This document shows positions 1-64,000 of a stretch of DNA of 64,000 nt, one piece after another; positions within the stretch are counted from its first letter, which is position 1; every line of letters starts with the position of its first letter. The notes beneath the pieces were generated by a model. That model saw only the letters and a program-made list of their open reading frames with translations. It searched no databases and was not told where the DNA came from. This stretch comes from Acidovorax sp. 107 (lineage in GTDB: Bacteria > Pseudomonadota > Gammaproteobacteria > Burkholderiales > Burkholderiaceae_C), in assembly GCF_003058055.1 (NCBI RefSeq), contig NZ_QBTZ01000002.1, forward strand, positions 62,001-126,000. Direction: 5' to 3'. A program made the translations under genes and the position numbers.

Positions 1-300
1 CTGGCCGATATGGCGACCCGCGCCGAGGCCGCCCGCCTGCTGGTCGAACAGGCCGCCAAGGCTTATGACGCCGGGCAGCGCTGCGACATGGAAGCCGGCA
101 TGGCCAAGCTGTTCGCCAGCGAGGCGGCGGTCGAAAACTCGATGGAGGCCTTGCGCATCCACGGGGCCTATGGCTACTCGAAGGAAATGAACGTCGAGCG
201 CTATTACCGCGACGCGCCGCTGCTGTGCATTGGCGAAGGCACCAACGAATTGCAGCGCTTGATCATCGCCAGCCAACTGGTGGAGCGCAACCCGATCTGA
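1..300 (+). CDS. Acyl-CoA dehydrogenase, C-terminal part (cut by window start)
   Basis: The reading frame is open from the first base, so the N-terminal three quarters lie outside the window. The 99 visible residues are the C-terminal helical domain of a flavin acyl-CoA dehydrogenase: 'ALRIHGAYGYSKEMNVERYY' is followed by 'IGEGTNELQR'. The Glu of that 'EGT' box is the catalytic base in the medium/short-chain dehydrogenase type (Glu376 in MCAD), so this one should be active on its own. It ends 60 bases before the next acyl-CoA dehydrogenase and probably shares its transcript. The substrate cannot be told from the tail. Confidence 0.9.
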   Translation: MADMATRAEAARLLVEQAAKAYDAGQRCDMEAGMAKLFASEAAVENSMEALRIHGAYGYSKEMNVERYYRDAPLLCIGEGTNELQRLIIASQLVERNPI

Positions 301-360
301 TGCATCAGCTGGGGCGCTGCCTCCACCCGACGGTCAATGCATCCCACGGAGGAACATTTC

Positions 361-1518
361 TTGAACAACCTGCTATCCGCTTTTCGGCTCGCCACCCTTC
401 CCGCGCGGACGAACCCTTTTCGTGCCGAGGTGAAGGCGTTCCTCCAATCCAGCCTGGCGCCCGCGCCCGCCGACATCCGGGCCCGTTCATGGATGGGTTT
501 CAATGCCGCCTTCAGCAAGAAGCTGGCGGCGCGCGGCTGGGTCGGCGTGACCTTGCCGGCCCAGTACGGCGGTGCCAACCTGGACGCGTTCTCGCGCTTC
601 GTGCTGGTGGAGGAACTGCTGGCCGCCGGTGCCCCGGTGTCCGCGCACTGGATTGCCGACCGCCAGAGCGGGCCCTTGATCCTCAAGTTCGGCACGGAGG
701 CGCAACGCCAGTTCTATCTGCCTAAAATTTGCAGTGCCGAAGCTTTTTTCTGCATCGGCATGAGCGAACCCAATGCCGGCTCCGACCTCGCCAGCGTTGG
801 CACCCGGGCCACGCGCTGCGAATGGGGCTGGCGCTTGAACGGCCGCAAGATCTGGACCACCAACGCGCAGCACTGTCATTACATGATCGCCCTGGTGCGT
901 TCGTCGGGCGAGCCGCAGGACCGGCAAAAGGGTTTGTCGCAGTTCATTGTCGACCTGTCCTTGCCTGGGGTGACGGTGCGCCCGATTCATGACCTGGCCG
1001 GCGACGCCCATTTTTCGGAAGTCTTTTTTGACGATGTGCTGTTGGCCGACGACGCGCTGGTCGGCGCGGAAGGCAGCGGCTGGGAACAGGTCAATGCCGA
1101 ACTCGCCTTCGAGCGCAGCGGCCCGGAACGCATCTATTCCAGCATCGTGCTGCTGGAACACTGGATCACCTGCCTGCGCAGCCGCTCCGAAGCGTCTGCC
1201 CACGCCGCCACCATTGGGCGCTTCGCCACGCACCTGGCCACGCTGCGCAACATGTCCATCGCCGTCACGGCCAAGCTCGTCAACGGGGAAAGCCCCTTGG
1301 TCGAAGCCGCCCTGGTCAAGGACATCGGCACGGAATTCGAGCAGAGCATTCCGGCCGTGATCGAAGCGGCCATCGCCCTGGACCCGGACGCTCCGGTCGA
1401 TGCTGAGCTGTACGGCGCCGTGGCTTATGTGAACCAGATCGCGCCCACCTATTCCCTGCGCGGCGGCACGCGCGAGATCCTGCGCGGCATGATTGCCCGC
1501 GGTCTGGGCTTGCGCTGA
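361..1518 (+). CDS. Acyl-CoA dehydrogenase, alpha-type subunit of a heteromeric pair
   Basis: A 385-residue acyl-CoA dehydrogenase. The TTG at 361 is chosen because an ACGGAGGA ribosome site lies 7 bases before it; an ATG at 337 would add eight residues but sits in front of that site. The flavin/substrate loop 'SEPNAGSDLAS' is near residue 135. The C-terminal 'LRGGTREI' has Gly where MCAD has its catalytic Glu, while 'FERSGPERI' offers Glu at the alternative helix-G position used by isovaleryl- and long-chain dehydrogenases. The next gene is a short dehydrogenase with complementary features, so the two probably form an alpha2beta2 enzyme like the FadE pairs of steroid side-chain degradation (inference). 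Confidence 0.88.
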   Translation: MNNLLSAFRLATLPARTNPFRAEVKAFLQSSLAPAPADIRARSWMGFNAAFSKKLAARGWVGVTLPAQYGGANLDAFSRFVLVEELLAAGAPVSAHWIADRQSGPLILKFGTEAQRQFYLPKICSAEAFFCIGMSEPNAGSDLASVGTRATRCEWGWRLNGRKIWTTNAQHCHYMIALVRSSGEPQDRQKGLSQFIVDLSLPGVTVRPIHDLAGDAHFSEVFFDDVLLADDALVGAEGSGWEQVNAELAFERSGPERIYSSIVLLEHWITCLRSRSEASAHAATIGRFATHLATLRNMSIAVTAKLVNGESPLVEAALVKDIGTEFEQSIPAVIEAAIALDPDAPVDAELYGAVAYVNQIAPTYSLRGGTREILRGMIARGLGLR

Positions 1519-1533
1519 GAACGAAAGCATTCC

Positions 1534-2511
1534 ATGTTTGCACAAGCGATTGAAGACATCCTCAAAGACCAATGCACGCCGGCCGTGGTGCGCGCGATTG
1601 AAGCGGGCGGCTCGCCCGCTGCACTGTGGCAGGCGGTGGAGGGCGCGGGGTTTCTCGAACTGCTGGGGCCAGAGGACGCTGGCGGTGCCGGCCTCCCGCT
1701 GGCCGATCTGTTCCCGATCCTGAGTAGCTTCGGCCGCTACACGGTGCCGGTGCCGGCGGCTCAGACGATTGTGGCGCGGGCGCTGCTGGGGTCGCGGTTT
1801 GCGATGCCCGGCGGCATGATCACGCTGGCCGCTGCGTTGCGGCGCGAGGCCAGTGGCGCCATCGTTTGTTCATTGACGCCTTACGGTCGGGTGGCCGATT
1901 TCGTATTGGCCCGAGATGGCGATGCCTTGCTCCTGCTGCCCGCGGCCGCGGCCCGGCGCGAGGCGACCGGCGTGCACCGGAGCCTTGCAGCCACCCTGCG
2001 CTGGCCCGATGAAAGCGCCGTGACGCATGTGCCCGGCGCGGGCCCGCTGCTGCCGGCGTTCGCGGCGGCTTTGCACGCCGCCCTGCTCAGCGGTGCCATG
2101 AATCGTGTGTTTGAAATGACACTGCAATACTGTAATGACCGCGTCCAGTTTGGCAAAACGCTGGGCAAGTTCCAGGCGGTGCAGCACCAGTTGAGCGTCA
2201 TGGCCGAACATGTGGCGGCTGCCTCGATGGCCGCCGAAGCGGCCTTCCACACCGACGCCGCGGCGCCGTCCCTGCTTGCCGCGGCGATGGCCAAATCCCG
2301 CACCAGCGAAGCGGCGGCGCTGGTTGCGTCCATCGCCCATGCACTGCACGGCGCGATCGGCATCACCGAAGAATACGACCTGCAATTGCTGACCCGGCGC
2401 CTGCACGAGTGGCGCATGGCGCATGGCTCGGAAGCACACTGGAACGCATGGATCGGCAATAAGGTGTTGGCTTCGGACACGCTCATCGCCGATTTTGTGC
2501 GGTCGGTTTAA
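1534..2511 (+). CDS. Acyl-CoA dehydrogenase, short beta-type subunit
   Basis: A 325-residue acyl-CoA dehydrogenase relative, about 60 residues shorter than usual. The middle beta domain lacks the 'TEP..GSD' flavin loop, and there is no 'EGT' Glu near the C terminus. It keeps the flavin-contacting segment 'DRVQFGKTLGKFQAVQHQ' and the 'HGAIGITEEYDL' helix. Such partner subunits supply part of the FAD site to a catalytic alpha subunit, here the gene ending 15 bases upstream. The same long/short architecture recurs in this window at 46829-49158. Confidence 0.85.
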   Translation: MFAQAIEDILKDQCTPAVVRAIEAGGSPAALWQAVEGAGFLELLGPEDAGGAGLPLADLFPILSSFGRYTVPVPAAQTIVARALLGSRFAMPGGMITLAAALRREASGAIVCSLTPYGRVADFVLARDGDALLLLPAAAARREATGVHRSLAATLRWPDESAVTHVPGAGPLLPAFAAALHAALLSGAMNRVFEMTLQYCNDRVQFGKTLGKFQAVQHQLSVMAEHVAAASMAAEAAFHTDAAAPSLLAAAMAKSRTSEAAALVASIAHALHGAIGITEEYDLQLLTRRLHEWRMAHGSEAHWNAWIGNKVLASDTLIADFVRSV

Positions 2512-2554
2512 CGGTTTGAGGATGCGCTGAATAAGCCCCGTATTGGAGAACCAG

Positions 2555-3290
2555 ATGACCAGAGTCCTCGCCCTTGTGTACGGTGTCGCGTGTTACGGCT
2601 TCTTCTTTGCCGTATTCCTGTATTTCATCGGTTTCATCGCCGACATTCCGCTCCCTGGTTGGTTGCCCAAGACGGTGAGCCATGGCGGCGCCGACGGTGG
2701 ATGGGGTGCCGCGCTCATGAACATTGTCTGGATGGCGGTGTTCGGCGTTCAGCACAGCGTGATGGCGCGCGAGGGCTTCAAGAAGGCGATCGTGCGCATG
2801 GTGCCAGCGCATGTCGAGCGCAGCAGCTACGTGCTGGCCTCTGGCGTGGCGCTGTCGCTGGTGATGTGGCAATGGCAACCGATGGTCGGCATGGTCTGGC
2901 AGTTCGACAGCCCGCTGGCGCAGTACCTGCTCTGGGGGCTGTTCGGCTTCGGTTGGACGCTGATTTTCGTAGCCACGTTCCTGACCGATCATTTCGACCT
3001 GTTCGGAGTGCGCCAAGTCTATCTCCACTTTGTGGGCAAGACCTACACCCATGTCGAGTTCAAGACCGTGTTTCTCTACAAGATGGTGTGCCACCCGATG
3101 ATGCTGGGCTTGCTGATCGCGTTCTGGGCTGCGCCGACAATGACGGTGTCGCACCTGCTGTTTGTTTGCCGCCGGTATGTCGATCTACGTCTTCAGCGGC
3201 ATCTACTTCGAGGAGCGGGGTTTGCTGCGCGCGCTGGGCAAGGACTACGCCGAATGGCGAGGCAAGACGCCGATGGTCTTGCCGTTCTGA
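2555..3290 (+). pseudogene. MddA/NnrU-type membrane methyltransferase, frameshifted
   Basis: An integral membrane protein of the isoprenylcysteine-carboxyl-methyltransferase superfamily, closest in pattern to methanethiol S-methyltransferase (MddA): 'LYKMVCHPMMLGLLIAFW' then 'MTVSHLLF', with four or five hydrophobic segments. The ATG at 2555 follows TTGGAG at the right distance. The frame breaks inside TTTGTTT (3161-3167). Reading one T fewer restores 'AAGMSIYVFSGIYFEERG' and 'KTPMVLPF' with a stop at 3288-3290, giving about 244 residues. The unshifted frame runs into unrelated residues. The break is either a real lesion or a sequencing error. Its place among acyl-CoA genes is not explained. 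Confidence 0.75.
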
Positions 3291-3317
3291 TCCCCTCACC
3301 TCACGGGGAATCGGGCA

Positions 3318-5285
3318 TCAGACTGCCAGCTTGCCCCGCAGCTCGGCCACCGTCTCGGGGTTGACCAGCGCGGACAGGTCGCCCGGACTGTCGCCCCGGT
3401 ACACGGCGCGCACCACGCGGCGCATGATTTTCATGTTGCGCGTCTTGGGCAGGTCGCTGACCAGCAGCACCTGCCTGGGGCGGTACGAGGCGCCCATGCC
3501 ATGGACGACCGCTTGGGACAGTTCGGCCTGTAGCGCCGAGTCCGCCGCCACGCCGGGCATCGGCACGCAGACGCAGACGATGGCCGAGCCCTTGACCTCG
3601 TCGGGCACGCCGATCACGGCCGCCTCCGACACCTTGCCGGTGCCGGTGAGCAGGGTTTCGATCTCCGACGGACCGGTGCGCTTGCCCGAGACCTTGATCG
3701 TGTCGTCGCTGCGCCCCAGGATGTAGAACAGGCCGTCTTCGTCGCGCATCGCGAAGTCGCCATGCACCCAGACGCCCGCAATGGTGCGCCAGTAGCTGTC
3801 CAGGTAGCGCTCGTCGTCGCGCCACAGGCTCTTGGTGAAGCCGATATTGGGGTTGCGCAGCACTAGCTCGCCGACCTGGCCCGGGCCGACCGGCTGGCCG
3901 CTGTCGTTCACGATGTCGACCCCGGCGCCGAGTCCGCGGGCGCCGAACGAGCCCGGCCGCAAGGGGTGGTGCAGGGTGCCGATGAAGTTGCAGCCGCCCA
4001 CCTCGGTGCCGCCGACAATGTTAAGGAGGGGCAGGCGCTCCTTGCAGACGTGCTTGAAGAACCAGCGCCAGGGCGCCTCGGTCCAGGCCTCGCCGCCGGA
4101 GCAGGTAATGCGCAAGGCGGACAGGTCGTAGCGCTCCACCTCTTCGTCGCCGTAGCGCATCAGGCTGCGGATCAGCGTGGGCGCGACACCCAGATAGCTG
4201 ACTTGATGGTCCTGCACCAGTCGCCAGAAGCGGCCCGTGTCGGGAAAGTCGGGCGTGCCCTCGGCCACCAGCAGGCTGCCACCGAAATAGCTGGGAATGC
4301 AGGCGCACATGGCGCCCACCATCCAGCCCATGTCGCTCATGAAGAAGAAACGGTCGCTCGATTTGAAATCGGCGCAGATGTGCATGTCGCGCGTGACCAT
4401 CGAGCCGAGGAAGCCGACGTGCGTCCAGATGCAGCCCTTGGGCTTGCCGGTGGTGCCCGAAGTGTAGAGCAGCACCGCGGGCGCATCGGCTTGCATCTCG
4501 GCGGTCGGCATGTCGTGGGGCTGGCTGGCGACCAGGCTGGCCCAGTCGTGGTCGCGGCCCGGCGTCATCGGGCAGGGGGCGGCATCGCCCAGGTGGCGCA
4601 GCACCACCACGTGCTGCACGCTCGGCACCTCGGCCAGCGCTTCGTCCAGCACCGGTTTCATGCCGCCGGGCGCGCCGCGCCGCCAAGTGCCGTCCACCGT
4701 CAGCACCGCCTTGGCTTCGCCGTCGTTCAGGCGGGCCGCGATGGGTTGTGGCCCGAAGCCCGAAAACAAGGGCATCAGCACGGCGCCGATTTTCAGCACG
4801 GCAAAAAACGCGACGAAAGTCTCCGGCAGGTTGGGCAGGTACAGCCCGACCCGGTCGCCCCGACCGATGCCCAGCGACTGCAGCGCCGCCGCAAGGCGGC
4901 AGACCTCGGCGTCAAACTCGCGGTAAGTCAGGTTTCTGCGGTGTTGCGGGTTTTCGCCCTCCCAGACCAGGAAGGTCTGGTCCCACACCGGCGTGCCACG
5001 GTGCCGGTCCAGGCAGTTGAGCACGATGTTAGTGGTGCCGCCGACGCACCAGCGCGCCCACTCGATGCCGCGCGAGGTGTCGAGCATCTGGGTGTAGGGC
5101 CGGTAGAAGCGGAAGTCGCAGAACTCGAAGACTTCCTGCATCAGCCAGGCCGGGTCGGCATCGGCACGGACGCTCAGGTCTTCGAAGCTGGATTCGCCCA
5201 CTTTGCGCAGGAAGGCGGTGAGGTTGGATGACGCCATCAGTTCGACGGATGGTATCCAATCAAACGGTTGTTTGGTAGAATTCAT
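3318..5285 (-). CDS. Acetoacetyl-CoA synthetase-like AMP-forming acyl-CoA ligase
   Basis: A 655-residue adenylate-forming ligase of the acetyl/acetoacetyl-CoA synthetase size class. It forms an acyl-CoA from a short or beta-keto acid, ATP and CoA. Visible motifs are 'YTSGTTGKPKGCIWTH' (P-loop-like A3), 'NIVGGTEVGG' (A5), 'WVHGDFAMRDEDGLFY' with 'GRSDDTIKVSGKR' (A7/A8), and the catalytic Lys in 'PKTRNMKIMRR' near the C terminus. The N-terminal 100 residues match the cap typical of AcsA/AacS proteins. It is transcribed away from the nitroreductase at 5384; the 98 bases between them must hold both promoters. The true substrate is unknown. Confidence 0.87.
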   Translation of the reverse strand: MNSTKQPFDWIPSVELMASSNLTAFLRKVGESSFEDLSVRADADPAWLMQEVFEFCDFRFYRPYTQMLDTSRGIEWARWCVGGTTNIVLNCLDRHRGTPVWDQTFLVWEGENPQHRRNLTYREFDAEVCRLAAALQSLGIGRGDRVGLYLPNLPETFVAFFAVLKIGAVLMPLFSGFGPQPIAARLNDGEAKAVLTVDGTWRRGAPGGMKPVLDEALAEVPSVQHVVVLRHLGDAAPCPMTPGRDHDWASLVASQPHDMPTAEMQADAPAVLLYTSGTTGKPKGCIWTHVGFLGSMVTRDMHICADFKSSDRFFFMSDMGWMVGAMCACIPSYFGGSLLVAEGTPDFPDTGRFWRLVQDHQVSYLGVAPTLIRSLMRYGDEEVERYDLSALRITCSGGEAWTEAPWRWFFKHVCKERLPLLNIVGGTEVGGCNFIGTLHHPLRPGSFGARGLGAGVDIVNDSGQPVGPGQVGELVLRNPNIGFTKSLWRDDERYLDSYWRTIAGVWVHGDFAMRDEDGLFYILGRSDDTIKVSGKRTGPSEIETLLTGTGKVSEAAVIGVPDEVKGSAIVCVCVPMPGVAADSALQAELSQAVVHGMGASYRPRQVLLVSDLPKTRNMKIMRRVVRAVYRGDSPGDLSALVNPETVAELRGKLAV

Positions 5286-5383
5286 GGTTCAATGCTAGCC
5301 GAACGTCGTGCCGGCGTCCAGTGGCGCCGGCATTTACACGTCGTTCTGCCTCCTTATGTGCGCAGCCGGAAGGGTGATGATCC

Positions 5384-6055
5384 ATGCATGTCGATGAAGC
5401 GATTCGCAGCCGAAAATCGGTCAGACGGTTTCTCCCCACACCCGTTCCTGCTTCAGTCGTGCACCAGATCCTGAGCGTGGCGGCACGGGCCCCGAGTGGC
5501 AACAACGTGCAGCCGTGGAAGGTGTATGCGGTGGCGGGTGAGGCTCGGCAGCGCCTGTGCGGTGCCTTCGTCGAGGCGGCCACGCACGAGCCCGAGCGCC
5601 ACCAGGCCGAGTACGCGTATTACCCCACGGCCTGGGTCGAGCCCTACCTGGAGCGCCGCCGCCGCTGCGGTTTTGGTCTGTACGCCAGCCTGGGCATCGC
5701 GCGCGACGACACGGCGGCGCGCGAGCGGCAGATGCTGCGCAACTACACGTTTTTCGATGCGCCGGTGGGCCTGCTCGTCACGCTGGACCGGCGACTGAAC
5801 ACCGGCAGCTTCATGGACCTGGGCATGTTCATCCAGAGCATCCTGGTGGCCGCGCGCGCGCAGGGCCTGCACACCTGCGCGCAGGCTGCGTTTGCCTGGT
5901 ACCACAAGGTGGCCCGGGATCAGTTGCCGATCGGCGAGCATGAAATTCTTGCCTGCGGCATCGCCCTCGGACATGAGGACCTGTCGGCCTCGGAGAACGC
6001 CTTCATCACCGAGCGTGCCGACGTGGATACGTTCGCCAGCTTCCATGGTTTTTGA
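5384..6055 (+). CDS. Nitroreductase family flavoprotein
   Basis: A 223-residue FMN-binding nitroreductase-fold protein. The N terminus 'RSRKSVRRFLPTPVP' carries the phosphate-binding Arg pair of the family. 'ARAPSGNNVQPW' is the standard FMN loop, and 'DLGMFIQSILVAARAQGL' is the long dimer helix. These enzymes reduce nitro groups, quinones or enones with NAD(P)H. Here it sits directly before an acyl-CoA ligase, so an enone or enoate reduction in the pathway is possible but unproven. It reads in the same direction as the downstream ligase, 93 bases away. Confidence 0.85.
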   Translation: MHVDEAIRSRKSVRRFLPTPVPASVVHQILSVAARAPSGNNVQPWKVYAVAGEARQRLCGAFVEAATHEPERHQAEYAYYPTAWVEPYLERRRRCGFGLYASLGIARDDTAARERQMLRNYTFFDAPVGLLVTLDRRLNTGSFMDLGMFIQSILVAARAQGLHTCAQAAFAWYHKVARDQLPIGEHEILACGIALGHEDLSASENAFITERADVDTFASFHGF

Positions 6056-6148
6056 CGCCACATGCTGAGCTCACGCTCACGCTCACGCGCCAGCGACCGA
6101 GCCTTTGTGCATGCTGACAAGCACATCAATTATTAAAGGAGACAAGCG

Positions 6149-7787
6149 ATGATTCTGCACAACCCTGGGACCTTGAAGCGTTATACCGAGAGCGGCCACT
6201 GGGGCCGGCGCACCCTGCTCGATTTGCTGCGCGAGACGGCGACCAAGGCGCCAGAGCGGCCCGCCGTGATCGACCCGGCCGACCGGCCCGATCTGACCGG
6301 CACGGCAGCACAGAGCCTGAGCTATCGAGAGCTGTCCGTGGCCGTCGACGCCATCGCGACTGGGCTGCTGGACATGGGTTTGCGCAAGGACGAGATCGTC
6401 GTCGTGCAACTGCCCAACGTATGGGAGCTGGTGGCCATGTTTCTTGCGGTCAGCCGCGCCGGCGGCGTGCTCTCGCCGATGCCGATTCAGTGGCGCGACA
6501 ACGAGTTCCAGAACGTCAAGAAACTCACCGAGGCGCGCTTTTTCTTCGGGATGCGCGATTTCAAGGGCGCCCATCAGCTCGCCATTGCCGAGAAGGCCGG
6601 GTTTGTCGCGCTGCCGATCGAGCGCATTGCCGAGATGGCGCGTGGTGCGGCCGACGTGGCCAGGCTCGACGCCATCGGTGTCGACGCTAACGATATTTTC
6701 AGCCTGTGCTGGTCGTCCGGCACCGAAGCCCTTTCCAAGGGCTGCCCGATGTCGCACAACAACTGGATCTTTCAGATGAACCTGATCCCGCAGGCAGCCG
6801 GGCTGCACGAAGGGGACAGGGTGTTGGCGACTGCGCCGGTGGTCAACATGACCGGCGTGGCGACCTGGCTGGCCTCGCTGGCCATTGGAGGCACGACGCT
6901 CTTGCATCATCCGCTGAACATGCCGCTGCTACTCAAGCAGTTGATGCATGACCAAGTGCACTTCACCCTGCTGGTGCCCGCCGTGCTGAACATGATCCTC
7001 AAGTTGCCCAACGTCGACCAGCTCGACTTCTCCAGCGTGCGTTGCATCGCCTCGGGTTCGGCGCCACCCTCGCGCTGGAGCATGGAGGAGTTCAAGCGGC
7101 GCTGGAACATCGAAATCCTGCACGCCTGGGGACAGACCGAAGGCACCGCGTTGTTTGCCGGCGCGCGAGACGTGCCCGATTTCGCCAAGCGGGCCGATCA
7201 CTTTCCGTGGTGGGGTTGCCCGGGAGTTGAGTGGCCCTCGGGCATCCGAGGTGTCGAGATGAAGCTGCTCGACGAGGGCGACGACGAATGCACGCAGCCG
7301 GGCCAGGTGGGCGAGCTGGTCTACCGCGGGCCTAACGTGTTTGCCGGCTACTACCAGCGGCCGGACCTGGCGAAAAGCACGTTCACGCTTGACGGCTATT
7401 GTCGCACTGGTGACTTCTTCATCGTGCGGGACGCTCACCACATCGGTTTTTTTTGACCGCAAGAAAGACATCATCATTCGCGGTGGCTTCAACGTCAGCG
7501 CCGCCGAGGTCGAGAACCTGGTTCTCACCCATCCCGGCGTGCAGGAGGTGGCGGCGGTGGCGGTACCCGACGAGATCATGGGCGAGAAGACCTGTATCTT
7601 CGTCGTTCCCAAGGACAAGGCCCAGCCGCCGACGCTGGAGGACATCGTCGGCCACCTGAAGAAGATCGGCGTGGCGGCTTACAAGTTGCCCGAGCACATC
7701 GAGTACCTTGACGCCATCCCGCGCAACCCGGTGGGGAAAATCCTGAAGGCACAATTGCGCAAACACGTGCGCCCTGCGGCTGCCTGA
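6149..7787 (+). pseudogene. aliA: Cyclohexanecarboxylate-CoA ligase-like protein, frameshifted in a T8 run
   Basis: An AMP-forming acyl-CoA ligase resembling cyclohexanecarboxylate-CoA ligases (AliA type). A well-placed AAAGGAG precedes ATG 6149. The first frame runs to 'GDFFIVRDAHHIGFF' and stops at 7454-7456 inside a run of eight T (7447-7454). Removing one T joins it to 'DRKKDIIIRGGFNVSAAEVE', the conserved A8 motif, ending at 7787 with the catalytic 'NPVGKILKAQLR'. Corrected length is about 545 residues. The A3 motif is 'WSSGTEALSKGCPMSH', and 'HAWGQTEGT' is A5. Because both halves are intact and the break is in a homopolymer, a base-calling error is a real possibility. Confidence 0.8.
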
Positions 7788-7813
7788 GCCCGTCCCGACC
7801 CACGAACCCTGTT

Positions 7814-9016
7814 ATGGCGAACATCCAATCAGCCCCCCTGACACACACGCTGCGCGGTAAAACCGCGATCATCGGCGCAGGCATTTCCGCCGTCGGCCGC
7901 GTGCCGGGCAAGAGCGCGCTCGCGCTGGCCGCCGATGCGGCGGGTAAGGCGCTGGCCGACGCAGGCATCGGCAAGCACGAGATCGACGGCGTGCTTTCAA
8001 GCTCCGCCTTCGCCTCGCCGTTCCACCGCTTCAGCGTGGCCTTCAGCGAGTACCTCGGCATCCAGCCCACGTTTTCCAACACGCTGCAGGTTTCCGGCGC
8101 CACGGCGGCGACCATGTTCAACATCGCCGCCGCCGCCATTGCCGGCGGCTTGGCCGAGACCGTGCTGGTGGTGGGCGGCGACAGCCTGCTGACCGGCCTG
8201 TCGCCCGACCTCGCCTTGCGCTCGATGACCGAAAGCCGGGACCAGCAATACGAGATGCCGTTCGGCATTCCCGTGGCCAACACCTTCGCCATGACCGCGC
8301 ACCGGCACATGCAAGAGTTCGGCACCACGGCCGAGCAGTTTGCCCGGGTGGCGGTGGTCCACCGCGAGCACGCACGCCGCACGCCGGGGGCGCAGATGAC
8401 CGCGCCACTTACGGTTGACGACGTGCTCAATTCCGGCTGGGTGACAACGCCCTACCACAAGCTCGACTGCTCGCTCATCTCCGACGGCGCGGCGGCCTTC
8501 ATCGTCACCTCGGCCGCGCGCGCCAAGGCCCTGGGAATTGGCAAGCCCGTCTACATCCTGGGCGGAGGCGAATGCTACACGCACGAGCACATCTTCCTGA
8601 TGCCTTCACTGACCACCACCGGCGCGGTGCAATCGAGCGCCAAAGCCTATGCCATGGCCGGTTGCGGGCCAAAGGACATCGACGTGGCCGGCGTCTACGA
8701 CTGCTTCACCGGCACGGTGATCATGATGCTCGAGGACCTCGGCTTCTGCCCCAAAGGGGAGGGCGGGCGCTTCGTCGAAGACGGCCAGATCAGCTACGGT
8801 GGCGCCATTCCCTGCAACACCCATGGCGGCCTGCTGTCGTTCGCCCACTCGGGCATGCCGGGCTCGCTGTTTCATTTTTACGAGATCGTCAACCAGTTGC
8901 GCGGCAACTGCGGCGAGCGCCAGGTTGCAGGCGCTGAACTCGGCCTGGTGCACAGCCTGGGCGCCGGTTTCGCCACCAACGCCACCACCATCCTGGGAAC
9001 GGAGGCCACGCTGTGA
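7814..9016 (+). CDS. Thiolase-fold protein without the usual nucleophilic Cys (aldolase-like)
   Basis: A 400-residue member of the thiolase/SCP2 (lipid-transfer) family. The loop that normally reads 'CASG' around the acyl-accepting Cys is 'VSGATAATMFNIAAAAIAGG' here, with no Cys. The later 'NTHGGLLSFAHSGMPG' keeps the Asn and His of the second active-site loop. Cys-less members include Ltp2, which works as a retro-aldolase on steroid side-chain CoA esters together with a DUF35 partner. The next gene is exactly such a partner and overlaps by 4 bases (GTGA), so the two proteins probably form one complex. The choice of aldolase over thiolase is inference from the missing Cys. Confidence 0.85.
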   Translation: MANIQSAPLTHTLRGKTAIIGAGISAVGRVPGKSALALAADAAGKALADAGIGKHEIDGVLSSSAFASPFHRFSVAFSEYLGIQPTFSNTLQVSGATAATMFNIAAAAIAGGLAETVLVVGGDSLLTGLSPDLALRSMTESRDQQYEMPFGIPVANTFAMTAHRHMQEFGTTAEQFARVAVVHREHARRTPGAQMTAPLTVDDVLNSGWVTTPYHKLDCSLISDGAAAFIVTSAARAKALGIGKPVYILGGGECYTHEHIFLMPSLTTTGAVQSSAKAYAMAGCGPKDIDVAGVYDCFTGTVIMMLEDLGFCPKGEGGRFVEDGQISYGGAIPCNTHGGLLSFAHSGMPGSLFHFYEIVNQLRGNCGERQVAGAELGLVHSLGAGFATNATTILGTEATL

Positions 9017-9432
9017 TTAACCCGAAGGACGCCCACCTCAAGCCACAGCCGACGCCGGATGCTGATTCGGAAATCTATTGGCGCGGCATCCAGGAGGGCC
9101 AGCTGTTGCTGCAACACTGCCTTGCGTGCGGCCACGTGCAACTCTACCAGCAGGCGATATGCCGTGCGTGCGGCAGTGAACAGCTGGAGCACCGCCCCGC
9201 CAGCGGTCGCGCCAAGGTGCATTCGTTCAGCGTGGTGCACCGGGCGCCCGGGCCAGCCTTCAAGCCGGACACGCCCTATGCGGTGCTGCTGGTCGAGCTC
9301 GAAGAAGGTCCGCGGATGATCAGCGCCTTCGTCGGCGCAGACCCTTCGGTGGTCACCTTCGACATGGCGGTCGAGCTGGTGTGCGAGCCCGTCGGCGGCG
9401 GCGTGGCGCTGCCGCGGTTCCGGGCGATCTGA
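9013..9432 (+). CDS. Zn-ribbon/OB-fold DUF35 protein, partner of the thiolase-fold protein
   Basis: A 139-residue DUF35 protein: an N-terminal rubredoxin-like zinc ribbon 'CLACGHVQLYQQAICRACGS' with four Cys, followed by an OB-fold. The start is GTG 9013, overlapping the upstream stop, with GGAGG at about 9000-9004. DUF35 proteins bind CoA esters and dock onto thiolase-fold enzymes, as in ChsH2-Ltp2 and BbsAB. The adjacency and overlap argue for a stable complex with the 7814 product. A second, separate pair of this kind lies at 45268-46832. Confidence 0.88.
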   Translation: MINPKDAHLKPQPTPDADSEIYWRGIQEGQLLLQHCLACGHVQLYQQAICRACGSEQLEHRPASGRAKVHSFSVVHRAPGPAFKPDTPYAVLLVELEEGPRMISAFVGADPSVVTFDMAVELVCEPVGGGVALPRFRAI

Positions 9433-9542
9433 CTTCAAACATGGCGCGGCGCCTTCAAGCGTCCTCCGAGGGCATGGCCGCACCCAAAGCCACATTTCGC
9501 TGGCCCCATTTCGCTGCGTCCTCCTAGGCGGTCGTTGAGGGC

Positions 9543-12125
9543 GTGCCTCCTGACCAGACGCCGGCTACGGTGGTGCGGCGGGCGATTTCGCCCTTGTCCA
9601 TGCGTGATCGGATCGTGGCCGTCGTTGCGCCGGCGGGCTATGGCAAGACGACCTTGGCAGGAGGATGGTTTCGCGCTTGCAAAGACGCCGACCCCGTGTG
9701 GGTGGGCCTCGACACTCCGTGGCGCGACCAGGTGTTCTTTGTGCGCTCCTTGTTGAATGCCGTCGGAGGTTCGTTGGAGCCCGTCGCGATGGGGGTTATC
9801 GACGCGGCGGCGCTCGAGGGCTGCTGGATGGCGTTGTTGCAGGCTCTTGGTCAACGCCGTCGTCCCATGGCGCTATTTTTCGACGATGTGCAAGTGTTGC
9901 GAGGCAGCGAGCGCGCTCACACCCTGAGCCGTCTGTTGATGGCAGCGCCCGATCACGTGAGGTTCGTTGTTTGCGGCCGTGAAGGGATGGACTGCGATCT
10001 GGCCGTGCCGACCGCGCGCGGGCTGGTGCGCTGGGTGACACAGCGCGAACTGAAGCTCGATGCTCAGGATGTGCGAGAACTGGTGCGGCGGCGCCAGTTG
10101 TCGGCCGGTGACGAAGAGATCGATCATATCGTCGGGATCACCGATGGTTGGCCAGCATTGGTGCAGCTTGCTCTCGCCAGCGGCGAGGGCGTGCAGGAGG
10201 CAGCCGATGGCGGTAGCAACTTGCTGATGGACAGATTCGTTTACGAGAGCTTCTTCAAGGGCCTCGCGCCGGCCCGCCAGCAGGCGCTGTTCGTGATGGC
10301 CGCAGTCGGCGACTTCACGCTGCCGCTGCTGGCCGCGCTCGATGTGCCCGAAGGGGCGGAGGCGATCGCCGCGGGCGAGCAACTGGGCATCGTGCAGCGC
10401 CGGGGGCGCGTGGCTGGCGAGCCATTCTACGCCTTGCATGCGTTGGTGGCGGAGCGCGCGTTGACGCGATTGGTCGGCGTGGGGAGTGTTTCGGTGCCCA
10501 TGCTGCGAAAGCGGTGCGCTCAATGGTGGGCTGCCCGGGGCGAGGTCTACCGTGCGATCCGCACGGCTCTGAAGGTGGATGACCCGAGGCTCGCGTCCGA
10601 TTACCTGACCGGTTACGCGCGTCAGCTGGTGCAAGGCGAAGGCCGGCACGAAACCTTTCTGGACCTGCTTGCGCAACTGGAGTTGCGCAGCGTCGAGCCT
10701 GATGGCGAATTGATGTTGTATGCGGTTTGGGCACTTGTGTTTCTGCGCCGCTATGCCGAAGCGGCAGCGTGGCTGGCGCGCATCGAGCGGGTTTGTGGCA
10801 AGGAAGGATCAGCCGGTGCCTGCTTGATTCTGCATACGACCGTCCTTCAACGAGGCGTGATCGCGGGCCTGCGGGATGACGCGGCCGATGCCGAAGTCTT
10901 CGTGCTCAAGTGGCTGGCCGGGCCGCCCGATCCAGATCCGTTCCACAACGGCGCGGCACACACGGTGCTGGCCTATGCGCAGAAATGCAATGGACGCTTC
11001 GCCGAGGCTGCCCAGTGCTTGCGCGAGGCGCAAGTGAAGTTCGATGACGCGCCATCGCCTTACGGTCTCATGTGGGTACGAGTGGTCTCGGCTGCCTCGC
11101 TGCTCAAGGCCGGTCGGCATCGCGATGCCCTGGCGGACAGCGCCTCGGCGCTGGCCGAAGCGCCGGCTTTCACGCCAGGGGCCGCCGGCTTGGCGGCCAT
11201 GCTGCGCGCGATCCGCGCGTTGCTGCTGTACGAACGCAACCAGTGCGCCGATGCGATGGTGGAGGCGGAAGCGGCGCTGCCACTGCTGCCGCACCAGGGC
11301 ATCGTCGATGCGATAGTCGCGGGCTACGTGGCAGCGTCGCGTCTGCAGGCGGCGCGTGGCGACCTGTCTGCGGCGCTTGACGCGGCGGCGGAAGGCGAGC
11401 GCGTGGGACTGGCGCGCGGCTTCATGCGCCTGCAACTGACGATGGTGGCCGAGCGTGCACTGCTGCTGCGCGCCGGCGACGTCGAGGCGGCTCGGCGAAT
11501 GGCCAGCGACCATGGGCTGCTGCCGCAAAGTTCGCAGACCCATCTGCACACAGACAAGGCCGAGCGCCTCGGGGCACGCCTCGATCTCGCGCAGGGGCGG
11601 CCCGACCTCGCCCTGCAATGGGCCGATTCGGGCATCGACAGGGCGCGGCGCAGCCATCAGCAGCACAAGCTGGCCGAGTTGCTGATGCTGCGCTCACTGG
11701 TGTTGGCGCGAACAGGAGAGGCCGAAGGTGCCCACGACGCGGTGATGGAAAGCCTTCGCATCGCGGCATCGAACGGCTACGTTCGCCTGTACCTCGACGA
11801 AGGCGCCGAGTTGGAAGGCCTCTTGCGTCGCGTGGTCGACAAGCCGAAAAGTCCCACGCCGGCGGTTTCATATGCGCGCACGCTGCTGCTTGCCGCAGGC
11901 ACTGCATCTGCATGCCAGGATGCGGTGACCCTGGGGCAGGAGCGACCAACCGAGCGCGAACTGCAGATCCTTCGCCTGCTCGCAGATGGCCTGTCGAAGG
12001 GCGAAGTGGCGGGGCGGCTCGTGTTGACCGAGGGCACGGTCAAGTGGCACCTGCACAACCTGTACGCCAAACTGGGCGTGAGAAACCGCACGGGCGCTTT
12101 GCGGGAAGCGCGGGCGCGGGGGTAG
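9543..12125 (+). CDS. MalT-like large LuxR-family transcriptional regulator (LAL-type)
   Basis: An 860-residue regulator of the signal-transducing ATPase (STAND/MalT) class. Walker A 'APAGYGKTTL' is near residue 30 and Walker B 'ALFFDDVQVL' near residue 110. A long helical repeat (TPR-like) region follows, then a C-terminal LuxR helix-turn-helix 'LTEGTVKWHLHNLYAKLGV'. The start is GTG 9543; an in-frame TAG at 9525-9527 rules out anything further upstream. Such proteins oligomerise on ATP and inducer and activate nearby catabolic promoters. The inducer is unknown. It follows the thiolase/DUF35 pair by 110 bases and borders the insertion-sequence scar. Confidence 0.9.
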   Translation: MPPDQTPATVVRRAISPLSMRDRIVAVVAPAGYGKTTLAGGWFRACKDADPVWVGLDTPWRDQVFFVRSLLNAVGGSLEPVAMGVIDAAALEGCWMALLQALGQRRRPMALFFDDVQVLRGSERAHTLSRLLMAAPDHVRFVVCGREGMDCDLAVPTARGLVRWVTQRELKLDAQDVRELVRRRQLSAGDEEIDHIVGITDGWPALVQLALASGEGVQEAADGGSNLLMDRFVYESFFKGLAPARQQALFVMAAVGDFTLPLLAALDVPEGAEAIAAGEQLGIVQRRGRVAGEPFYALHALVAERALTRLVGVGSVSVPMLRKRCAQWWAARGEVYRAIRTALKVDDPRLASDYLTGYARQLVQGEGRHETFLDLLAQLELRSVEPDGELMLYAVWALVFLRRYAEAAAWLARIERVCGKEGSAGACLILHTTVLQRGVIAGLRDDAADAEVFVLKWLAGPPDPDPFHNGAAHTVLAYAQKCNGRFAEAAQCLREAQVKFDDAPSPYGLMWVRVVSAASLLKAGRHRDALADSASALAEAPAFTPGAAGLAAMLRAIRALLLYERNQCADAMVEAEAALPLLPHQGIVDAIVAGYVAASRLQAARGDLSAALDAAAEGERVGLARGFMRLQLTMVAERALLLRAGDVEAARRMASDHGLLPQSSQTHLHTDKAERLGARLDLAQGRPDLALQWADSGIDRARRSHQQHKLAELLMLRSLVLARTGEAEGAHDAVMESLRIAASNGYVRLYLDEGAELEGLLRRVVDKPKSPTPAVSYARTLLLAAGTASACQDAVTLGQERPTERELQILRLLADGLSKGEVAGRLVLTEGTVKWHLHNLYAKLGVRNRTGALREARARG

Positions 12126-12140
12126 CTGTGAGCCGCCGCA

Positions 12141-12587
12141 TCAGGTCGCGACGGCCCCTTGTCCGATCCTCTCGAAGTCGTTGGCGCCGCGAAGCCCTTC
12201 TTGTACAGACTGGCGACTCGGGACACTGTGCGCGGCATGGGGACTGCCATCGCCCGCCAGTTTGAACACCGCCACCGTCTGCACCAGCTCTTCGGACTGG
12301 CCCTTCAGGCTGGAGGCCGCCGCGGCCATCTGCTCGACCAGCGCCGCATTCTGCTGCGTGACCTGGTCCATATTGGTGACGGCCTCACCCACCTGCGCCA
12401 CGCCCGCGCTTTGTTCACTGCTGGCCGCGCTGATCTCGCCCATGATGTCGGTCACGCGTCGGATGCTGTCCACGACCTCTCTTATGGTGGTGCCGGCCTG
12501 GTCCACCAGGGCGCTGCCTTGCTCGACCCGGCCCACGCTGTCGTCGATCAGGGTCTTGATTTCCTTGGCGGCCTCGACCGCGGCATT
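12141..12587 (-). pseudogene. Methyl-accepting chemotaxis protein, C-terminal remnant
   Basis: About 148 residues of the cytoplasmic signalling tail of a chemotaxis receptor: 'AAKEIKTLIDDSVGRVEQG', 'VTDIMGEISAASSEQSAGV' and 'MDQVTQQNAALVEQMAAAA' are the methylation and adaptor heptads. The membrane, HAMP and hairpin-tip parts are missing. Homology ends at 12587, exactly where a TG-starting sequence with two 16-base direct repeats begins. The gene is therefore truncated, probably by an insertion sequence followed by rearrangement, and cannot make a working receptor. Confidence 0.82.
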
Positions 12588-12634
12588 TGTCGCCGGAAGC
12601 ATAACTGTGCCGCGGCGCGAAGCATAACTGTGCC
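12588..12634. repeat. Two direct 16-bp repeats, possible end of a second IS21-type element
   Basis: The 16-mer GAAGCATAACTGTGCC occurs at 12596-12611 and again at 12619-12634. The segment begins with TG at 12588, right where the chemotaxis gene breaks off. IS21-family ends start with 5'-TG and carry repeated transposase-binding sites of about this length and spacing, so this looks like the orphaned end of another IS21-family element. No transposase gene belonging to it is present, and the matching other end was not found in the window. Confidence 0.45.
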
Positions 12635-12697
12635 ATCCAGGAGAAAACGGCGAAACTTTAAGCCGCATTGATCCGTCTCAAGTTCGCCAAACTCGTT

Positions 12698-13044
12698 CTA
12701 ATGAGAATCTAGTGGGAGCGTTTTGCTCTCAGCCGGAGGGCCTTGTTCCTGACTGAGTAGCCTGTAAAGGTGCGAACGCGAAATTCCGAGCGAAGACGCA
12801 GCTTTGCTTTTGTTGCCCCCATGAAGTCGCACCGCTTCTGCCGCAGCTTGCCGCTCCATATCTCTCAGTTGAACGACCTTGGCCTGTTCGGCAATCTCGG
12901 GCCTGCTCTGATTCCTAGGGGACGCCAGACTCACCGGTCGTCTGGCGAAGTGTGAAATGGAAAGCGTTTTGCCGGAGGAGAAAACCAGGGCCTCCTCGAT
13001 TTTTTGGCGAAGTTGGCGGATGTTGCCTGGCCAAGACAATTGGG
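12698..13044 (-). pseudogene. Sigma-54-dependent activator, C-terminal fragment interrupted by IS21
   Basis: About 115 residues survive: the end of the AAA+ domain 'LSWPGNIRQLRQKIEEAL' and a Fis-type helix-turn-helix 'NKSKAASSLGISRSHLYRLL' near the C terminus, stopping at TAG 12698-12700. The frame is cut at 13044/13045 by the left end of the insertion sequence. The rest of the gene does not resume on the right side of the element. The regulator is therefore lost, and its former target is unknown. Confidence 0.82.
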
Positions 13045-13106
13045 TGTTGATTTCCACGCAGAAGTGACCCACTAACCCCCGGGATTTCCATCCAAACCTG
13101 ACCCAC
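13045..13106. repeat. IS21 left end with two transposase-binding repeats
   Basis: A 28-bp terminal inverted repeat occupies 13045-13072. Two 22-bp related repeats, each starting TTTCCA and ending TGACCCAC, lie at 13051-13072 and 13085-13106. Such multiple end repeats are the expected IstA binding sites. Confidence 0.88.
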
Positions 13107-13152
13107 GTACTAACCCTAACCTGCTGCTTTGCTGAGCAGCAGGAGACCAGGA

Positions 13153-14679
13153 GTGATAGACGTGGCAACACTGAGTGTCATCAGGCGCTGGGCCCTGCGA
13201 GAGCAGCTGTCCATCCGGGAGATCGCCCGCCGCACGGGCCTCTCGCGCAACACCATCCGCAAGTACCTGCGCGCAGGCGAGGCCGAGCCGCACTATGCCA
13301 AGCGGGTCAGTCCATCCAAGCTCGATCCCTTCGCCTTGAAGCTCGCCGGCTGGCTCAAGACGGAAGCTGGCCGATCCCGCAAGCAGCGGCGCACCGTCAA
13401 GCAGATGTACGTGGATCTGCAGGCGCTCGGTTATGGCGGCTCCTACAACCGTGTGGCGGCCTTCGCCCGCCTCTGGCACGAGCAGCGCCTTGTGTCACAG
13501 CAGACCACCGGCCGTGGCACCTTCGTTCCCCTGACCTTCGGCCCGGGTGAGGCCTTCCAGTTCGACTGGAGCGAGGACTGGGCTGTTCTCGCCGGCGTGC
13601 GCACCAAGCTGCAGGTAGCCCACTTCAAGCTCAGCCACAGCCGAGCGTTCTACCTGCGCGCCTACCCCCTGCAGACGCACGAGATGCTGTTCGATGCCCA
13701 CAACCATGCATTCGTAGTCCTGGGTGGCGTGCCCCGCCGTGGCATCTACGACAACATGCGCACCGCAGTAAACCGGGTGCGCCGTGGCAAGGAGCGCGAC
13801 GTCAATGTGCGTTTCGCCGCCATGGTCAGCCACTTCCTGTCCGAGGCCGAGTTCTGCAACCCGGCCTCGGGCTGGGAGAAGGGCCAGGTGGAGAAGAACG
13901 TGCGCGATGCCTGCCATCGCCTGTGGCAGGTAGTGCCGCCATTCCCAAGCCTGTCCGATCTCAATGCCTGGCTTGAAGAGCGCTGCGTGGCGCTGTGGCA
14001 CGAGATCGAGCACGGCAAGCTGCCGGGCTCCGTCGCGGATGTCTGGGCTCAAGAGAAGGCAAGCTTGATGCCGATGCCCCGGCCCTTCGATGGCTTTGTG
14101 GAGCACACCAAGCGCGTCTCACCCACCTGCTTGGTCCACTTCGAGCGCAATCGCTACAGCGTGCCGGCGCCGTATGCCAATCGGCCGGTGAGCCTGCGGG
14201 TCTACGCCGATCGCCTGGTGGTCGCCGCCGAAGGCCAGATCGTGTGCGAGCATCAGCGCCTGATCGAGCGTAACCACCACGGTACGGGTCAGACCGTGTA
14301 CGACTGGCGCCACTACTTGGCGGTGCTGCAGCGCAAACCAGGAGCTTTGCGCAACGGCGCCCCATTCCTGGAGCTACCAGCGGCCTTCAAGCGACTGCAG
14401 GCCACCTTGCTCAAGCAACCCGGCGGCGACCGGGAGATGGTGGAGGTACTGGCACTGGTGCTGCACCACGATGAACAAGCTGTGCTCGCTGCAGTGGAGT
14501 TGGCACTGGAGTCAGGGGCTGCCAGCAAGACCCACATCCTGAACGTGCTCCACCGCCTGCTGGACGGTAAGCCCGCCCCAGCACCGGTCACATCGCCGCA
14601 GGCCCTCAAGCTGGCGGTGGAACCCCAAGCCAATGTGCTTCGTTACGACCAATTGAGGGAGGTGCGCTATGCGTCATGA
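13153..14679 (+). CDS. istA: IS21-family transposase IstA
   Basis: A 508-residue DDE transposase. GTG 13153 is chosen because AGGAG sits 7 bases upstream; a longer frame from TTG 13129 has no ribosome site. An N-terminal helix-turn-helix '[20 protein letters not shown]' is near residues 16-35. The catalytic core shows 'FQFDWSED' (first Asp), 'IYDNMRTAV' (second Asp) and '[10 protein letters not shown]' (Glu). The C-terminal domain 'RNRYSVP' is typical of the family. It works with IstB and recognises the repeats at both ends of the element. Confidence 0.95.
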
Positions 14680-15472
14680 CCCTGCCATCGCTTCCATCGT
14701 GATCATGCTGCGCGAGCTCAAGATGCACGGCATGGCCCAGGCAGTTGCAGAACTGGCTGAGCAAGGTGCACCGGCCTTCGATGCGGCGCAGCCCATCCTG
14801 TCCCAACTGCTCAAGGCCGAGACCGCCGAGCGAGAGGTGCGCTCGGTGGCCTACCAATTGAAGGTGGCCAGGTTCCCGGCGTACCGGGACCTGGCTGGGT
14901 TTGACTTCGGCCACAGTGAGGTGAACGAGGCACTGGTACGCCAGCTGCACCGCTGCGAATTCTTGGAGAACGCCAACAACGTGGTGTTGGTGGGTGGCCC
15001 GGGTACGGGCAAGACCCACATCGCCACAGCCCTCGGGGTGCAAGCCATTGAGCACCATCACCGCAGGGTGCGGTTCTTCTCCACGGTGGAGCTGGTCAAT
15101 GCACTGGAAGAGGAGAAGGCCCAGGGCAAGCCGGGGCAGATCGCGCACCGCCTAGCCTATGCCGATCTGGTGATCCTGGATGAACTGGGCTACCTGCCAT
15201 TCAGCACGTCAGGAGGAGCCTTGCTGTTCCACCTGCTGTCCAAGCTGTACGAGCGCACCAGCGTTGTGATCACCACCAACCTGAGCTTCAGCGAATGGGC
15301 CAGTGTGTTCGGGGATGCCAAGATGACCACGGCACTGCTGGACCGACTCACGCATCACTGCCATATTCTGGAAACGGGTAACGACAGCTACAGGTTCAAG
15401 AACAGCTCCGCACAGCAACCACCACAGACCACCAAGAAGGAGAAGGCGACCAAGAACTTATCCACAACGTGA
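14669..15472 (+). CDS. istB: IS21-family helper ATPase IstB
   Basis: A 267-residue AAA+ ATPase that chooses the target and activates IstA. Walker A '[15 protein letters not shown]' lies near residue 110 and Walker B '[13 protein letters not shown]' near residue 170. The start codon overlaps the end of istA by 11 bases, implying coupled translation. The short C-terminal tail is rich in Lys and Gln. The length is normal and there is no frameshift. Confidence 0.95.
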
Positions 15473-15493
15473 GCGTGAAGCTCACGAACCAGG

Positions 15494-15545
15494 GTGGGTC
15501 AAGATTCGATGGAAATGGTGGGTCAGCTTTGCGTGGAAATCAACA
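15494..15545. repeat. IS21 right end with two transposase-binding repeats
   Basis: This mirrors the left end: the terminal inverted repeat is 15518-15545, with 22-bp repeats at 15494-15515 and 15518-15539 reading in the opposite direction to those on the left. The element ends in CA-3' as expected. The 119 bases from here to the SDR stop at 15665 hold no recognisable gene, only an unassigned open frame on the plus strand to 15689. Confidence 0.87.
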
Positions 15546-15664
15546 GTCGCGCCGGATTGGCAGCCGGAAATACAAGCCGTGCCCGCTGTTCAGAATATCG
15601 TATCCCACGAGCTGCTGAAACGGCCCATGAGAGTAAGTTGCCGACGGAAGAGGGGATTGCGCGC

Positions 15665-16543
15665 TCACTCTTGGCCGACTTCGAAATAGTCCGGCTTGCC
15701 GGCAGGCCAGAACTCACCCCACAGCAGCATCCCGCCCTCAACGTTGAGCACCTCGCCGGTGATGAATTTGCCGGAAGGGGCGGCGAGGTAGACCACCGCC
15801 TCGGCGATGTCCTGCACATCGCCGGCCCGCTTCATCGGATTGCACTGGTAGAAGGTGGAAACGTTTTCTTCGCGGTAGTTGTTGAAACCGTTGCTCTCGA
15901 TGGCGCCGGCACCAATGCAGTTGAGGCGTATGCCGTGCTCCGCCCACTCGATGGCCAGCGTGCGCGACAGCGCGATCACGCCGGCGCGCGAAGCGGTGGT
16001 GTGCGCCATGCCGGGCAGGCCGCGGTCGATGGCGGCGGTGATGTTGACGATGTTGCCGGGCCGACCCTGCGCCACCCAGCGCCTGGCCGCGCCCTGCATC
16101 ATGTACCATGTGCCGTTGAGGTTGGTGTCGATCACGGCGTTCCAGCCTTTGACGCTGAAGTCCATCGCATGGGCGGCAAACTGGCCGCCGGCGTTGTTGA
16201 CCAGCACGTCGACGCAGCCCAGGCGTTCCCACACGGCACCGAGCATGGCGTCCACCTGCTCGGGGTCGCGGATGGTCATCGGGTAGGTAAACACCTCACG
16301 GCCCGACAGCGCGCGCAGTTTTTCGGCGCAGTCCTCGAGCTTGTCGGCCTGGCGTCCGCATATCGCGAGCGTTGCGCCGAGCCGCGCGAACAGGAAGGCA
16401 ATCGCCTTGCCGATACCGCTGCCGGCGCCCGACACCAGCACCACCTTGCCGGCGAACAGATCGTCGCGGTAGACCGTCGGCAGGGTGGCCAGTGCTTCGT
16501 CACCGGGGCCGAACTTGGGGTGCTGCGTTGTGGTTGGGTTCAT
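15665..16543 (-). CDS. SDR oxidoreductase, dienoyl-CoA-reductase-like, atypical active site
   Basis: A 292-residue Rossmann-fold short-chain dehydrogenase with 'GAGSGIGKAIAFLFARLG' for the cofactor and 'LVNNAGG' in strand 4. The usual YxxxK pair is absent: the aligned segment is 'AHTTASRAGV', with Thr for Tyr and Arg for Lys. The C-terminal 'GEFWPAGKPDYF' and the overall layout recall 2,4-dienoyl-CoA reductases of the SDR type, which also lack a canonical Tyr. It is closely related to the next gene upstream, whose stop overlaps its start by 4 bases. It is the last gene of the minus-strand carboxylase operon and ends 119 bases from the insertion sequence. Confidence 0.85.
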   Translation of the reverse strand: MNPTTTQHPKFGPGDEALATLPTVYRDDLFAGKVVLVSGAGSGIGKAIAFLFARLGATLAICGRQADKLEDCAEKLRALSGREVFTYPMTIRDPEQVDAMLGAVWERLGCVDVLVNNAGGQFAAHAMDFSVKGWNAVIDTNLNGTWYMMQGAARRWVAQGRPGNIVNITAAIDRGLPGMAHTTASRAGVIALSRTLAIEWAEHGIRLNCIGAGAIESNGFNNYREENVSTFYQCNPMKRAGDVQDIAEAVVYLAAPSGKFITGEVLNVEGGMLLWGEFWPAGKPDYFEVGQE

Positions 16544-17403
16544 GCGTTCATCTTGAAGTAATCGGGTTTGGTGATGGTCCAGACTTCCCCCCAGAGCACA
16601 CCACCTCCATCCACCGTAAGCAGTTCGCCGGTGACGAACTTGCCACTGGGCGCGCTGAGGTAGACCGCAGCCTCCGCTACGTCCTGCACGTCACCGACAT
16701 GCTTCATCGGGTTGGCTCCGGCGAAGGCCTTCACGGCCTCGGGGGTGTACTGACGGAAGCCGGTGCTGGCGATCGCTCCCGGCGCAATGCAATTGACGCG
16801 GATGCCATACTGCGCCCACTCCACTGCAACAGTTTTGGACAGGTGAGTCACCGCGGCGCGCGCGGCGCAGGTGTGGGCAACGCCCGGCATGCCGCGCTGA
16901 AAGGTGGCGACGATGTTGACGATGTTGCCCTGTGTGCCTGTGTCGCGCCAGCGGCGGGCCAGCGCGTGCATCATGTACCAGGTGCCGTTCAGGTTGGTAT
17001 CGATCACCGCTTTCCAGCCCTTGACGCTATAGTCGAGCGCGCGCTGGGGGAACTGTCCACCGGCATTGTTGACCATCACGTCGACGCGTCCGAAGTGCCG
17101 CCAAGCCGCGTCCATAAATTGCTCGATCTGCTCGGCATCGCGGATGTTGGTGGGTTGCACCAGCACTTCGGGGCTGCCCAGACGGCGCAGCCGCTCGGCG
17201 CAGTCTTCGAGCTTGACCAGGTCGCGCCCGCAGATGGCCAGTTTGGCGCCCAGTCGCGCGTACAGAAAGGCGATGGCCTTGCCGATGCCGCTGCCGGCAC
17301 CGCTGACCATTACCACCTGGCCATCGAACAGGCCAGGTTGGTAGACGGTCGGTCGGGTCGAGAGTGTCTCATCGTCAAAGCCGAAGCTGGTGGGTGTTGT
17401 CAT
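16540..17403 (-). CDS. SDR oxidoreductase, paralogue of the downstream gene
   Basis: A 287-residue short-chain dehydrogenase starting at 'MTTPTSFGF', 7 bases after the carboxyltransferase stop; the longer frame to 17517 would overlap that gene. It shares with its neighbour 'MVSGAGSGIGKAIAFLYARL', 'VNNAGGQF', 'KAVIDTNLNGTWYMM' and the ending 'KPDYF', so the two arose by tandem duplication. The active-site segment reads 'AHTCAARAAVTHLSK', again without Tyr and with Arg for the catalytic Lys. A role reducing an enoyl- or dienoyl-CoA is likely but not shown. Confidence 0.85.
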   Translation of the reverse strand: MTTPTSFGFDDETLSTRPTVYQPGLFDGQVVMVSGAGSGIGKAIAFLYARLGAKLAICGRDLVKLEDCAERLRRLGSPEVLVQPTNIRDAEQIEQFMDAAWRHFGRVDVMVNNAGGQFPQRALDYSVKGWKAVIDTNLNGTWYMMHALARRWRDTGTQGNIVNIVATFQRGMPGVAHTCAARAAVTHLSKTVAVEWAQYGIRVNCIAPGAIASTGFRQYTPEAVKAFAGANPMKHVGDVQDVAEAAVYLSAPSGKFVTGELLTVDGGGVLWGEVWTITKPDYFKMNA

Positions 17404-17410
17404 GGGTACT

Positions 17411-19009
17411 TCAGAAACGAAAAATTCCGTAGCGCGGATCGGCGATGGGCGCATGCGAGGCGGCCGACAGGGCCATGCCCAGTGCGTTGCGGGTATCAAC
17501 TGGCGCCAACAGTCCATCGTCCCACAAGCGCGAGGTGCCGAAATAGGCGTTGGACTCGCGCTCGGCTTTGTCGTAGACCCGCTGGCGCAGCGCCTGCATT
17601 TCGTCCGTGTCGGGTTCGTGCCCCTTGCGGCGCAATTGAGCGATCTTCACGTCAGCCAAGGTGCTGGCAGCCTGTTCGGGGCCCATCACGCCCATGTGGA
17701 CGTTGGGCCAGGCCCAGATCAGGCGCGGGTCCCAGGCGCGGCCGCACATGCCGTAGTAGCCGGCGCCAAATGCCGCGCTGGTGATGACGGTGAATTTGGG
17801 TACCTCGCTACCTGCCTGGGCCATCAACATCTTGGCGCCGTCCTTCGTGATGCCTTCCATTTCGTAGCCGCGGCCTATCATGTAGCCGGTGGTGTTTTGC
17901 AGGAACAAGAGCGGCGTGCGGTTCTGGTTGCACAGCGAGATAAAGTGCGCCGCTTTCTTGGAACTGTCGCTGAACAGTACGCCGTTGTTGGCCAGGATGC
18001 CGACGCGGTAACCCCAGATGTAAGCGTAGCCGCAGATCAGCGTCGTGCCATAGGCCGGCTGGTACTCGTGGAAGCGGCTACCGTCGACGATGCGCGCGAT
18101 GAGCTCGCGCTGGTCGAACTGCACCTTGTGGTCGGGCGAGACGATGCCATGGATCTCGTCCGGGTCGTAGTAGGGCGCTTCGGGCTCGCGCTCGGGCAGA
18201 AAACTGCGCGCCGGCGGCTTGAATTCAGCCACGATTTCGCGGCAGATTTCAAACGCATGCGCTTCGCTGTCAGCAGGATAGTCCACCGTGCCCGAGATCT
18301 GGGTGTGCAGGTCGCAGCCGCCGATCTCGTCGGCGGTGTGTTCCTCGCCAGTGGCGGCCTTGACCAGCGGCGGACCGCCGAGGAACACCCCGCCGGTGCC
18401 GCGCACGATGATGCTGTAGTCGCACAGCGCCGGGATGTAGGCGCCGCCGGCCGTGCAGTGGCCGAACACGATGGCCACCTGCGGAATGTTGGCCTTCGAC
18501 AGAAGGCACTGGTTGCGGAAGACCTTGCCGCCCTCGATGTAGACGCCCGAGAGTTCTTCGAGGAAGGCTCCGCCGCTGTCGCACAGGTGGATCACTGGCA
18601 GGCGGTTTTCCAGCGCGATGTCGAGTAGCCGCGAAAGCTTGCGCGGCGTCAATGTGTACCAGACGCCGCCCTTGACGCTGGAATCGTCAGCGTGGATCAG
18701 CACCTCGCGGCCACTGACCATGCCCAGGCCGGTGACGACATTGGCGCCCGGCACTTCGCCGTTGTAGTCTTCGCACGCGGCCAACGCCGAAAATTCGAGG
18801 AAAGGGGTGCCGGGGTCGAGCAGCAGATCGAGGCGCTCGCGCACCAGCAGCTTGCCCTGATCGCGCACACGTTTGATTTCCTGCGCTGGCCGCTGGTGGC
18901 GGGTGATCTCCATGCGTTCGCGGTATTTCGCGATGATGGAGGTCATTGCCTTGTAGTTGCCACGGTACGCCGGGGACGATGTGTCGATGCGGGATTCGAT
19001 GCGTTTCAT
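17411..19009 (-). CDS. Acyl-CoA carboxylase, carboxyltransferase (beta) subunit, system A
   Basis: A 532-residue carboxyltransferase with two crotonase-like domains, of the methylcrotonyl/geranyl-CoA carboxylase size. It moves CO2 from carboxybiotin to an acyl-CoA. 'DDSSVKGGVWYTLTPRKLSR' and 'HCTAGGAYIPALCDYS' mark the N domain; 'NNGVLFSDSSKKAAHFI' and 'GAGYYGMCGRAWDPRLIWAWP' mark the C domain and its oxyanion sites. The acyl-pocket segment 'GGKVFRNQC' differs from the leucine enzyme. It lies directly after a separate biotin carrier and a separate biotin carboxylase, together making a three-gene enzyme. Confidence 0.92.
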   Translation of the reverse strand: MKRIESRIDTSSPAYRGNYKAMTSIIAKYRERMEITRHQRPAQEIKRVRDQGKLLVRERLDLLLDPGTPFLEFSALAACEDYNGEVPGANVVTGLGMVSGREVLIHADDSSVKGGVWYTLTPRKLSRLLDIALENRLPVIHLCDSGGAFLEELSGVYIEGGKVFRNQCLLSKANIPQVAIVFGHCTAGGAYIPALCDYSIIVRGTGGVFLGGPPLVKAATGEEHTADEIGGCDLHTQISGTVDYPADSEAHAFEICREIVAEFKPPARSFLPEREPEAPYYDPDEIHGIVSPDHKVQFDQRELIARIVDGSRFHEYQPAYGTTLICGYAYIWGYRVGILANNGVLFSDSSKKAAHFISLCNQNRTPLLFLQNTTGYMIGRGYEMEGITKDGAKMLMAQAGSEVPKFTVITSAAFGAGYYGMCGRAWDPRLIWAWPNVHMGVMGPEQAASTLADVKIAQLRRKGHEPDTDEMQALRQRVYDKAERESNAYFGTSRLWDDGLLAPVDTRNALGMALSAASHAPIADPRYGIFRF

Positions 19010-19019
19010 CAGTCAGTTC

Positions 19020-19520
19020 TCAGAGGTCTTGCAGCGTTACGAGGATGGCCTTGAGTCCGAAAGTGGCGCCTACGCCAAAATGCACGGCCTTGACGCATGC
19101 TTCGCGCGGCGCGGCCAGCGTGGTTTCGAGCTTCATGCTCTCGATCACCATCAGCGGCTGGCCGACGCTGACCATGTCGCCTGCGGCCACCTGCACGGCG
19201 ATGACGGTGCCGGGCATCGGCGCGACCAGCGTGTTGGACGCGCCGGCACGGGCTTGTCCAGCTCCACCGGCGTCCATTGTCTCGATCTCGGTGGCGCCGT
19301 TGGCGTTGCTGTGCACGAAAACCGATTTTTCACCGGCAGCGATCCAGACAGCGTGTTCCTGACCGTCGATCATGATGCTCTGGCGGCCATCGGGCAAGGC
19401 CCCGGCGCGCGCGTCGATGCGGCGCCCGGCCCGCAGAATGGAATATCCGCCATTGCCGCCGCGAGTCACCACCACGTCATGGGTCTGTCCGTCGATCAGG
19501 TAGCGTCGGCGCATCGTCAA
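19020..19520 (-). CDS. Biotin carboxyl carrier subunit with BT-like domain, system A
   Basis: A 166-residue protein whose last 70 residues are a biotinyl domain: 'VAPMPGTVIAVQVAAGDMV' then 'VIESMKLE', where the Lys carries biotin; the canonical motif is EAMKM, so this is a slight variant. The first 90 residues resemble the BT (linker) domain found between biotin carboxylase and biotinyl parts in fused alpha subunits. The gene overlaps the end of the biotin carboxylase gene by 4 bases and ends 10 bases before the carboxyltransferase. It therefore looks like the detached C-terminal half of an alpha subunit. Confidence 0.88.
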   Translation of the reverse strand: MTMRRRYLIDGQTHDVVVTRGGNGGYSILRAGRRIDARAGALPDGRQSIMIDGQEHAVWIAAGEKSVFVHSNANGATEIETMDAGGAGQARAGASNTLVAPMPGTVIAVQVAAGDMVSVGQPLMVIESMKLETTLAAPREACVKAVHFGVGATFGLKAILVTLQDL

Positions 19521-20986
19521 TTCCTCCAGGCGCCCATCGCGGCGTGCATCGCGGGCACGTCGCGCACCGCGCGCAGCAACTCGTGATCGGACAGCACGGC
19601 CGCGGCAATCGCCAGGTCGGTGTCTTCCTCGCGAACGATGTCGCGCAGATCCTCGGCGCAGCGCGCCAGCATGCCGGTGTCGGCTCGGCCCTCCATGAAT
19701 TCGGGGTGCCGCAGCACGCGGGTCAGGTAGCGCGCGTTGGTTGTCAGGCCCAGCAGCACGGTGTCTTGCAGCGCGCGCGCCGAACGGGCAATGGCCTCGT
19801 CGCGCGTGGCGCCGTGGCAGATGATCTTGGCGATCATCGGGTCAAAGGCCGCGGTCACGGCCTGGTCTTGGCGCACGCCTGAATCGACGCGCACACCCGG
19901 TCCCGCGGGTGCTTGCCAGCGCAGGATTCTTCCGGTGGCCGGGCGGAAGTCATGCTCTGCATCCTCGGCGTAGAGCCGGCATTCAATGGCATGGCCTTGC
20001 TGCACGATGTCGGACTGGGCGAAGGCCAGCGGCTCGCCGCGCGCCACCCGCACTTGCTCGCGCACCAGGTCGATGCCGGTGACCATCTCGGTCACTGGAT
20101 GCTCGACCTGCAGTCGTGTGTTCATCTCGAGAAAGTAGAACTCGCCACCCGCGCCGTAGATGAACTCAACAGTGCCGGCGCCGCGGTAGCCGCAGGCGCG
20201 GGCGATGCCGGCCGCGGCCTCGCAGATATCGCGCCGCTGCTTGCTGGTCAACGCGGGCGAAGGGGTTTCCTCGATGATCTTCTGGAAACGCCGCTGCACC
20301 GAACACTCGCGTTCCCACAGATGAATCACCTGGCCGGATTCATCGCCCAGAACCTGCACCTCGATGTGGCGGGGGCGTTCGACGTAGCGCTCGACGAACA
20401 GCCGACCGTCGCCAAAGTAGCGCTCGCCCTCGCGGCGCGCGGTGGCAAGCTCGCTTTCGAGCTGGGCCAGGTCGCGCACGATGCGCATGCCCTTGCCGCC
20501 ACCGCCGGCCGAGGGCTTGATCAGCAGCGGTGTGCCCACCTGGAGGGCACGCTCGACGAAGGTTGCCGGGTCGTCGTCCTCGACCGCGCCAGGCGCCACC
20601 GGAAAACCGCGTTCGGCCACGAAGTTGCGTGCACGTACCTTGTCGCCCATCAGTTCGATGGTGTCGGCACGCGGCCCGATGAACACGATGCCTGCCTGTT
20701 CTAGGGCGCGGGCAAAAGCTGCGTTCTCGGACAAGAAGCCGTAACCGGGGTGCACCGCCTGCGCACCGGTACCATGGCAGGCTTCGACCAGCTGCGCGAT
20801 GTCGAGGTAGGCAGCAACCGGCGTTGGTCCATGCAATTCGATGGACTGGTCGGCTTCCAGCACGGCCGGGCTGTCGGCATCCAGCGCGTGGTGAGCCACC
20901 ACGGTGACGAGCCCCATGCCCTTAAGCGTGCGCAGGATGCGCAGCGCGATCTCGCCCCGGTTGGCGATCAGAACTTTTTGAAACAC
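19517..20986 (-). CDS. Biotin carboxylase subunit, system A (no fused biotin domain)
   Basis: A 489-residue ATP-grasp enzyme that carboxylates biotin. The GTG start at 20986 gives the usual 'FQKVLIANRGEIALRI' and has GGAG 8 bases upstream; an ATG at 21043 that overlaps the preceding stop (TGATG) is a possible alternative. The ATP loop is 'KPSAGGGGKGM', and 'ERECSVQRRFQKIIEETPSP' and 'FLEMNTRLQVEHPVTE' are the catalytic segments. It ends before any biotinyl domain; that domain is the next gene. The frame continues upstream to 21676, but that part is antisense-like overlap with the binding-protein gene and not real. Confidence 0.92.
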   Translation of the reverse strand: MFQKVLIANRGEIALRILRTLKGMGLVTVVAHHALDADSPAVLEADQSIELHGPTPVAAYLDIAQLVEACHGTGAQAVHPGYGFLSENAAFARALEQAGIVFIGPRADTIELMGDKVRARNFVAERGFPVAPGAVEDDDPATFVERALQVGTPLLIKPSAGGGGKGMRIVRDLAQLESELATARREGERYFGDGRLFVERYVERPRHIEVQVLGDESGQVIHLWERECSVQRRFQKIIEETPSPALTSKQRRDICEAAAGIARACGYRGAGTVEFIYGAGGEFYFLEMNTRLQVEHPVTEMVTGIDLVREQVRVARGEPLAFAQSDIVQQGHAIECRLYAEDAEHDFRPATGRILRWQAPAGPGVRVDSGVRQDQAVTAAFDPMIAKIICHGATRDEAIARSARALQDTVLLGLTTNARYLTRVLRHPEFMEGRADTGMLARCAEDLRDIVREEDTDLAIAAAVLSDHELLRAVRDVPAMHAAMGAWRN

Positions 20987-21042
20987 GGGTGGGACTCCGT
21001 TGTATGGCGGATGACGGTCAATGCATGCAACGGCGTCTGGCA

Positions 21043-22251
21043 TCAATCGAACACCGGGATGAGGTCGGACACGCGTTCGAACCGGCTGTTCTTGGCGTCC
21101 GACCGCAGGACCAGCAGGCTGCTCGGCGAGTGTCGCTGGTTGGGCCCGAAGCTGATCGGCGAAGCCAATCCATCGGTGCCGAAGTTCTTGGTCGTCTCCA
21201 GCTTCTCGACGACGCAGGCGCGGGTCAGCGCCTTGCCGCAGCGGCGGATGGCGTCTTCCATCAGCAATGCACCAATATAGGCTGTGATCGAATAGCGGTT
21301 GAGCATCTTCTGCTCGTCGGCGGACAGGTACTTCTGTGCCAGCCCCATGAACTTGGCCATGCCTGGCACCGCCATGTCGGTCAGAGGCGGGACGTAGTCG
21401 GCGACGAAGTAGCCGTCGCCTGCGGGGCCGGCGAGCGCCTGAACGGGGGTCAGGTGGGCCGAGTGCACCGCAAGGAAGGTCAGGGTCATCTGGTTCTTCG
21501 CGGCTTCTTTCATCAGCATCGAGTGCTCGGCCACCACGCCGCCCGACGCGAGGAAGGTCGCACCCACCTGCTTCAGGCTCAGCATCTCGGCCGAGAAGTC
21601 CTTGGTACCACGCTTGAAGGAGATCTCGGACACGCTGTTGAGCCCCAGATCCTTGACCGCCTTCTGGTAGCCGCAACGCACGTCGTTGCCAAACTCGTCA
21701 TCCTGATAGACCAGTGCAAACTTCTCCTTCTGCAGCTTCTTGCTGGTCACCATGTGCTTCATGCCTGCGCTGAGCTCCTGGCAATAGGTGGGTCCGACCA
21801 CGAATACTGTTTTGTTCGGCGGCGTGAAGTGCGCCGCCGCCACGGCCATGGCGTTGATGGTTGGCAAGCGCTGCTCGTTGATGAAAGGCAGCATAGCTTG
21901 CAGCATGGCTGAACCCGAAGTGCCGATCAGGCCAAAGATGCCTTCCACGTCGACCAATCGTTTGACGCTTTGCACAGCGCGCTGAGGCACGTATCCGTCG
22001 TCGTCTTGGCGAATCTCCACTTTGCGCCCGTTGATGCCCCCGCGAGCGTTGACATCCTGCTCCCATACCCGCAACGCATGCATGTGAGCCTTGCCCAGCA
22101 GGCTCGCCGGACCGCTGACGGGCGTTACCGAGCCCAGGACGATTTTGGTGTCGGTCACGCCGGGGTCCGCAGCAACGACGGTCGTGGCCGTCAGGCCGAT
22201 GACCATGCTGAGCAGACTGGTGGCGGCATATCGAAAGTATTTGTGTGTCAT
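21043..22251 (-). CDS. ABC transporter periplasmic binding protein, branched-chain amino acid type (system 1)
   Basis: A 402-residue type I periplasmic binding protein. The ATG at 22251 has AGGAG 8 bases upstream; GTG 22260 would overlap that site. A signal peptide 'YAATSLLSMVIGLTATTVVA' runs to about residue 28, and the mature part starts 'DPGVTDTKIVLGSVTPVSGP', typical of LivJ-like receptors. Ligands in this family go well beyond amino acids and include aromatic and alicyclic acids. The permease genes lie just upstream, with a gap of about 220 bases; the biotin carboxylase follows directly. The ligand is unknown, but the context points to a carboxylic acid. Confidence 0.9.
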   Translation of the reverse strand: MTHKYFRYAATSLLSMVIGLTATTVVAADPGVTDTKIVLGSVTPVSGPASLLGKAHMHALRVWEQDVNARGGINGRKVEIRQDDDGYVPQRAVQSVKRLVDVEGIFGLIGTSGSAMLQAMLPFINEQRLPTINAMAVAAAHFTPPNKTVFVVGPTYCQELSAGMKHMVTSKKLQKEKFALVYQDDEFGNDVRCGYQKAVKDLGLNSVSEISFKRGTKDFSAEMLSLKQVGATFLASGGVVAEHSMLMKEAAKNQMTLTFLAVHSAHLTPVQALAGPAGDGYFVADYVPPLTDMAVPGMAKFMGLAQKYLSADEQKMLNRYSITAYIGALLMEDAIRRCGKALTRACVVEKLETTKNFGTDGLASPISFGPNQRHSPSSLLVLRSDAKNSRFERVSDLIPVFD

Positions 22252-22469
22252 GAAAGGCACTCCTGGTTGAGAAATGGGGGAGGGCTAGTGGCGCGTCGTC
22301 AGGATCACTGGGCGCTCAGAAATTCAGAGGCTCGCTCGAATTTCGCGGCGCTGGCATTTGCCTTGAGCAAAATGGGGCGGGGGCCCGGCTGTCGAGCAAA
22401 GGTAAGTCGGCTTCTGTCGTGTTTGCATCTCAATTCTCCTGTTGAATAAACAGCGCGTGTGCCGCCGGG

Positions 22470-23516
22470 TCAGAAACGGAAGGGCCAGTGGGTCCAGTAG
22501 TGCTTGATGTCGCGCCAACGCCCGATCAACCCGTCGGGCTCAAATCGCAGGAACAACACAATCGCGAGCCCATAAATGACACCTTTGATCTCATAGGCGG
22601 CAGCGGAGTCCGACCCGCCGAAGCCGGCGCCGATCATGCTGAACACGAAGCCCAGGCTCTCATTGAGCAGAACGATGAAAGCCGTGCCGAGTAAGGCGCC
22701 TGCCACCGAACCCAGGCCACCCACGATGAGCATGGAGAGCGCCTCGATCGAGATCAGCAGGCTGAAGCTGTCCACGTTCAGGTAGCGTGTGTAGTAGGCC
22801 AGCAAGCCCCCGGCGATGCCGGTGTAGAAGGCGCTGACCATGAACGCCAGCAGTTTGTAGCGCACCAGGTTGACGCCCATGGCCTTGGCGGCGATATCGT
22901 GCTCCCGAATCGCCAGGAACGCCCGGCCAATGCGGCTGCGCAGGATGTTCAGGGTGATGAAGGTGAACACCACCACAAAGGCCAGCACCACGTAATAGTA
23001 GCCACGTTCGGCCTCCAGCGCCTGGCCGAACAGCGCGGGTTGCGGCACTGTCAGGCCTTCAGAGCCGCCGGTCAGGCCACCCCCGTTGAGGATCAGGTGG
23101 TTGATGATCACGGCGAACGCCATCGTCGTGATGGCCAGGTACAGCCCCTTGAGGCGTAGCGACGGTATGCCCACGATGATCCCGGCGACGGCAGCGCTCA
23201 CGCCGCCGGCGAAGATGGCCGCCAGCATCGGCCAGCCAAGTTTGCCGGCCAGGATGCCGGCCGTGTAGGCGCCGACCGCCAGAAAGCCCGAGTGCCCGAG
23301 TGATATCAGTCCAGTGGTGCCGGTCAGCAGGTTCAGGCCCAGTACCCCCAACGCCGTGATCAGCAGCAGCAGAATGACGGAGACATAGTATTTGGCCAGC
23401 AGCAGTGGCGCGGCCGCCAGCAGCGCCACCAGAAGACACGACCAGACGATGACAGGGACGGAGTCGGTCAGCGCCAACAATTGACGATAGTCTTGCTTGA
23501 AATTTCCGCTACGCAT
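22470..23516 (-). CDS. livM: Branched-chain-type ABC permease LivM (system 1)
   Basis: A 348-residue membrane protein with about ten hydrophobic segments. The conserved 'GLISLGHSGFLAVGAYTAGIL' region is close to that of LivM. The loop 'RIGRAFLAIREHDIAAKAMG' is the coupling helix that contacts the ATPases. Its start overlaps the stop of livH by one base (TGATG), so translation is coupled. It forms the inner-membrane channel together with LivH. The C terminus ends 'IKHYWTHWPFRF'. Confidence 0.92.
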   Translation of the reverse strand: MRSGNFKQDYRQLLALTDSVPVIVWSCLLVALLAAAPLLLAKYYVSVILLLLITALGVLGLNLLTGTTGLISLGHSGFLAVGAYTAGILAGKLGWPMLAAIFAGGVSAAVAGIIVGIPSLRLKGLYLAITTMAFAVIINHLILNGGGLTGGSEGLTVPQPALFGQALEAERGYYYVVLAFVVVFTFITLNILRSRIGRAFLAIREHDIAAKAMGVNLVRYKLLAFMVSAFYTGIAGGLLAYYTRYLNVDSFSLLISIEALSMLIVGGLGSVAGALLGTAFIVLLNESLGFVFSMIGAGFGGSDSAAAYEIKGVIYGLAIVLFLRFEPDGLIGRWRDIKHYWTHWPFRF

Positions 23517-24388
23517 CAGACACGCTCGATTTCAGGTTTGCCGAACAGGCCATAGGGCCTGACCATGAGAACGACGAGGATCAAAAGAAAACCAGCGATC
23601 TCCTTCATGCCACGGCCGATATAGCCTTCCGACAGGTTCTCGACCACGCCGATCAGGATGCCGCCCAGCGCGGCACCGAACACCGAGTCCAGCCCGCCCA
23701 GGATGACTGCCGGAAAGCTGCGCAAGCCGGTCGTCCACATGCCGGGGTTGACATCGTAGATAACACCGATCAACACGCCGGCAATGGCGGCGAGTCCGGC
23801 CGACAGGGCCCAGGACAAGGCGAAGATGCGTTTGACATTGATGCCCATCAGCAGGGCCGCGGTTTGTACGTTGGCGGTGGCGCGCATGGCGATACCGACC
23901 CGCGAATAGCGAAAGAAAGTCCACAGGCCGAGCAGCACGACCGCCATCAGCCCGACGGCATACAGTTGCGCCGGGTACAGACCGGCCGGGCCGATTCTGA
24001 TGATCTCCGTTGGCAGGCCGGCATTGAGCGGCATGGGGTCGGCGCCCCAGATCAGAACCACCACCGAGCGAAGGATCACGGCCAGGCCAATGGTCACCAT
24101 CACCGTGGAAAACACCGGCTGACCGAGCATCGGACGGATCAGCAAGACCTCGATCAGCAGGCCGATCAGCACCGAGGCGGCGGTCGTCAGCAGCAGCATC
24201 GGCCAAAAGCCAAATTGGAAGGTGCCGGACAGGGTGAAGGCGATGTAGGACACCAGCATCATCAGCTCGCCCTGGGCGAAGTTCACCACGCCGGTGGCGC
24301 GGTAGATCATGGCAAAGCCCATGCCGATGAAGCCGTAGACCAATCCGACGGCGATGCCTGAAATGACCAGTTGCAGAAAATAGTCCAT
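23516..24388 (-). CDS. livH: Branched-chain-type ABC permease LivH (system 1)
   Basis: A 290-residue inner-membrane permease with about eight hydrophobic segments. The N-terminal 'GIAVGLVYGFIGMGFAMIYRATGVVNFAQGE' region (the quoted core is the LivH hallmark 'VVNFAQGELMM') and the coupling loop 'YSRVGIAMRATANVQTAALL' are clear. Its start shares one base with the stop of the acyl-CoA ligase before it, and its stop shares one base with livM. The coupling places a ligase inside a transporter operon. Confidence 0.92.
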   Translation of the reverse strand: MDYFLQLVISGIAVGLVYGFIGMGFAMIYRATGVVNFAQGELMMLVSYIAFTLSGTFQFGFWPMLLLTTAASVLIGLLIEVLLIRPMLGQPVFSTVMVTIGLAVILRSVVVLIWGADPMPLNAGLPTEIIRIGPAGLYPAQLYAVGLMAVVLLGLWTFFRYSRVGIAMRATANVQTAALLMGINVKRIFALSWALSAGLAAIAGVLIGVIYDVNPGMWTTGLRSFPAVILGGLDSVFGAALGGILIGVVENLSEGYIGRGMKEIAGFLLILVVLMVRPYGLFGKPEIERV

Positions 24389-26256
24389 CAGCCCGCCCCT
24401 CCACCGTAGATGATCGCGATCTCTTTCGCGAAGGTTTTTTCGATGACGTTGCGCCGTACCTTCTGGGTGGCGGTGAGCTCACCGTCATCGTGGTCGAGTT
24501 CCTTCTCCAGAATCAGGAACTTGCGGATGTTCTCGACACGGGCAAACAGCTTGTTTACGCGCTTGACATCCTCCTCAATCAGTTCGCGCACCTCGGGCAG
24601 CAAGGCCAGGCTCTTGTAGGTGGTGTAGGCCAGCTTGCGCTCCTGGGCCCACTTGCCCACCGTGTCAAAGTCGATTTGGATCAGCGCCGCCAGATAGTGA
24701 CGCCCGTCGCCCAGGATGATGGCCTCGCGAACGTGCAGGCTGTCCTTGAGCGCATTTTCGATCTCGGACGGCGCGATGTTCTTGCCGCCACTGGTGATGA
24801 TGATGGCTTTCTTGCGGTCGACGATCATCAGCTCGCCGTTGTCAGCCAACGCCACGATGTCGCCCGTGTGCAGCCAGCCATCGACCACGGTTTTGGCCGT
24901 GGCGCTCTCGTCGTGGAGATATCCCTTGAACACGGCGGGGTGCTTGACGACGAGCTCGCCGTCGTCGGCGATTTTCCAGTTCAGGCCGTTGATGGGCAGG
25001 CCTGTGGCGCCCAGTTTGACCGCTTTTTCATGCTGGAAGAAGATCACGCCGCCGGACTCGGTCATGCCGTAGACCTGGTACACCGGAATGCCCAGAATGC
25101 GGAAGAACTTCAGTACCTCGGGCGAGACGCTGGCACCGCCACAGAAGCCGCACTGCATGCGGTCCAGTCCGATGAATTTCTGCAGATTGCGAAACATCAG
25201 CAACCACAGCACGAAGAAGTGCAGGCGATCCGACAGGCTGCGGCGACCCCCTTGCGCCTCGACCTTTTCAAACAGACGGCGTCCGGCATCGAAGCAGCGC
25301 TTGAAAGCCCAGCGCTGAAAGCGCGAGGCGTCCTGCATGCGGATCAAAATGCCTTGCTGCAGTTTTTCCCAGATGCGCGGCACGCCCAAAAACACCGTGG
25401 GCGCGATTTCGCGCAGATTGACCGCCACCGTGTCGATAGATTCGGCATAGTTGACCACGCCTCCGGTGAGCAGGTGCAAGACCGTCGAGAAGGCGCGCTC
25501 GGCCACGTGGCACAGCGGCAGGTAACAGACCACCTCGTAATTATGGCGGTCCAGCGTGAAATGAGTCTTGAGCTTGTCAACGGTGACGATCAGGTTGCGG
25601 TGCGAGAGCATCGCGCCCTTGGGGGGGCCAGTGGTGCCCGAGGTATAGACCAGCATGCAGGTGTCGTCGGGCCGGGTGTCCTCGATGGCCCGGTCGAAGG
25701 TGCTCGCATTCTGGGTCGAGGCGGCGGCGTACTGGTCGCCAAGCTCGAGCACGTCGTCAAACGACATCAGTTGGTCGTGCTTGTAGCCGCGCATTCCCTT
25801 CATGTCGGCGCAGATGATCTTCACCAAGTCGGGCAGGCCGGTGGCGTGCTTGTTCATGGCGTCGAGCACCTTGTCGACCTGCTCTTGGTCGCCGCAGACC
25901 ACGAACTTGCTGTTCGAGTGGTGCACGATGTATTGCAACTCGGGCCATGGGTTGGTGGGGTAGATGCCGACCACAATGCCGCCGATGGCCTGCGTCGCCA
26001 GGTCGGAAAACATCCAGTGGGGGCTGTCCTCGCTGGCAATGGCCAGGCGATCCCCCTTCTCGAATCCGAGGGCCTTCAGGCCGTGGGCAAAGCGGCGAGC
26101 GGTCTCCAGATAGTGCTGCCAGCTCATCCGGTTCCAGATGCCGTAGTCCTTCTCGCGAAACGCGAGCGCATCCGGAAAGCCTTGCGCCCAATGCCTGAGC
26201 AGCTTGGGCAGTGTGGTGTTGCCGTCGCGCAGCGCGGCGTCCAGGTTATCGATCAC
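24388..26256 (-). CDS. Long-chain-type acyl-CoA ligase embedded in the Liv operon (system 1)
   Basis: A 622-residue AMP-forming ligase of the long-chain (FadD15/FAA) type. A3 is 'VYTSGTTGPPKGAMLSHRNL', A5 'YQVYGMTESGGVIFF', A7 'GWLHTGDIVALADNGEL' and A8 'DRKKAIIITSGGKNIAPSEI'. The start is GTG 26256, overlapping the livG stop by 4 bases with AAGGAGG just upstream. It lies between livG and livH, with one-base overlap to livH, so import and CoA activation are made together. The substrate is unknown; size suggests a medium to long or bulky acid. Confidence 0.9.
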   Translation of the reverse strand: MIDNLDAALRDGNTTLPKLLRHWAQGFPDALAFREKDYGIWNRMSWQHYLETARRFAHGLKALGFEKGDRLAIASEDSPHWMFSDLATQAIGGIVVGIYPTNPWPELQYIVHHSNSKFVVCGDQEQVDKVLDAMNKHATGLPDLVKIICADMKGMRGYKHDQLMSFDDVLELGDQYAAASTQNASTFDRAIEDTRPDDTCMLVYTSGTTGPPKGAMLSHRNLIVTVDKLKTHFTLDRHNYEVVCYLPLCHVAERAFSTVLHLLTGGVVNYAESIDTVAVNLREIAPTVFLGVPRIWEKLQQGILIRMQDASRFQRWAFKRCFDAGRRLFEKVEAQGGRRSLSDRLHFFVLWLLMFRNLQKFIGLDRMQCGFCGGASVSPEVLKFFRILGIPVYQVYGMTESGGVIFFQHEKAVKLGATGLPINGLNWKIADDGELVVKHPAVFKGYLHDESATAKTVVDGWLHTGDIVALADNGELMIVDRKKAIIITSGGKNIAPSEIENALKDSLHVREAIILGDGRHYLAALIQIDFDTVGKWAQERKLAYTTYKSLALLPEVRELIEEDVKRVNKLFARVENIRKFLILEKELDHDDGELTATQKVRRNVIEKTFAKEIAIIYGGGAG

Positions 26257-27035
26257 GCGGCCTCCTTGGTCTTGCTGCCCAGGTAGGCGTCGATCACGGC
26301 CGGGTTGGCCGATATTTCAGCCGGTGTGCCCTCGCCGATCTTGCGGCCGAAGTTGAGCACACAGACGCGGTCGGAGATGTCCATCACGATGCCCATATCA
26401 TGCTCGACCATTAGAACCGAAATACCGAGTTCGTCGCGGATGTCAAGCACGAAGCGAGCAATGTCTTCGGTCTCCTCGCTGTTCATGCCCGACACCATTT
26501 CGTCCAGCAGCAGCAACTTGGGCTCGGTGGCCAGTGCGCGCCCCAGCTCGACCCGCTTTTGCAGGCCATAGGACAAGGTGCCCACCGGCATGTCGCGGAT
26601 TTCCTCGATTTCGAGAAAGTCGATGATCTCTTCCACCTTGCGGCGGTGGTCGATCTCTTCGCGCCGTGCCCGCCCGAAGAACCACGAGGCATCCAGTACG
26701 TTGGTGGCCATGTGGCAGTGGCGGCCTACCATCAGGTTGTCCACCACGCTGGCATGCTTGAATACCGCCAGGTTCTGAAAGGTCCGACCGATGCCGATGG
26801 CGGCCAGGCGGTGCGCCGGCATGCCGGTGATGTCGCGGCCATCGAAATGCACGGTGCCGCTGCTGGGCTTGACGACGCCGCTGATCATGTTGAAGGTGGT
26901 CGTCTTGCCGGCTCCATTGGGACCGATCAGGGAATAGATTTCACCGCGCCGGACGTGAAAACTGACGCCGGCAACGGCTTCGACGCCGCCGAAGCGCTTG
27001 GACAGGGTTTCGACCCCTAACAATGTGTCGTTCAT
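26253..27035 (-). CDS. livG: ABC transporter ATPase LivG (system 1)
   Basis: A 260-residue ATPase. Walker A is 'GPNGAGKTTTFNMI' and the signature motif is degenerate, 'LSYGLQKRVELGRAL'. Walker B is 'LLLLDEMVSGMNSEE', and the switch His is in 'ISVLMVEHDMGIV'. The final 'IDAYLGSKTK' is the LivG tail. It ends overlapping the ligase start, and lies 7 bases after livF. It pairs with LivF to drive the LivHM channel. Confidence 0.93.
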   Translation of the reverse strand: MNDTLLGVETLSKRFGGVEAVAGVSFHVRRGEIYSLIGPNGAGKTTTFNMISGVVKPSSGTVHFDGRDITGMPAHRLAAIGIGRTFQNLAVFKHASVVDNLMVGRHCHMATNVLDASWFFGRARREEIDHRRKVEEIIDFLEIEEIRDMPVGTLSYGLQKRVELGRALATEPKLLLLDEMVSGMNSEETEDIARFVLDIRDELGISVLMVEHDMGIVMDISDRVCVLNFGRKIGEGTPAEISANPAVIDAYLGSKTKEAA

Positions 27036-27042
27036 GTTCTTC

Positions 27043-27834
27043 TCAGGACAGCCAGCGCTTGCGCCGCTTGTAGTGCTTCACGTCGCGCATGTTCTTGCGC
27101 GACCCGCCTTCACTGAAGCCCAGGTAGAACTCGCGCACGTCGTCGTTGCGCAGCATCTTGTCGGCCTCACCATCGAGCACTACGCGGCCGTTTTCCATGA
27201 TGTAGCCATAGTCGGCCATGGCTAGTGCCATCTGCGCGTTCTGTTCCACCAGGAGAATGCCCATGCCTTCTTGACGACACAGGCGCGTGATGATTTCGAA
27301 GATTTCTTCGCTGATCTGTGGCGCCAGACCGAGCGTGGGCTCATCGAGCATCAGCAGTTTCGGGGACGACATCAGCGCGCGGCCGATGGCCACCATCTGC
27401 TGTTCGCCGCCCGAAAGATAGCCCGACACCGTGCTGCGTTTTTGCACCAGACGCGGGAACAACCCATACACCATCTCCATCTGGCGCCTGGCGTCGGTCA
27501 GGCTGCGCGTGTAGCCGCCCATCACGAGGTTTTCCTCAACCGTCAACTGGTCGAACAGGCGGCGCCCCTCGGGCACCATGACCACGCCGGCGCGCACGAT
27601 TTCGTCCGGCGCCAGGCCGGCCAGCGGGCGGTTTTCAAACGTGATCTGACCACCCTTGATCTCACCGTCTTCCGGATACAGTACGCCCGAAATGCCTTTG
27701 AGCGTGGTTGATTTGCCGGCCCCGTTGGAGCCGAGCAGGGCAACGATGCGGCCTTTGCCCACCGCCAATGAGGCCTCCCGCACCGCCTCAATGGTGTTGT
27801 CGTAAACGATCTGGACATTGGTGAGATTCAGCAT
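27043..27834 (-). CDS. livF: ABC transporter ATPase LivF (system 1), first gene of its operon
   Basis: A 263-residue ATPase with Walker A 'LGSNGAGKSTTLKGI', signature 'YLSGGEQQMVAIGRAL', Walker B 'LLMLDEPTLGLAP' and the switch His position replaced by Gln in 'ILLVEQNAQMAL', as is normal for LivF. The C-terminal extension 'DVKHYKRRKRWLS' is shared with the second LivF of this window. It is first in a minus-strand operon reaching to 15665; the 425-base region before it holds a palindromic operator inside a likely promoter. Confidence 0.93.
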   Translation of the reverse strand: MLNLTNVQIVYDNTIEAVREASLAVGKGRIVALLGSNGAGKSTTLKGISGVLYPEDGEIKGGQITFENRPLAGLAPDEIVRAGVVMVPEGRRLFDQLTVEENLVMGGYTRSLTDARRQMEMVYGLFPRLVQKRSTVSGYLSGGEQQMVAIGRALMSSPKLLMLDEPTLGLAPQISEEIFEIITRLCRQEGMGILLVEQNAQMALAMADYGYIMENGRVVLDGEADKMLRNDDVREFYLGFSEGGSRKNMRDVKHYKRRKRWLS

Positions 27835-28259
27835 GACAGACCGCTTCTTGCACCATGCTGCGGGGGCGCAACCATTGAACGGCTCTGCCGGTCGATCTCG
27901 GTAAGGCGGGCCGTCGGGATGGCAGCCGCAGCCGTGCGCACTTGCGGCCTGGAGGGGCCGGATTTTGGGGTGCGACCATAAGCTCTGAGCTTCAGGGTAT
28001 CGGTCGGACTGGCAGTGAATTTTCTCAAGGTTTGTCCCGTGTTGGCCGTGTTGGGCAGGCGGCTGGCCTGCCTTGTGCCCTGCCGTTCTGCAACGGCATG
28101 CGCCATGCCTTGCTCACAGGCATTAATCTAACGGTAGTTAGATTGATATCAACTAGAAAAAACCCTATGCCGGTGCCGACGACTCCGGTTGTGAACGCGA
28201 GCGGCAACTTCTGCCCAAGCTCGCTTCCGAATGGAAGCGGGTGCTTCAGCGTCGCTCGG
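27835..28259 (-). promoter_or_regulatory. 425-base intergenic region: promoter region of the livF operon
   Basis: No gene is seen here. On the minus strand a possible promoter, TTGATA then 16 bases then TAGATT, lies at about 28150-28123 and overlaps the palindrome listed separately. A perfect hairpin (7-bp arms CGCTTCC/GGAAGCG, loop of 4) at 28222-28239 lies just beyond the ETF-QO stop, but no T run follows it. The remainder shows nothing recognisable. Confidence 0.5.
28125..28144. promoter_or_regulatory. Palindromic operator, probable TetR site (site 1)
   Basis: A perfect inverted repeat AATCTAAC-GGTA-GTTAGATT lies between the putative -35 and -10 of the livF operon promoter. Its right half recurs before four other transcription units in this window, including the TetR gene itself. 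It is the best-conserved copy and serves as the reference for the others. Confidence 0.65.
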
Positions 28260-29945
28260 CTACATTCCCGCGTAGTTCGGCCCGCCGCCGCCTTCGGGTG
28301 TGACCCAGACGATGTTTTGGGTCGGGTCCTTGATGTCGCAGGTCTTGCAGTGCACGCAGTTCTGTGCGTTGATCTGCAGCCGGTCGCTGTGGTCCTCGTC
28401 CTTCACGAACTCGTACACGCCGGCTGGACAGTAGCGGCTCTCGGGGCCGGCGTATTTCGCCAGGTTGATCTGCACTGGCACGCCGGCGTCCTTGAGCGTC
28501 AGGTGCGCGGGCTGGTTTTCTTCGTGGTTGGCGTTGCTGACGAACACGCTGGAGAGTCGGTCGAAGGTGAGTCTGCCGTCGGGCTTGGGGTAGCTGATCT
28601 GCGGCATCTCGGCGGCTGGGCGCAGGGTGGTGTGGTCGGCCTGTGTGCGGTGAATCGTCCAGGGCGGACGCTGGATGCCGAGCCTGGGCAGCAGCCACTG
28701 CTCAATTCCGGTCATCAGCGCACCCACGGTGTTGCCTTTCTTGAACCACTGCTTGAAGTTGCGCGACTGGTCGAGTTCGGTGTGCAGCCAGCTGTTTTCG
28801 AACGCAGCCGGATAGGCGCTGAGTTCGTCGCTGCTGCGTCCGGCGGCCAGGGCTTCAAACGCGGCTTCGGCGGCCAGCATGCCGCTTTTGATGGCGGCGT
28901 GGCTGCCCTTGATGCGGCTGGCGTTCAGGTAGCCTGCATCGCAGCCCACCAGCGCGCCGCCGGGGAAGATGGTCTTGGGCAGGGAGAGCAGGCCGCCGGC
29001 CGCGATTACGCGCGCGCCGTAGCCGATGCGTTTGCCGCCCTCGATGTGCTTGCGGATGGCCGGGTGGGCCTTCCAGCGCTGCATTTCCTCAAAGGGGCTG
29101 AGCCAAGGGTTTTTGTAATCGAGCCCGGTGACGAAGCCCAGCGTGACCTTGTTGCCTTCCAAGTGATAGAGAAAGCCGCCGCCGTAGGTCTGGCTGTCCA
29201 TCGGCCAGCCGGCCGTGTGCACCACCCGACCGGGTTGGGCGCGGGCCGGGTCAATCTCCCACAGTTCCTTGATGCCAATGGCATGGCTTTGCGGATCGCG
29301 GCCTTCGTCGAGCTTGTATTTGGCGATGAGCTGCTTGCCCAGATGGCCGCGCGCGCCTTCGGCAAATATGGTGTACTTGGCGTGCAACGCCATGCCGAGC
29401 TGAAAGCCGTCGTGCGGCTGGCCGTCCTTGCCAATGCCAAGGTTGCCGGTGGCCACGCCCTTGACCGAGCCGTTCTCGTTGTAGAGCACCTCGGCGGCGG
29501 TAAAGCCGGGGAAGATCTCCACGCCCAAGCCTTCAGCCTGCTCGCCCAGCCATTGGGTCAAGGCGCCCAGGCTGATGACGTAGTTGCCCTCGTTGTGGAA
29601 GCAGTCGGGCACCAGAAAGTCGGGCGTGCGCCTGGCGCCAGTTTCGCTCAGGAAAAGCACATCGTCACCTGTGACGGGCTGGTTCAACGGGGCGCCAAGT
29701 TCCTTCCAGTTGGGGAAGAGTTCGTGCAGCGCGATCGGATCCATGACGGCGCCGGAGAGAATGTGAGCACCGGGCGTGGAGCCTTTTTCAAGTACCACGA
29801 TGGACACGTCCTGGGCATTTTCTGCGGCGAGCTGCTTGAGGCGGATTGCCGTGGCCAAGCCGCCTGGTCCGGCGCCCACCACCACCACGTCATATTCCAT
29901 CGCTTCGCGGGGGCCGTATTGATCGAGCAGGGAGGTGGGCGTCAT
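28260..29945 (-). CDS. Electron transfer flavoprotein-ubiquinone oxidoreductase
   Basis: A 561-residue ETF-QO starting at 'MTPTSLLDQYG'. It takes electrons from reduced ETF, hence from the many acyl-CoA dehydrogenases here, and passes them to quinone in the inner membrane. The N-terminal FAD fold 'DVVVVGAGPGGLATAIRLKQ' is near residues 17-36. The C-terminal 4Fe-4S cluster uses Cys in 'SRYCPAGVYEF' and 'NCVHCKTCDIKDP'. It lies 57 bases after the MaoC gene and appears to be the last gene of the badH-badI-tetR-maoC group. No ETF genes are in the window. Confidence 0.93.
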   Translation of the reverse strand: MTPTSLLDQYGPREAMEYDVVVVGAGPGGLATAIRLKQLAAENAQDVSIVVLEKGSTPGAHILSGAVMDPIALHELFPNWKELGAPLNQPVTGDDVLFLSETGARRTPDFLVPDCFHNEGNYVISLGALTQWLGEQAEGLGVEIFPGFTAAEVLYNENGSVKGVATGNLGIGKDGQPHDGFQLGMALHAKYTIFAEGARGHLGKQLIAKYKLDEGRDPQSHAIGIKELWEIDPARAQPGRVVHTAGWPMDSQTYGGGFLYHLEGNKVTLGFVTGLDYKNPWLSPFEEMQRWKAHPAIRKHIEGGKRIGYGARVIAAGGLLSLPKTIFPGGALVGCDAGYLNASRIKGSHAAIKSGMLAAEAAFEALAAGRSSDELSAYPAAFENSWLHTELDQSRNFKQWFKKGNTVGALMTGIEQWLLPRLGIQRPPWTIHRTQADHTTLRPAAEMPQISYPKPDGRLTFDRLSSVFVSNANHEENQPAHLTLKDAGVPVQINLAKYAGPESRYCPAGVYEFVKDEDHSDRLQINAQNCVHCKTCDIKDPTQNIVWVTPEGGGGPNYAGM

Positions 29946-30002
29946 GCGGAGAGAACCCGGAAAGTGGGAGGCCCTGGGGCCCAAGTTGGCGAAAGGGGCG
30001 GT

Positions 30003-30512
30003 TCAGTGGCCGTTGTCGGCCGGCAGCGGCGGTGCGGTGCGCGGTGCGCCGTCACGGGTGTAAACCATGACCGTGCGCTTGAACGTGCAGACGATGACGC
30101 CGCCCTGGTTGTAGCCTTCGGTGCGCACCGTCACGACGCCGACGTTGGGACGCGACCGTGACTCACGCTTGTCCAACACCGTGGAACGTGAATAGAGCGT
30201 GTCGCCCTCGAACACCGGATGCGGCAGACGAACTTCGTCCCACCCGAGGTTGGCCATGACGTTTTGCGATACATCACTCACCGTCTGTCCGGTCACGAGG
30301 GCCAGCGTGAGGCAGGAGTTGACGAGAGGGCGGGCGAACTCCGTTTGCGCGGCATAGTGGGCGTCGAAGTGCAGCGGGGCCGTGTTTTGCGTCAACAGCG
30401 TGAAAGAGATATTGTCGTGCTGGGTGATGGTGCGCCCGAGGGCATGCCGATACTCGTCGCCGACCTCGAAGTCTTCATAGAACCGGCCGCGCCAGCCTTC
30501 CTTGACAGTCAT
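30003..30512 (-). CDS. MaoC-family dehydratase/hydratase
   Basis: A 169-residue single hot-dog domain protein. 'TQHDNISFTLLTQNTAPLHF' carries the Asp/Asn and His of the hydratase site near residue 45, as in mesaconyl- and enoyl-CoA hydratases. It begins with a 4-base ATGA overlap with the end of the TetR gene, so regulator and enzyme are co-translated. The substrate is not known; a branched enoyl-CoA would fit the surroundings. Confidence 0.87.
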   Translation of the reverse strand: MTVKEGWRGRFYEDFEVGDEYRHALGRTITQHDNISFTLLTQNTAPLHFDAHYAAQTEFARPLVNSCLTLALVTGQTVSDVSQNVMANLGWDEVRLPHPVFEGDTLYSRSTVLDKRESRSRPNVGVVTVRTEGYNQGGVIVCTFKRTVMVYTRDGAPRTAPPLPADNGH

Positions 30513-31159
30513 TTGTTGCTCCTGCAGTCATGCGTGAGGATTCCATCGAACACGATCGCCGTGATTTGGCGTGAGAAGTCCTGAAAAGAGCCGCGCTGGG
30601 GGTTGTACCATTCGACGGTCCAGTTCAATGCGCCAATCACGAAAAGCCGAATCATGGCCGTGTTGGTGTCTTGGCGCAATTCGTTGCTAGCGAGTGCCGA
30701 CTCGAGCAGCCGATCCCAGTAGTCCGCGTAAGCGCGACGGACAAGCCTGTGGCGATTCTTGGCGCTGGTCGGAATCTGACCATAGATGCGAATGTTGGCC
30801 GACGTAAAGTCGCCATGGTGGAGCAGTCCCCAGAGGTGGCCTTCGATGCCAGCGGCGATCCGGTCACGCCATGACATGTTCTCAGGAAGTGCGTCAATAC
30901 GGGCACGGACAGCGTCTGCGACGATCGTGATTCCCTTGTCTAGGACTTCGCCAAGGATCTGCTCTTTTGATTCGAAGTGGTAATAAATGCTGCCGGCTTT
31001 GACTCCTGCGGCATCGGCAATCTCGCGCAACGTGGTGGCAGCATAGCCACGATGCCTGAACAGTCGTGAGGCTTCGAGCAACACACGCTCGCGCGTTGCT
31101 GGGTCATTTCTGTCATTTTGGCCGGATTTTGCGTCTGTATTTGACTGCATATTGGTCAT
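30509..31159 (-). CDS. TetR-family transcriptional repressor of the island
   Basis: A 216-residue TetR protein. The DNA-binding helix-turn-helix 'TTLREIADAAGVKAGSIYYH' is near residues 41-60, after an N-terminal polar arm, and the C-terminal ligand domain is of the type that binds acyl-CoA-like effectors in several catabolic repressors. The ATG at 31159 stands only two bases after a GTTAGATT half-site and has no ribosome site, so the transcript may be leaderless; an ATG at 31150 is an alternative. The same motif precedes four other units, so this repressor probably governs the island and itself. Confidence 0.9.
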   Translation of the reverse strand: MTNMQSNTDAKSGQNDRNDPATRERVLLEASRLFRHRGYAATTLREIADAAGVKAGSIYYHFESKEQILGEVLDKGITIVADAVRARIDALPENMSWRDRIAAGIEGHLWGLLHHGDFTSANIRIYGQIPTSAKNRHRLVRRAYADYWDRLLESALASNELRQDTNTAMIRLFVIGALNWTVEWYNPQRGSFQDFSRQITAIVFDGILTHDCRSNK

Positions 31160-31169
31160 TAGTTAGATT
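31156..31169. promoter_or_regulatory. Probable TetR half-site at the regulator's own start (site 2)
   Basis: TCATTAGTTAGATT matches the right half of the reference palindrome (GTTAGATT at 31162-31169) with a TA before it; the left half is weak and overlaps the start codon. Binding here would give autoregulation. Confidence 0.5.
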
Positions 31170-31261
31170 CAACATGCAAATCGTATCAGGCTGGGCTATG
31201 CTGGAAGTCGAGACCCCGTGCGTGGGCGCGTCGCATGAGATTATTCAGGGCTTGCATTCGC

Positions 31262-32053
31262 TCACATGTTGCCATCAACCCACTGCCTGAAATCAGGCTT
31301 GCGCTTTTCCAGGAAAGCGTGGACACCTTCTTTAGATTCTGCCGTGTCGTAGTACAGGCTCAGCGCCTGAAGTCCCAGGCTGCCGATGCCGCGAATGTGC
31401 TCTGTGGATGCATTGAACGAGCGTTTGGCGATGGCCAGCGCGGTAGGACTCTTTTCGACAATCTCCTTGCACCAGCGTGCGACTTCGGCGTCGAGCTGGT
31501 CGTGCGGCACGACGGTGTTGCACAGGCCCATGACCAAGGCTTCCTGCGCATTGTAGCGGCGACACATATACCATATCTCGCGTGCTTTCTTTTCGCCCAC
31601 CACATGGCTCAGGTAGGCCGTGCCCCAACCAGGATCGACCGAGCCGACCTTCGGGCCGACCTGACCAAACACCGCTTTGTCCGAAGCGATGGTCATGTCG
31701 CACAAGGTGGCGAGCACGTTGCCACCCCCAATGGCGTAGCCCTGTACGCGGGCGATCACGGGCTTGGGCACGTCACGAATGGCGCTATGAAATTCTTCCA
31801 CCGGGATGCCGATGGTGCCCCGGCCGTCGTACTGACCGGCGTGGGCCGATTGATCGCCGCCGGTGCAGAAAGCACGATCACCGGTGCCCGTGAGCACAAT
31901 GGCGGCGATGCGCTTGTCCCAGCCGGCTTTCATGAAGGCCTGCAGCAGCTCCTCGACGGTCTGGCCGCGAAACGCATTCATTACCTCGGGGCGGTTGATT
32001 GCGATGTAGGCCACCGAGTCGCGCTCTTCGTAGAGGATGTCCTTGAATTCCAT
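31262..32053 (-). CDS. badI: 2-oxocyclohexanecarboxyl-CoA hydrolase BadI (ring opening)
   Basis: A 263-residue crotonase-fold hydrolase that opens the ring of 2-ketocyclohexanecarboxyl-CoA to pimelyl-CoA. It starts at 'MEFKDILYEERDSVAYI' with AAGGAAA 6 bases before ATG 32053. It matches BadI of Rhodopseudomonas palustris along its length, notably 'GDRAFCTGGDQS', 'RDVPKPVIARVQGYAIGGGN', 'VFGQVGPKVGSVDPGWGTAY' and 'EKKAREIWYMCRRY'. The active site is MenB-like rather than hydratase-like. It follows badH-like and precedes tetR on the same strand. A ring-substituted substrate, such as a p-menthane acid, is possible. Confidence 0.93.
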   Translation of the reverse strand: MEFKDILYEERDSVAYIAINRPEVMNAFRGQTVEELLQAFMKAGWDKRIAAIVLTGTGDRAFCTGGDQSAHAGQYDGRGTIGIPVEEFHSAIRDVPKPVIARVQGYAIGGGNVLATLCDMTIASDKAVFGQVGPKVGSVDPGWGTAYLSHVVGEKKAREIWYMCRRYNAQEALVMGLCNTVVPHDQLDAEVARWCKEIVEKSPTALAIAKRSFNASTEHIRGIGSLGLQALSLYYDTAESKEGVHAFLEKRKPDFRQWVDGNM

Positions 32054-32112
32054 GGGTTTTCCTTTTTGTTCGTTGTGTCGATGGCGCATGGCAGCCCACC
32101 ATGCCCCAGCGT

Positions 32113-32910
32113 TTATCCAATCATGCTGTAACCACCAGAAACGGAAAGCACCTGCCCGGTGACATGGCCCGCAACCTTTGCCGAAGACAGGAAGACGACG
32201 GCATTGGCAATGTCCTGTGGCCGCCCCACTTTGCGCAGCGGCAGCGCCTTGGCGACTTTCTCCAGTTGCTCGGGCGTGAACATGCTGCCAGCATCGACCC
32301 ACATGCTGCTGCCGCCTACTTCGTCGGTGGTGCTCGGGATCGTGACGCCGGGGCAGACCACGTTGCAGCGGATGCCGTAACGCCCGTTTTCCTTGGCGAT
32401 GGTTTTCATGAAGCTGTTGATGGCCGCCTTGACGCCGCCATACACCGCCTCGCGCGGTTCGCCCTGACGGCTCGCATCGGAACTGATGGAGACGATGGAG
32501 CCCGCGTTGCGGGGAATCATCAGATCCAGCGCGATTTTGGTGCAGTTGAGAACGCCGAGGTAGTTAATGTTGATGATCTTCTGCCACAGGTCGGGGGTCG
32601 TCTGGGTAAAGAACAGCAACTGGTCCCATCCCACGTTGTTGACGAGCACATCGACGCCGCCGAACTTGTCGGTCGCGGCCTTGAACATGGCCTGCACCTG
32701 GTCGAGCTTGGTGACATCGGTTTTGACGACTTGCGCCGACGCGGCCCCGTTCGCCAGAGCGAATTCCGCCGTCTTTTGCGCCTGCTTGTCGTCGATGTCC
32801 CCGATGGTGATGTGGGCGCCCTCAGCGGCGAAGCCAAGCACGATGGCGCGACCGATGTTCGAGCCGCCACCGGTGACGATGACCGATTTGCCTTTGAGAT
32901 CCAGATCCAT
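32113..32910 (-). CDS. badH: 2-hydroxycyclohexanecarboxyl-CoA dehydrogenase (BadH-like SDR)
   Basis: A 265-residue short-chain dehydrogenase with 'GGGSNIGRAIVLGFAAEG' for NAD(P), 'LVNNVGWDQLLFF' and the catalytic Ser and Tyr/Lys in 'SISSDASRQG' and 'AVYGGVKAAIN'. The ending 'GHVTGQVLSVSGG' is shared with BadH. It would oxidise the 2-hydroxy ring acyl-CoA to the 2-oxo ester cleaved by BadI, the next gene 59 bases downstream. A GAGGAA ribosome site precedes ATG 32910. Identity rests on resemblance and on the BadI neighbour. Confidence 0.85.
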   Translation of the reverse strand: MDLDLKGKSVIVTGGGSNIGRAIVLGFAAEGAHITIGDIDDKQAQKTAEFALANGAASAQVVKTDVTKLDQVQAMFKAATDKFGGVDVLVNNVGWDQLLFFTQTTPDLWQKIININYLGVLNCTKIALDLMIPRNAGSIVSISSDASRQGEPREAVYGGVKAAINSFMKTIAKENGRYGIRCNVVCPGVTIPSTTDEVGGSSMWVDAGSMFTPEQLEKVAKALPLRKVGRPQDIANAVVFLSSAKVAGHVTGQVLSVSGGYSMIG

Positions 32911-32959
32911 ATTGATTCCTCGCGCACTTGGCGCATCATTGATTCCTACACAGCATAAC

Positions 32960-32979
32960 TGCCAAACGATAGTTAGGTT
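32960..32979. promoter_or_regulatory. Probable TetR operator upstream of badH (site 3)
   Basis: CAAACGATAGTTAGGTTTG (32963-32981) is an imperfect inverted repeat (CAAAC and GTTTG arms) aligned on the same GATA-GTTAG core as the reference site. It lies about 50-70 bases upstream of the badH start. Confidence 0.5.
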
Positions 32980-33070
32980 TGACGGTCGAGTTTTCCGGTG
33001 TTTGGCAGGGGCGCAGTCGCGGTAAAGCCGGCCTTGATCTGACCATGCCCCTCCCCAGGCATGGCCGTTG

Positions 33071-34312
33071 CTATTTGCCCTTGGCGAACTCGCCTGATTC
33101 TTTCTTCACGATGTCCTGGATCACATCGTCATACGCCGAGAACCAGTCAGTCTGGGGTACCCAGTTGGCGCCATCCCACAGGTCGATACGGGTCTTGCCA
33201 CCGCCACCATGGTCCTTGGAGGTCACCGTCACAGGGGCGATCAGGCCTTCGGCGTCAAAGTTTTTCAGGTTTTCCAGGCCGCGCTTCATTTTTTCAGGGG
33301 TGATGGGCCAGCCGTGTTGTTTGACAGCCTGGCGAGCCCCCTCGAAAACGCTGGCATAGATGGCCAGACCGGTGTTGTAGTAGATGTCGTTGAGATGCTT
33401 GCGGTCACCGCTGCCCTTGCCCTTCTCGTACAGGTCCTTGATGATCTGTTGCATCAGCGGGTGGCTCTGTCCACCTGACACGTTGGTGCCTCGTTTGACG
33501 CCTTTCGCGCTTTCCAGACCGATGTTGGCGAGGTCAACTTCGTTGAACCAGTTGACCGCGATGTACTTGTCCATCGGAATGCCGTTGCGCTTCATCTCGC
33601 GCGCGGCGACAACGTGCATGTTGGACAGATTCCAGCTGATGACCCAATCGGGGTTGATGCGGCGGATCTGGGTCCAGGCCGCGGCTTGGTCATTGCCGGG
33701 CATCGGGTTGGGAATGAGGTGCAGATCAAATCCCTCCTTGGCGGCGAGCGTCTTCAGCACGCCAATCGGCTCCTGACCGAACGGATAGTCTGGGTAGATG
33801 AACGCGATCTTCACGCCTTTGAGGCTGCCGTTGGCCTTGGTCTTGATGTAGTGGATGTTGTTGGCCATCTGGCCCCAATAAGTCGGCCCAATGGGGAAAA
33901 TCCACTTGAACACATCGCCATCGACGGCATCGCCACGGCCCACGAAGGATTGCACCATCACCTGGCCATCCGCCATGGCGCGAGGCAGAACGGCGCGGGC
34001 AACCGGCGTGGACAGGAAATCAAAGGAAATGGCGCCCTCGCGCTTCATTTTTTCGTAGCACTCGATGCCGCGCTGCGGTTCGTTGCCGTGGTCTTGAACC
34101 ATGATCTCGATGGGGTGACCTTCGATGCCGCCCTTCTGGTTCAATATCTTGGCATAGTCGTTCGCAGCCTGAGAGATTTGCGGGGTGACAAAGCCGTAGG
34201 ACTTGCTCAGGTCATAGCACAGCGCGAATTTGATGGGTTGGGCTAGCGCGGACGTCAGGCCGGCAAACGCCAATCCCAAGCCGGCCACGACAGAAATAAA
34301 CTTGGATCGCAT
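33071..34312 (-). CDS. ABC transporter periplasmic binding protein (system 2)
   Basis: A 413-residue type I binding protein with a signal peptide ending 'AFAGLTSALA' near residue 24. The mature protein starts 'QPIKFALCYDLSKSYGFVTP', the pattern of the LivK-like receptors linked to aromatic and alicyclic acid uptake. It differs clearly from the first binding protein. AGGAAA precedes ATG 34312. It is the last gene of the second Liv operon, 114 bases after livF, and 160 bases before badH. Confidence 0.9.
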   Translation of the reverse strand: MRSKFISVVAGLGLAFAGLTSALAQPIKFALCYDLSKSYGFVTPQISQAANDYAKILNQKGGIEGHPIEIMVQDHGNEPQRGIECYEKMKREGAISFDFLSTPVARAVLPRAMADGQVMVQSFVGRGDAVDGDVFKWIFPIGPTYWGQMANNIHYIKTKANGSLKGVKIAFIYPDYPFGQEPIGVLKTLAAKEGFDLHLIPNPMPGNDQAAAWTQIRRINPDWVISWNLSNMHVVAAREMKRNGIPMDKYIAVNWFNEVDLANIGLESAKGVKRGTNVSGGQSHPLMQQIIKDLYEKGKGSGDRKHLNDIYYNTGLAIYASVFEGARQAVKQHGWPITPEKMKRGLENLKNFDAEGLIAPVTVTSKDHGGGGKTRIDLWDGANWVPQTDWFSAYDDVIQDIVKKESGEFAKGK

Positions 34313-34426
34313 GTCTGTTTTCCTACCATGAATCGTACGGGTTGAAAAAGCCCGGGGTGCACGCCGTACCGTACCGCCTAGGACTGGTTACAAACCGAGT
34401 GTCGAGATTGCTGGGGCTCCGGGGGG

Positions 34427-35281
34427 TCAAGTCAGCCAGCGTTTACGCCGGCGATAGTGTTTGATGTCATGGAAGCTGCGTCCTTCGGCGCCGCCAAGAT
34501 AGAACTCCTGGATATCCGGGTTCTTCTTCATCGCCTCGGCGCTGTCATGCATTACCACGCGTCCGTTCTCGATCAGGTAGCCGTGCGAGACCACCTCCAG
34601 GGCGGCAATGGCGTTTTGCTCGACAAGCAGGACGGACAGACCTTCTTCCTTGTTGATGCGCCGGACGATGTCAAAAATCTCGGCCACGAGAAAAGGGGCC
34701 AGTCCTAGGCTGGGCTCATCGAGCATCAGCAGTTTGGGTTGCGTCATCAGGGCGCGCCCAATGGCCAGCATCTGCTGCTCGCCACCTGACAGGTAGCCGG
34801 ATTGGGCGGTGCGCCGCTGGTGCAGGCGCGGGAAGTAGGTGTAGACCATGTCCTTGTTGCGCAGCATGTCCTGGCGGTTGCCACGCACCGCCGACGCAGC
34901 TGCAAGGTTTTCGTCCGGCGTCAGGTGCTCGAACACGCGCCGCCCCTCCAGCACATGAACGATACCGAGTTTGACGCGCTCCTGCGGTGCCAGCGCATCA
35001 ATGTTCTGACCCAGAAAACGGACTTCTCCGCGGGTGATCTGGCCGCGCTCGGGGCGAAGCAACCCGCTGATGGATTTGAGCGTCGTGCTTTTGCCGGCGC
35101 CGTTGGCGCCCAGCAATGCGACCATGCCGCCTTGCGGCACATCGATCGACACGCCCTTGATGGCGAGCGAGACGTGGTCGTAGATGACCTCGACGTTGTT
35201 GAGTGACAGAACCCGAGCGGGGTCCGAGACCTGGTTTTCCATACGCGGAGGGAGGGCTGTTGATTGATCGGTCGCGTGCAT
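34427..35281 (-). CDS. livF: ABC transporter ATPase LivF (system 2)
   Basis: A 284-residue ATPase, with about 25 extra N-terminal residues 'MHATDQSTALPPRMENQ' that may not be part of the true start. Walker A is 'LGANGAGKSTTLKSI', the signature 'YLSGGEQQMLAIGRAL' and Walker B 'LLMLDEPSLGLAP'. It shares the tail 'DIKHYRRRKRWLT' with the first LivF. It follows livM by 14 bases. Confidence 0.92.
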   Translation of the reverse strand: MHATDQSTALPPRMENQVSDPARVLSLNNVEVIYDHVSLAIKGVSIDVPQGGMVALLGANGAGKSTTLKSISGLLRPERGQITRGEVRFLGQNIDALAPQERVKLGIVHVLEGRRVFEHLTPDENLAAASAVRGNRQDMLRNKDMVYTYFPRLHQRRTAQSGYLSGGEQQMLAIGRALMTQPKLLMLDEPSLGLAPFLVAEIFDIVRRINKEEGLSVLLVEQNAIAALEVVSHGYLIENGRVVMHDSAEAMKKNPDIQEFYLGGAEGRSFHDIKHYRRRKRWLT

Positions 35282-35295
35282 GGGGTGGTCCTTAC

Positions 35296-36369
35296 TTACT
35301 TGCGGGCGTAGCCGAAGGGCCAGACCAGGAGATAGTTGCGCAGATTGGTGTACATCTTGCCAAGGCCCATGGGCTCGACCAGCAGGAAAACGATGATCAG
35401 TGCGCCATACACCGCATGCGGGATGTGGGCCAGTGTTTCAAACCCGAGCGTGGCGCCTGCGAGCTGTGCCAGCCAGGCGATCAAGCTGTTCATCAGGCCG
35501 GGCATCAACAGAATGAAGGCGGCCCCGAAATAGCTGCCGATGATGCTGCCCAGCCCGCCGACGATCACCATGGCCAGCAGCTCGATCGACACGTTGACGG
35601 CGAATTGCTCCGGCGTGGCGGCCCGATAGAAGGTGAAGACCAGGATGGCGCCGCTGACGCCCCCGATGAAGGACGAGGTGGCGAAGGCCACCAGCTTGTA
35701 GTAGAGGCTGTGCACGCCGATGACCGCCGCGGCGAAGTCTTTCTCCCGCACGGCGACGAGCGCGCGGCCCAGCGCGCTGCGGCGCAGATTGAGCATGAAG
35801 ACCGTCACGAGCAGGCACCAGCCCAGCGCCACGTAATAGAGGCCGGCCTCCGAGGTGATGGCCTGACCGAGCAGGCGCATCGCGGGGGCCTGCAGTGTGG
35901 CCTGGGTGCCGCCGCTGATGGCCGGCACGTGGGAAATCACCCAGTCCATCACGAACTGCAGCGCCAGCGTGCTGAGCGCCAGATACAGGCCTTTGACGCG
36001 CAGCGCCGCGAACGCGAAGACGATGCCGATGACCGCGGCCATCACGCCGCCGAGCACCACGGCGATTTCCCAGGGAATACCGTTGCGCGCGCCATGCACT
36101 GCCGTGTAGGCGCCGATGCCCATGATGGCGGCGTAGCCGAAGTGGAACTGACCGGCCCAGCCCAGGATCAGGTTCAGGCCGAGCACGGCCGCAGTCCACA
36201 CCAGCCAGGGCAGCAGATGGGTGCTGAGGACGAGCGTGCTCATGGTGAATGGCGCGGTGATGGCAAAGGCCAGCAGCAGGCCGATCATCCAGCGGTCTGC
36301 GGGCAAGGGGAAAAGGGCCCGCGTGCCAGCGTAACTGGTGTGGGAAATGCCTGATTGACGGAACAGCAT
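35296..36369 (-). CDS. livM: Branched-chain-type ABC permease LivM (system 2)
   Basis: A 357-residue permease with about ten hydrophobic segments. 'GWAGQFHFGYAAIMGIGAYT' is the LivM signature region, and 'SALGRALVAVREKDFAAAVI' the coupling helix. It ends 'NYLLVWPFGYARK', similar to the first LivM ending in 'WPF'. It begins 4 bases after livH. Together with LivH it forms the channel of the second importer. Confidence 0.92.
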   Translation of the reverse strand: MLFRQSGISHTSYAGTRALFPLPADRWMIGLLLAFAITAPFTMSTLVLSTHLLPWLVWTAAVLGLNLILGWAGQFHFGYAAIMGIGAYTAVHGARNGIPWEIAVVLGGVMAAVIGIVFAFAALRVKGLYLALSTLALQFVMDWVISHVPAISGGTQATLQAPAMRLLGQAITSEAGLYYVALGWCLLVTVFMLNLRRSALGRALVAVREKDFAAAVIGVHSLYYKLVAFATSSFIGGVSGAILVFTFYRAATPEQFAVNVSIELLAMVIVGGLGSIIGSYFGAAFILLMPGLMNSLIAWLAQLAGATLGFETLAHIPHAVYGALIIVFLLVEPMGLGKMYTNLRNYLLVWPFGYARK

Positions 36370-36373
36370 GGGC

Positions 36374-37261
36374 TCAAATCCTTTCGATGTCGTGGCGCCC
36401 GAACAGGCCGTGCGGCCGAATCAGGATGGTCAGAATCAGCGTTGCTGCCATCACCAGGTCGCGGCTGCCGCCACCCACCAGCGGGTCTAGGTAGCCGGAC
36501 GCAACGCCTTCCAGAAGACCCAGCAGCAAGCCTGCCAGAATGGCGCCGCCGATGCTGTCCAGGCCTCCGAGAACGGCGACCGTCAGGCCCTTGAGCAGTA
36601 GCAGCGCAAGCCCCTGATTGACCCCTTGAACCGAGCCCCACAGCACGCCGGCCGTGGTGGCCAGCACCGAGGACATGGCCCAGGAAAACGCCACCCCGCG
36701 TTCCACCGAAATACCGACCGACCAAGAGGCGATGTAGTCATCGGAGATGGCGCGCAGGACGATGCCCCTGCGTGTGCTAAAGAAAAACATCAAGACCAGA
36801 AACAGCGCGGTGGCGACCACCGCTCCCACTACATAGGCGCGACTCAGCAGGATCGGTCCCAGGAACAGCGGTTGATCGCTGATGCCAATGTGCAGCGGAC
36901 GGCCCGAACCGCCCCAGATGGCCATGGTGGTCGCGCGGATGAAAATGTCGAGCCCCAGCGTCATCATCAGGATCATGATGATGGGCCGGCCTGCGAGTCG
37001 GCGCAGCGCCACCCGCTCGATGCCCATGCCGACAAAGAACATCGTTGCCATGGCCAGTGGAATGGCCGTCCACATGGGCAGTCCCAGGCCATTGGCGATG
37101 GCCAGCACCACATAGGCGCCCAGCATGGTCATCGCGCCTTGCGCCAGGTTGGGCACGGACGACGATTTGTAGATGAGCACGATGCCCAGGGCCACCAGGG
37201 AGTACATCAACCCCGACAGTGCGCCATTGATGGCCAACTCGGCAAACAGTGAGAAATCCAT
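36374..37261 (-). CDS. livH: Branched-chain-type ABC permease LivH (system 2)
   Basis: A 295-residue permease with eight hydrophobic segments. The N-terminal 'GALSGLMYSLVALGIVLIYK' and 'SSVPNLAQGAMTM' mark LivH. The coupling loop is 'RRGIVLRAISDDYIASWSVG'. It starts 3 bases after the acyl-CoA ligase stop, so the ligase/permease coupling seen in system 1 recurs here. Confidence 0.92.
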   Translation of the reverse strand: MDFSLFAELAINGALSGLMYSLVALGIVLIYKSSSVPNLAQGAMTMLGAYVVLAIANGLGLPMWTAIPLAMATMFFVGMGIERVALRRLAGRPIIMILMMTLGLDIFIRATTMAIWGGSGRPLHIGISDQPLFLGPILLSRAYVVGAVVATALFLVLMFFFSTRRGIVLRAISDDYIASWSVGISVERGVAFSWAMSSVLATTAGVLWGSVQGVNQGLALLLLKGLTVAVLGGLDSIGGAILAGLLLGLLEGVASGYLDPLVGGGSRDLVMAATLILTILIRPHGLFGRHDIERI

Positions 37262-37264
37262 GGT

Positions 37265-39214
37265 TCAAACCTCCTGCACCGAGAGTTGGCGTTCGATGGT
37301 GCCGACCTCCCCGGACTCGTATGTGATCCGCGCTTTCATCGTGACCGTTTTCTGTCCGCCGTAGATCGCATCGATGATGGGCGCATAACGCTCTTCCACC
37401 ACGTTGCGGCGCAGCTTGCGGGTGCGTGTGATCTCGCCATCATCGGGGTCGAACTCCTTGTGCAGCGACACGAAATGGCGCAGCTTCAGCCCATCCGGGA
37501 GGATGCTGTTGACGCGCTGAATCGCGGTCGCGATCAGTTGCATCACCTCGGGTGTTTGCGACAGATCGGCGTAGGACATGTAGGAAATGCCCCGCACCTC
37601 GGCCCAATGGCCTACCGTTTCCTTGTCGATGCAGATGATGGCCGCCAGTGTGTCGCGACCGCTTCCGAGCACCGCCACGTCCTTGATGTATGGACTGAAC
37701 TTGAGGCGGTTCTCGATGTAGTTCGGGATGTAGCGTTCGCCTTGGGCGGTATGCACCACCTCCGACAAGCGCCCGAGCACCACCATATGCCCGTCAGGCT
37801 CGACATAACCGGCATCGCCCGTGCGCAGCCAGCCATCCGCCAGCGCTTCCTGGGAGGCTTTTTCCAGCTTGTAGTAGCCGGAGAACACGCTCCCGGAGCG
37901 CACCATGATCTCGCCGTTGTCGCTGATTTTGACCTCGACGCCCGGCAATGGCCTGCCGACCGTGTGCAGGCGCACTTCCTCGGCGTCCTGCAAGGCATTG
38001 AAGGCACTGCTTTCGGTCTGGCCATAGAACTGGCGCAGTTTCACGCCCAGCGCGCGGTAAAAAACAAAGGTGTCTTCGCCAATGGCTTCGCCGCCGGTGA
38101 AGGCACTGCGCAGGCGGGTCAGGCCCAGCTGGTCCTTGATCGGCCCGAAGACCAGCCATTCGCCCAGCTGGCGCATCAGACGCTCTTTCAGGCCGGGCTG
38201 TTTTCCCTCGAGCTTGCGCCGTTCGGCGGCCAGCGCGGAGTTCATGAAAACATCGTAGAGCCATTTCTTGAGCGGCGTCGAATCCTCCATGCGCACCTGG
38301 ATGGTGGTCAGCATGTTGTCCCAGCTGCGGGGTGCCGCCAGATAGAAGGTGGGAGCGACCTCGCGCAGGTCGTGCAGCACCGTTTCCTGGCGCTCGGGAA
38401 TGTTGATGGTGAAATGCATCGCGATACCCGCGCCCACCGTGATGGCAAAGTCACCCACCCAGGCCATGGGCAGGTAGGCGAGTATGGTTTCGCCAAAGGT
38501 GAAGGCGCCCCCCCGATGGGCGTTGCCCACGCCGGCCAGCAGATTTCTGTGGCTCAGCACGACCCCTTTGGGTTTGCCCGTGGTGCCCGACGAGTGTACA
38601 AACACGGCGGGTCCGTCGGGCTGGGCACGTTCGATCAAGGCGTTTCGCAGTTTCGGCTCGGCACGCAGGCGATCCGCACCGATGGCCAGCAGCTTGTCCC
38701 ACGACACCAATCCGGGATTGGGATAGCTGGCCAAGCCGCGCGGCTCGTCGTAAATGATGTGGTCAATCGGCTTGTCCTGATCCCCCAGATCGAGTACCTT
38801 GTCGACCTGTTCCTGGTCTTCGGCCAGGACGAAGCGGACATGCGCCTCGTGCATGAAGTGACGTATTTCGTCATGCGTGGCGTCGGGGTAAACCGGCATC
38901 GCGTAGCCGCCCAGCATGCCGGCGGCGAGCATGCCCATGTAGAGCCGGGGCCGGTTGTCACCCAGCACCAGCAAGGCATCTTCGCGATCAAACCCAAGAT
39001 GCTCCATGCCCGCCGCGCAGGCCAGGGTGTCGTCGAGCAGCTGTGACCAGCTGGTTTCCTGCCAGATGCCCAGATGCTTTTCGCGCATCGCCACGCGCTG
39101 GCCCAGCAGTTCGGCGTTGCGGGCCAGAATCCGGATGAGGGTGGTGCCGGGGCCCAGATCCCATGGGGTGTTGCCGTTCTTGACGGTGTCGATGTCAGCG
39201 CGTCGCATGCGCAC
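37265..39214 (-). CDS. Long-chain-type acyl-CoA ligase embedded in the second Liv operon
   Basis: A 649-residue AMP-forming ligase. A3 is 'FVHSSGTTGKPKGVVLSHRN', A5 'QFYGQTESSAFNAL' and A7 'GWLRTGDAGYVEPDGHM'. The A8 hinge is unusual: 'GRLSEVVHTAQGERYIPNYI' in place of the common GRxK..I...G pattern. It starts within the end of livG (20-base overlap; an in-frame ATG at 39208 would shorten this slightly). It is about 30 residues longer than the first embedded ligase and clearly not a recent copy of it. Confidence 0.9.
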   Translation of the reverse strand: MRMRRADIDTVKNGNTPWDLGPGTTLIRILARNAELLGQRVAMREKHLGIWQETSWSQLLDDTLACAAGMEHLGFDREDALLVLGDNRPRLYMGMLAAGMLGGYAMPVYPDATHDEIRHFMHEAHVRFVLAEDQEQVDKVLDLGDQDKPIDHIIYDEPRGLASYPNPGLVSWDKLLAIGADRLRAEPKLRNALIERAQPDGPAVFVHSSGTTGKPKGVVLSHRNLLAGVGNAHRGGAFTFGETILAYLPMAWVGDFAITVGAGIAMHFTINIPERQETVLHDLREVAPTFYLAAPRSWDNMLTTIQVRMEDSTPLKKWLYDVFMNSALAAERRKLEGKQPGLKERLMRQLGEWLVFGPIKDQLGLTRLRSAFTGGEAIGEDTFVFYRALGVKLRQFYGQTESSAFNALQDAEEVRLHTVGRPLPGVEVKISDNGEIMVRSGSVFSGYYKLEKASQEALADGWLRTGDAGYVEPDGHMVVLGRLSEVVHTAQGERYIPNYIENRLKFSPYIKDVAVLGSGRDTLAAIICIDKETVGHWAEVRGISYMSYADLSQTPEVMQLIATAIQRVNSILPDGLKLRHFVSLHKEFDPDDGEITRTRKLRRNVVEERYAPIIDAIYGGQKTVTMKARITYESGEVGTIERQLSVQEV

Positions 39215-40046
39215 CCCCCAGATAGGCCTTGATCACGCGTTCATCCTTCATCACCTCGGCCGGAATCCCGGTTCCTATGGTTTCACCGTAGCTGAGCACC
39301 ATCATGCGATCACAGATGCCGGTGATCACGTCCATGTGGTGTTCGATCAGCAGCACGGTGACGTTGCGTTCGTCACGCGCGTCGAGAATGAAACGCGCCA
39401 TGTATTCCTTTTCCTCCTGGTTCATGCCGGCCATGGGTTCGTCAAGAATGAGGAAACTGGGTTCGGCCACCAGCGCGCGCGCCAGTTCGACCCGCTTTTT
39501 CAGGCCGATCGGAATGCTGTCCACAAGTTCGTCGCGCACGCTCTGGAGCTGCATGAAGTCGATGATTTCCTCGACCTTGAGCCGGTGCGCCATCTCATCC
39601 TGTCGGCCCAGCCACCAATACAGGGCGGTTTTGACCACACCGGGCTTCATGTGGATGTGACGGCCCAGCAGGATGTTGTCGAGCACGCTCATGCCGTTGA
39701 ACAGCGCCAGATTCTGGAAAGTGCGGGCCACGCCCAGGGTGGCCACCTTGTGCGGCGCCATGCCGGTGATGTCGTGGCCATTGAGCCATATGCTGCCGAC
39801 CTGCGGTGGGAAGAAGCCGGTGATAGCGTTGGTCATGGTCGTCTTGCCGCTGCCGTTGGGTCCGACCAGGCCAAAAATTTCCCCGCGCTCGATGCGCAGA
39901 TGGACCCCGGTCACCGCGACCAGACCGCCGAATCGCCGCTCCAGCCCCCGGCATTCGAGAACGGGGATGGTGGCCTCGTCGCTGGCTTGCATCGAAGCCG
40001 CCCCCTGCTCTCTGGCGCTGCGATGGGTACTGATGGTGTTGATCAC
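39195..40046 (-). CDS. livG: ABC transporter ATPase LivG (system 2), first gene of its operon
   Basis: A 283-residue ATPase. Walker A is 'GPNGSGKTTMTNAI', Walker B 'FLILDEPMAGMNQEE' and the switch His is in 'VTVLLIEHHMDVI'. The first 20-25 residues before 'IPVLECRGLERRFGG' are not conserved, so the true start may be the internal 'MQASDEAT'. The order livG-ligase-livH-livM-livF-binding protein differs from system 1 only in where livF sits. A TetR-like site lies about 100 bases upstream. Confidence 0.92.
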   Translation of the reverse strand: MINTISTHRSAREQGAASMQASDEATIPVLECRGLERRFGGLVAVTGVHLRIERGEIFGLVGPNGSGKTTMTNAITGFFPPQVGSIWLNGHDITGMAPHKVATLGVARTFQNLALFNGMSVLDNILLGRHIHMKPGVVKTALYWWLGRQDEMAHRLKVEEIIDFMQLQSVRDELVDSIPIGLKKRVELARALVAEPSFLILDEPMAGMNQEEKEYMARFILDARDERNVTVLLIEHHMDVITGICDRMMVLSYGETIGTGIPAEVMKDERVIKAYLGGAHATR

Positions 40047-40146
40047 TGAAGGTGCCTATGACATTGAAGGGGTGGACCATGTGCTCGATGGCAACTTGCC
40101 AGCCCAATTGCTGCTTCACATAAAAAATCTAATCCATAATACGTCG

Positions 40147-40160
40147 AACGTTAGTTAGGG
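40147..40160. promoter_or_regulatory. Probable TetR operator upstream of the second Liv operon (site 4)
   Basis: AACGTTAGTTAGGG carries the AAC-GTTA-GTTAG core in the intergenic region between the CoA transferase stop (40197) and the livG start (40046), about 100 bases before livG. Confidence 0.5.
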
Positions 40161-40196
40161 GCCACGGGGGTTTCCCTAGTTCTTTCCAGCGGGCGT

Positions 40197-41411
40197 TCAT
40201 GCCGCTGCTTGTTGCACAGTACCCCGCGCAATCAGGGCGTCAATGGTGGCAACGCCGTAGCCATGCTCTAGTAGCAGCTCGCGCGTGTGCTGGCCAAAGC
40301 GCGGCGGGGCGCTGTGCGCCCGGCCTGGTGTACGTGACAGCTTGACCGGGATGCCGATGCCCGACATTCCCTCCACCTGCACCACCATGTCGCGATGTAG
40401 GGTGTGCGGGGCGGTCAAGACCTGAGGAACGGTTCTGACTGCGCCTGCGGGAATGCCGGCTGCCAGCAGTTCCTGGCACAGCCACTCGCCATCCACCTTC
40501 AGCAAATGCTCTTCGAGCAGAGCGCGCAGCGCATCGCGGTGTTGCAAACGGTCGGCGTTGGTGGCAAAACGCGGCTCCTCGGCCAACTCGGGTCGGCCGA
40601 GGAACTCGCACAGTTTTTTCCACTGTCCGTTGTTGCCGATCCCCAGGAAGACCTCGCAGGTCTGGGTCGGAAACTTGTCGTAGGGCACGATGTTGGAATG
40701 CGCATTGCCGCTGAGCGTGGGTGTCTGGCCCGACTGCAGCCAGTTGGCGCTTTGCGGGTGCAGCAGCGACACGGCGGTGTCGTACAGCGTGGCCTCGACG
40801 AACTGCCCGCGCCCGGAACGCTGGCGTTCGATCACCGCCAGCAGCACGCCGATCACGGCCGACAGGCCGGTGGCGATGTCCACCACCGGGACGCCGACCC
40901 GCAGCGCTCCGGTGTCCGGCGTGCCGTTGACGCTCATCAGGCCGCCCAGCGCCTGTGCCACGGCGTCGTAGCCCGGCGCGCCGCCCAGTGGCCCATTGGC
41001 GCCGAAGCCGCTGACGCGGCAGTGGATCAGGCGCGGGAAGCGTTCGCGCATCGTCTGATCATGGCCTATGCCCCAGCGTTCCAGCGTGCCGATCTTGAAG
41101 TTCTCGATCAGCACGTCGGCATCCGCCAGCATCTTGAGCACAATCTCGCGCCCCTCGGGCAGGGACAGGTCGATCACGATGTCGCGCTTGTTGCGGTTCA
41201 GGCCGTTGTAGTAGGCGGCGGTGCCGTCGTCGGCAAAGGGCGGGCCCCAAGCGCGGGTCTCGTCGCCGGCGGGCGGCTCGACCTTGATGACGTGGGCGCC
41301 GTGGTCGGCCAGGATCTGGCCGCAGTAAGGCCCGCCGAGCACGCGCGACAGGTCGATCACCTTCAGACCGGCCAGCGCACCGAAGACTGGGAGGGAGAGG
41401 CGTGTGTTCAT
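40197..41411 (-). CDS. Class III (CaiB/BaiF) CoA transferase
   Basis: A 404-residue family III CoA transferase, interlocked-dimer type. 'VIDLSRVLGGPYCGQILADH' is the N-terminal signature, 'NRNKRDIVIDL' follows, and the active-site Asp is in 'GGAPGYDAVAQALGGLM' near residue 168. It moves CoA between acyl-CoA and a free acid, here perhaps onto a pathway intermediate. It lies 9 bases after an acyl-CoA dehydrogenase gene and is the last gene of the minus-strand beta-oxidation block that begins at 52480. Confidence 0.92.
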   Translation of the reverse strand: MNTRLSLPVFGALAGLKVIDLSRVLGGPYCGQILADHGAHVIKVEPPAGDETRAWGPPFADDGTAAYYNGLNRNKRDIVIDLSLPEGREIVLKMLADADVLIENFKIGTLERWGIGHDQTMRERFPRLIHCRVSGFGANGPLGGAPGYDAVAQALGGLMSVNGTPDTGALRVGVPVVDIATGLSAVIGVLLAVIERQRSGRGQFVEATLYDTAVSLLHPQSANWLQSGQTPTLSGNAHSNIVPYDKFPTQTCEVFLGIGNNGQWKKLCEFLGRPELAEEPRFATNADRLQHRDALRALLEEHLLKVDGEWLCQELLAAGIPAGAVRTVPQVLTAPHTLHRDMVVQVEGMSGIGIPVKLSRTPGRAHSAPPRFGQHTRELLLEHGYGVATIDALIARGTVQQAAA

Positions 41412-41420
41412 GGTGGCTTG

Positions 41421-42587
41421 TCAGTACGAGCGCGGCAGGCCCATCACATGCTCGGCGATGTGGTTGAGCACCATTTCACGGTTCAGCGGCGCGGTGCGCA
41501 GCAGTCGCACCAGGCCGTACAGATCGTACATGCCGTATTCCTTGGTGAAGCCGTTGCCGCCGAAGCACTGGATCGCACTGTCAACGGCGTGGATCCCGGC
41601 CTCGGCGGCGGCGTACTTGGCCATGTTGGCAAATTCGCCGGCTGGCAGGCCCTGGTCGAAGGCCCAGGCGGCCTTGAGCGCCATCAGCGAGGCCATCTCG
41701 ATCTCGCTGCGCGCCATGGCCAGCGGATGCTGCACGCCTTGGTGGGCGCCGATGGGGGTGTTGTTGAACACCTTGCGGTCGTTGGCGTAGGCCACCGCCT
41801 TCTTCAGCGCGAAGCGGCCGACGCCGGTGCACAGGCCCGACAGGATGATGCGCTCGGGGTTGAGCGTGTCGAACAGGATGCTGAAGCCCTTGTCCACTTC
41901 GCCCAGCACGTCGGCTTCGGTGAGCTCCACATCGTCGAAGAACAGTTGCCACTGCGTCTCGGGCACCGGGAAGGCGACCGGAATCAGCGTCTTGCTGATG
42001 CCTTTCTTCTTCATGTCCACCATGAAGATGGTGAAGCCGTCGGTTTTCTTCTTCACGTCGGCGCGCGGCGTGGTGCGCGTGACGACCATGGCGTAGTCGG
42101 CGCAGTTGGCATCGGTGATGAAGACCTTCTGGCCATTGAGCCGAAAACCGCCCTGGCCGTCGGGCCTGGCGATGCTGGTGATCTCGATCGAGTTGGAGCC
42201 GGCGTTCGGCTCGGTGATGGCGAAGCAGAACTTGATCTCGCCGGCGCAGCCGCCCGGCAGAAAGCGGCGCTTCATGTCCTCGCTGGCGTGCTTGGCCAGC
42301 AGGCCCATGGTCATGGTCGGGCCGACCACCAGGTTCAGCAGCGGAATGCCGTTGTTGGCCAGGCCCTCCATGAACAGCAGCATCTCGGTCATGCCCTGGC
42401 CGGCGCCGCCGTAGGCCTCGGGCACCATGATGCCGAGAAAGCCGTCGTCGGTGATCTGCTGGTACAGCTCGGTCGGACGCTCGTTCTTCTCGGCGTAGCC
42501 GCGCCAGTAGTTATGGTCGAACTGCTTCGAGATACGATCGCCGTACTCGTAGATCATCCGTTGTTCTTGGGTCAGCTGGAAGTTCAT
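41421..42587 (-). CDS. Acyl-CoA dehydrogenase with isovaleryl-type catalytic Glu
   Basis: A 388-residue acyl-CoA dehydrogenase. 'FAITEPNAGSNSIE' is the flavin loop, and 'DRKVFNNTPIGAHQGVQH' the RxxF FAD segment. Where MCAD has its Glu the sequence is 'RTAPLNREM', without Glu; 'DTLNPERIIL' supplies Glu at the isovaleryl/long-chain position. The ending 'EHVMGLPRSY' is shared with the 49243 enzyme ('EKVLGLPKSY'), suggesting a common subfamily. It lies between a crotonase gene and the CoA transferase. Confidence 0.9.
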   Translation of the reverse strand: MNFQLTQEQRMIYEYGDRISKQFDHNYWRGYAEKNERPTELYQQITDDGFLGIMVPEAYGGAGQGMTEMLLFMEGLANNGIPLLNLVVGPTMTMGLLAKHASEDMKRRFLPGGCAGEIKFCFAITEPNAGSNSIEITSIARPDGQGGFRLNGQKVFITDANCADYAMVVTRTTPRADVKKKTDGFTIFMVDMKKKGISKTLIPVAFPVPETQWQLFFDDVELTEADVLGEVDKGFSILFDTLNPERIILSGLCTGVGRFALKKAVAYANDRKVFNNTPIGAHQGVQHPLAMARSEIEMASLMALKAAWAFDQGLPAGEFANMAKYAAAEAGIHAVDSAIQCFGGNGFTKEYGMYDLYGLVRLLRTAPLNREMVLNHIAEHVMGLPRSY

Positions 42588-42599
42588 GGAGGCCGCTCC

Positions 42600-43403
42600 T
42601 TATTGCTGGGTGGAAGGAAACTTGGGCGCGCGCTTCTCGCGCACCGAGGCCACGCCTTCCTTGGCGTCCTCGCCGAGGAAGCACAGCATTTCCATGGCCA
42701 GCGAGCTCTCGAAGATCGGGCGCGCCACGTTCATCCAGCCGTTCAGGGAGCGCTTGGTCAGGCGGATCGCCTGCTGGCTGCCATTGGCCAGTTTGTTGGC
42801 CACGGCCATGGCCTTGTCCATCAGCTCGGCGCGCGGCACGCACAGGCTGACCAGGCCGATGCGTTCGGCTTCCTTGCCGTTGACGAAATCAGCCGTCATC
42901 AGGTAGTACTTGGCCTTGGCCATGCCGCACAGCAGCGGCCACAGGATGGCGGCGTGGTCGCCGGCGGCGACGCCGATCTTGACGTGGCCGTCGGTGATCT
43001 TGGCTTCCTCGGCCATGATGCTGATGTCGGCCAGGAAGGCCACGGCCAGGCCAGCGCCCACGGCCACGCCGTTGATGGCCGAGATGATGGGCTTGTCGCA
43101 GGCCATCATGTTGTAGACCACGTCCGAAGCCTCAGTCATCGTGTTGGCGATTTCCTTGGGGTTACCGACCATGTTGGCCACCCATTCGAGGTCGCCGCCG
43201 GCCGAGAAGGCCTGGTCGCCCGCGCCAGTGATGACCGCGACCCGGGTCTTGGCGTCATCGTTGACGACGCCCCAGATCTTGGTCAGCTCCCAGTGCAGAC
43301 GGCCATTGGTGGCGTTCATCACCTCGGGGCGGTTGATGGTGATGAGCAGCACGCCGTTGGGGCGGTGGTCGAAGGTGAGGAATTGAAAGTCAGCGTAGTT
43401 CAT
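42600..43403 (-). CDS. Crotonase-fold protein lacking both hydratase Glu residues
   Basis: A 267-residue enoyl-CoA hydratase/isomerase family member starting '[17 protein letters not shown]'; the longer frame to 43724 overlaps the MaoC gene. The oxyanion loop 'FSAGGDLEW' is present. The two catalytic Glu positions of enoyl-CoA hydratase are replaced: '[16 protein letters not shown]' and '[15 protein letters not shown]'. It is therefore unlikely to be a plain hydratase; isomerase, hydrolase or another crotonase reaction is possible. It lies 12 bases upstream of an acyl-CoA dehydrogenase gene. Confidence 0.88.
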
Positions 43404-43446
43404 CGGAAGGCTCCTTGAGAAAAAAGAAAAAAAAGGCCATGGACGG

Positions 43447-44304
43447 TCAGCGCAGCTCGGCGCGACCGTTGTTGAGCACCACCACATCGCGTTCGACGGC
43501 GCGGGCCCGAAACGAAACGACGTTGCCGTCCACCCAGACTTCAGTGCGTATCGTCTCGCCGGGGTACACGGGCGAGGAGAAACGCACGTCCATGGCGCGC
43601 AGGGCATGGGGATCGCCGCCGCAGACGCTCCGGGTGAGGGCCCAGCCGGCAATGCCATAGGTGGCCAGGCCGTGCAGGATGGGCCGCTCGAAGCCGGCCG
43701 CGCGCGCCACCGCGGGTTCGGCATGCAGGGGGTTGTAGTCGCCCGAGAGCCGGTAGATCAGCGCGGCGCGCGGCTGGGTGGCGAAGTCGAGGCTGTGATC
43801 GGACGTGCGCGCGGGCAGTTCGTGCACGGCTTTGACCGGGCCGGTGGGGCCGCCAAAGCCACCGTCGGCGCGGCAGAAGGTGGTCGAACTCAGGGTGGCC
43901 AGCAGTTCGCCGCAGGCGGCGTCATGCACCGTGCGCTCGGTATAAACCAGCGCGCCCTTGCCCGGGCCTTTGTCGATGAGCCCGGTGACCTTGGTCCGCC
44001 CGATCACCTCGCCCTCGGGGGCGGGCAGGCGATGGATGCGCAGCCCTTGCTCGCCATGCACCAGGCGCACGGCGTCGATGCCCGTGGCCGGGTCTTTCAT
44101 CCACATGCCGGGGTAGCCCAGCACCACCGGCAGCGTGGGCAACGCCAGCAGGTCTTTCTCATAGACGAAGCGCAGCTCGGCCTCGTTGGTCGGGTCGGCG
44201 CCCAGGCCGATGCCCAGCGCGTACAGCAGGGTGTCGCGCTGCGTGTAGCGATGGCGCACGTCCTCGAACGGCCACGCCATCAGTCGGTCGTAGTGGATCG
44301 CCAT
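43447..44304 (-). CDS. MaoC-type (R)-enoyl-CoA hydratase 2
   Basis: A 285-residue double hot-dog hydratase, start 'MAIHYDRLMAWPF' at ATG 44304, 14 bases after the SDR stop. The hydratase-2 motif 'YRLSGDYNPLHAEPAVARAA' near residue 190 holds the catalytic Asp and His, and the N-terminal half is a degenerate hot-dog fold. It makes a 3-hydroxyacyl-CoA of R configuration. With the preceding SDR it forms the two activities fused in peroxisomal multifunctional enzyme 2, as used for branched and steroid side chains. Confidence 0.92.
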   Translation of the reverse strand: MAIHYDRLMAWPFEDVRHRYTQRDTLLYALGIGLGADPTNEAELRFVYEKDLLALPTLPVVLGYPGMWMKDPATGIDAVRLVHGEQGLRIHRLPAPEGEVIGRTKVTGLIDKGPGKGALVYTERTVHDAACGELLATLSSTTFCRADGGFGGPTGPVKAVHELPARTSDHSLDFATQPRAALIYRLSGDYNPLHAEPAVARAAGFERPILHGLATYGIAGWALTRSVCGGDPHALRAMDVRFSSPVYPGETIRTEVWVDGNVVSFRARAVERDVVVLNNGRAELR

Positions 44305-44318
44305 GGCGTCGCTTCGCT

Positions 44319-45239
44319 TCAGACCGGATCCCAGGAGAACACGATGTTCGAGCTCTCCAGCGGATAAAAGTTTTGCTTCATGGCGGGCAGCACGCGTTCG
44401 GCGATGGTCTCGGGTGTCCAGCCTTCGCTGGTGTGCATGCCGCGGATCGGGCGCGACTGGCTCATGAGGAAGATCTCGTTGCCGCGCACGGCGAAGATCT
44501 GGGCCGTGACGTCGGCCGCCGCATCGCTGGCCAGGAAAGTGGCCATGGGCGCAATCTGCTCGGTGCCGAGCTTCTTCAGCTTTTCCACGCGGGCTTGCTG
44601 CTCGGGCGTGTCGGTCGGAATGGCGCCGATCATGCGGCTCCAGGCAAAGGGCGAGATGCAGTTGGAGCGCACGTTGTAACGCTGCATGTCGCCGGCGATG
44701 TGGCGTGACATGGCCACGATGCCCAGCTTGGCGGCGGCGTAGTTGGCCTGCCCCAGGTTGCCGATCAGACCCGAAGTCGAAGTCATGTGCACGTAGGCGC
44801 CCGATTTTTGCGTTTTGAAGTGCGGCGCGGCGGCGCGCGAAGTGAAGAAGCTGCCGTTGAGGTGCACGTCGATCACGGCGCTCCACTCTTCGGGCGACAT
44901 ATTGAAGAACAGCCGGTCGCGCAGAATGCCGGCGTTGTTGACCACGATGTCAATCTGCCCGAAGGTGTCAACGGCACATTCGATGATGCGGTTGGCCGTC
45001 GACCAGGTCGACACGCTGTCGGTGCTGAGCACGGCCTGGCCGCCGGCGGCCTTGATCTCGTTGACGACTTGCTGGCCGTGGCTGGCGTCGTTGCCCTCGC
45101 CGCCGACGGAAGCGCCGATGTCGTTGACCACCACCTTGGCGCCCTGCGCCGCCATCTGCAGTGCGATATCCCGGCCGATACCCCGGCCCGCGCCGGTGAC
45201 CACGGCCACCTTGTCTTGCAGCATGGTGCCTTTGTTCAT
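44319..45239 (-). CDS. SDR 3-hydroxyacyl-CoA dehydrogenase (MFE-2-like)
   Basis: A 306-residue short-chain dehydrogenase. 'VVTGAGRGIGRDIALQMAAQ' binds the cofactor, with the Asp in 'VVVNDIGASVGGEG' typical of the NAD-dependent 17-beta-HSD4 dehydrogenase domain. 'NNAGILRDRLFFNMSPEEW' and catalytic 'YAAAKLGI' follow. The C-terminal extension of about 50 residues is as in that group. It lies next to the MaoC hydratase, so both probably act on the same 2-enoyl/3-hydroxy-acyl-CoA. Confidence 0.92.
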   Translation of the reverse strand: MNKGTMLQDKVAVVTGAGRGIGRDIALQMAAQGAKVVVNDIGASVGGEGNDASHGQQVVNEIKAAGGQAVLSTDSVSTWSTANRIIECAVDTFGQIDIVVNNAGILRDRLFFNMSPEEWSAVIDVHLNGSFFTSRAAAPHFKTQKSGAYVHMTSTSGLIGNLGQANYAAAKLGIVAMSRHIAGDMQRYNVRSNCISPFAWSRMIGAIPTDTPEQQARVEKLKKLGTEQIAPMATFLASDAAADVTAQIFAVRGNEIFLMSQSRPIRGMHTSEGWTPETIAERVLPAMKQNFYPLESSNIVFSWDPV

Positions 45240-45267
45240 GAAATGACTCCTGTTTGTTGATGAAAGA

Positions 45268-46425
45268 TCAGACGGTGGCGGCCGTGCCCAGCAGGGCCGT
45301 CACCTGGCTTGAAAGAACGCCGCCGTTGCCATGGCACAGCGCGACCTCGGCGCCGCGCACCTGCCGCGCCCCGGCCTCGGCGCGCAGTTGCTGCACCGCT
45401 TCGATCAGCAGGAACATGCCGTACATGCCGGGGTGGCAGCACGACAGACCGCCACCATTGGTGTTGACCGGCAGCGCGCCGCCCGGCGCGATGCGCCCGT
45501 TGCGCACAAAAGCGCCGCCTTCGCCCTTGGCGCAAAAGCCCAGGTCTTCGAGGAACAGCAGCGTGTTGATGGTGAAGGCGTCGTACAGCTCCAGCACGTC
45601 CACGTCCTTCGGTGCCAGCCCGGCCATGGCGAAGGCGCGTGGCCCGGACTCGGCGGCGGCGGTCACCGTCAGGTCGGGCATGGAGCCGATCTGGCGATGC
45701 CAAGTGGCGGCTGCCGCGCCCAGCACGTAGACCGGTGGCTTGGGAAAGTCGCGCGCCCGCTCGCTGCGCACCAGCACCAGGGCGCCGCCGCCATCGGTGA
45801 CCAGGCAGCAATCGAGCACCGACAGCGGGTCGCTCACCAAGCGCGCGGCCAGCACCTGCTCGATGCTGAGCGGTTCGCGCGCGTGCGCCAGCGGATTGAG
45901 CCGCGCCCATTGACGCGCCGCCACCGCGATGTGCGCCAGATCTTCGCGCGTGCTGCCGTACTGGTGCATGTGGCGCGCGGCGGCCAGGGCGTAGCTGGAG
46001 ATCGGGTAGCGCGGCTCGTAAGGCGCCTCGTACAAAGGGGTCTCGGCCATCGACTTGAGCTTGCCGAAGCCCGAACCCTGGTTGCTGCCATAGCAAATGA
46101 GCGCCACCTCGCACTGGCCGGTGTGCAGGGCCATGGCGGCGGTGAGCAGGTGGCCCACGTAAGACGAGCCGCCGACCATGGTGGCTTCACAGAACTTGGG
46201 CTTGAGCCCCAAGTATTCGGCCACCGACAGGCCGGCCAGGAAGTAGTAGGACGAGCCGGTGAACAGGCCATCGACATCGGACAGCTTCAGACCGGCATCG
46301 GCCAGCGCGCCGTGCACCGCTTCGCCCAGGATTTCGAGCGCGCTGCGGCCGGGCGCCATGGGCACGCCGCCCAGGCTGGCGCCGACGATGGCGGCGGCAC
46401 CGCGCAGAGGGGAAGCAGTGCTCAT
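45268..46425 (-). CDS. Thiolase-fold protein without the usual nucleophilic Cys, second copy
   Basis: A 385-residue thiolase/SCP2-family protein. The nucleophile loop reads 'EATMVGGSSYVGHLLTAAMA', with no Cys at the expected place, while 'NTNGGGLSCCHPGMYG' keeps the Asn/His loop. The gene overlaps its DUF35 partner by 4 bases. Its relation to the 7814 protein is distant. Cys-less members with a DUF35 partner (Ltp2-like) cleave 3-hydroxyacyl-CoAs by retro-aldol chemistry, so an aldolase role is the leading inference. The precise reaction is unknown. Confidence 0.85.
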   Translation of the reverse strand: MSTASPLRGAAAIVGASLGGVPMAPGRSALEILGEAVHGALADAGLKLSDVDGLFTGSSYYFLAGLSVAEYLGLKPKFCEATMVGGSSYVGHLLTAAMALHTGQCEVALICYGSNQGSGFGKLKSMAETPLYEAPYEPRYPISSYALAAARHMHQYGSTREDLAHIAVAARQWARLNPLAHAREPLSIEQVLAARLVSDPLSVLDCCLVTDGGGALVLVRSERARDFPKPPVYVLGAAAATWHRQIGSMPDLTVTAAAESGPRAFAMAGLAPKDVDVLELYDAFTINTLLFLEDLGFCAKGEGGAFVRNGRIAPGGALPVNTNGGGLSCCHPGMYGMFLLIEAVQQLRAEAGARQVRGAEVALCHGNGGVLSSQVTALLGTAATV

Positions 46426-46832
46426 GGCGTCGTGGTCTCCTGTGGCGTGAAGACCAGCAGCTTGCCCTTGGCCGGGTCGTCGATCACGCGCGCCCGCACC
46501 CGCATGCCGATGCGCACCTGCTCAGGCGGCACGCCATCGATGCGCGACATCAGCCGCGGCCCCTCGGCCAGATCCACCAGCGCGACGTTGTAGTCGCCGC
46601 CGGACTCGGGTTTTCTGCGCACCGTGGTGCTGGAATAGACCTGACCGGCCCCGCTGGGTTCAACCCAGTCGAGCTGGGCCGAGCCGCAATGCGGACACAG
46701 CGCGCGCGGATAAAACACGTGCTGGCCGCAGGCGCTGCAATGCTGGATCTCGAAGCGGCCCCGCGCCAGCGCCTGCGCGAACAGGGCGTCCGGCCCCGGG
46801 CCTTCAAAAACGGGATGGCGCGCGCTCTTCAT
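46422..46832 (-). CDS. Zn-ribbon/OB-fold DUF35 protein, second copy
   Basis: A 136-residue DUF35 protein with zinc ribbon 'CSACGQHVFYPRALCPHCGS' near residues 33-52, then an OB-fold. It overlaps the acyl-CoA dehydrogenase before it and the thiolase-fold gene after it by 4 bases each, so all are translated together. It probably docks the acyl-CoA onto the thiolase-fold partner, as the 9013 protein would. Confidence 0.9.
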   Translation of the reverse strand: MKSARHPVFEGPGPDALFAQALARGRFEIQHCSACGQHVFYPRALCPHCGSAQLDWVEPSGAGQVYSSTTVRRKPESGGDYNVALVDLAEGPRLMSRIDGVPPEQVRIGMRVRARVIDDPAKGKLLVFTPQETTTP

Positions 46833-47995
46833 GACGGCAGCTTCAGCACGCTGGCGGCCAGGATGTTGCGCTGCACCTCGTTGCTGCCGCCGTAGATGGT
46901 GGCCGGGCGCGCGTTGTAGAAGGTGGTCAACGCATCGGTCTTGCCGCCGGGCAGGGCAATGTCGCCGGGCGTGCCGCCGCTGGCGCCGACGACGTCAACC
47001 AACAGGTCGGCCAGGCGCGAATAGGTTTCGGTGGCGAACAGCTTGAGCATGGAGACATCGGGTCCCAGGGTTTCGCCGCGCTTGACCTGTTCGATGAAGC
47101 GGCCGTAGAGCGTGCCCAGATCGGCCACGTCCAGCGCCAGTTTGGTGTAGCGGTCCACAAAGCCGCCGTCTTCGAACAGACCGAGCCGCCGTGCCGCTTC
47201 CTGCACGCGCGCCAGCGCGTACTGGCTTTGCTTGGGGCTGCCCAGGAAGATGCGCTCGAAGCCGAGCAGCGCCTTGGCGATAGTCCAGCCCTTGTTCAAC
47301 TCGCCGACGATGTTGGCGCGCGGCACGCGCACATTTTCCAGGAAGACTTCGCAGAAGTCCTCGTTGCCCGCGATGTTGCGGATCGGCCGCACCGTGATGC
47401 CCGGCGTTTTCATGTCGACCAGCAGGAAGCTGATGCCCTCCTGCTTCTTGGCCGATTTGTCGGTGCGCACCAGCAGGAAGATGTGGGTGGCGTCCTGCGC
47501 CAGCGTGGTCCAGGTCTTCTGCCCGTTGACCACGAAGTCGTCGCCGTCTACCACCGCTTCGGTGCGCAGGCTGGCTAGGTCGGAGCCCGAATTGGGTTCC
47601 GAATAACCCTGGCACCAGATGTGCTCGCCAGCAATGATTCTGGGCAGGTAGTGGGCGCGCTGCGCGTCGTTGCCGTGGTGAATCAGCAGCGGGCCGACCA
47701 TGGTGATGCCCATGTCGGGGGCGCGCGCGACGCCCCAGCGCTCCTGCTCTTCAATGAAAATGATGAGTTTTTCGGGGCTCAGTCCCATGCCGCCGTACTG
47801 CGTGGGCCAGCTCGGCGCAATCCAGCCATTTTTCGAGAGCGTCAGGTACCATGGCCCGATTTCGGCCCAGCGCAGACGGCGCTGCGGGTAGCGCCATTCG
47901 CCCGGATACTGGGCTTCAAAAAATTCGCGCACGGTGGCGCGGAAGCGGGCATCGTCGAGTGCGTTCCAGTCGGTGGTGGTGGCGGAGAGATTCAT
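46829..47995 (-). CDS. Acyl-CoA dehydrogenase, alpha-type subunit of a second pair
   Basis: A 388-residue dehydrogenase with flavin loop 'GYSEPNSGSDLASLR' near residue 132. As in the first pair, Gly replaces the MCAD Glu ('ATIYGGSNEVQRNI') and 'LLGFERIFLG' gives Glu at the alternative site. It lacks the RxxFG flavin segment, which its neighbour carries. The next gene upstream overlaps by 4 bases, supporting an alpha2beta2 enzyme of the steroid/branched side-chain FadE type. Confidence 0.9.
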   Translation of the reverse strand: MNLSATTTDWNALDDARFRATVREFFEAQYPGEWRYPQRRLRWAEIGPWYLTLSKNGWIAPSWPTQYGGMGLSPEKLIIFIEEQERWGVARAPDMGITMVGPLLIHHGNDAQRAHYLPRIIAGEHIWCQGYSEPNSGSDLASLRTEAVVDGDDFVVNGQKTWTTLAQDATHIFLLVRTDKSAKKQEGISFLLVDMKTPGITVRPIRNIAGNEDFCEVFLENVRVPRANIVGELNKGWTIAKALLGFERIFLGSPKQSQYALARVQEAARRLGLFEDGGFVDRYTKLALDVADLGTLYGRFIEQVKRGETLGPDVSMLKLFATETYSRLADLLVDVVGASGGTPGDIALPGGKTDALTTFYNARPATIYGGSNEVQRNILAASVLKLPS

Positions 47996-49158
47996 GCGTG
48001 CTCCTGCGCGGTGGTGTGGCGGGTGAGGTCGGCGTAGCGGCGGCGTTGCTGGGTGCCATTGCCCAGCCAGGCGGCGAGCACCAGGACGCGCTGCAGATAC
48101 AGACCCAGGTCGTATTCGTCGGTGACACCAATGGCGCCGTGCAGTTGCACCGCTTCGCGCGCCACCTGCAGCCCGGCGTCCGACGCGCGCGACTTGACGC
48201 GGCTGGCCATGACCGAGCGCCCTGTGGCATCGCTGTCCGGGGCGTCGAGCAGGGCCACGGCTTGGGCCACCACGCTGGCGGTCAACTCCTGCTGGATCAG
48301 CAGATCGACGGCGCGGTGCTGCAGCGACTGGAAGCTGCCGATCGGCTTGCCGAACTGGACCCGCGTACGCAGGTAGTCCTGCGTCATGGACAGCATGCTG
48401 CGCACCAGGGCCAGCAGTTCGACGCTGGTCATGACCAGGGTTTCATCGTAGGCGCGGGTGAGGGCGGCGACGGCCGTCTGCCCTTCGGCCAGCAGGTAGC
48501 TGGCGGGCAGGCGAATGTGGTTGAGATCGATCTGGGCTGCGTAGCTGCCGTCTGCCAGCGGCTGGCTGCTCACGGTGAGGCCTGCCGTGTCGGCTGGCAC
48601 CCACACCAGGGCCAGGCCTTGCGGCCCGCTGGCGCTGACAATATGGCCGTCGGCACCGGCGCCGGGGCGCACATGGCGCTTGCCGCCATTAAGCAGCAGG
48701 GCGTCGGCCTGGCGCTCCAACCGGGTCGCGGCGTGGTCGAGCCGGTCTTTCGCGCCGGTGACATCTTCCTGCCAGGCCACGGCGGGCAACGTTCGTCCCC
48801 CGGCAAGTTCACCGAGCAGCCGCGCCGACAACTCGGTGCTGCCGGCATGCGCCAGCAGCCGACCGGCGAAGACCAGCACCGGTACCACCGGTTCTGGCGC
48901 GACCTGGGTGGCCAGCACGGCCACCACCTCGGCCATCTCGGCGAAGCCCTGTTGGTAGCCGCCCAGTTGTTCAGGCACGAGCAGCCCGGTCCAACCCTGC
49001 TCTGCCAGGGCGTTCCAGAAGCGGCGGTCATGGCCCGGCGTCTGCTGGCGCAGGGCGCGGGCACGGTTGAGGGGCGATTCCTTGGTGGCGAAACTCAGCG
49101 CGCTCTCGCGCAGCATGGTCAGCTGTTCAGCGCGTTCGCTGTCGGGGGTGGCGGTCAT
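47992..49158 (-). CDS. Acyl-CoA dehydrogenase, beta-type subunit of the second pair
   Basis: A 388-residue acyl-CoA dehydrogenase relative. It has 'RTRVQFGKPIGSFQSLQHRA' (flavin contact) and 'HGAIGVTDEYDLGLYLQR', the same C-terminal pattern as the 1534 subunit, but no 'TEP..GSD' loop and no catalytic 'EGT'. It should complement the gene 46829-47995. It lies 84 bases after another dehydrogenase gene; that short gap shows no clear feature. Confidence 0.88.
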   Translation of the reverse strand: MTATPDSERAEQLTMLRESALSFATKESPLNRARALRQQTPGHDRRFWNALAEQGWTGLLVPEQLGGYQQGFAEMAEVVAVLATQVAPEPVVPVLVFAGRLLAHAGSTELSARLLGELAGGRTLPAVAWQEDVTGAKDRLDHAATRLERQADALLLNGGKRHVRPGAGADGHIVSASGPQGLALVWVPADTAGLTVSSQPLADGSYAAQIDLNHIRLPASYLLAEGQTAVAALTRAYDETLVMTSVELLALVRSMLSMTQDYLRTRVQFGKPIGSFQSLQHRAVDLLIQQELTASVVAQAVALLDAPDSDATGRSVMASRVKSRASDAGLQVAREAVQLHGAIGVTDEYDLGLYLQRVLVLAAWLGNGTQQRRRYADLTRHTTAQEHA

Positions 49159-49242
49159 GATGGGGTGGGTTGCGTTGTCGGTTGAACGGTATCGACGAGG
49201 CCGCTGCCGGCCCCGGCGGGAGGAAAATCGGCCATGGGCGTG

Positions 49243-50409
49243 TCAATAGGACTTGGGCAGGCCCAGCACCTTCTCGGCGATGAAGCACAGGATGAGTTGC
49301 GGGCTGATCGGCGCGATGCGCGGAATCATCATCTCGCGCAGGTAACGCTCGACGTGGTATTCCCTGGCGTAGCCATAGCCGCCGAGCGTGGCCATGGCGC
49401 GCTGGCAGGCGTTGAAACCGGCTTCGGCCGCCATGTATTTGGCGGCATTGGCGTCGGCGCCGCAGGGTAGGCCCTTGTCGTATTTCCAGGCCGCGCGCAT
49501 CGCCATCATCTCGGCGGCCTCGAGTTCCATCCACGATTGCGCCAGCGGATGCTGGATCGACTGATTCTGCCCGATGGGCCGGTCGAACACTTCCCTTTCC
49601 TTGGCGTACTTGACGGCCACTTCCAGCGCCTTGCGGCCCAGGCCGACCGCTTCGCCCGCAATCAGCACCCGTTCGGGGTTCATGCCATGCAGGATGTATT
49701 CGAAGCCGCGGCCTTCCTCCCCGATGCGGTCCTCCAGCGGCACCCGCAGACCGTCGATGAAGAGTTCATTCGAGTCGACCGCCTTGCGCCCCATCTTTTC
49801 GATTTCGCGCACCTCGACAAAACGGCGGTCCAGGTCGGTGTAGAACAGGCTCAGGCCGAGAGTCGGATGCTTGCAGTCCTCGATCGGCGTGGTGCGCGCC
49901 AGGATCAGCATCTTCTCAGCCACCTGGGCGGTCGAGATCCAGACCTTCTGGCCGGACAGCACATAGTGGCCGCCGACCCGTTCGGCACGGGTTCTCAAGC
50001 GGGTGGTGTTCAGGCCGGTGTTGGGTTCGGTCACGGCGAAGCAGGCTTTTTCCTTGCCCTGGATCAGCGGCGGCAGCATGCGGCGTTTCTGCTCGTCGGT
50101 GCCGAACGCGGCGACCGGCTGCAGGCCGAAAATGTTCATGTGCACCGCCGATGCGCCAGACAGCCCGGCGCCCGACTGTGAAATGGTCTGCATCATCACG
50201 GTCGCTTCACTGATGCCCAGTCCGCCACCACCATACTCCTGTGGCAGGCAAACGCCGAGCCAGCCGCCGTCAGCCAGGGCGCGGTGCAGCTCATGTGGAA
50301 AGCCGCCCACCCGATCACGTTCGAGCCAGTAGCTGTCGTCGAAGCGGGCGCAGATTTTGCTGATCGCTTCGCGAATTGATTCGTGTTCTGGGTTGGTGGT
50401 GAAATCCAT
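49243..50409 (-). CDS. Acyl-CoA dehydrogenase with isovaleryl-type catalytic Glu
   Basis: A 388-residue dehydrogenase, start 'MDFTTNPEHESIREAI' at ATG 50409. 'FAVTEPNTGLNTTRLR' is the flavin loop, 'EREVFDRPIGQNQSIQH' the FAD segment, and 'HGMNPERVL' the likely catalytic Glu; the MCAD position is 'RIAPISPQL'. The ending 'EKVLGLPKSY' matches the 41421 enzyme. It lies 19 bases after the FadH-like gene. Confidence 0.9.
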   Translation of the reverse strand: MDFTTNPEHESIREAISKICARFDDSYWLERDRVGGFPHELHRALADGGWLGVCLPQEYGGGGLGISEATVMMQTISQSGAGLSGASAVHMNIFGLQPVAAFGTDEQKRRMLPPLIQGKEKACFAVTEPNTGLNTTRLRTRAERVGGHYVLSGQKVWISTAQVAEKMLILARTTPIEDCKHPTLGLSLFYTDLDRRFVEVREIEKMGRKAVDSNELFIDGLRVPLEDRIGEEGRGFEYILHGMNPERVLIAGEAVGLGRKALEVAVKYAKEREVFDRPIGQNQSIQHPLAQSWMELEAAEMMAMRAAWKYDKGLPCGADANAAKYMAAEAGFNACQRAMATLGGYGYAREYHVERYLREMMIPRIAPISPQLILCFIAEKVLGLPKSY

Positions 50410-50428
50410 GGGGGGTGTTCCAGTGGGC

Positions 50429-52480
50429 TCAGATCGCCAGACCGAGACGCGTGCCCTGGTCAATGGCGCGCAAGGCGTCCAGTTCGGCGGCCAGCTCGGC
50501 GCCGCCGATGACCTCCGGCGCGAGGCCCAACTCGCGCAATTCGGTGGCCAGCGTGTTCTCGCTGTCCTGGCCGGCGCAAATCACGATGGTGTCTACATCG
50601 AGCACGTGTGGCTCGCCATTGACTCGCAGGTGCAGGCCGGCGTCGTCGATGCGCTCGTAGCTGCAGCCCGACAGCATGCGCAGGTCGCGTCGCGCCAGTT
50701 CGGCCTTGAGCGCCCAGCCGGTGGTCATGCCCAGGTTGCGCCCGGGTTTTTCCGGCTTGCGCTGCAGCAGGGTGACTTCGCGTGCCGCCTTGACCGGCTG
50801 CATCGGTTTCAGGCCGCCAGCGGCTGAGGGCGAGGTGTCGACACCCCATTCAGCGTGAAACCGGTCGACCGCCTGCGGCGTGCTGGCGGCGCCATCAGCA
50901 TGTTCTTCGTGCAGCAGGAACGCCGCCACGTCGAAACCGATGCCCCCGGCGCCGATCACCGCGACCCGGTGGCCCGCCTGCACCCGGCCCGCCAGCAGGT
51001 CGGCATAGCTCACCACTTTCGGGTGAGCTATGCCTTGGATCTGCGGCAGGCGCGGGCGCACGCCGGTGGCAATCACGATGTGGTCGTAGTGGCCGCCAGC
51101 GAGCGATTGGGCCTCAGCCCGGGTGTCAAGCTTGATCATGACGTCATGCCGCGCCACGCCTTGCTTGAAGTAGCGCAACAGTTCGTTGAACTCCTGCTTG
51201 CCCGGCACGGCCCGGGCCAGGTTCAATTGGCCGCCGATCTCGGGCCCGGCTTCAAACAGGGTGACCGCGTGGCCGCGTTCGGCGGCGGTCAGCGCGCAGG
51301 CCAGCCCGGCTGCGCCGGCGCCGATCACCGCCACCTTGCGCGGCACGGCCCGTGGCGGCAGTAGCGAGAACTCCAGCTCGCGGCCGGCGCGGGGATTGAC
51401 CAGGCAGGTCGCGGGCCGGTCGGCGAAGATGTAGTCGAGACAGGCCTGGTTGCAGGCGATGCAGGTGTTGATTTCATCGGCGCGGCCATGCGCCGCCTTG
51501 TGCACGAAGTCGGCGTCGGCCAAGAAAGGGCGCGCCATCGACACCATGTCGGCGTCGCCACTGGCCAGGATTTCTTCGGCCAGATCGGGCGTGTTGATCC
51601 GGTTGGAGACGATGACCGGGATCGACACCGCTTTTTTGACGCGGGCCGCGGCGAAGCGCCAGGCGGCACGTGGCACGACATAGGCAATGGTCGGGATGCG
51701 TGCTTCGTGCCAGCCGATACCGGTGTTGAGGATATCGGCGCCAGCGGCCTGTACCGCCTGGGCGAGTTGGTCGATTTCATCGGCCGGTGCGCCGCCTTCG
51801 ACCAGATCGAGCGCCGAGACCCGGAACATCAGCAGAAACTCTGGACCCACCCGGGCGCGCGTGCGACGAACGATCTCCACCGGCAGGCGATGGCGATTTT
51901 CTAGGCTGCCGCCAAATTCGTCGCTGCGCTGGTTGGTGCGCGTGACGGTGAACTGGTTGAGCAGGTAGCCCTCCGAGCCCATGATCTCCACGCCATCGAA
52001 GCCGGCGCGCTGGGCGAGTTCGGCGCAGCGCACATAGTCCTCGATCGTTTGCCAGACTTCGGCCGTGCTCAGGGCGCGCGGCGCGCGCGGGTTGATGGGC
52101 GAGGGAATCTCGGAGGCGCCGACGGGCTGGGCAATTTTGGCGTAGCGGCCCGTGTGCAGGATTTGCAGAATGATCTTGCCGCCTTCGGCATGCACCGCCC
52201 GAGGGATCGGTTGGAGCGCATCGGCCTGCTCCGCCGTGACGAGCAGGGGGCCGGTTTCGTCCAGCAGGCCATCCGGGTTGGGGGCATAGCCGCCCGTGAC
52301 GATTAGGCCCGCGCCACCGCGCGCCCGCTCGGCATAGAACAGGGACAACCGGTCGATGGAGTGGTCCAGCGACTCCAGGCGCGTGTGCATCGAGCCCATC
52401 AGCGCCCGGTTGCCAAGGGTGTGTGCGCCGACCTTCAGGGGGGACAGCAGCGTCGGAAAGGAAGCGGGGGCATTGGACAT
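50429..52480 (-). CDS. fadH: 2,4-dienoyl-CoA reductase FadH type (FMN/FAD/4Fe-4S)
   Basis: A 683-residue flavin oxidoreductase. An N-terminal TIM barrel carries the FMN site; 'EGYLLNQFTVTRTNQR' and 'TGIGWHEARIPTI' hold the Tyr and His that protonate the dienoyl-CoA. The 4Fe-4S Cys are in 'CIACNQACLDYIF' near residue 335. The NAD(P)H/FAD domain starts at 'KVAVIGAGAAGLACALTAAE'. It would reduce conjugated double bonds, such as those left by terpenoid or ring cleavage. It is the first gene of the minus-strand block and is divergent from 52639; GGAGA precedes ATG 52480. Confidence 0.9.
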   Translation of the reverse strand: MSNAPASFPTLLSPLKVGAHTLGNRALMGSMHTRLESLDHSIDRLSLFYAERARGGAGLIVTGGYAPNPDGLLDETGPLLVTAEQADALQPIPRAVHAEGGKIILQILHTGRYAKIAQPVGASEIPSPINPRAPRALSTAEVWQTIEDYVRCAELAQRAGFDGVEIMGSEGYLLNQFTVTRTNQRSDEFGGSLENRHRLPVEIVRRTRARVGPEFLLMFRVSALDLVEGGAPADEIDQLAQAVQAAGADILNTGIGWHEARIPTIAYVVPRAAWRFAAARVKKAVSIPVIVSNRINTPDLAEEILASGDADMVSMARPFLADADFVHKAAHGRADEINTCIACNQACLDYIFADRPATCLVNPRAGRELEFSLLPPRAVPRKVAVIGAGAAGLACALTAAERGHAVTLFEAGPEIGGQLNLARAVPGKQEFNELLRYFKQGVARHDVMIKLDTRAEAQSLAGGHYDHIVIATGVRPRLPQIQGIAHPKVVSYADLLAGRVQAGHRVAVIGAGGIGFDVAAFLLHEEHADGAASTPQAVDRFHAEWGVDTSPSAAGGLKPMQPVKAAREVTLLQRKPEKPGRNLGMTTGWALKAELARRDLRMLSGCSYERIDDAGLHLRVNGEPHVLDVDTIVICAGQDSENTLATELRELGLAPEVIGGAELAAELDALRAIDQGTRLGLAI

Positions 52481-52498
52481 GGCAGATAGTCTCCAAAT

Positions 52499-52518
52499 AA
52501 TCTAACTAACACCTGTTC
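52499..52518. promoter_or_regulatory. Probable TetR operator in the divergent promoter (site 5)
   Basis: AATCTAACTAAC on the plus strand (GTTAGTTAGATT on the minus) shares the conserved half-site and TA spacer end of the reference palindrome; the other half is degraded. It lies 19 bases before the FadH start codon and about 120 bases before the plus-strand dehydrogenase. Confidence 0.55.
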
Positions 52519-52638
52519 GATGAGTTATTATACGGTGTCGGCCAGCCATGCCATGGAAGAACGTCGCAAATTCTTTGTCTTGATCGACGGTGTGGCGCAG
52601 GCGGCGATTTCGGCAACAGTCAGCCAGGAGATTTCCCC

Positions 52639-53805
52639 ATGATGTTTGATGACGACCAGATTGCGCTGCGTGACGTGGCGCGCCGCTTTGCGCGAGAAAG
52701 ACTCAGACCCGATTACCAGAAGCGCGAATCGCAACCGGGCATCGACCGGGCGCTGTTCAAGGAAATGGGCGCGCTGGGTCTGATCGGGGTCGATCTGTCC
52801 GAGGAATATGGCGGCTTGGGCCTGAGTGGCGTCACGGCCGGCATGATCACCGAGGAAATTGCCTATGCCGACTTCAACGTAAGCTACATGCAGCTGCTCA
52901 GTTCGCTGATGGGCGCCATCATCCATGCCAATGCGTCCCCCGAGTTGGCGCGACCCTGGAACAGTCGGATCGTGGCGGGCGAGGCCATCGTCGCCCTGGG
53001 TCTGACCGAACCTCGCGGTGGCTCGGACGCCGCCAATCTGCAGCTCAAGGCGCGGCGCGAGGGGGACGAGTACGTGCTTTCTGGCGAAAAGACCTCCATC
53101 ACTTTTGCCGACCAGGCCGATGCCATGGTGCTGTTCGCGCGCACCGGCAAGCCGGAGGAGGGCGCGCGCGGCGTCAGCGCGTTCCTGGTGGAACTGAACC
53201 AGAAAGGCGTGCAGCGCACGCGCTTCAATGACGTGGGCAGCAAGATCATCGGCCGTGGCTCGGTGTTCTTCGACGACGTGCGGGTGCCGGTCGGCAACCG
53301 GCTGGGCGAGGAGGGCAAGGGTTTCACGCAGGTGATGCAGGGATTCGACTTCAGCCGCATCCTGATCGCGCTGCAGTGCGTGGCCGCCGCGCAGGCCTCG
53401 ATCGACGAAACCTGGGAGTACGTGAAGGAGCGCCACACATTTGGCGCACCGCTGGCGCAGTACCAGGGCGTGAGTTTTCCGATCGTCGAGTTCGAGACCC
53501 TGATCGCCGCCTGCCGCCAGCTCTGCTACCACGGCCTGGCCTTGCGCGACGCCGGCCAGCCGCACACCGCGGAAGCGGCCATGGTCAAGTGGATGGGGCC
53601 AAAAACCGCCTTTGACGCGATCCACCAGTGCCTGCTGACCTTTGGTCACTACGGCTGGTCGATGGACCTGCCGCACCAGCAGCGTTTGCGCGATGTGATG
53701 GGTCTGGAAATCGGCGATGGCACGGCGCAAATCATGAAGCTGATCGTCGCCCGCGAGCGCGTGGGCCGCGCAGCCGTGCAGTATGCCAAGGAGAACAAGT
53801 CATGA
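52639..53805 (+). CDS. Acyl-CoA dehydrogenase with Asp at the catalytic site; possible cyclohexanecarboxyl-CoA dehydrogenase
   Basis: A 388-residue dehydrogenase with flavin loop 'LGLTEPRGGSDAANL' near residue 120 and 'RHTFGAPLAQYQGVSFP'. At the MCAD catalytic position the sequence is 'EIGDGTAQIMKLIVARE', Asp instead of Glu, and at the isovaleryl position 'FDFSRILIA', Ser instead of Glu, so Asp is the only obvious base. The overall pattern resembles proteins described as cyclohexanecarboxyl-CoA dehydrogenases, which fits BadH/BadI and the AliA-like ligase elsewhere in the window. It overlaps the following crotonase by 4 bases. Confidence 0.85.
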   Translation: MMFDDDQIALRDVARRFARERLRPDYQKRESQPGIDRALFKEMGALGLIGVDLSEEYGGLGLSGVTAGMITEEIAYADFNVSYMQLLSSLMGAIIHANASPELARPWNSRIVAGEAIVALGLTEPRGGSDAANLQLKARREGDEYVLSGEKTSITFADQADAMVLFARTGKPEEGARGVSAFLVELNQKGVQRTRFNDVGSKIIGRGSVFFDDVRVPVGNRLGEEGKGFTQVMQGFDFSRILIALQCVAAAQASIDETWEYVKERHTFGAPLAQYQGVSFPIVEFETLIAACRQLCYHGLALRDAGQPHTAEAAMVKWMGPKTAFDAIHQCLLTFGHYGWSMDLPHQQRLRDVMGLEIGDGTAQIMKLIVARERVGRAAVQYAKENKS

Positions 53806-54590
53806 GTCAGACGTCCTCCGTGGTGGTCAGCCGTGAAGGTGCCGTTGGCATCATCGAGTTGGCGCGACCCGAAAAATTCAACTGCCTGTCGCTGACCGTT
53901 CATGCGGGCATCGAGGAGGCGATGGACGCATTCGAGCAGGCCGACTCCGGTGTGCGCGCCATCCTGATCCGGGCGCAAGGCAAGCATTTCTGCACCGGCG
54001 CCGACCTGGATGAGGTCAAGGCCTTGCGCGCCGATCCGGCCAGGTTGCAACATTTCATCAGCTATGGCCACGGCGTGCTCAAGCGCCTGGAGCGCAGCGA
54101 CCTGCCGGTGGTGGCGGCCTGCCAGGGCCTGACCCTGGCCGGTGGCAGCGAACTGATGCTGGCCTGCGACGTCATTTTCGCGGCCCAAGACGCGCGCTTT
54201 GGCGACCAGCACGCCCAGTTCGGTTTGATTCCCGGGTGGGGCGGCAGCCAGCGCATCCCGCGCATCGTCGGCTTGCGACGTGGCCTGGATCTGTTCTTTT
54301 CGGCGCGCTGGATCGACGCCGACACGGCCCTGCAGTGGGGACTGGTGAACTATGTGGTTGCGCCCGAGGCGCTGGGCGGGGCGGCGCTGGAATACTGCAC
54401 GAAGCTCGCCACGCGCAGCCGCATCGGCATGGCCACCATGAAACGTCTCGCGCGGCAAGGCATGGAGGGGTCGGCGGAGGTCGGCCTCAAGCTCGAGGAA
54501 GACCTAGCCAGTACCGCCCTGCTGGACGATGACGTGAGCGAGGGGCTGGCAGCTTTCGAGGCGCGCCGCACCCCGGTGTTCAGGGCCTGA
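53802..54590 (+). CDS. Enoyl-CoA hydratase/isomerase family protein
   Basis: A 262-residue crotonase starting 'MSQTSSVVVSREGAVGI' in an ATGA overlap with the dehydrogenase. The oxyanion loop is 'HFCTGADLDEVKAL', and the first catalytic Glu is kept in 'TLAGGSELMLACDV'. The second is changed: 'ARFGDQHAQFGLIPGWGG' has His where hydratases have Glu. It may be the ring enoyl-CoA hydratase (a BadK-like role) or an isomerase; the altered residue makes either uncertain. Confidence 0.88.
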   Translation: MSQTSSVVVSREGAVGIIELARPEKFNCLSLTVHAGIEEAMDAFEQADSGVRAILIRAQGKHFCTGADLDEVKALRADPARLQHFISYGHGVLKRLERSDLPVVAACQGLTLAGGSELMLACDVIFAAQDARFGDQHAQFGLIPGWGGSQRIPRIVGLRRGLDLFFSARWIDADTALQWGLVNYVVAPEALGGAALEYCTKLATRSRIGMATMKRLARQGMEGSAEVGLKLEEDLASTALLDDDVSEGLAAFEARRTPVFRA

Positions 54591-54622
54591 GACTCTCCTT
54601 ACGAACCGATGCAAGAGCGACG

Positions 54623-56230
54623 ATGACCATTCTTTCCTCCCGCGTGTCGACTTCCGACGACGACTTCCGACTCAACCGCCAGGCCTACGAGGCCATGATC
54701 GCAGACTTGCACGCCCGCCGCCAGCTCGCGCTGGCCGGCGGGCCGCCCAAGGCGCGCGAAAAGCACTTGGCCCGCAACAAGATCCTGCCGCGTCATCGGG
54801 TTGAAGTGCTGCTCGACGCCGGCTCGCCGTTCCTGGAGATCGGTATGCTGGCCGGCGAAGATATGTATGACGGCGTGCCGCCGGGCGCCAGCATCATCAC
54901 CGGCATCGGCCTGGTGCAGGGGCGCCCGTGCATGATCATTGCCAACGACGCCACCGTGAAGGGCGGCACTTACTACGGCATGACCTGCAAGAAGCATGTG
55001 CGGGCGCAGCAGATTGCCTGGGCACACCGCCTGCCTTGCATCACGCTGGTGGACAGTGGTGGCGCCTTCTTGCCGGAGATGGCCAACATCTTCCCCGACG
55101 TGGGCCAGTTCGGCAGCATCTTCAACAACCAGGTGCGCATGTCGGCCGAAGGCATCCAGCAGATTGCCGTGGTGATGGGCCCCTGCACAGCGGGTGGCGC
55201 CTACATCCCGGCGCTGTGCGACGAGGCGGTGATCGTCAAGGAACAGGGTTACATGTACCTGGGCGGCCCCGAGCTGACCTTTGCCGCCACCGGCGAGACG
55301 GTGGACGCCGAGTCCTTGGGCGGCGCCAAGATGCACTGCAGTGTCAGCGGCGTGACCGATCACATCGCCGAAGACGACCGCCACGCCCTGGCCATCACGC
55401 GCGAGATCGTGCGCGACCTGGGCGAGCAGCCCAGGCCGCGCTGGACGCGCCAGCCTTCGGTGCCCCCGCGCTTCGATCCGCGCGAGATATACGGCATCAT
55501 CAGCCGCGACGCCAAGATCCCGACCGACACGCGCGAAATTCTGGCGCGCTTTGTCGACGACAGTCGGTTCCAGGAATTCAAGCCGATGTACGGTGACACC
55601 CTGCTGACCGGCTTTGCGCGCATCCACGGCCATGAGATCGGCATCCTGGCCAACCAGGGCGTGCTGTTTCCCGAGAGCGCGATGAAGGCGGCGCACTTCA
55701 TTGACTTGTGCTGCCAGCGGGACATCCCACTACTGTTCATGGCCGACGTGACCGGCTTCATGGTCGGGCGCGCCGCCGAGCAGGCCGGCATCGCCAAGGC
55801 CGGGGCCAAGATGATCACCGCCATGGCGTCGGCCAACGTGCCCAAGTACACCATCATCATGGGCGCCTCTTACGGCGCCGGCTACCTGGCGATGTGCGGC
55901 CGTCCGTTCAACCCGACCGCGATGTTCGCCTGGCCGACCGGCCGCGCAGCCATCATGGGCCCGGACCAGGCCGCCACCGTGATGGCGCTGGTGCGCAAAC
56001 AGATCAACAAGACCGAGGGCAAGGAATGGACGCCCGAGGAGGAAGAGGCGTTCAAGGCCCCGGTGCGCAAGATCTACGAAGACTTCCAGCCGGCCAAGAA
56101 CTTCTCCTCGAATTTGTGGGTGGACGGCATCATCGATCCGGTGGAAACGCGCGATGCCATGGGCTTGCTGCTCGACCTCGCATCCCGTACAGCCGCCAAG
56201 CCGACACCGTTCGGTGTCTTCCGTTTCTGA
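54623..56230 (+). CDS. Acyl-CoA carboxylase, carboxyltransferase (beta) subunit, system B
   Basis: A 535-residue carboxyltransferase of the methylcrotonyl/geranyl type. 'NDATVKGGTYYGMTCKKHVR' and 'MGPCTAGGAYIPALCDE' are the N-domain motifs; 'NQGVLFPESAMKAAHF' and 'YGAGYLAMCGRPFNPTAMFA' belong to the C domain. The segment lining the acyl pocket is 'FGSIFNNQVRMSAEG', differing from both other carboxylases here. The biotin-carrying alpha subunit follows 66 bases downstream. Confidence 0.93.
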   Translation: MTILSSRVSTSDDDFRLNRQAYEAMIADLHARRQLALAGGPPKAREKHLARNKILPRHRVEVLLDAGSPFLEIGMLAGEDMYDGVPPGASIITGIGLVQGRPCMIIANDATVKGGTYYGMTCKKHVRAQQIAWAHRLPCITLVDSGGAFLPEMANIFPDVGQFGSIFNNQVRMSAEGIQQIAVVMGPCTAGGAYIPALCDEAVIVKEQGYMYLGGPELTFAATGETVDAESLGGAKMHCSVSGVTDHIAEDDRHALAITREIVRDLGEQPRPRWTRQPSVPPRFDPREIYGIISRDAKIPTDTREILARFVDDSRFQEFKPMYGDTLLTGFARIHGHEIGILANQGVLFPESAMKAAHFIDLCCQRDIPLLFMADVTGFMVGRAAEQAGIAKAGAKMITAMASANVPKYTIIMGASYGAGYLAMCGRPFNPTAMFAWPTGRAAIMGPDQAATVMALVRKQINKTEGKEWTPEEEEAFKAPVRKIYEDFQPAKNFSSNLWVDGIIDPVETRDAMGLLLDLASRTAAKPTPFGVFRF

Positions 56231-56296
56231 CCAGGACGTCATCCATGCCACGCATCCACACCGTCTTGATGACCCGCTTCGCCGCAGGAGTTGGGC

Positions 56297-58297
56297 ATGC
56301 TTAAGAAAATCCTCATTGCCAATCGCGGCGAGATCGCCTGCCGCATTGCGCGCACCTGCCGCAAGCTCGGCCTGGAAGTGGCCACCGTGCATTCCAGCGC
56401 CGACCGGTTGGCCCGCCATGTGCGCGAGATCGGTGAATCGGTCGAGCTCGGGGGCGCCGCGCCCAGCGAGAGCTACCTCAACATCGAGGCCATCATCGCG
56501 GCGGCCCGGCGCGTCGGCGCCGATGCCGTGCATCCGGGCTATGGTTTCGTTTCGGAAAACGCGGACTTCGTGCGCGCGCTCGAAGCCGCCGGACTCACCT
56601 TCATCGGTCCCCGGGCCGAGACCATCGAACGCGTGGGCGGCAAAGCCAGCGCCAAGCGCGAGGCCGCCCGCCTGGGCGTGCCGGTCATTCCCGGCAGCGA
56701 AAGCGGCATGACCGATCCGGCCGACGTGTTGAATCTGGTGCGCGGCATGACGCTGCCGGTGCTGCTCAAGGCCGTGGCCGGCGGCGGCGGTCGCGGCATG
56801 GCGGTGGTCGACACGCTCGACGGCCTGGAAGGGCGCATCGAGAGCGCCATGCGCGAGGCTGAAAAATCCTTCGGCAATGGTGAGTTGATCGTCGAGCGCT
56901 ACCTGCCGCAGGTGCGCCACCTGGAGGTGCAGGTGGCCGGTGATGGTCAGGGCCACGCCATTCACCTGTTCGAGCGCGAATGCACCTTGCAGCGCCGTCA
57001 TCAGAAAGTGATCGAGGAAGCGCCTTCGGCCGGACTCAGCCCGCGCCTGCGCGCGGCCATCCTGGCCGACGCGGTCAAGCTGGCCGCCGGCGTGAACTAC
57101 CGCGGCCTGGGCACGGTGGAGTTTGTCGTCACCGGGGATGAACATTACTTCCTGGAGGTCAATCCGCGCTTGCAGGTCGAGCACCCGGTAACTGAAGAAG
57201 TCACCGGACTCGATCTGGTGGAGTTGCAACTGCATATCGCCGCCACCGGCGCCTTGCCGCTGGCGCAGGCCGACGTGCGGTGCAGCGGCCACGCCTTCGA
57301 GGCCCGGCTGTGCGCGGAAGACGCCGATGCCGGTTTCCTGCCGGCCACCGGGCAGTTGCAGGTGGTCGATTTTTCACGCTCGGGCGTGCGCATCGAGTCC
57401 GGGGTGGACAGCGGCGACGACATCTCGCCGCACTACGACTCGATGATCGCCAAGCTCATCGCCCATGGCACCGACCGCGAGGCAGCGCGCCGGGCGCTGG
57501 GGGCCGGACTGCGCGCCAGCACGGTGATCGGCCTGGTCACCAACCTGGAATTCCTGCATGAACTGCTGGAATGGCCGGAAACCCGCGATGCCACTTTCCA
57601 CACCCGCCTGATCGACGAGCGCCATGCACAGCGCGGCGGCGTGTTGGCGCCCGCCGCGCCGCCGCTGGAGCATCTGGCGGCCGCCGCGTTGCACTGGCTG
57701 GCGCAGCAGCGCGCCGAGTCGCCTGCGCTGGGCTGCTGGACGCTGTGGGACGGCTTCACGGGCTGGCGGCTGAGCAGTGGGCCGATCCAGGCCGCGCCCC
57801 AGCCGGCCCTGGTGTTGAAGATGGGTGCTGCCGAGTGGCCGGTGCGGTTTTCGATGCGCGACGCCGATGGCGTGTGCGCCTTGGTCATTGGCGAGCAGGC
57901 CGTGAACGCCGCGCTGCAGCCGCTGGCGGGCGGGCGCTGCCTGCTGCAATGTGGCGGCCGGGCGCTGGAGCTGACGATTCGGGGCGATGCGCAGCACATA
58001 GAGCTCTCCAGTGCGCTGGGCAGCAGTGTGTTCACGGCGCAACCCTATCTGGGTGGCGCTGCCGCGGACGCGGCCGCCAGCGGACAATTGGGCGCACCGA
58101 TGATGGGCAAGGTGGTCGCGGTCAAGGCAGCAGTTGGCGAGATGGTCGCCATTGGCCAGACCGTGATCGTGCTCGAATCGATGAAGATGGAGCTGCACGT
58201 CTCGGCGCCGTTCGAAGGCCGCCTGAGCGGCCTGCGCTGCCGGGTTGGCGACATGGTCGAGCGCCACCAGGTGCTGGCCGAAGTCAGCCCGGCCTGA
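56297..58297 (+). CDS. Acyl-CoA carboxylase, biotin carboxylase/carrier (alpha) subunit, system B
   Basis: A 666-residue fused alpha subunit; ATG 56297 has GCAGGAG 6 bases upstream. The N-terminal 'LKKILIANRGEIACRIART', ATP loop 'KAVAGGGGRGM' and 'FLEVNPRLQVEHPVTEE' define biotin carboxylase. A BT linker and a C-terminal biotinyl domain 'VIVLESMKMELHVSAP' (biotin on the Lys) complete it. It partners the 54623 subunit. It differs from system A by keeping both domains in one chain. Confidence 0.94.
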   Translation: MLKKILIANRGEIACRIARTCRKLGLEVATVHSSADRLARHVREIGESVELGGAAPSESYLNIEAIIAAARRVGADAVHPGYGFVSENADFVRALEAAGLTFIGPRAETIERVGGKASAKREAARLGVPVIPGSESGMTDPADVLNLVRGMTLPVLLKAVAGGGGRGMAVVDTLDGLEGRIESAMREAEKSFGNGELIVERYLPQVRHLEVQVAGDGQGHAIHLFERECTLQRRHQKVIEEAPSAGLSPRLRAAILADAVKLAAGVNYRGLGTVEFVVTGDEHYFLEVNPRLQVEHPVTEEVTGLDLVELQLHIAATGALPLAQADVRCSGHAFEARLCAEDADAGFLPATGQLQVVDFSRSGVRIESGVDSGDDISPHYDSMIAKLIAHGTDREAARRALGAGLRASTVIGLVTNLEFLHELLEWPETRDATFHTRLIDERHAQRGGVLAPAAPPLEHLAAAALHWLAQQRAESPALGCWTLWDGFTGWRLSSGPIQAAPQPALVLKMGAAEWPVRFSMRDADGVCALVIGEQAVNAALQPLAGGRCLLQCGGRALELTIRGDAQHIELSSALGSSVFTAQPYLGGAAADAAASGQLGAPMMGKVVAVKAAVGEMVAIGQTVIVLESMKMELHVSAPFEGRLSGLRCRVGDMVERHQVLAEVSPA

Positions 58298-58315
58298 TCG
58301 AAGGAGATGCCAGCG

Positions 58316-59305
58316 ATGAGCAACTTGCCTACCTCCGTCGAGTTCCACGAGGAGGGCCCGCGCGAGGGCTTCCAGATGGAGCGGCAAACCTATCCGCTGG
58401 CGGACCGCGCAGCGCTGGTTGACGCCTTGGCGGCCTCGGGCCTGAAGCAGATCCAGGTGGCGTCCTTCGTCAGTCCGCGCGCGGTGCCGCAGATGGCCGA
58501 CGCGTCCGAGCTGTTTGCCGCCATCGCCAAGCGTCCCGGCACCCGCTACACGGCGCTCTGGCTCAACGACAACGGCTTCGAGCGGGCGCGCGCCTGCGAA
58601 CAGGTGGACCTGGACGGCAAGCTGATGTTCTACTCCACCGAGCCGTTTTCGCAGCGCAACAACCATTGCAGTGTGGCGGAGATGCGCGAACGCCAGCTCG
58701 GCTGGCTGGACCGCTACATCGCCCTGGGTATTCCGGTGGAGAAGGCCTACGTGATCACGGCTTTCGGCTGCAATCTTGGTGGCGCCGTGCCGCTGTCGGT
58801 CGTGACCGACCAGGTCCGCTGGCTGGTCGATGCGTGTGCTGACCGGCGTGTGCCGCTGCCGGCGGTGTACCTGGCCGACACCATGGGGTGGGCAAATCCC
58901 GAGGAGATCAAGCGCCGCATCGGCGCGTTGCGCGAGATCGTGCCGGAGGCCCGGATCGGCCTGCACCTGCACGACACGCGCGGCGTCGGCGGCGCCAATG
59001 TCTATGCCGCCTTGCAGATGGGCGTTCGACTGTTCGACAGTTCGGTGGCGGGTTTGGGCGGTTGTCCGTTCGCGGGTCACCAGCATGGCGGCGCGGCCGG
59101 CAACATATGCACCGAGGACATGGTGTTCATGTGTCAGGAACTGGGGATTGAGACCGGGATCGACCTGGAGATGCTGATCGAGGCGGCGCGGCTGGCCGAA
59201 CGCATCATCGGCCGCGCCCTGTCGGGCCATGTGATGCGCAGCGGCTCGCTCAAGGGCTTTCGTGCCGGCCGGCAAATGCAAGAGGTTTGTCACGCGGCGC
59301 CCTGA
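58316..59305 (+). CDS. HMG-CoA lyase family protein, variant metal-site motif
   Basis: A 329-residue TIM-barrel lyase; ATG 58316 has GAAGGAG 9 bases upstream. It normally cleaves 3-hydroxy-3-methylglutaryl-CoA to acetyl-CoA and acetoacetate. 'HLHDTRGVGG' gives the metal His pair and 'GLGGCPFAGHQHGGAAGN' the loop Cys. The first motif reads 'EEGPREGFQME' where typical enzymes have 'VGPRDGLQNE'; the metal-site Asp is Glu. It follows the system B carboxylase, so it may cleave a bulkier 3-hydroxyglutaryl-CoA derivative made by that route, as in acyclic terpene degradation (inference). Confidence 0.87.
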   Translation: MSNLPTSVEFHEEGPREGFQMERQTYPLADRAALVDALAASGLKQIQVASFVSPRAVPQMADASELFAAIAKRPGTRYTALWLNDNGFERARACEQVDLDGKLMFYSTEPFSQRNNHCSVAEMRERQLGWLDRYIALGIPVEKAYVITAFGCNLGGAVPLSVVTDQVRWLVDACADRRVPLPAVYLADTMGWANPEEIKRRIGALREIVPEARIGLHLHDTRGVGGANVYAALQMGVRLFDSSVAGLGGCPFAGHQHGGAAGNICTEDMVFMCQELGIETGIDLEMLIEAARLAERIIGRALSGHVMRSGSLKGFRAGRQMQEVCHAAP

Positions 59306-59366
59306 GCGCGGGCAGGGTTCAGGGCATTTTCATGCCACACAGGGTTGACACTCCAAGGAGAAGATC

Positions 59367-60119
59367 ATGGGTCGAGTACAGGACAAGGTCATTCTGGTGA
59401 CGGGCGGCGCGATGGGCATGGGCCAGGCCCACTGCGAGCTGCTCGCCAGCGAGGGCGCGCGGCTGTTCGTCGCGGACGTGAGTGCCGAGCTCGGCGAAAC
59501 CGTCGCGGCGGGCATTCGCCAGCGCGGCGGGCGCGCCGAATTTCTCGATCTCGACGTCATCGACGAGGCGCGGTGGAGTTCGGTGGTCGAGCAGATCGTC
59601 GAGCGCGCGGGCCGCATCGACGTGCTGGTCAACAACGCCGGCATCCTTCTGATGAAACCGGTGCACGAAACCAGCACGGCGGAGTGGGACCGTATTTTCA
59701 ACGTCAACGTGCGTGGCCCCTTTTTCGGCACGCGGGCGGTGGTGCCGGCGATGCGGCAGGCAGGTGGCGGCTCGATCATCAACATCTCGTCCATCTACGG
59801 CCTGGTCGGCGCACCCAGCGCCTGCGCCTATGAGGCTTCCAAGGGCGCGGTGCGGCTATTCAGCAAGGCCTGCGCGGCCGATCTCGCCCCCTTCAATATC
59901 CGTGTCAATTCGGTTCACCCCGGCGTCATCGAGACGCCGATGACCAAGGACCTGTTGAGCGATCCGGCCAATCACAAGGCGCTGCTCGGCGCCACCCTGC
60001 TCGGGCGGGCGGCGCAGCCGCGGGAGGTGTCGGCGGCGGTCCTGTTCCTGGCTTCCGATGAGTCGTCCTTCGTGGTTGGCTCGGAGCTGGTGGTCGATGG
60101 TGGTTACACCGCGCTCTGA
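59367..60119 (+). CDS. SDR oxidoreductase (alcohol/hydroxyacyl dehydrogenase)
   Basis: A 250-residue classical short-chain dehydrogenase. 'VTGGAMGMGQAHCELLASEG' binds NAD, 'VNNAGILLMKPVHETS' and the catalytic 'ISSIYGL' and 'YEASKGAVR' are intact. It resembles cyclopentanol and 3-alpha/20-beta-hydroxysteroid dehydrogenases in pattern. AAGGAGA precedes the ATG. It lies between the lyase gene and the third carboxylase. Confidence 0.9.
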   Translation: MGRVQDKVILVTGGAMGMGQAHCELLASEGARLFVADVSAELGETVAAGIRQRGGRAEFLDLDVIDEARWSSVVEQIVERAGRIDVLVNNAGILLMKPVHETSTAEWDRIFNVNVRGPFFGTRAVVPAMRQAGGGSIINISSIYGLVGAPSACAYEASKGAVRLFSKACAADLAPFNIRVNSVHPGVIETPMTKDLLSDPANHKALLGATLLGRAAQPREVSAAVLFLASDESSFVVGSELVVDGGYTAL

Positions 60120-60143
60120 CCGCGCTTCAAAGGAGGATACGGA

Positions 60144-61739
60144 ATGTCCGTGATTCAAACGCTGGTCGATGTGCGAGGTCCGGGCTTCCGCGACAACCTG
60201 GCCCACCACGCGGGCCAGGTCGATCTTCTGCGCGCGCGCCTGGCCGAGGTGGCCACCGGCGGGCGTGACGCGCACATCCGCCGCCACCGCGAACGCGGCA
60301 AGCTGCTGGTGCGCGAGCGCATCGACTTCATCGTCGATGACGGCAGCGCCTTTCTGGAGCTCTCGCCGCTCGCTGCCTGGGATCAATATGGCAACGAGGT
60401 GCCAGGCGCGGGCATCGTCACCGGCGTGGGCATGGTGGCCGGGCGGCCGTGCATGTTCATTGCCAACGACGCCACCGTCAAGGGCGGTTCTTTCTTCCAT
60501 GAAACCGTCAAGAAACACGTGCGGGCGCAGGAAATCGCCGAGCGCCTGCGCCTGCCCTGCCTGTACCTGGTGGACTGCGGCGGCGCTTTCCTGCCGGAAC
60601 AGGACCGCGTGTTCCCCGACAAGGACCACTTCGGCAACAGCTTTCACCGCCAGTGCCGCATGTCGCAGGCTGGCCTGCCGCAGCTCTCGGCCGTGTTTGG
60701 CGGCTGCACCGCGGGTGGCGCCTACATCCCCGCGCTGTCGGACGAAGTGGTGATGGTGCGCGGCAACGCCCGCATTCACCTGGGCGGTCCGTCCATCGTC
60801 AAGATCGCCATCAACGAGACGGTCGATGGCGAAACCCTCGGTGGCGCCGAGATGCACAGCCGCGTCTCCGGCGTCAGCGACCACCTGGCCGAGGACGAGC
60901 ACCAGGCGCTGGCCATGTTGCGCCAGATCGTGGCCAGCCTGCCGCCCGAGCCGCCCATGGCGCCGCCGTTGCCGCCCAGCCCGCCGTGCCACGATCCGGT
61001 CGAACTCAACGGCATCGTGCCGGCCGACCCGAAACAACCGTACGACGCGCGCGAGATCATCGCGCGGCTGGTGGACGGCAGCGCCTTCCACGAATTCAAG
61101 CCGCTGTGGGGCGATACGCTGGTGACCGGTTTTGGCGCGATCCACGGGCAGCCGGTGGCCATCCTCGCCAACAACGGCGCGCTGCTGGCCGAGGCGGCCC
61201 TCAAGGGCGCGCATTTCATCGAGCTGGCCAACCAGCGCGGCGTGCCGCTGCTGTTTCTGCAAAACATTCCCGGCTTCATGGTCGGCACCGAGGCCGAGCG
61301 TGGCGGCATCGCCAAGCACAGCGCCAAGATGGTGTACGCCATGGCCTGCGCGCGCGTGCCCAAGCTGACGCTGGTCGTCGGCGGCTCCTACGGCGCCGGC
61401 AACTACGGCATGTGCGGGCGCGGCTTCGAGCCCGAATTCCTGTTCGCCTGGCCCAGCGCCAGGGTCGCCACCATGAGCGCCGACATCGCCAGCAACGTGA
61501 TGGTCGAGCTGGCGCGCTCCAACCTGCGCGGCCCGGCCGACGAGGCCCGGCTGGCCGAGACCGAACGCAAGGTGCGCGAACAGTACGCGCGCCAGAGCGA
61601 CCCCTATTACGCCACCTCCCGGCTGTGGGATGACGGGCTGATCGAACCCGCGGCCTCGCGCGACGTGCTGGGCCTGGCGCTGGCGCTGGCGGCACGCCGT
61701 GCGATGCCGAACACCGCCACCCCTGTTTACCGCATGTAA
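60144..61739 (+). CDS. Acyl-CoA carboxylase, carboxyltransferase (beta) subunit, system C
   Basis: A 531-residue carboxyltransferase with a strong AAAGGAGG ribosome site. 'NDATVKGGSFFHETVKKHVR', 'GGCTAGGAYIPALSDEVV', 'NNGALLAEAALKGAHFIEL' and 'YGAGNYGMCGRGFEPEFLFA' are the domain motifs. The pocket segment is 'FGNSFHRQCRMSQAG'. The order carboxyltransferase, crotonase, biotin carboxylase matches liuB-liuC-liuD of leucine degradation, yet the pocket differs from LiuB, so the substrate may not be methylcrotonyl-CoA. Confidence 0.92.
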   Translation: MSVIQTLVDVRGPGFRDNLAHHAGQVDLLRARLAEVATGGRDAHIRRHRERGKLLVRERIDFIVDDGSAFLELSPLAAWDQYGNEVPGAGIVTGVGMVAGRPCMFIANDATVKGGSFFHETVKKHVRAQEIAERLRLPCLYLVDCGGAFLPEQDRVFPDKDHFGNSFHRQCRMSQAGLPQLSAVFGGCTAGGAYIPALSDEVVMVRGNARIHLGGPSIVKIAINETVDGETLGGAEMHSRVSGVSDHLAEDEHQALAMLRQIVASLPPEPPMAPPLPPSPPCHDPVELNGIVPADPKQPYDAREIIARLVDGSAFHEFKPLWGDTLVTGFGAIHGQPVAILANNGALLAEAALKGAHFIELANQRGVPLLFLQNIPGFMVGTEAERGGIAKHSAKMVYAMACARVPKLTLVVGGSYGAGNYGMCGRGFEPEFLFAWPSARVATMSADIASNVMVELARSNLRGPADEARLAETERKVREQYARQSDPYYATSRLWDDGLIEPAASRDVLGLALALAARRAMPNTATPVYRM

Positions 61740-61749
61740 GAGAACCCCC

Positions 61750-62547
61750 ATGAGCATCCCCACTTACGAGACCCTGCAACTTGCCATCGACGCGCGTGGC
61801 GTGGCCCGCCTCACGTTGAACCGCCCCGACACCCACAATGCGCTCAACGCCGCCCTGATCGGCGAGTTGCGCCGCGCCATCGATTGGCTGGCCGCGGCGC
61901 CGGGCGTGCGCGCCGTGGTGCTGACGGGCGCCGGCAAGACCTTCTGCGCCGGCGGCGACCTGGGCTGGATGCAGGACAACATGAAGAAGAGCCGGGCCGA
62001 GCGCGTCAGCGAGAGCGGCGATCTGGCGCTGATGCTGCGCGCCCTCAACGAACTGCCCATGCCCGTGATTGGCCGCATCAACGGCCCCGCCTACGGGGGC
62101 GGCGTCGGCATGATCTCGGTGTGCGACATCACGGTCGCGGTCGATACCGGCGTCTATTCGCTGACCGAGGTGCGCCTGGGCCTGCTGCCGGCCAACATCG
62201 CGCCCTACGTGGTGGCGCGCATGGGCGAGGCCAACGCCCGGCGCACCTTCCTGACGGCGCGCCGCATGAGCGCGGCAGAGGCGCAGCGTCTGGGCCTGCT
62301 CTCTGAAGTGGTGGCGCCCGACCAGCTCGACGCCGCCGTCGAGCGCGAACTGGCCGACCTGTTGCAGTGCGCGCCGGGCGCGGTGGCCGCCACCAAGAAG
62401 CTGGTGGCCTATGTGCGGACGCACGACCTGCCCACCAACATGATCTACACCGCCGACAAGCTGGCCGACGCCTGGGAAACCGAGGAGGGGCGCGAAGGCA
62501 TCGCCACCTTCTTTGGCAAGCGCCCGCCGGCCTGGCGGCAGACCTGA
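61750..62547 (+). CDS. Methylglutaconyl-CoA hydratase-like crotonase
   Basis: A 265-residue crotonase starting 'MSIPTYETLQLAIDARGVA'; the longer frame to 61699 overlaps the carboxyltransferase. The oxyanion loop is 'TFCAGGDLGWM', and 'AYGGGVGMISVCDI' followed by 'YSLTEVRLGLLPANIAPYVV' is the pattern of LiuC-type 3-methylglutaconyl-CoA hydratases, with the second catalytic Glu kept in 'TEVRLG'. Its place between carboxylase subunits supports hydration of the carboxylated enoyl-CoA. Confidence 0.9.
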   Translation: MSIPTYETLQLAIDARGVARLTLNRPDTHNALNAALIGELRRAIDWLAAAPGVRAVVLTGAGKTFCAGGDLGWMQDNMKKSRAERVSESGDLALMLRALNELPMPVIGRINGPAYGGGVGMISVCDITVAVDTGVYSLTEVRLGLLPANIAPYVVARMGEANARRTFLTARRMSAAEAQRLGLLSEVVAPDQLDAAVERELADLLQCAPGAVAATKKLVAYVRTHDLPTNMIYTADKLADAWETEEGREGIATFFGKRPPAWRQT

Positions 62548-62572
62548 GTGTTGACATGAATGCGTACGACGG

Positions 62573-64000
62573 ATGTTTAGTACCCTCCTGATTGCCAACC
62601 GCGGCGAGATTGCCTGCCGCATCGCCCGCACCGCGCGCCGCATGGGCTTGCGCACGGTGGCGGTGTACTCCGATGCCGACCGCGAGGCCTTGCACGTGGC
62701 TCTGTGCGACACGGCCGTGCACATCGGGGCGCCGGAGGCCGCGCGCAGCTACCTCGATGCGGCTGCCATCGTGGCCGCGGCACGTGCCGCCGGCGCGCAG
62801 GCCATCCATCCGGGCTACGGCTTTTTGTCCGAGAGCCTGGCCCTGATCGACGCCTGCGAAGCCGCCGGCCTCATTTTTGTCGGCCCCTCGCGCGAGGCGA
62901 TCCGGCGCATGGGCTCCAAGATCGAATCCAAGCGCATCGCGGTGCAAGCCGGCGTGCCGGTGGTGCCGGGCTACCATGCCGACGACCAGGACCCCGTGGT
63001 CCTGCAGGCGGCGGCCGATGGCATCGGCTACCCGGTGCTGATCAAGGCCTCGGCCGGTGGCGGCGGCAAGGGCATGCGGGTGGTGCGCGGCGCGGGCGAG
63101 TTCGAGGCCGCGCTGGCCACCGTGCGGCGCGAGGCGCAGGCCTCGTTCGGCGACGACCGCGTGCTGCTGGAGCGCTACCTGGACGAGCCGCGCCACCTCG
63201 AAGTGCAGCTGCTGGGCGACCAGCACGGGCACCTGGTGCACCTGTTTGAACGCGAGTGTTCGATCCAGCGCAATCATCAGAAAGTGATCGAGGAGGCCCC
63301 CGCGCCGCACCTGCCAGCGGCCGTGCGCGAGGCCCTGTTCGCGCACGCGCTGGTGATGGGGCGCGCCATCGGCTACGACAGCGCCGGCACCATCGAGTTC
63401 ATCCATGACAGCCGCAGCGGCGACACCTTCTTTCTGGAAATGAACACCCGGCTGCAGGTCGAGCACCCGGTGACCGAGCTGACGGTCGGCATCGATCTGG
63501 TCGAATGGCAACTGCGCGTGGCCGCCGGCGAGCCGCTCGGCTTCAGCCAGCCGGACCTGTCGCAGCGCGGCTGTGCGATCGAGGCGCGCGTCTGCGCGGA
63601 GAATCCGGCGGCCCGTTTCGCGCCCGAGATCGGCACCCTGATCGGCTACCGCGAGCCGCGCGGCGAGGGTGTGCGGGTGGACAGTGGCGTGCGCGCCGGC
63701 AGCCAGATTTCGCCGTATTACGACTCCATGCTGGCCAAGGTGATTGCCCATGCCGACGACCGGCCGACCGCCGCGCGGCGGCTGGTCACCGCGCTGGACG
63801 ACACGGTGCTGCTCGGCGTGCACAGCAACCTCGGCTTTCTGGCCGATCTGCTGCGCCACGAGCACTTCGCACAAGTGCTCAGCACGCACTACATCGAACG
63901 CGCTTTTCCCGCCGGCTGGCAAGCGCGCGCGGACGATGGACTGGCCATCGCCGCGGCCGCCTTGCACGGCGTGCTGTCCGCGCGGGCCGGGGCCGGGCAG
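62573..64000 (+). CDS. Acyl-CoA carboxylase, biotin carboxylase (alpha) subunit, system C (cut by window end)
   Basis: The frame runs from ATG 62573 ('MFSTLLIANRGEIACRI') open to the last base, 476 codons, so the BT and biotinyl parts, if present, lie beyond the window. The ATP loop is 'KASAGGGGKGM', and 'FERECSIQRNHQKVIEEAPA' and 'FLEMNTRLQVEHPVTEL' are the catalytic segments. It lies 25 bases after the hydratase-like crotonase and belongs with the 60144 subunit. It is a different protein from the two other biotin carboxylases here. Confidence 0.93.
   Translation, partial: MFSTLLIANRGEIACRIARTARRMGLRTVAVYSDADREALHVALCDTAVHIGAPEAARSYLDAAAIVAAARAAGAQAIHPGYGFLSESLALIDACEAAGLIFVGPSREAIRRMGSKIESKRIAVQAGVPVVPGYHADDQDPVVLQAAADGIGYPVLIKASAGGGGKGMRVVRGAGEFEAALATVRREAQASFGDDRVLLERYLDEPRHLEVQLLGDQHGHLVHLFERECSIQRNHQKVIEEAPAPHLPAAVREALFAHALVMGRAIGYDSAGTIEFIHDSRSGDTFFLEMNTRLQVEHPVTELTVGIDLVEWQLRVAAGEPLGFSQPDLSQRGCAIEARVCAENPAARFAPEIGTLIGYREPRGEGVRVDSGVRAGSQISPYYDSMLAKVIAHADDRPTAARRLVTALDDTVLLGVHSNLGFLADLLRHEHFAQVLSTHYIERAFPAGWQARADDGLAIAAAALHGVLSARAGAGQ

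Follow-up and report, generated by a model that had tools for sequence, protein, structure and literature searches.

Which protein switches a bacterial degradation island on and off, and by way of which DNA sequence? The stretch of DNA analysed here (the window, 64,000 bases) comprises bases 62001–126000 of contig C2 (190,183 bases) of Acidovorax sp. 107, whose genome of 5.11 Mb consists to 3.7% of C2 and otherwise of a contig of 4.92 Mb (C1). On C2, one gene has a Rep3 initiator domain and several others resemble transposase genes. C2 is therefore probably a plasmid, and the degradation island it carries is probably plasmid-borne. An earlier note on this stretch had drawn attention to a short word, TAGTTAG, before several transcription units, and had proposed that a TetR repressor encoded among them covers most of the island.

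The palindrome and its confinement to one contig

All five TAGTTAG copies lie where the earlier note had placed them (plus strand 28135, 31160, 32970, and 40152; minus strand 52502), and an exact search of the window found five in total, none elsewhere. Read as a palindrome, the motif is CNAAC-N4-GTTNG, of which the window holds five full copies (motif starts in Table 1). The wider form changes some of the earlier description. That there were no further copies is right for TAGTTAG but wrong for the full motif, which has an extra copy, CAAACGGTTGTTTG, at 5261–5274; this copy sits in coding sequence, so the statement that all sites are intergenic fails for it. The “perfect palindrome” at 28125–28144 does have two matching 8-base arms, but its 4-base centre is asymmetric (16 of 20 bases), and the copy at the tetR start (31156–31169), although conserved, is degenerate and retains one half-site only.

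With just 8 to 10 fixed bases, the motif could in principle reflect chance or non-regulatory repeats, a reading to which we give practically no weight, as its confinement to C2, the matrix scan, the shuffles, and its position-specific conservation (see below) all oppose it. The window has four sites matching CNAACN4GTTAG or CTAACN4GTTNG, while 200 dinucleotide shuffles gave a mean of 0.075 and a maximum of 1. Genome-wide, CNAACN4GTTAG occurs at six distinct places, all on C2 (57163, 90128, 94963, 102145, 114506, and 164115); the chance of all six falling there is 0.037^6 = 2.7e-9. The same pattern reversed is found at 19 and 16 places in the genome. Allowing at most one mismatch to CTAACN4GTTAG lists nine places, six on C2 and three on C1.

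A position matrix, which the earlier note had called for, was made symmetric and built from 62 unique orthologous sites (82 in total), none of them from the genome of the window, with the pattern for collecting them itself derived from the window (consensus CTATCTAACGATCGTTAGATAG). It found seven sites of at least 13 bits on C2 (scores in Table 1) and none in 400 kb of C1, sampled evenly, where the top score was 12.1. Outside the window, the TetR2/acyl-CoA dehydrogenase promoter (C2:164115), the g144 promoter (C2:178806), and the gene start at C2:57163 are candidate members of the regulon. The frame following C2:57163 reads as metallo-hydrolase-like by eye. Weak C2 matches at 54444 (coding), 170393 (6.1 bits), and 45547 (10.8 bits) were dropped.

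Table 1. Candidate operators and associated genes. Positions are window coordinates unless preceded by “C2:”; scores are from the symmetric matrix.
Feature	Position	Strand	Motif start	Score (bits)	Description
Operator A	5258..5277	-	5261	25.8	CAAACAACCGTTTG on the gene strand; codons 4–9 of the CoA ligase 3318–5285
Operator B	28125..28144	-	28128	29.5	AATCTAAC-N4-GTTAGATT; 291 bp before livF of system 1 (gene start 27834)
Operator C, degenerate, tetR start	31153..31170	-		5.2	Half-site GTTAGATT at 31162–31169, other half lost
Operator D	32960..32979	-	32963	25.5	CAAACGATAGTTAG; 53 bp before badH
Operator E	40142..40161	-	40145	13.3	CGAACGTTAGTTAG; before livG of system 2
Operator F	52499..52522	+	52506	20.9	CTAACTAACACCTGTTCG plus an extra overlapping half-site; divergent OYE/aliB promoter
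Motif at the TetR2 promoter			C2:164115	19.9	Full motif
Further motif copy			C2:178806	19.0	AGAACGGTTGTTAGTTAG; 81 bp before g144
Further motif copy			C2:57163	7.3	Exact CNAACN4GTTAG; ends 11 bases before an ATG
AMP-binding acyl-CoA ligase	3318..5285	-			Pfam AMP-binding 1.2e-78
tetR, putative repressor	30509..31150	-			213 aa from the ATG at 31150; TetR_N + TetR_C_24
badI, 2-ketocyclohexanecarboxyl-CoA hydrolase	31262..32053	-			TIGR03210 468.0 bits, cutoff 467.6
badH-like SDR	32113..32910	-			Head of badH-badI-tetR-maoC-etfqo; TIGR03206 212.8 bits, cutoff 431.2
OYE/2,4-dienoyl-CoA-reductase-like	50429..52480	-			Pfam Oxidored_FMN 4.4e-78
aliB-like cyclohexanecarboxyl-CoA dehydrogenase	52639..53805	+			TIGR03207 538 bits, cutoff 575
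TetR2	C2:164146–164748				TetR_C_24 paralogue, 32% identical to the island TetR

Operon heads, promoters, and conservation across loci

Full operators precede six operon-head genes, namely those of the ligase, livF1, badH, livG2, OYE, and aliB, operon extents being judged solely from gene direction. Operator E heads the row livG2-CoA ligase-livH-livM-ATPase-binding protein, the OYE gene heads a co-directed row reaching a CoA-transferase, and aliB heads one with two acyl-CoA carboxylase sets. Promoter boxes were read by eye except at livF1, where the earlier note had set the operator between a −35 and a −10 box: TTGATA-16-TAGATT indeed matches the consensus, but the operator overlaps the −10 box rather than lying between the two, and a scan found two such promoters against 1.1 in shuffles. 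TTGAC lies upstream of the livF1 site in 5 of 9 orthologous promoters and TTGAA in a sixth, and it is absent from L050, L057, and L062. A TATAAT- or TAAAAT-like box follows 3–5 bases after the end of the palindrome at badH and livG2; at aliB the gap is about 6 bases and the box resembles TATTAT or TATCAT. Operators that overlap or adjoin −10-like boxes fit steric repression, in which a TetR dimer would occupy each palindrome, over or beside the −10 region.

For comparison between genomes we used the best 80 loci of a TetR-alignment scan of one-genome-per-species contigs, picked on the recognition-helix words [IV]KAGSIYY or HF[EA]SKE. Forty of the loci used are close (L047–L086, TetR identity about 67% or more); they include the Polaromonas JS666 plasmid, the rest coming from the best 80. 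CNAACN4GTTNG occurs 93 times in them and at least once in every one (from the best 80 listed), while other spacings in the range 0 to 12 gave 0 to 33 occurrences. The maximum of 33, at spacing 8, probably reflects the frequent doubling of half-sites (TAACTAAC). The aliB site in particular often has a doubled half-site (CTAACTAAC), in the window at 52499–52519 and in L066–L086, possibly a second register for the dimer.

Sought between −330 and +25 of the gene start, the motif stands before four operon heads in 62 of 63 readable orthologous promoters (40 close loci of the best 80), counts that are not independent events, since the genomes are related to each other and the loci were selected on helix words. 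By gene, these are livF1 in 10 of 11 loci, badH in 18/18 readable loci (one unreadable), livG2 in 16/16 readable loci (three more are truncated at the end of the locus), and aliB in 18/18. Among 13 operon-internal genes, the motif is upstream in 1 of 223 cases, the exception (L072 g090) being a divergent promoter there. This division between heads and internal genes, together with the way in which the motif tracks the TetR gene (see below), makes the TetR regulon over most of the island's transcription units, as the earlier note had proposed it, the best reading of these sequences. CNAAC-N4-GTTNG would, we are fairly sure, be the operator of the island TetR, repressing an alicyclic-acid regulon until a CoA thioester releases it. 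Joint repression would take in the two ABC transporters, three CoA ligases, badH/badI ring opening, and beta-oxidation (OYE, acyl-CoA dehydrogenases), and by co-direction also what follows aliB (acyl-CoA carboxylase and HMG-CoA-lyase-like genes); the releasing ligand would most likely be a CoA thioester of the pathway.

The tetR gene itself was counted apart. Most of the close orthologues inspected carry at the start codon a half-operator, CTAACTAAYG, with a decayed second half, and in the remaining close loci (from L066 onward) a full site usually lies 28–112 bp before tetR; in the more remote group among the close loci, the tetR site and the aliB site are one shared site. Autoregulation of the gene is probable, given its place in the badH row and the weak operator where it starts. 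Of 39 readable close loci, 19 have a full motif before tetR; the 20 that have none count against the TetR regulon, as do L064 and L065, which do not have even the half-site.

An additional regulator of the island might bind the motif instead. The island includes a gene with a MalT-like TPR region (window 9987–12125), matched at 88% by a counterpart in the Polaromonas JS666 island. We nevertheless regard a MalT-like reader of the motif as very unlikely: the match is found in L047 (JS666) only of the 40 close loci (10-kb flanks for most), whereas the motif is in all 40, and a 14-bp inverted repeat beside tetR in different classes is the target expected of a TetR dimer.

The motif tracks the TetR gene. 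In 250 genomes of the family, a TetR orthologue (threshold E 1e-60) is present in five. CTAACN4GTTAG occurs in four of these five (7 sites) versus 25 of the 245 genomes lacking the orthologue (27 sites), giving a Fisher p of 0.0007, or 0.0048 once the genome of the window is left out; those 25 genomes are a further point against the regulon as proposed. An aliB of at least 80% identity is found in exactly the same five genomes, each with a site above 20 bits. Of two aliB homologues in genomes without the TetR (64–65% identity), the one with its start covered has no site. Twenty other genomes with the TetR, behind the loci, were searched for aliB: 19 gave a match. A site scoring 13 bits or more accompanies the best match in 17 of these 19, L169/L170 among the loci with one; no site was found at L173 (143 bases upstream covered) or L175. 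Second aliB copies have no site at L177, L178, and L180, and score 9.3 at L176 and 16.8 at L179.

The motif extends to more distant TetRs, those of just 42–51% identity included, most of which are from alphaproteobacteria. It is present in 37 of 38 loci whose TetR is about 41–55% identical (L090–L127, chiefly from relatives of Bradyrhizobium and Roseobacter, plus a few from beta- and gammaproteobacteria), the exception being L120 (3 kb). In Roseobacter relatives it often lies 10–28 bp before tetR itself, and in other distant loci before aliB/OYE, a CoA ligase, or g079/g090 homologues. At L100–L127, spacing 4 accounts for 80 occurrences and other spacings for 0–15. Since the loci were found through recognition-helix words, invariance of the helix is not usable as evidence; what the distant loci show is that similar helices accompany the same operator. 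L087 (TetR 58%) has no exact motif copy in its 20 kb, which again speaks against the regulon. Less related TetRs (30–39% identity, L019–L046, 28 loci, 92.6 kb) gave two spacing-4 matches; among these loci is L033, which overlaps L133, a TetR2-orthologue locus that carries a site.

A probable operator within the first codons of a CoA ligase gene

The extra copy, operator A, lies inside the ligase gene, and one explanation would be mere conserved coding sequence. We dropped it because the site is kept in most loci and the codons are nearly frozen. From a set of 25 loci, leaving out L205 (a fragment without the N-terminus), the site scores at least 16.5 bits in 21 of 24, 19 of the 21 matching the exact pattern (not L194 and L199); no site was found at L201, L202, or L204. 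The codon of Lys5 is AAA in 22/22 ligase coding sequences, against 93 of 340 over 16 lysine columns gene-wide, where AAG prevails. It is the sole fully codon-identical column among these 16; over all columns, 52 of 528 are so. Pro7 is CCG in 20 of 21 sequences, and Gln6 is CAA in 19 of 20, frozen although the operator core does not demand it. The residue changes that do occur, Gln to Arg and Pro to Leu, fall on the free N4 of the operator. Just beyond it, Pro12 is kept as a residue with four codons in use, indicating that translation of the ligase does start upstream.

Most orthologues have TGGAC-like and TAGGAT-like words ending about 6 bases before the ligase ATG. A −10-like box this near the ATG probably means a leaderless mRNA, and operator A would then stand just downstream of the transcript's start. 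The enzyme encoded here perhaps makes the inducer. If the proposal is true, one DNA stretch serves both as protein code and as switch, and the coding-embedded operator offers a clear example of protein code and regulation constraining the same bases.

The putative repressor, its paralogue, and known systems

The open reading frame list starts tetR at an ATG three codons earlier (31159), while several orthologues, for example P0006 and P0010, start at the position of 31150. The protein matches PF00440 (4.6e-18) and PF17932 (8.5e-14), both above cutoff, and its AF2 model has nine helices with an all-helical C-terminal domain, as in the TetR family; the fold resembles FadR and AibR, a match common to the TetR superfamily. 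Against the PsrA model NF053516 (Vibrio PsrA) it scores 40.1 of 300 bits, and against the KstR model NF033703 29 of 280 bits, reaching neither cutoff.

A second TetR_C_24 protein, TetR2, is encoded elsewhere on C2, and the divergent promoter between its gene and that of an acyl-CoA dehydrogenase contains a full motif (C2:164115), as does L133. Because of this copy at TetR2's own promoter, the sites cannot be ascribed exclusively to one regulator: either TetR2 would read the same motif or the island TetR would also control the TetR2 operon. That the two paralogues share the sites, competing for them or dividing them, is possible but in our view doubtful. The C2:164115 motif is kept in the same-genus genome G012, within a 35-base block that is identical there (the whole compared stretch is 91% identical), and the best G012 match to the island TetR (E 2e-26, 33%) is the TetR2 orthologue, which would favour TetR2 as the reader, except that G012 is only 75% complete and the absence of the island TetR from it is for that reason uncertain. 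Against sharing, the recognition helices differ (KAGSIYYHF in the island TetR, TSGSLFYYF in TetR2), and a TetR2 match at E 1e-40 is lacking in 54 of the 60 relatives that were searched.

Comparisons with known regulators refer to excerpts of the papers cited. Closest is PsrA of Pseudomonas, a TetR protein of fatty-acid catabolism with the operator C/GAAAC-N2–4-GTTTG/C (PMC13104628, excerpt). As described there, it shares with our system a TetR over a beta-oxidation regulon, a near-identical half-site, a spacer of 4, and a site by its own start codon; here, by contrast, T is the base at half-site position 2 in about two thirds, the domain is TetR_C_24, and the genes are for alicyclic acids. Of the operators in the window, A fits the PsrA pattern (CAAACN4GTTTG), D fits in one half, and B, E, and F do not.

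KstR2 of Mycobacterium has the operator CAAG-N2-CTTG. For AtuR/RdmA of Pseudomonas, the AtuR operator is a CAAG-type palindrome, AGCAAGCGCTTGG (PMC9973270, excerpt); the operator here is CNAAC-N4-GTTNG and not CAAG-type, so it does not follow the AtuR pattern. BkaR (GTTANTN4ANTAAC; PMC3920632, excerpt) and KstR (TnnAACnnGTTnnA; PMC1995591, excerpt), both from Mycobacterium, likewise repress acyl-CoA catabolism as TetR proteins and have palindromes built from similar words, but as given there the half-sites of BkaR are in the opposite order and the spacer of KstR is 2 bp. MbdR of Azoarcus CIB, a TetR protein of the 3-methylbenzoate pathway with the operator ATACN10GTAT (PMC4424350, excerpt), has in common with our proposal a CoA-thioester inducer and operators over promoter elements, and differs in its pathway and its unrelated operator.

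The regulator that controls homologous genes is BadR of R. palustris and Aromatoleum CIB, a MarR protein that binds CAAN4TTG and responds to a CoA thioester of the pathway; according to the same excerpt, badR goes with the bad-ali clusters of Gram-negative bacteria and a TetR-like gene with those of Gram-positive bacteria (PMC9795900). The badH, badI, and aliB homologues of the island belong to the same enzyme families, so a BadR-type system might be expected here too, but CAAN4TTG occurs in operator A only and is absent from B, D, E, and F, and the island and C2 proteins scanned for families include no MarR gene. A BadR-type switch is thus even less credible than a MalT-like one. The island TetR would resemble BadR in controlling badH/badI/aliB homologues and in having a CoA thioester of the pathway as inducer, and would differ from the excerpted description in being TetR rather than MarR with another operator, though the island is Gram-negative. 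This would qualify the published view of the MarR repressor BadR as the regulator of Gram-negative bad-ali clusters.

We found no description of a CNAAC-N4-GTTNG operator among the open-licence papers searched. On balance we incline to see here an undescribed regulon for alicyclic-acid catabolism, conserved from Burkholderiales through to relatives of Bradyrhizobium and Roseobacter, with a TetR in BadR's place; in Burkholderiales the ligase operator would be embedded in the opening codons, after a leaderless start. What the proposal offers is an operator, a regulator, and a set of targets that can be put to the test, for an island, probably plasmid-borne, that degrades alicyclic (naphthenic-acid or cyclic-terpenoid-like) compounds, and the regulator with its sites could serve as a sensor of alicyclic acyl-CoA.

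As to the compound degraded, badI reaches its equivalog cutoff, while badH and aliB remain below theirs (Table 1), which points to a related, perhaps substituted, alicyclic substrate. Candidates are cyclohexanecarboxylate, either plain or substituted, and a perillate-like terpenoid, for which an excerpt on the Castellaniella mrc genes served as comparison (PMC4109377). The Polaromonas JS666 plasmid island (L047, NC_007950 27144–67773) has additional P450, ferredoxin, PQQ-dehydrogenase, and aldehyde dehydrogenase genes, possibly an upstream oxidation branch, and a copy of the motif (CTAACTTTAGTTAG) lies there between the PQQ-dehydrogenase and the aldehyde dehydrogenase. In the window, the gene pair at 13153–15472 equals that at C2:21528–23847 in length (508 + 267 aa) and in coding scores; the two are probably copies of one insertion element.
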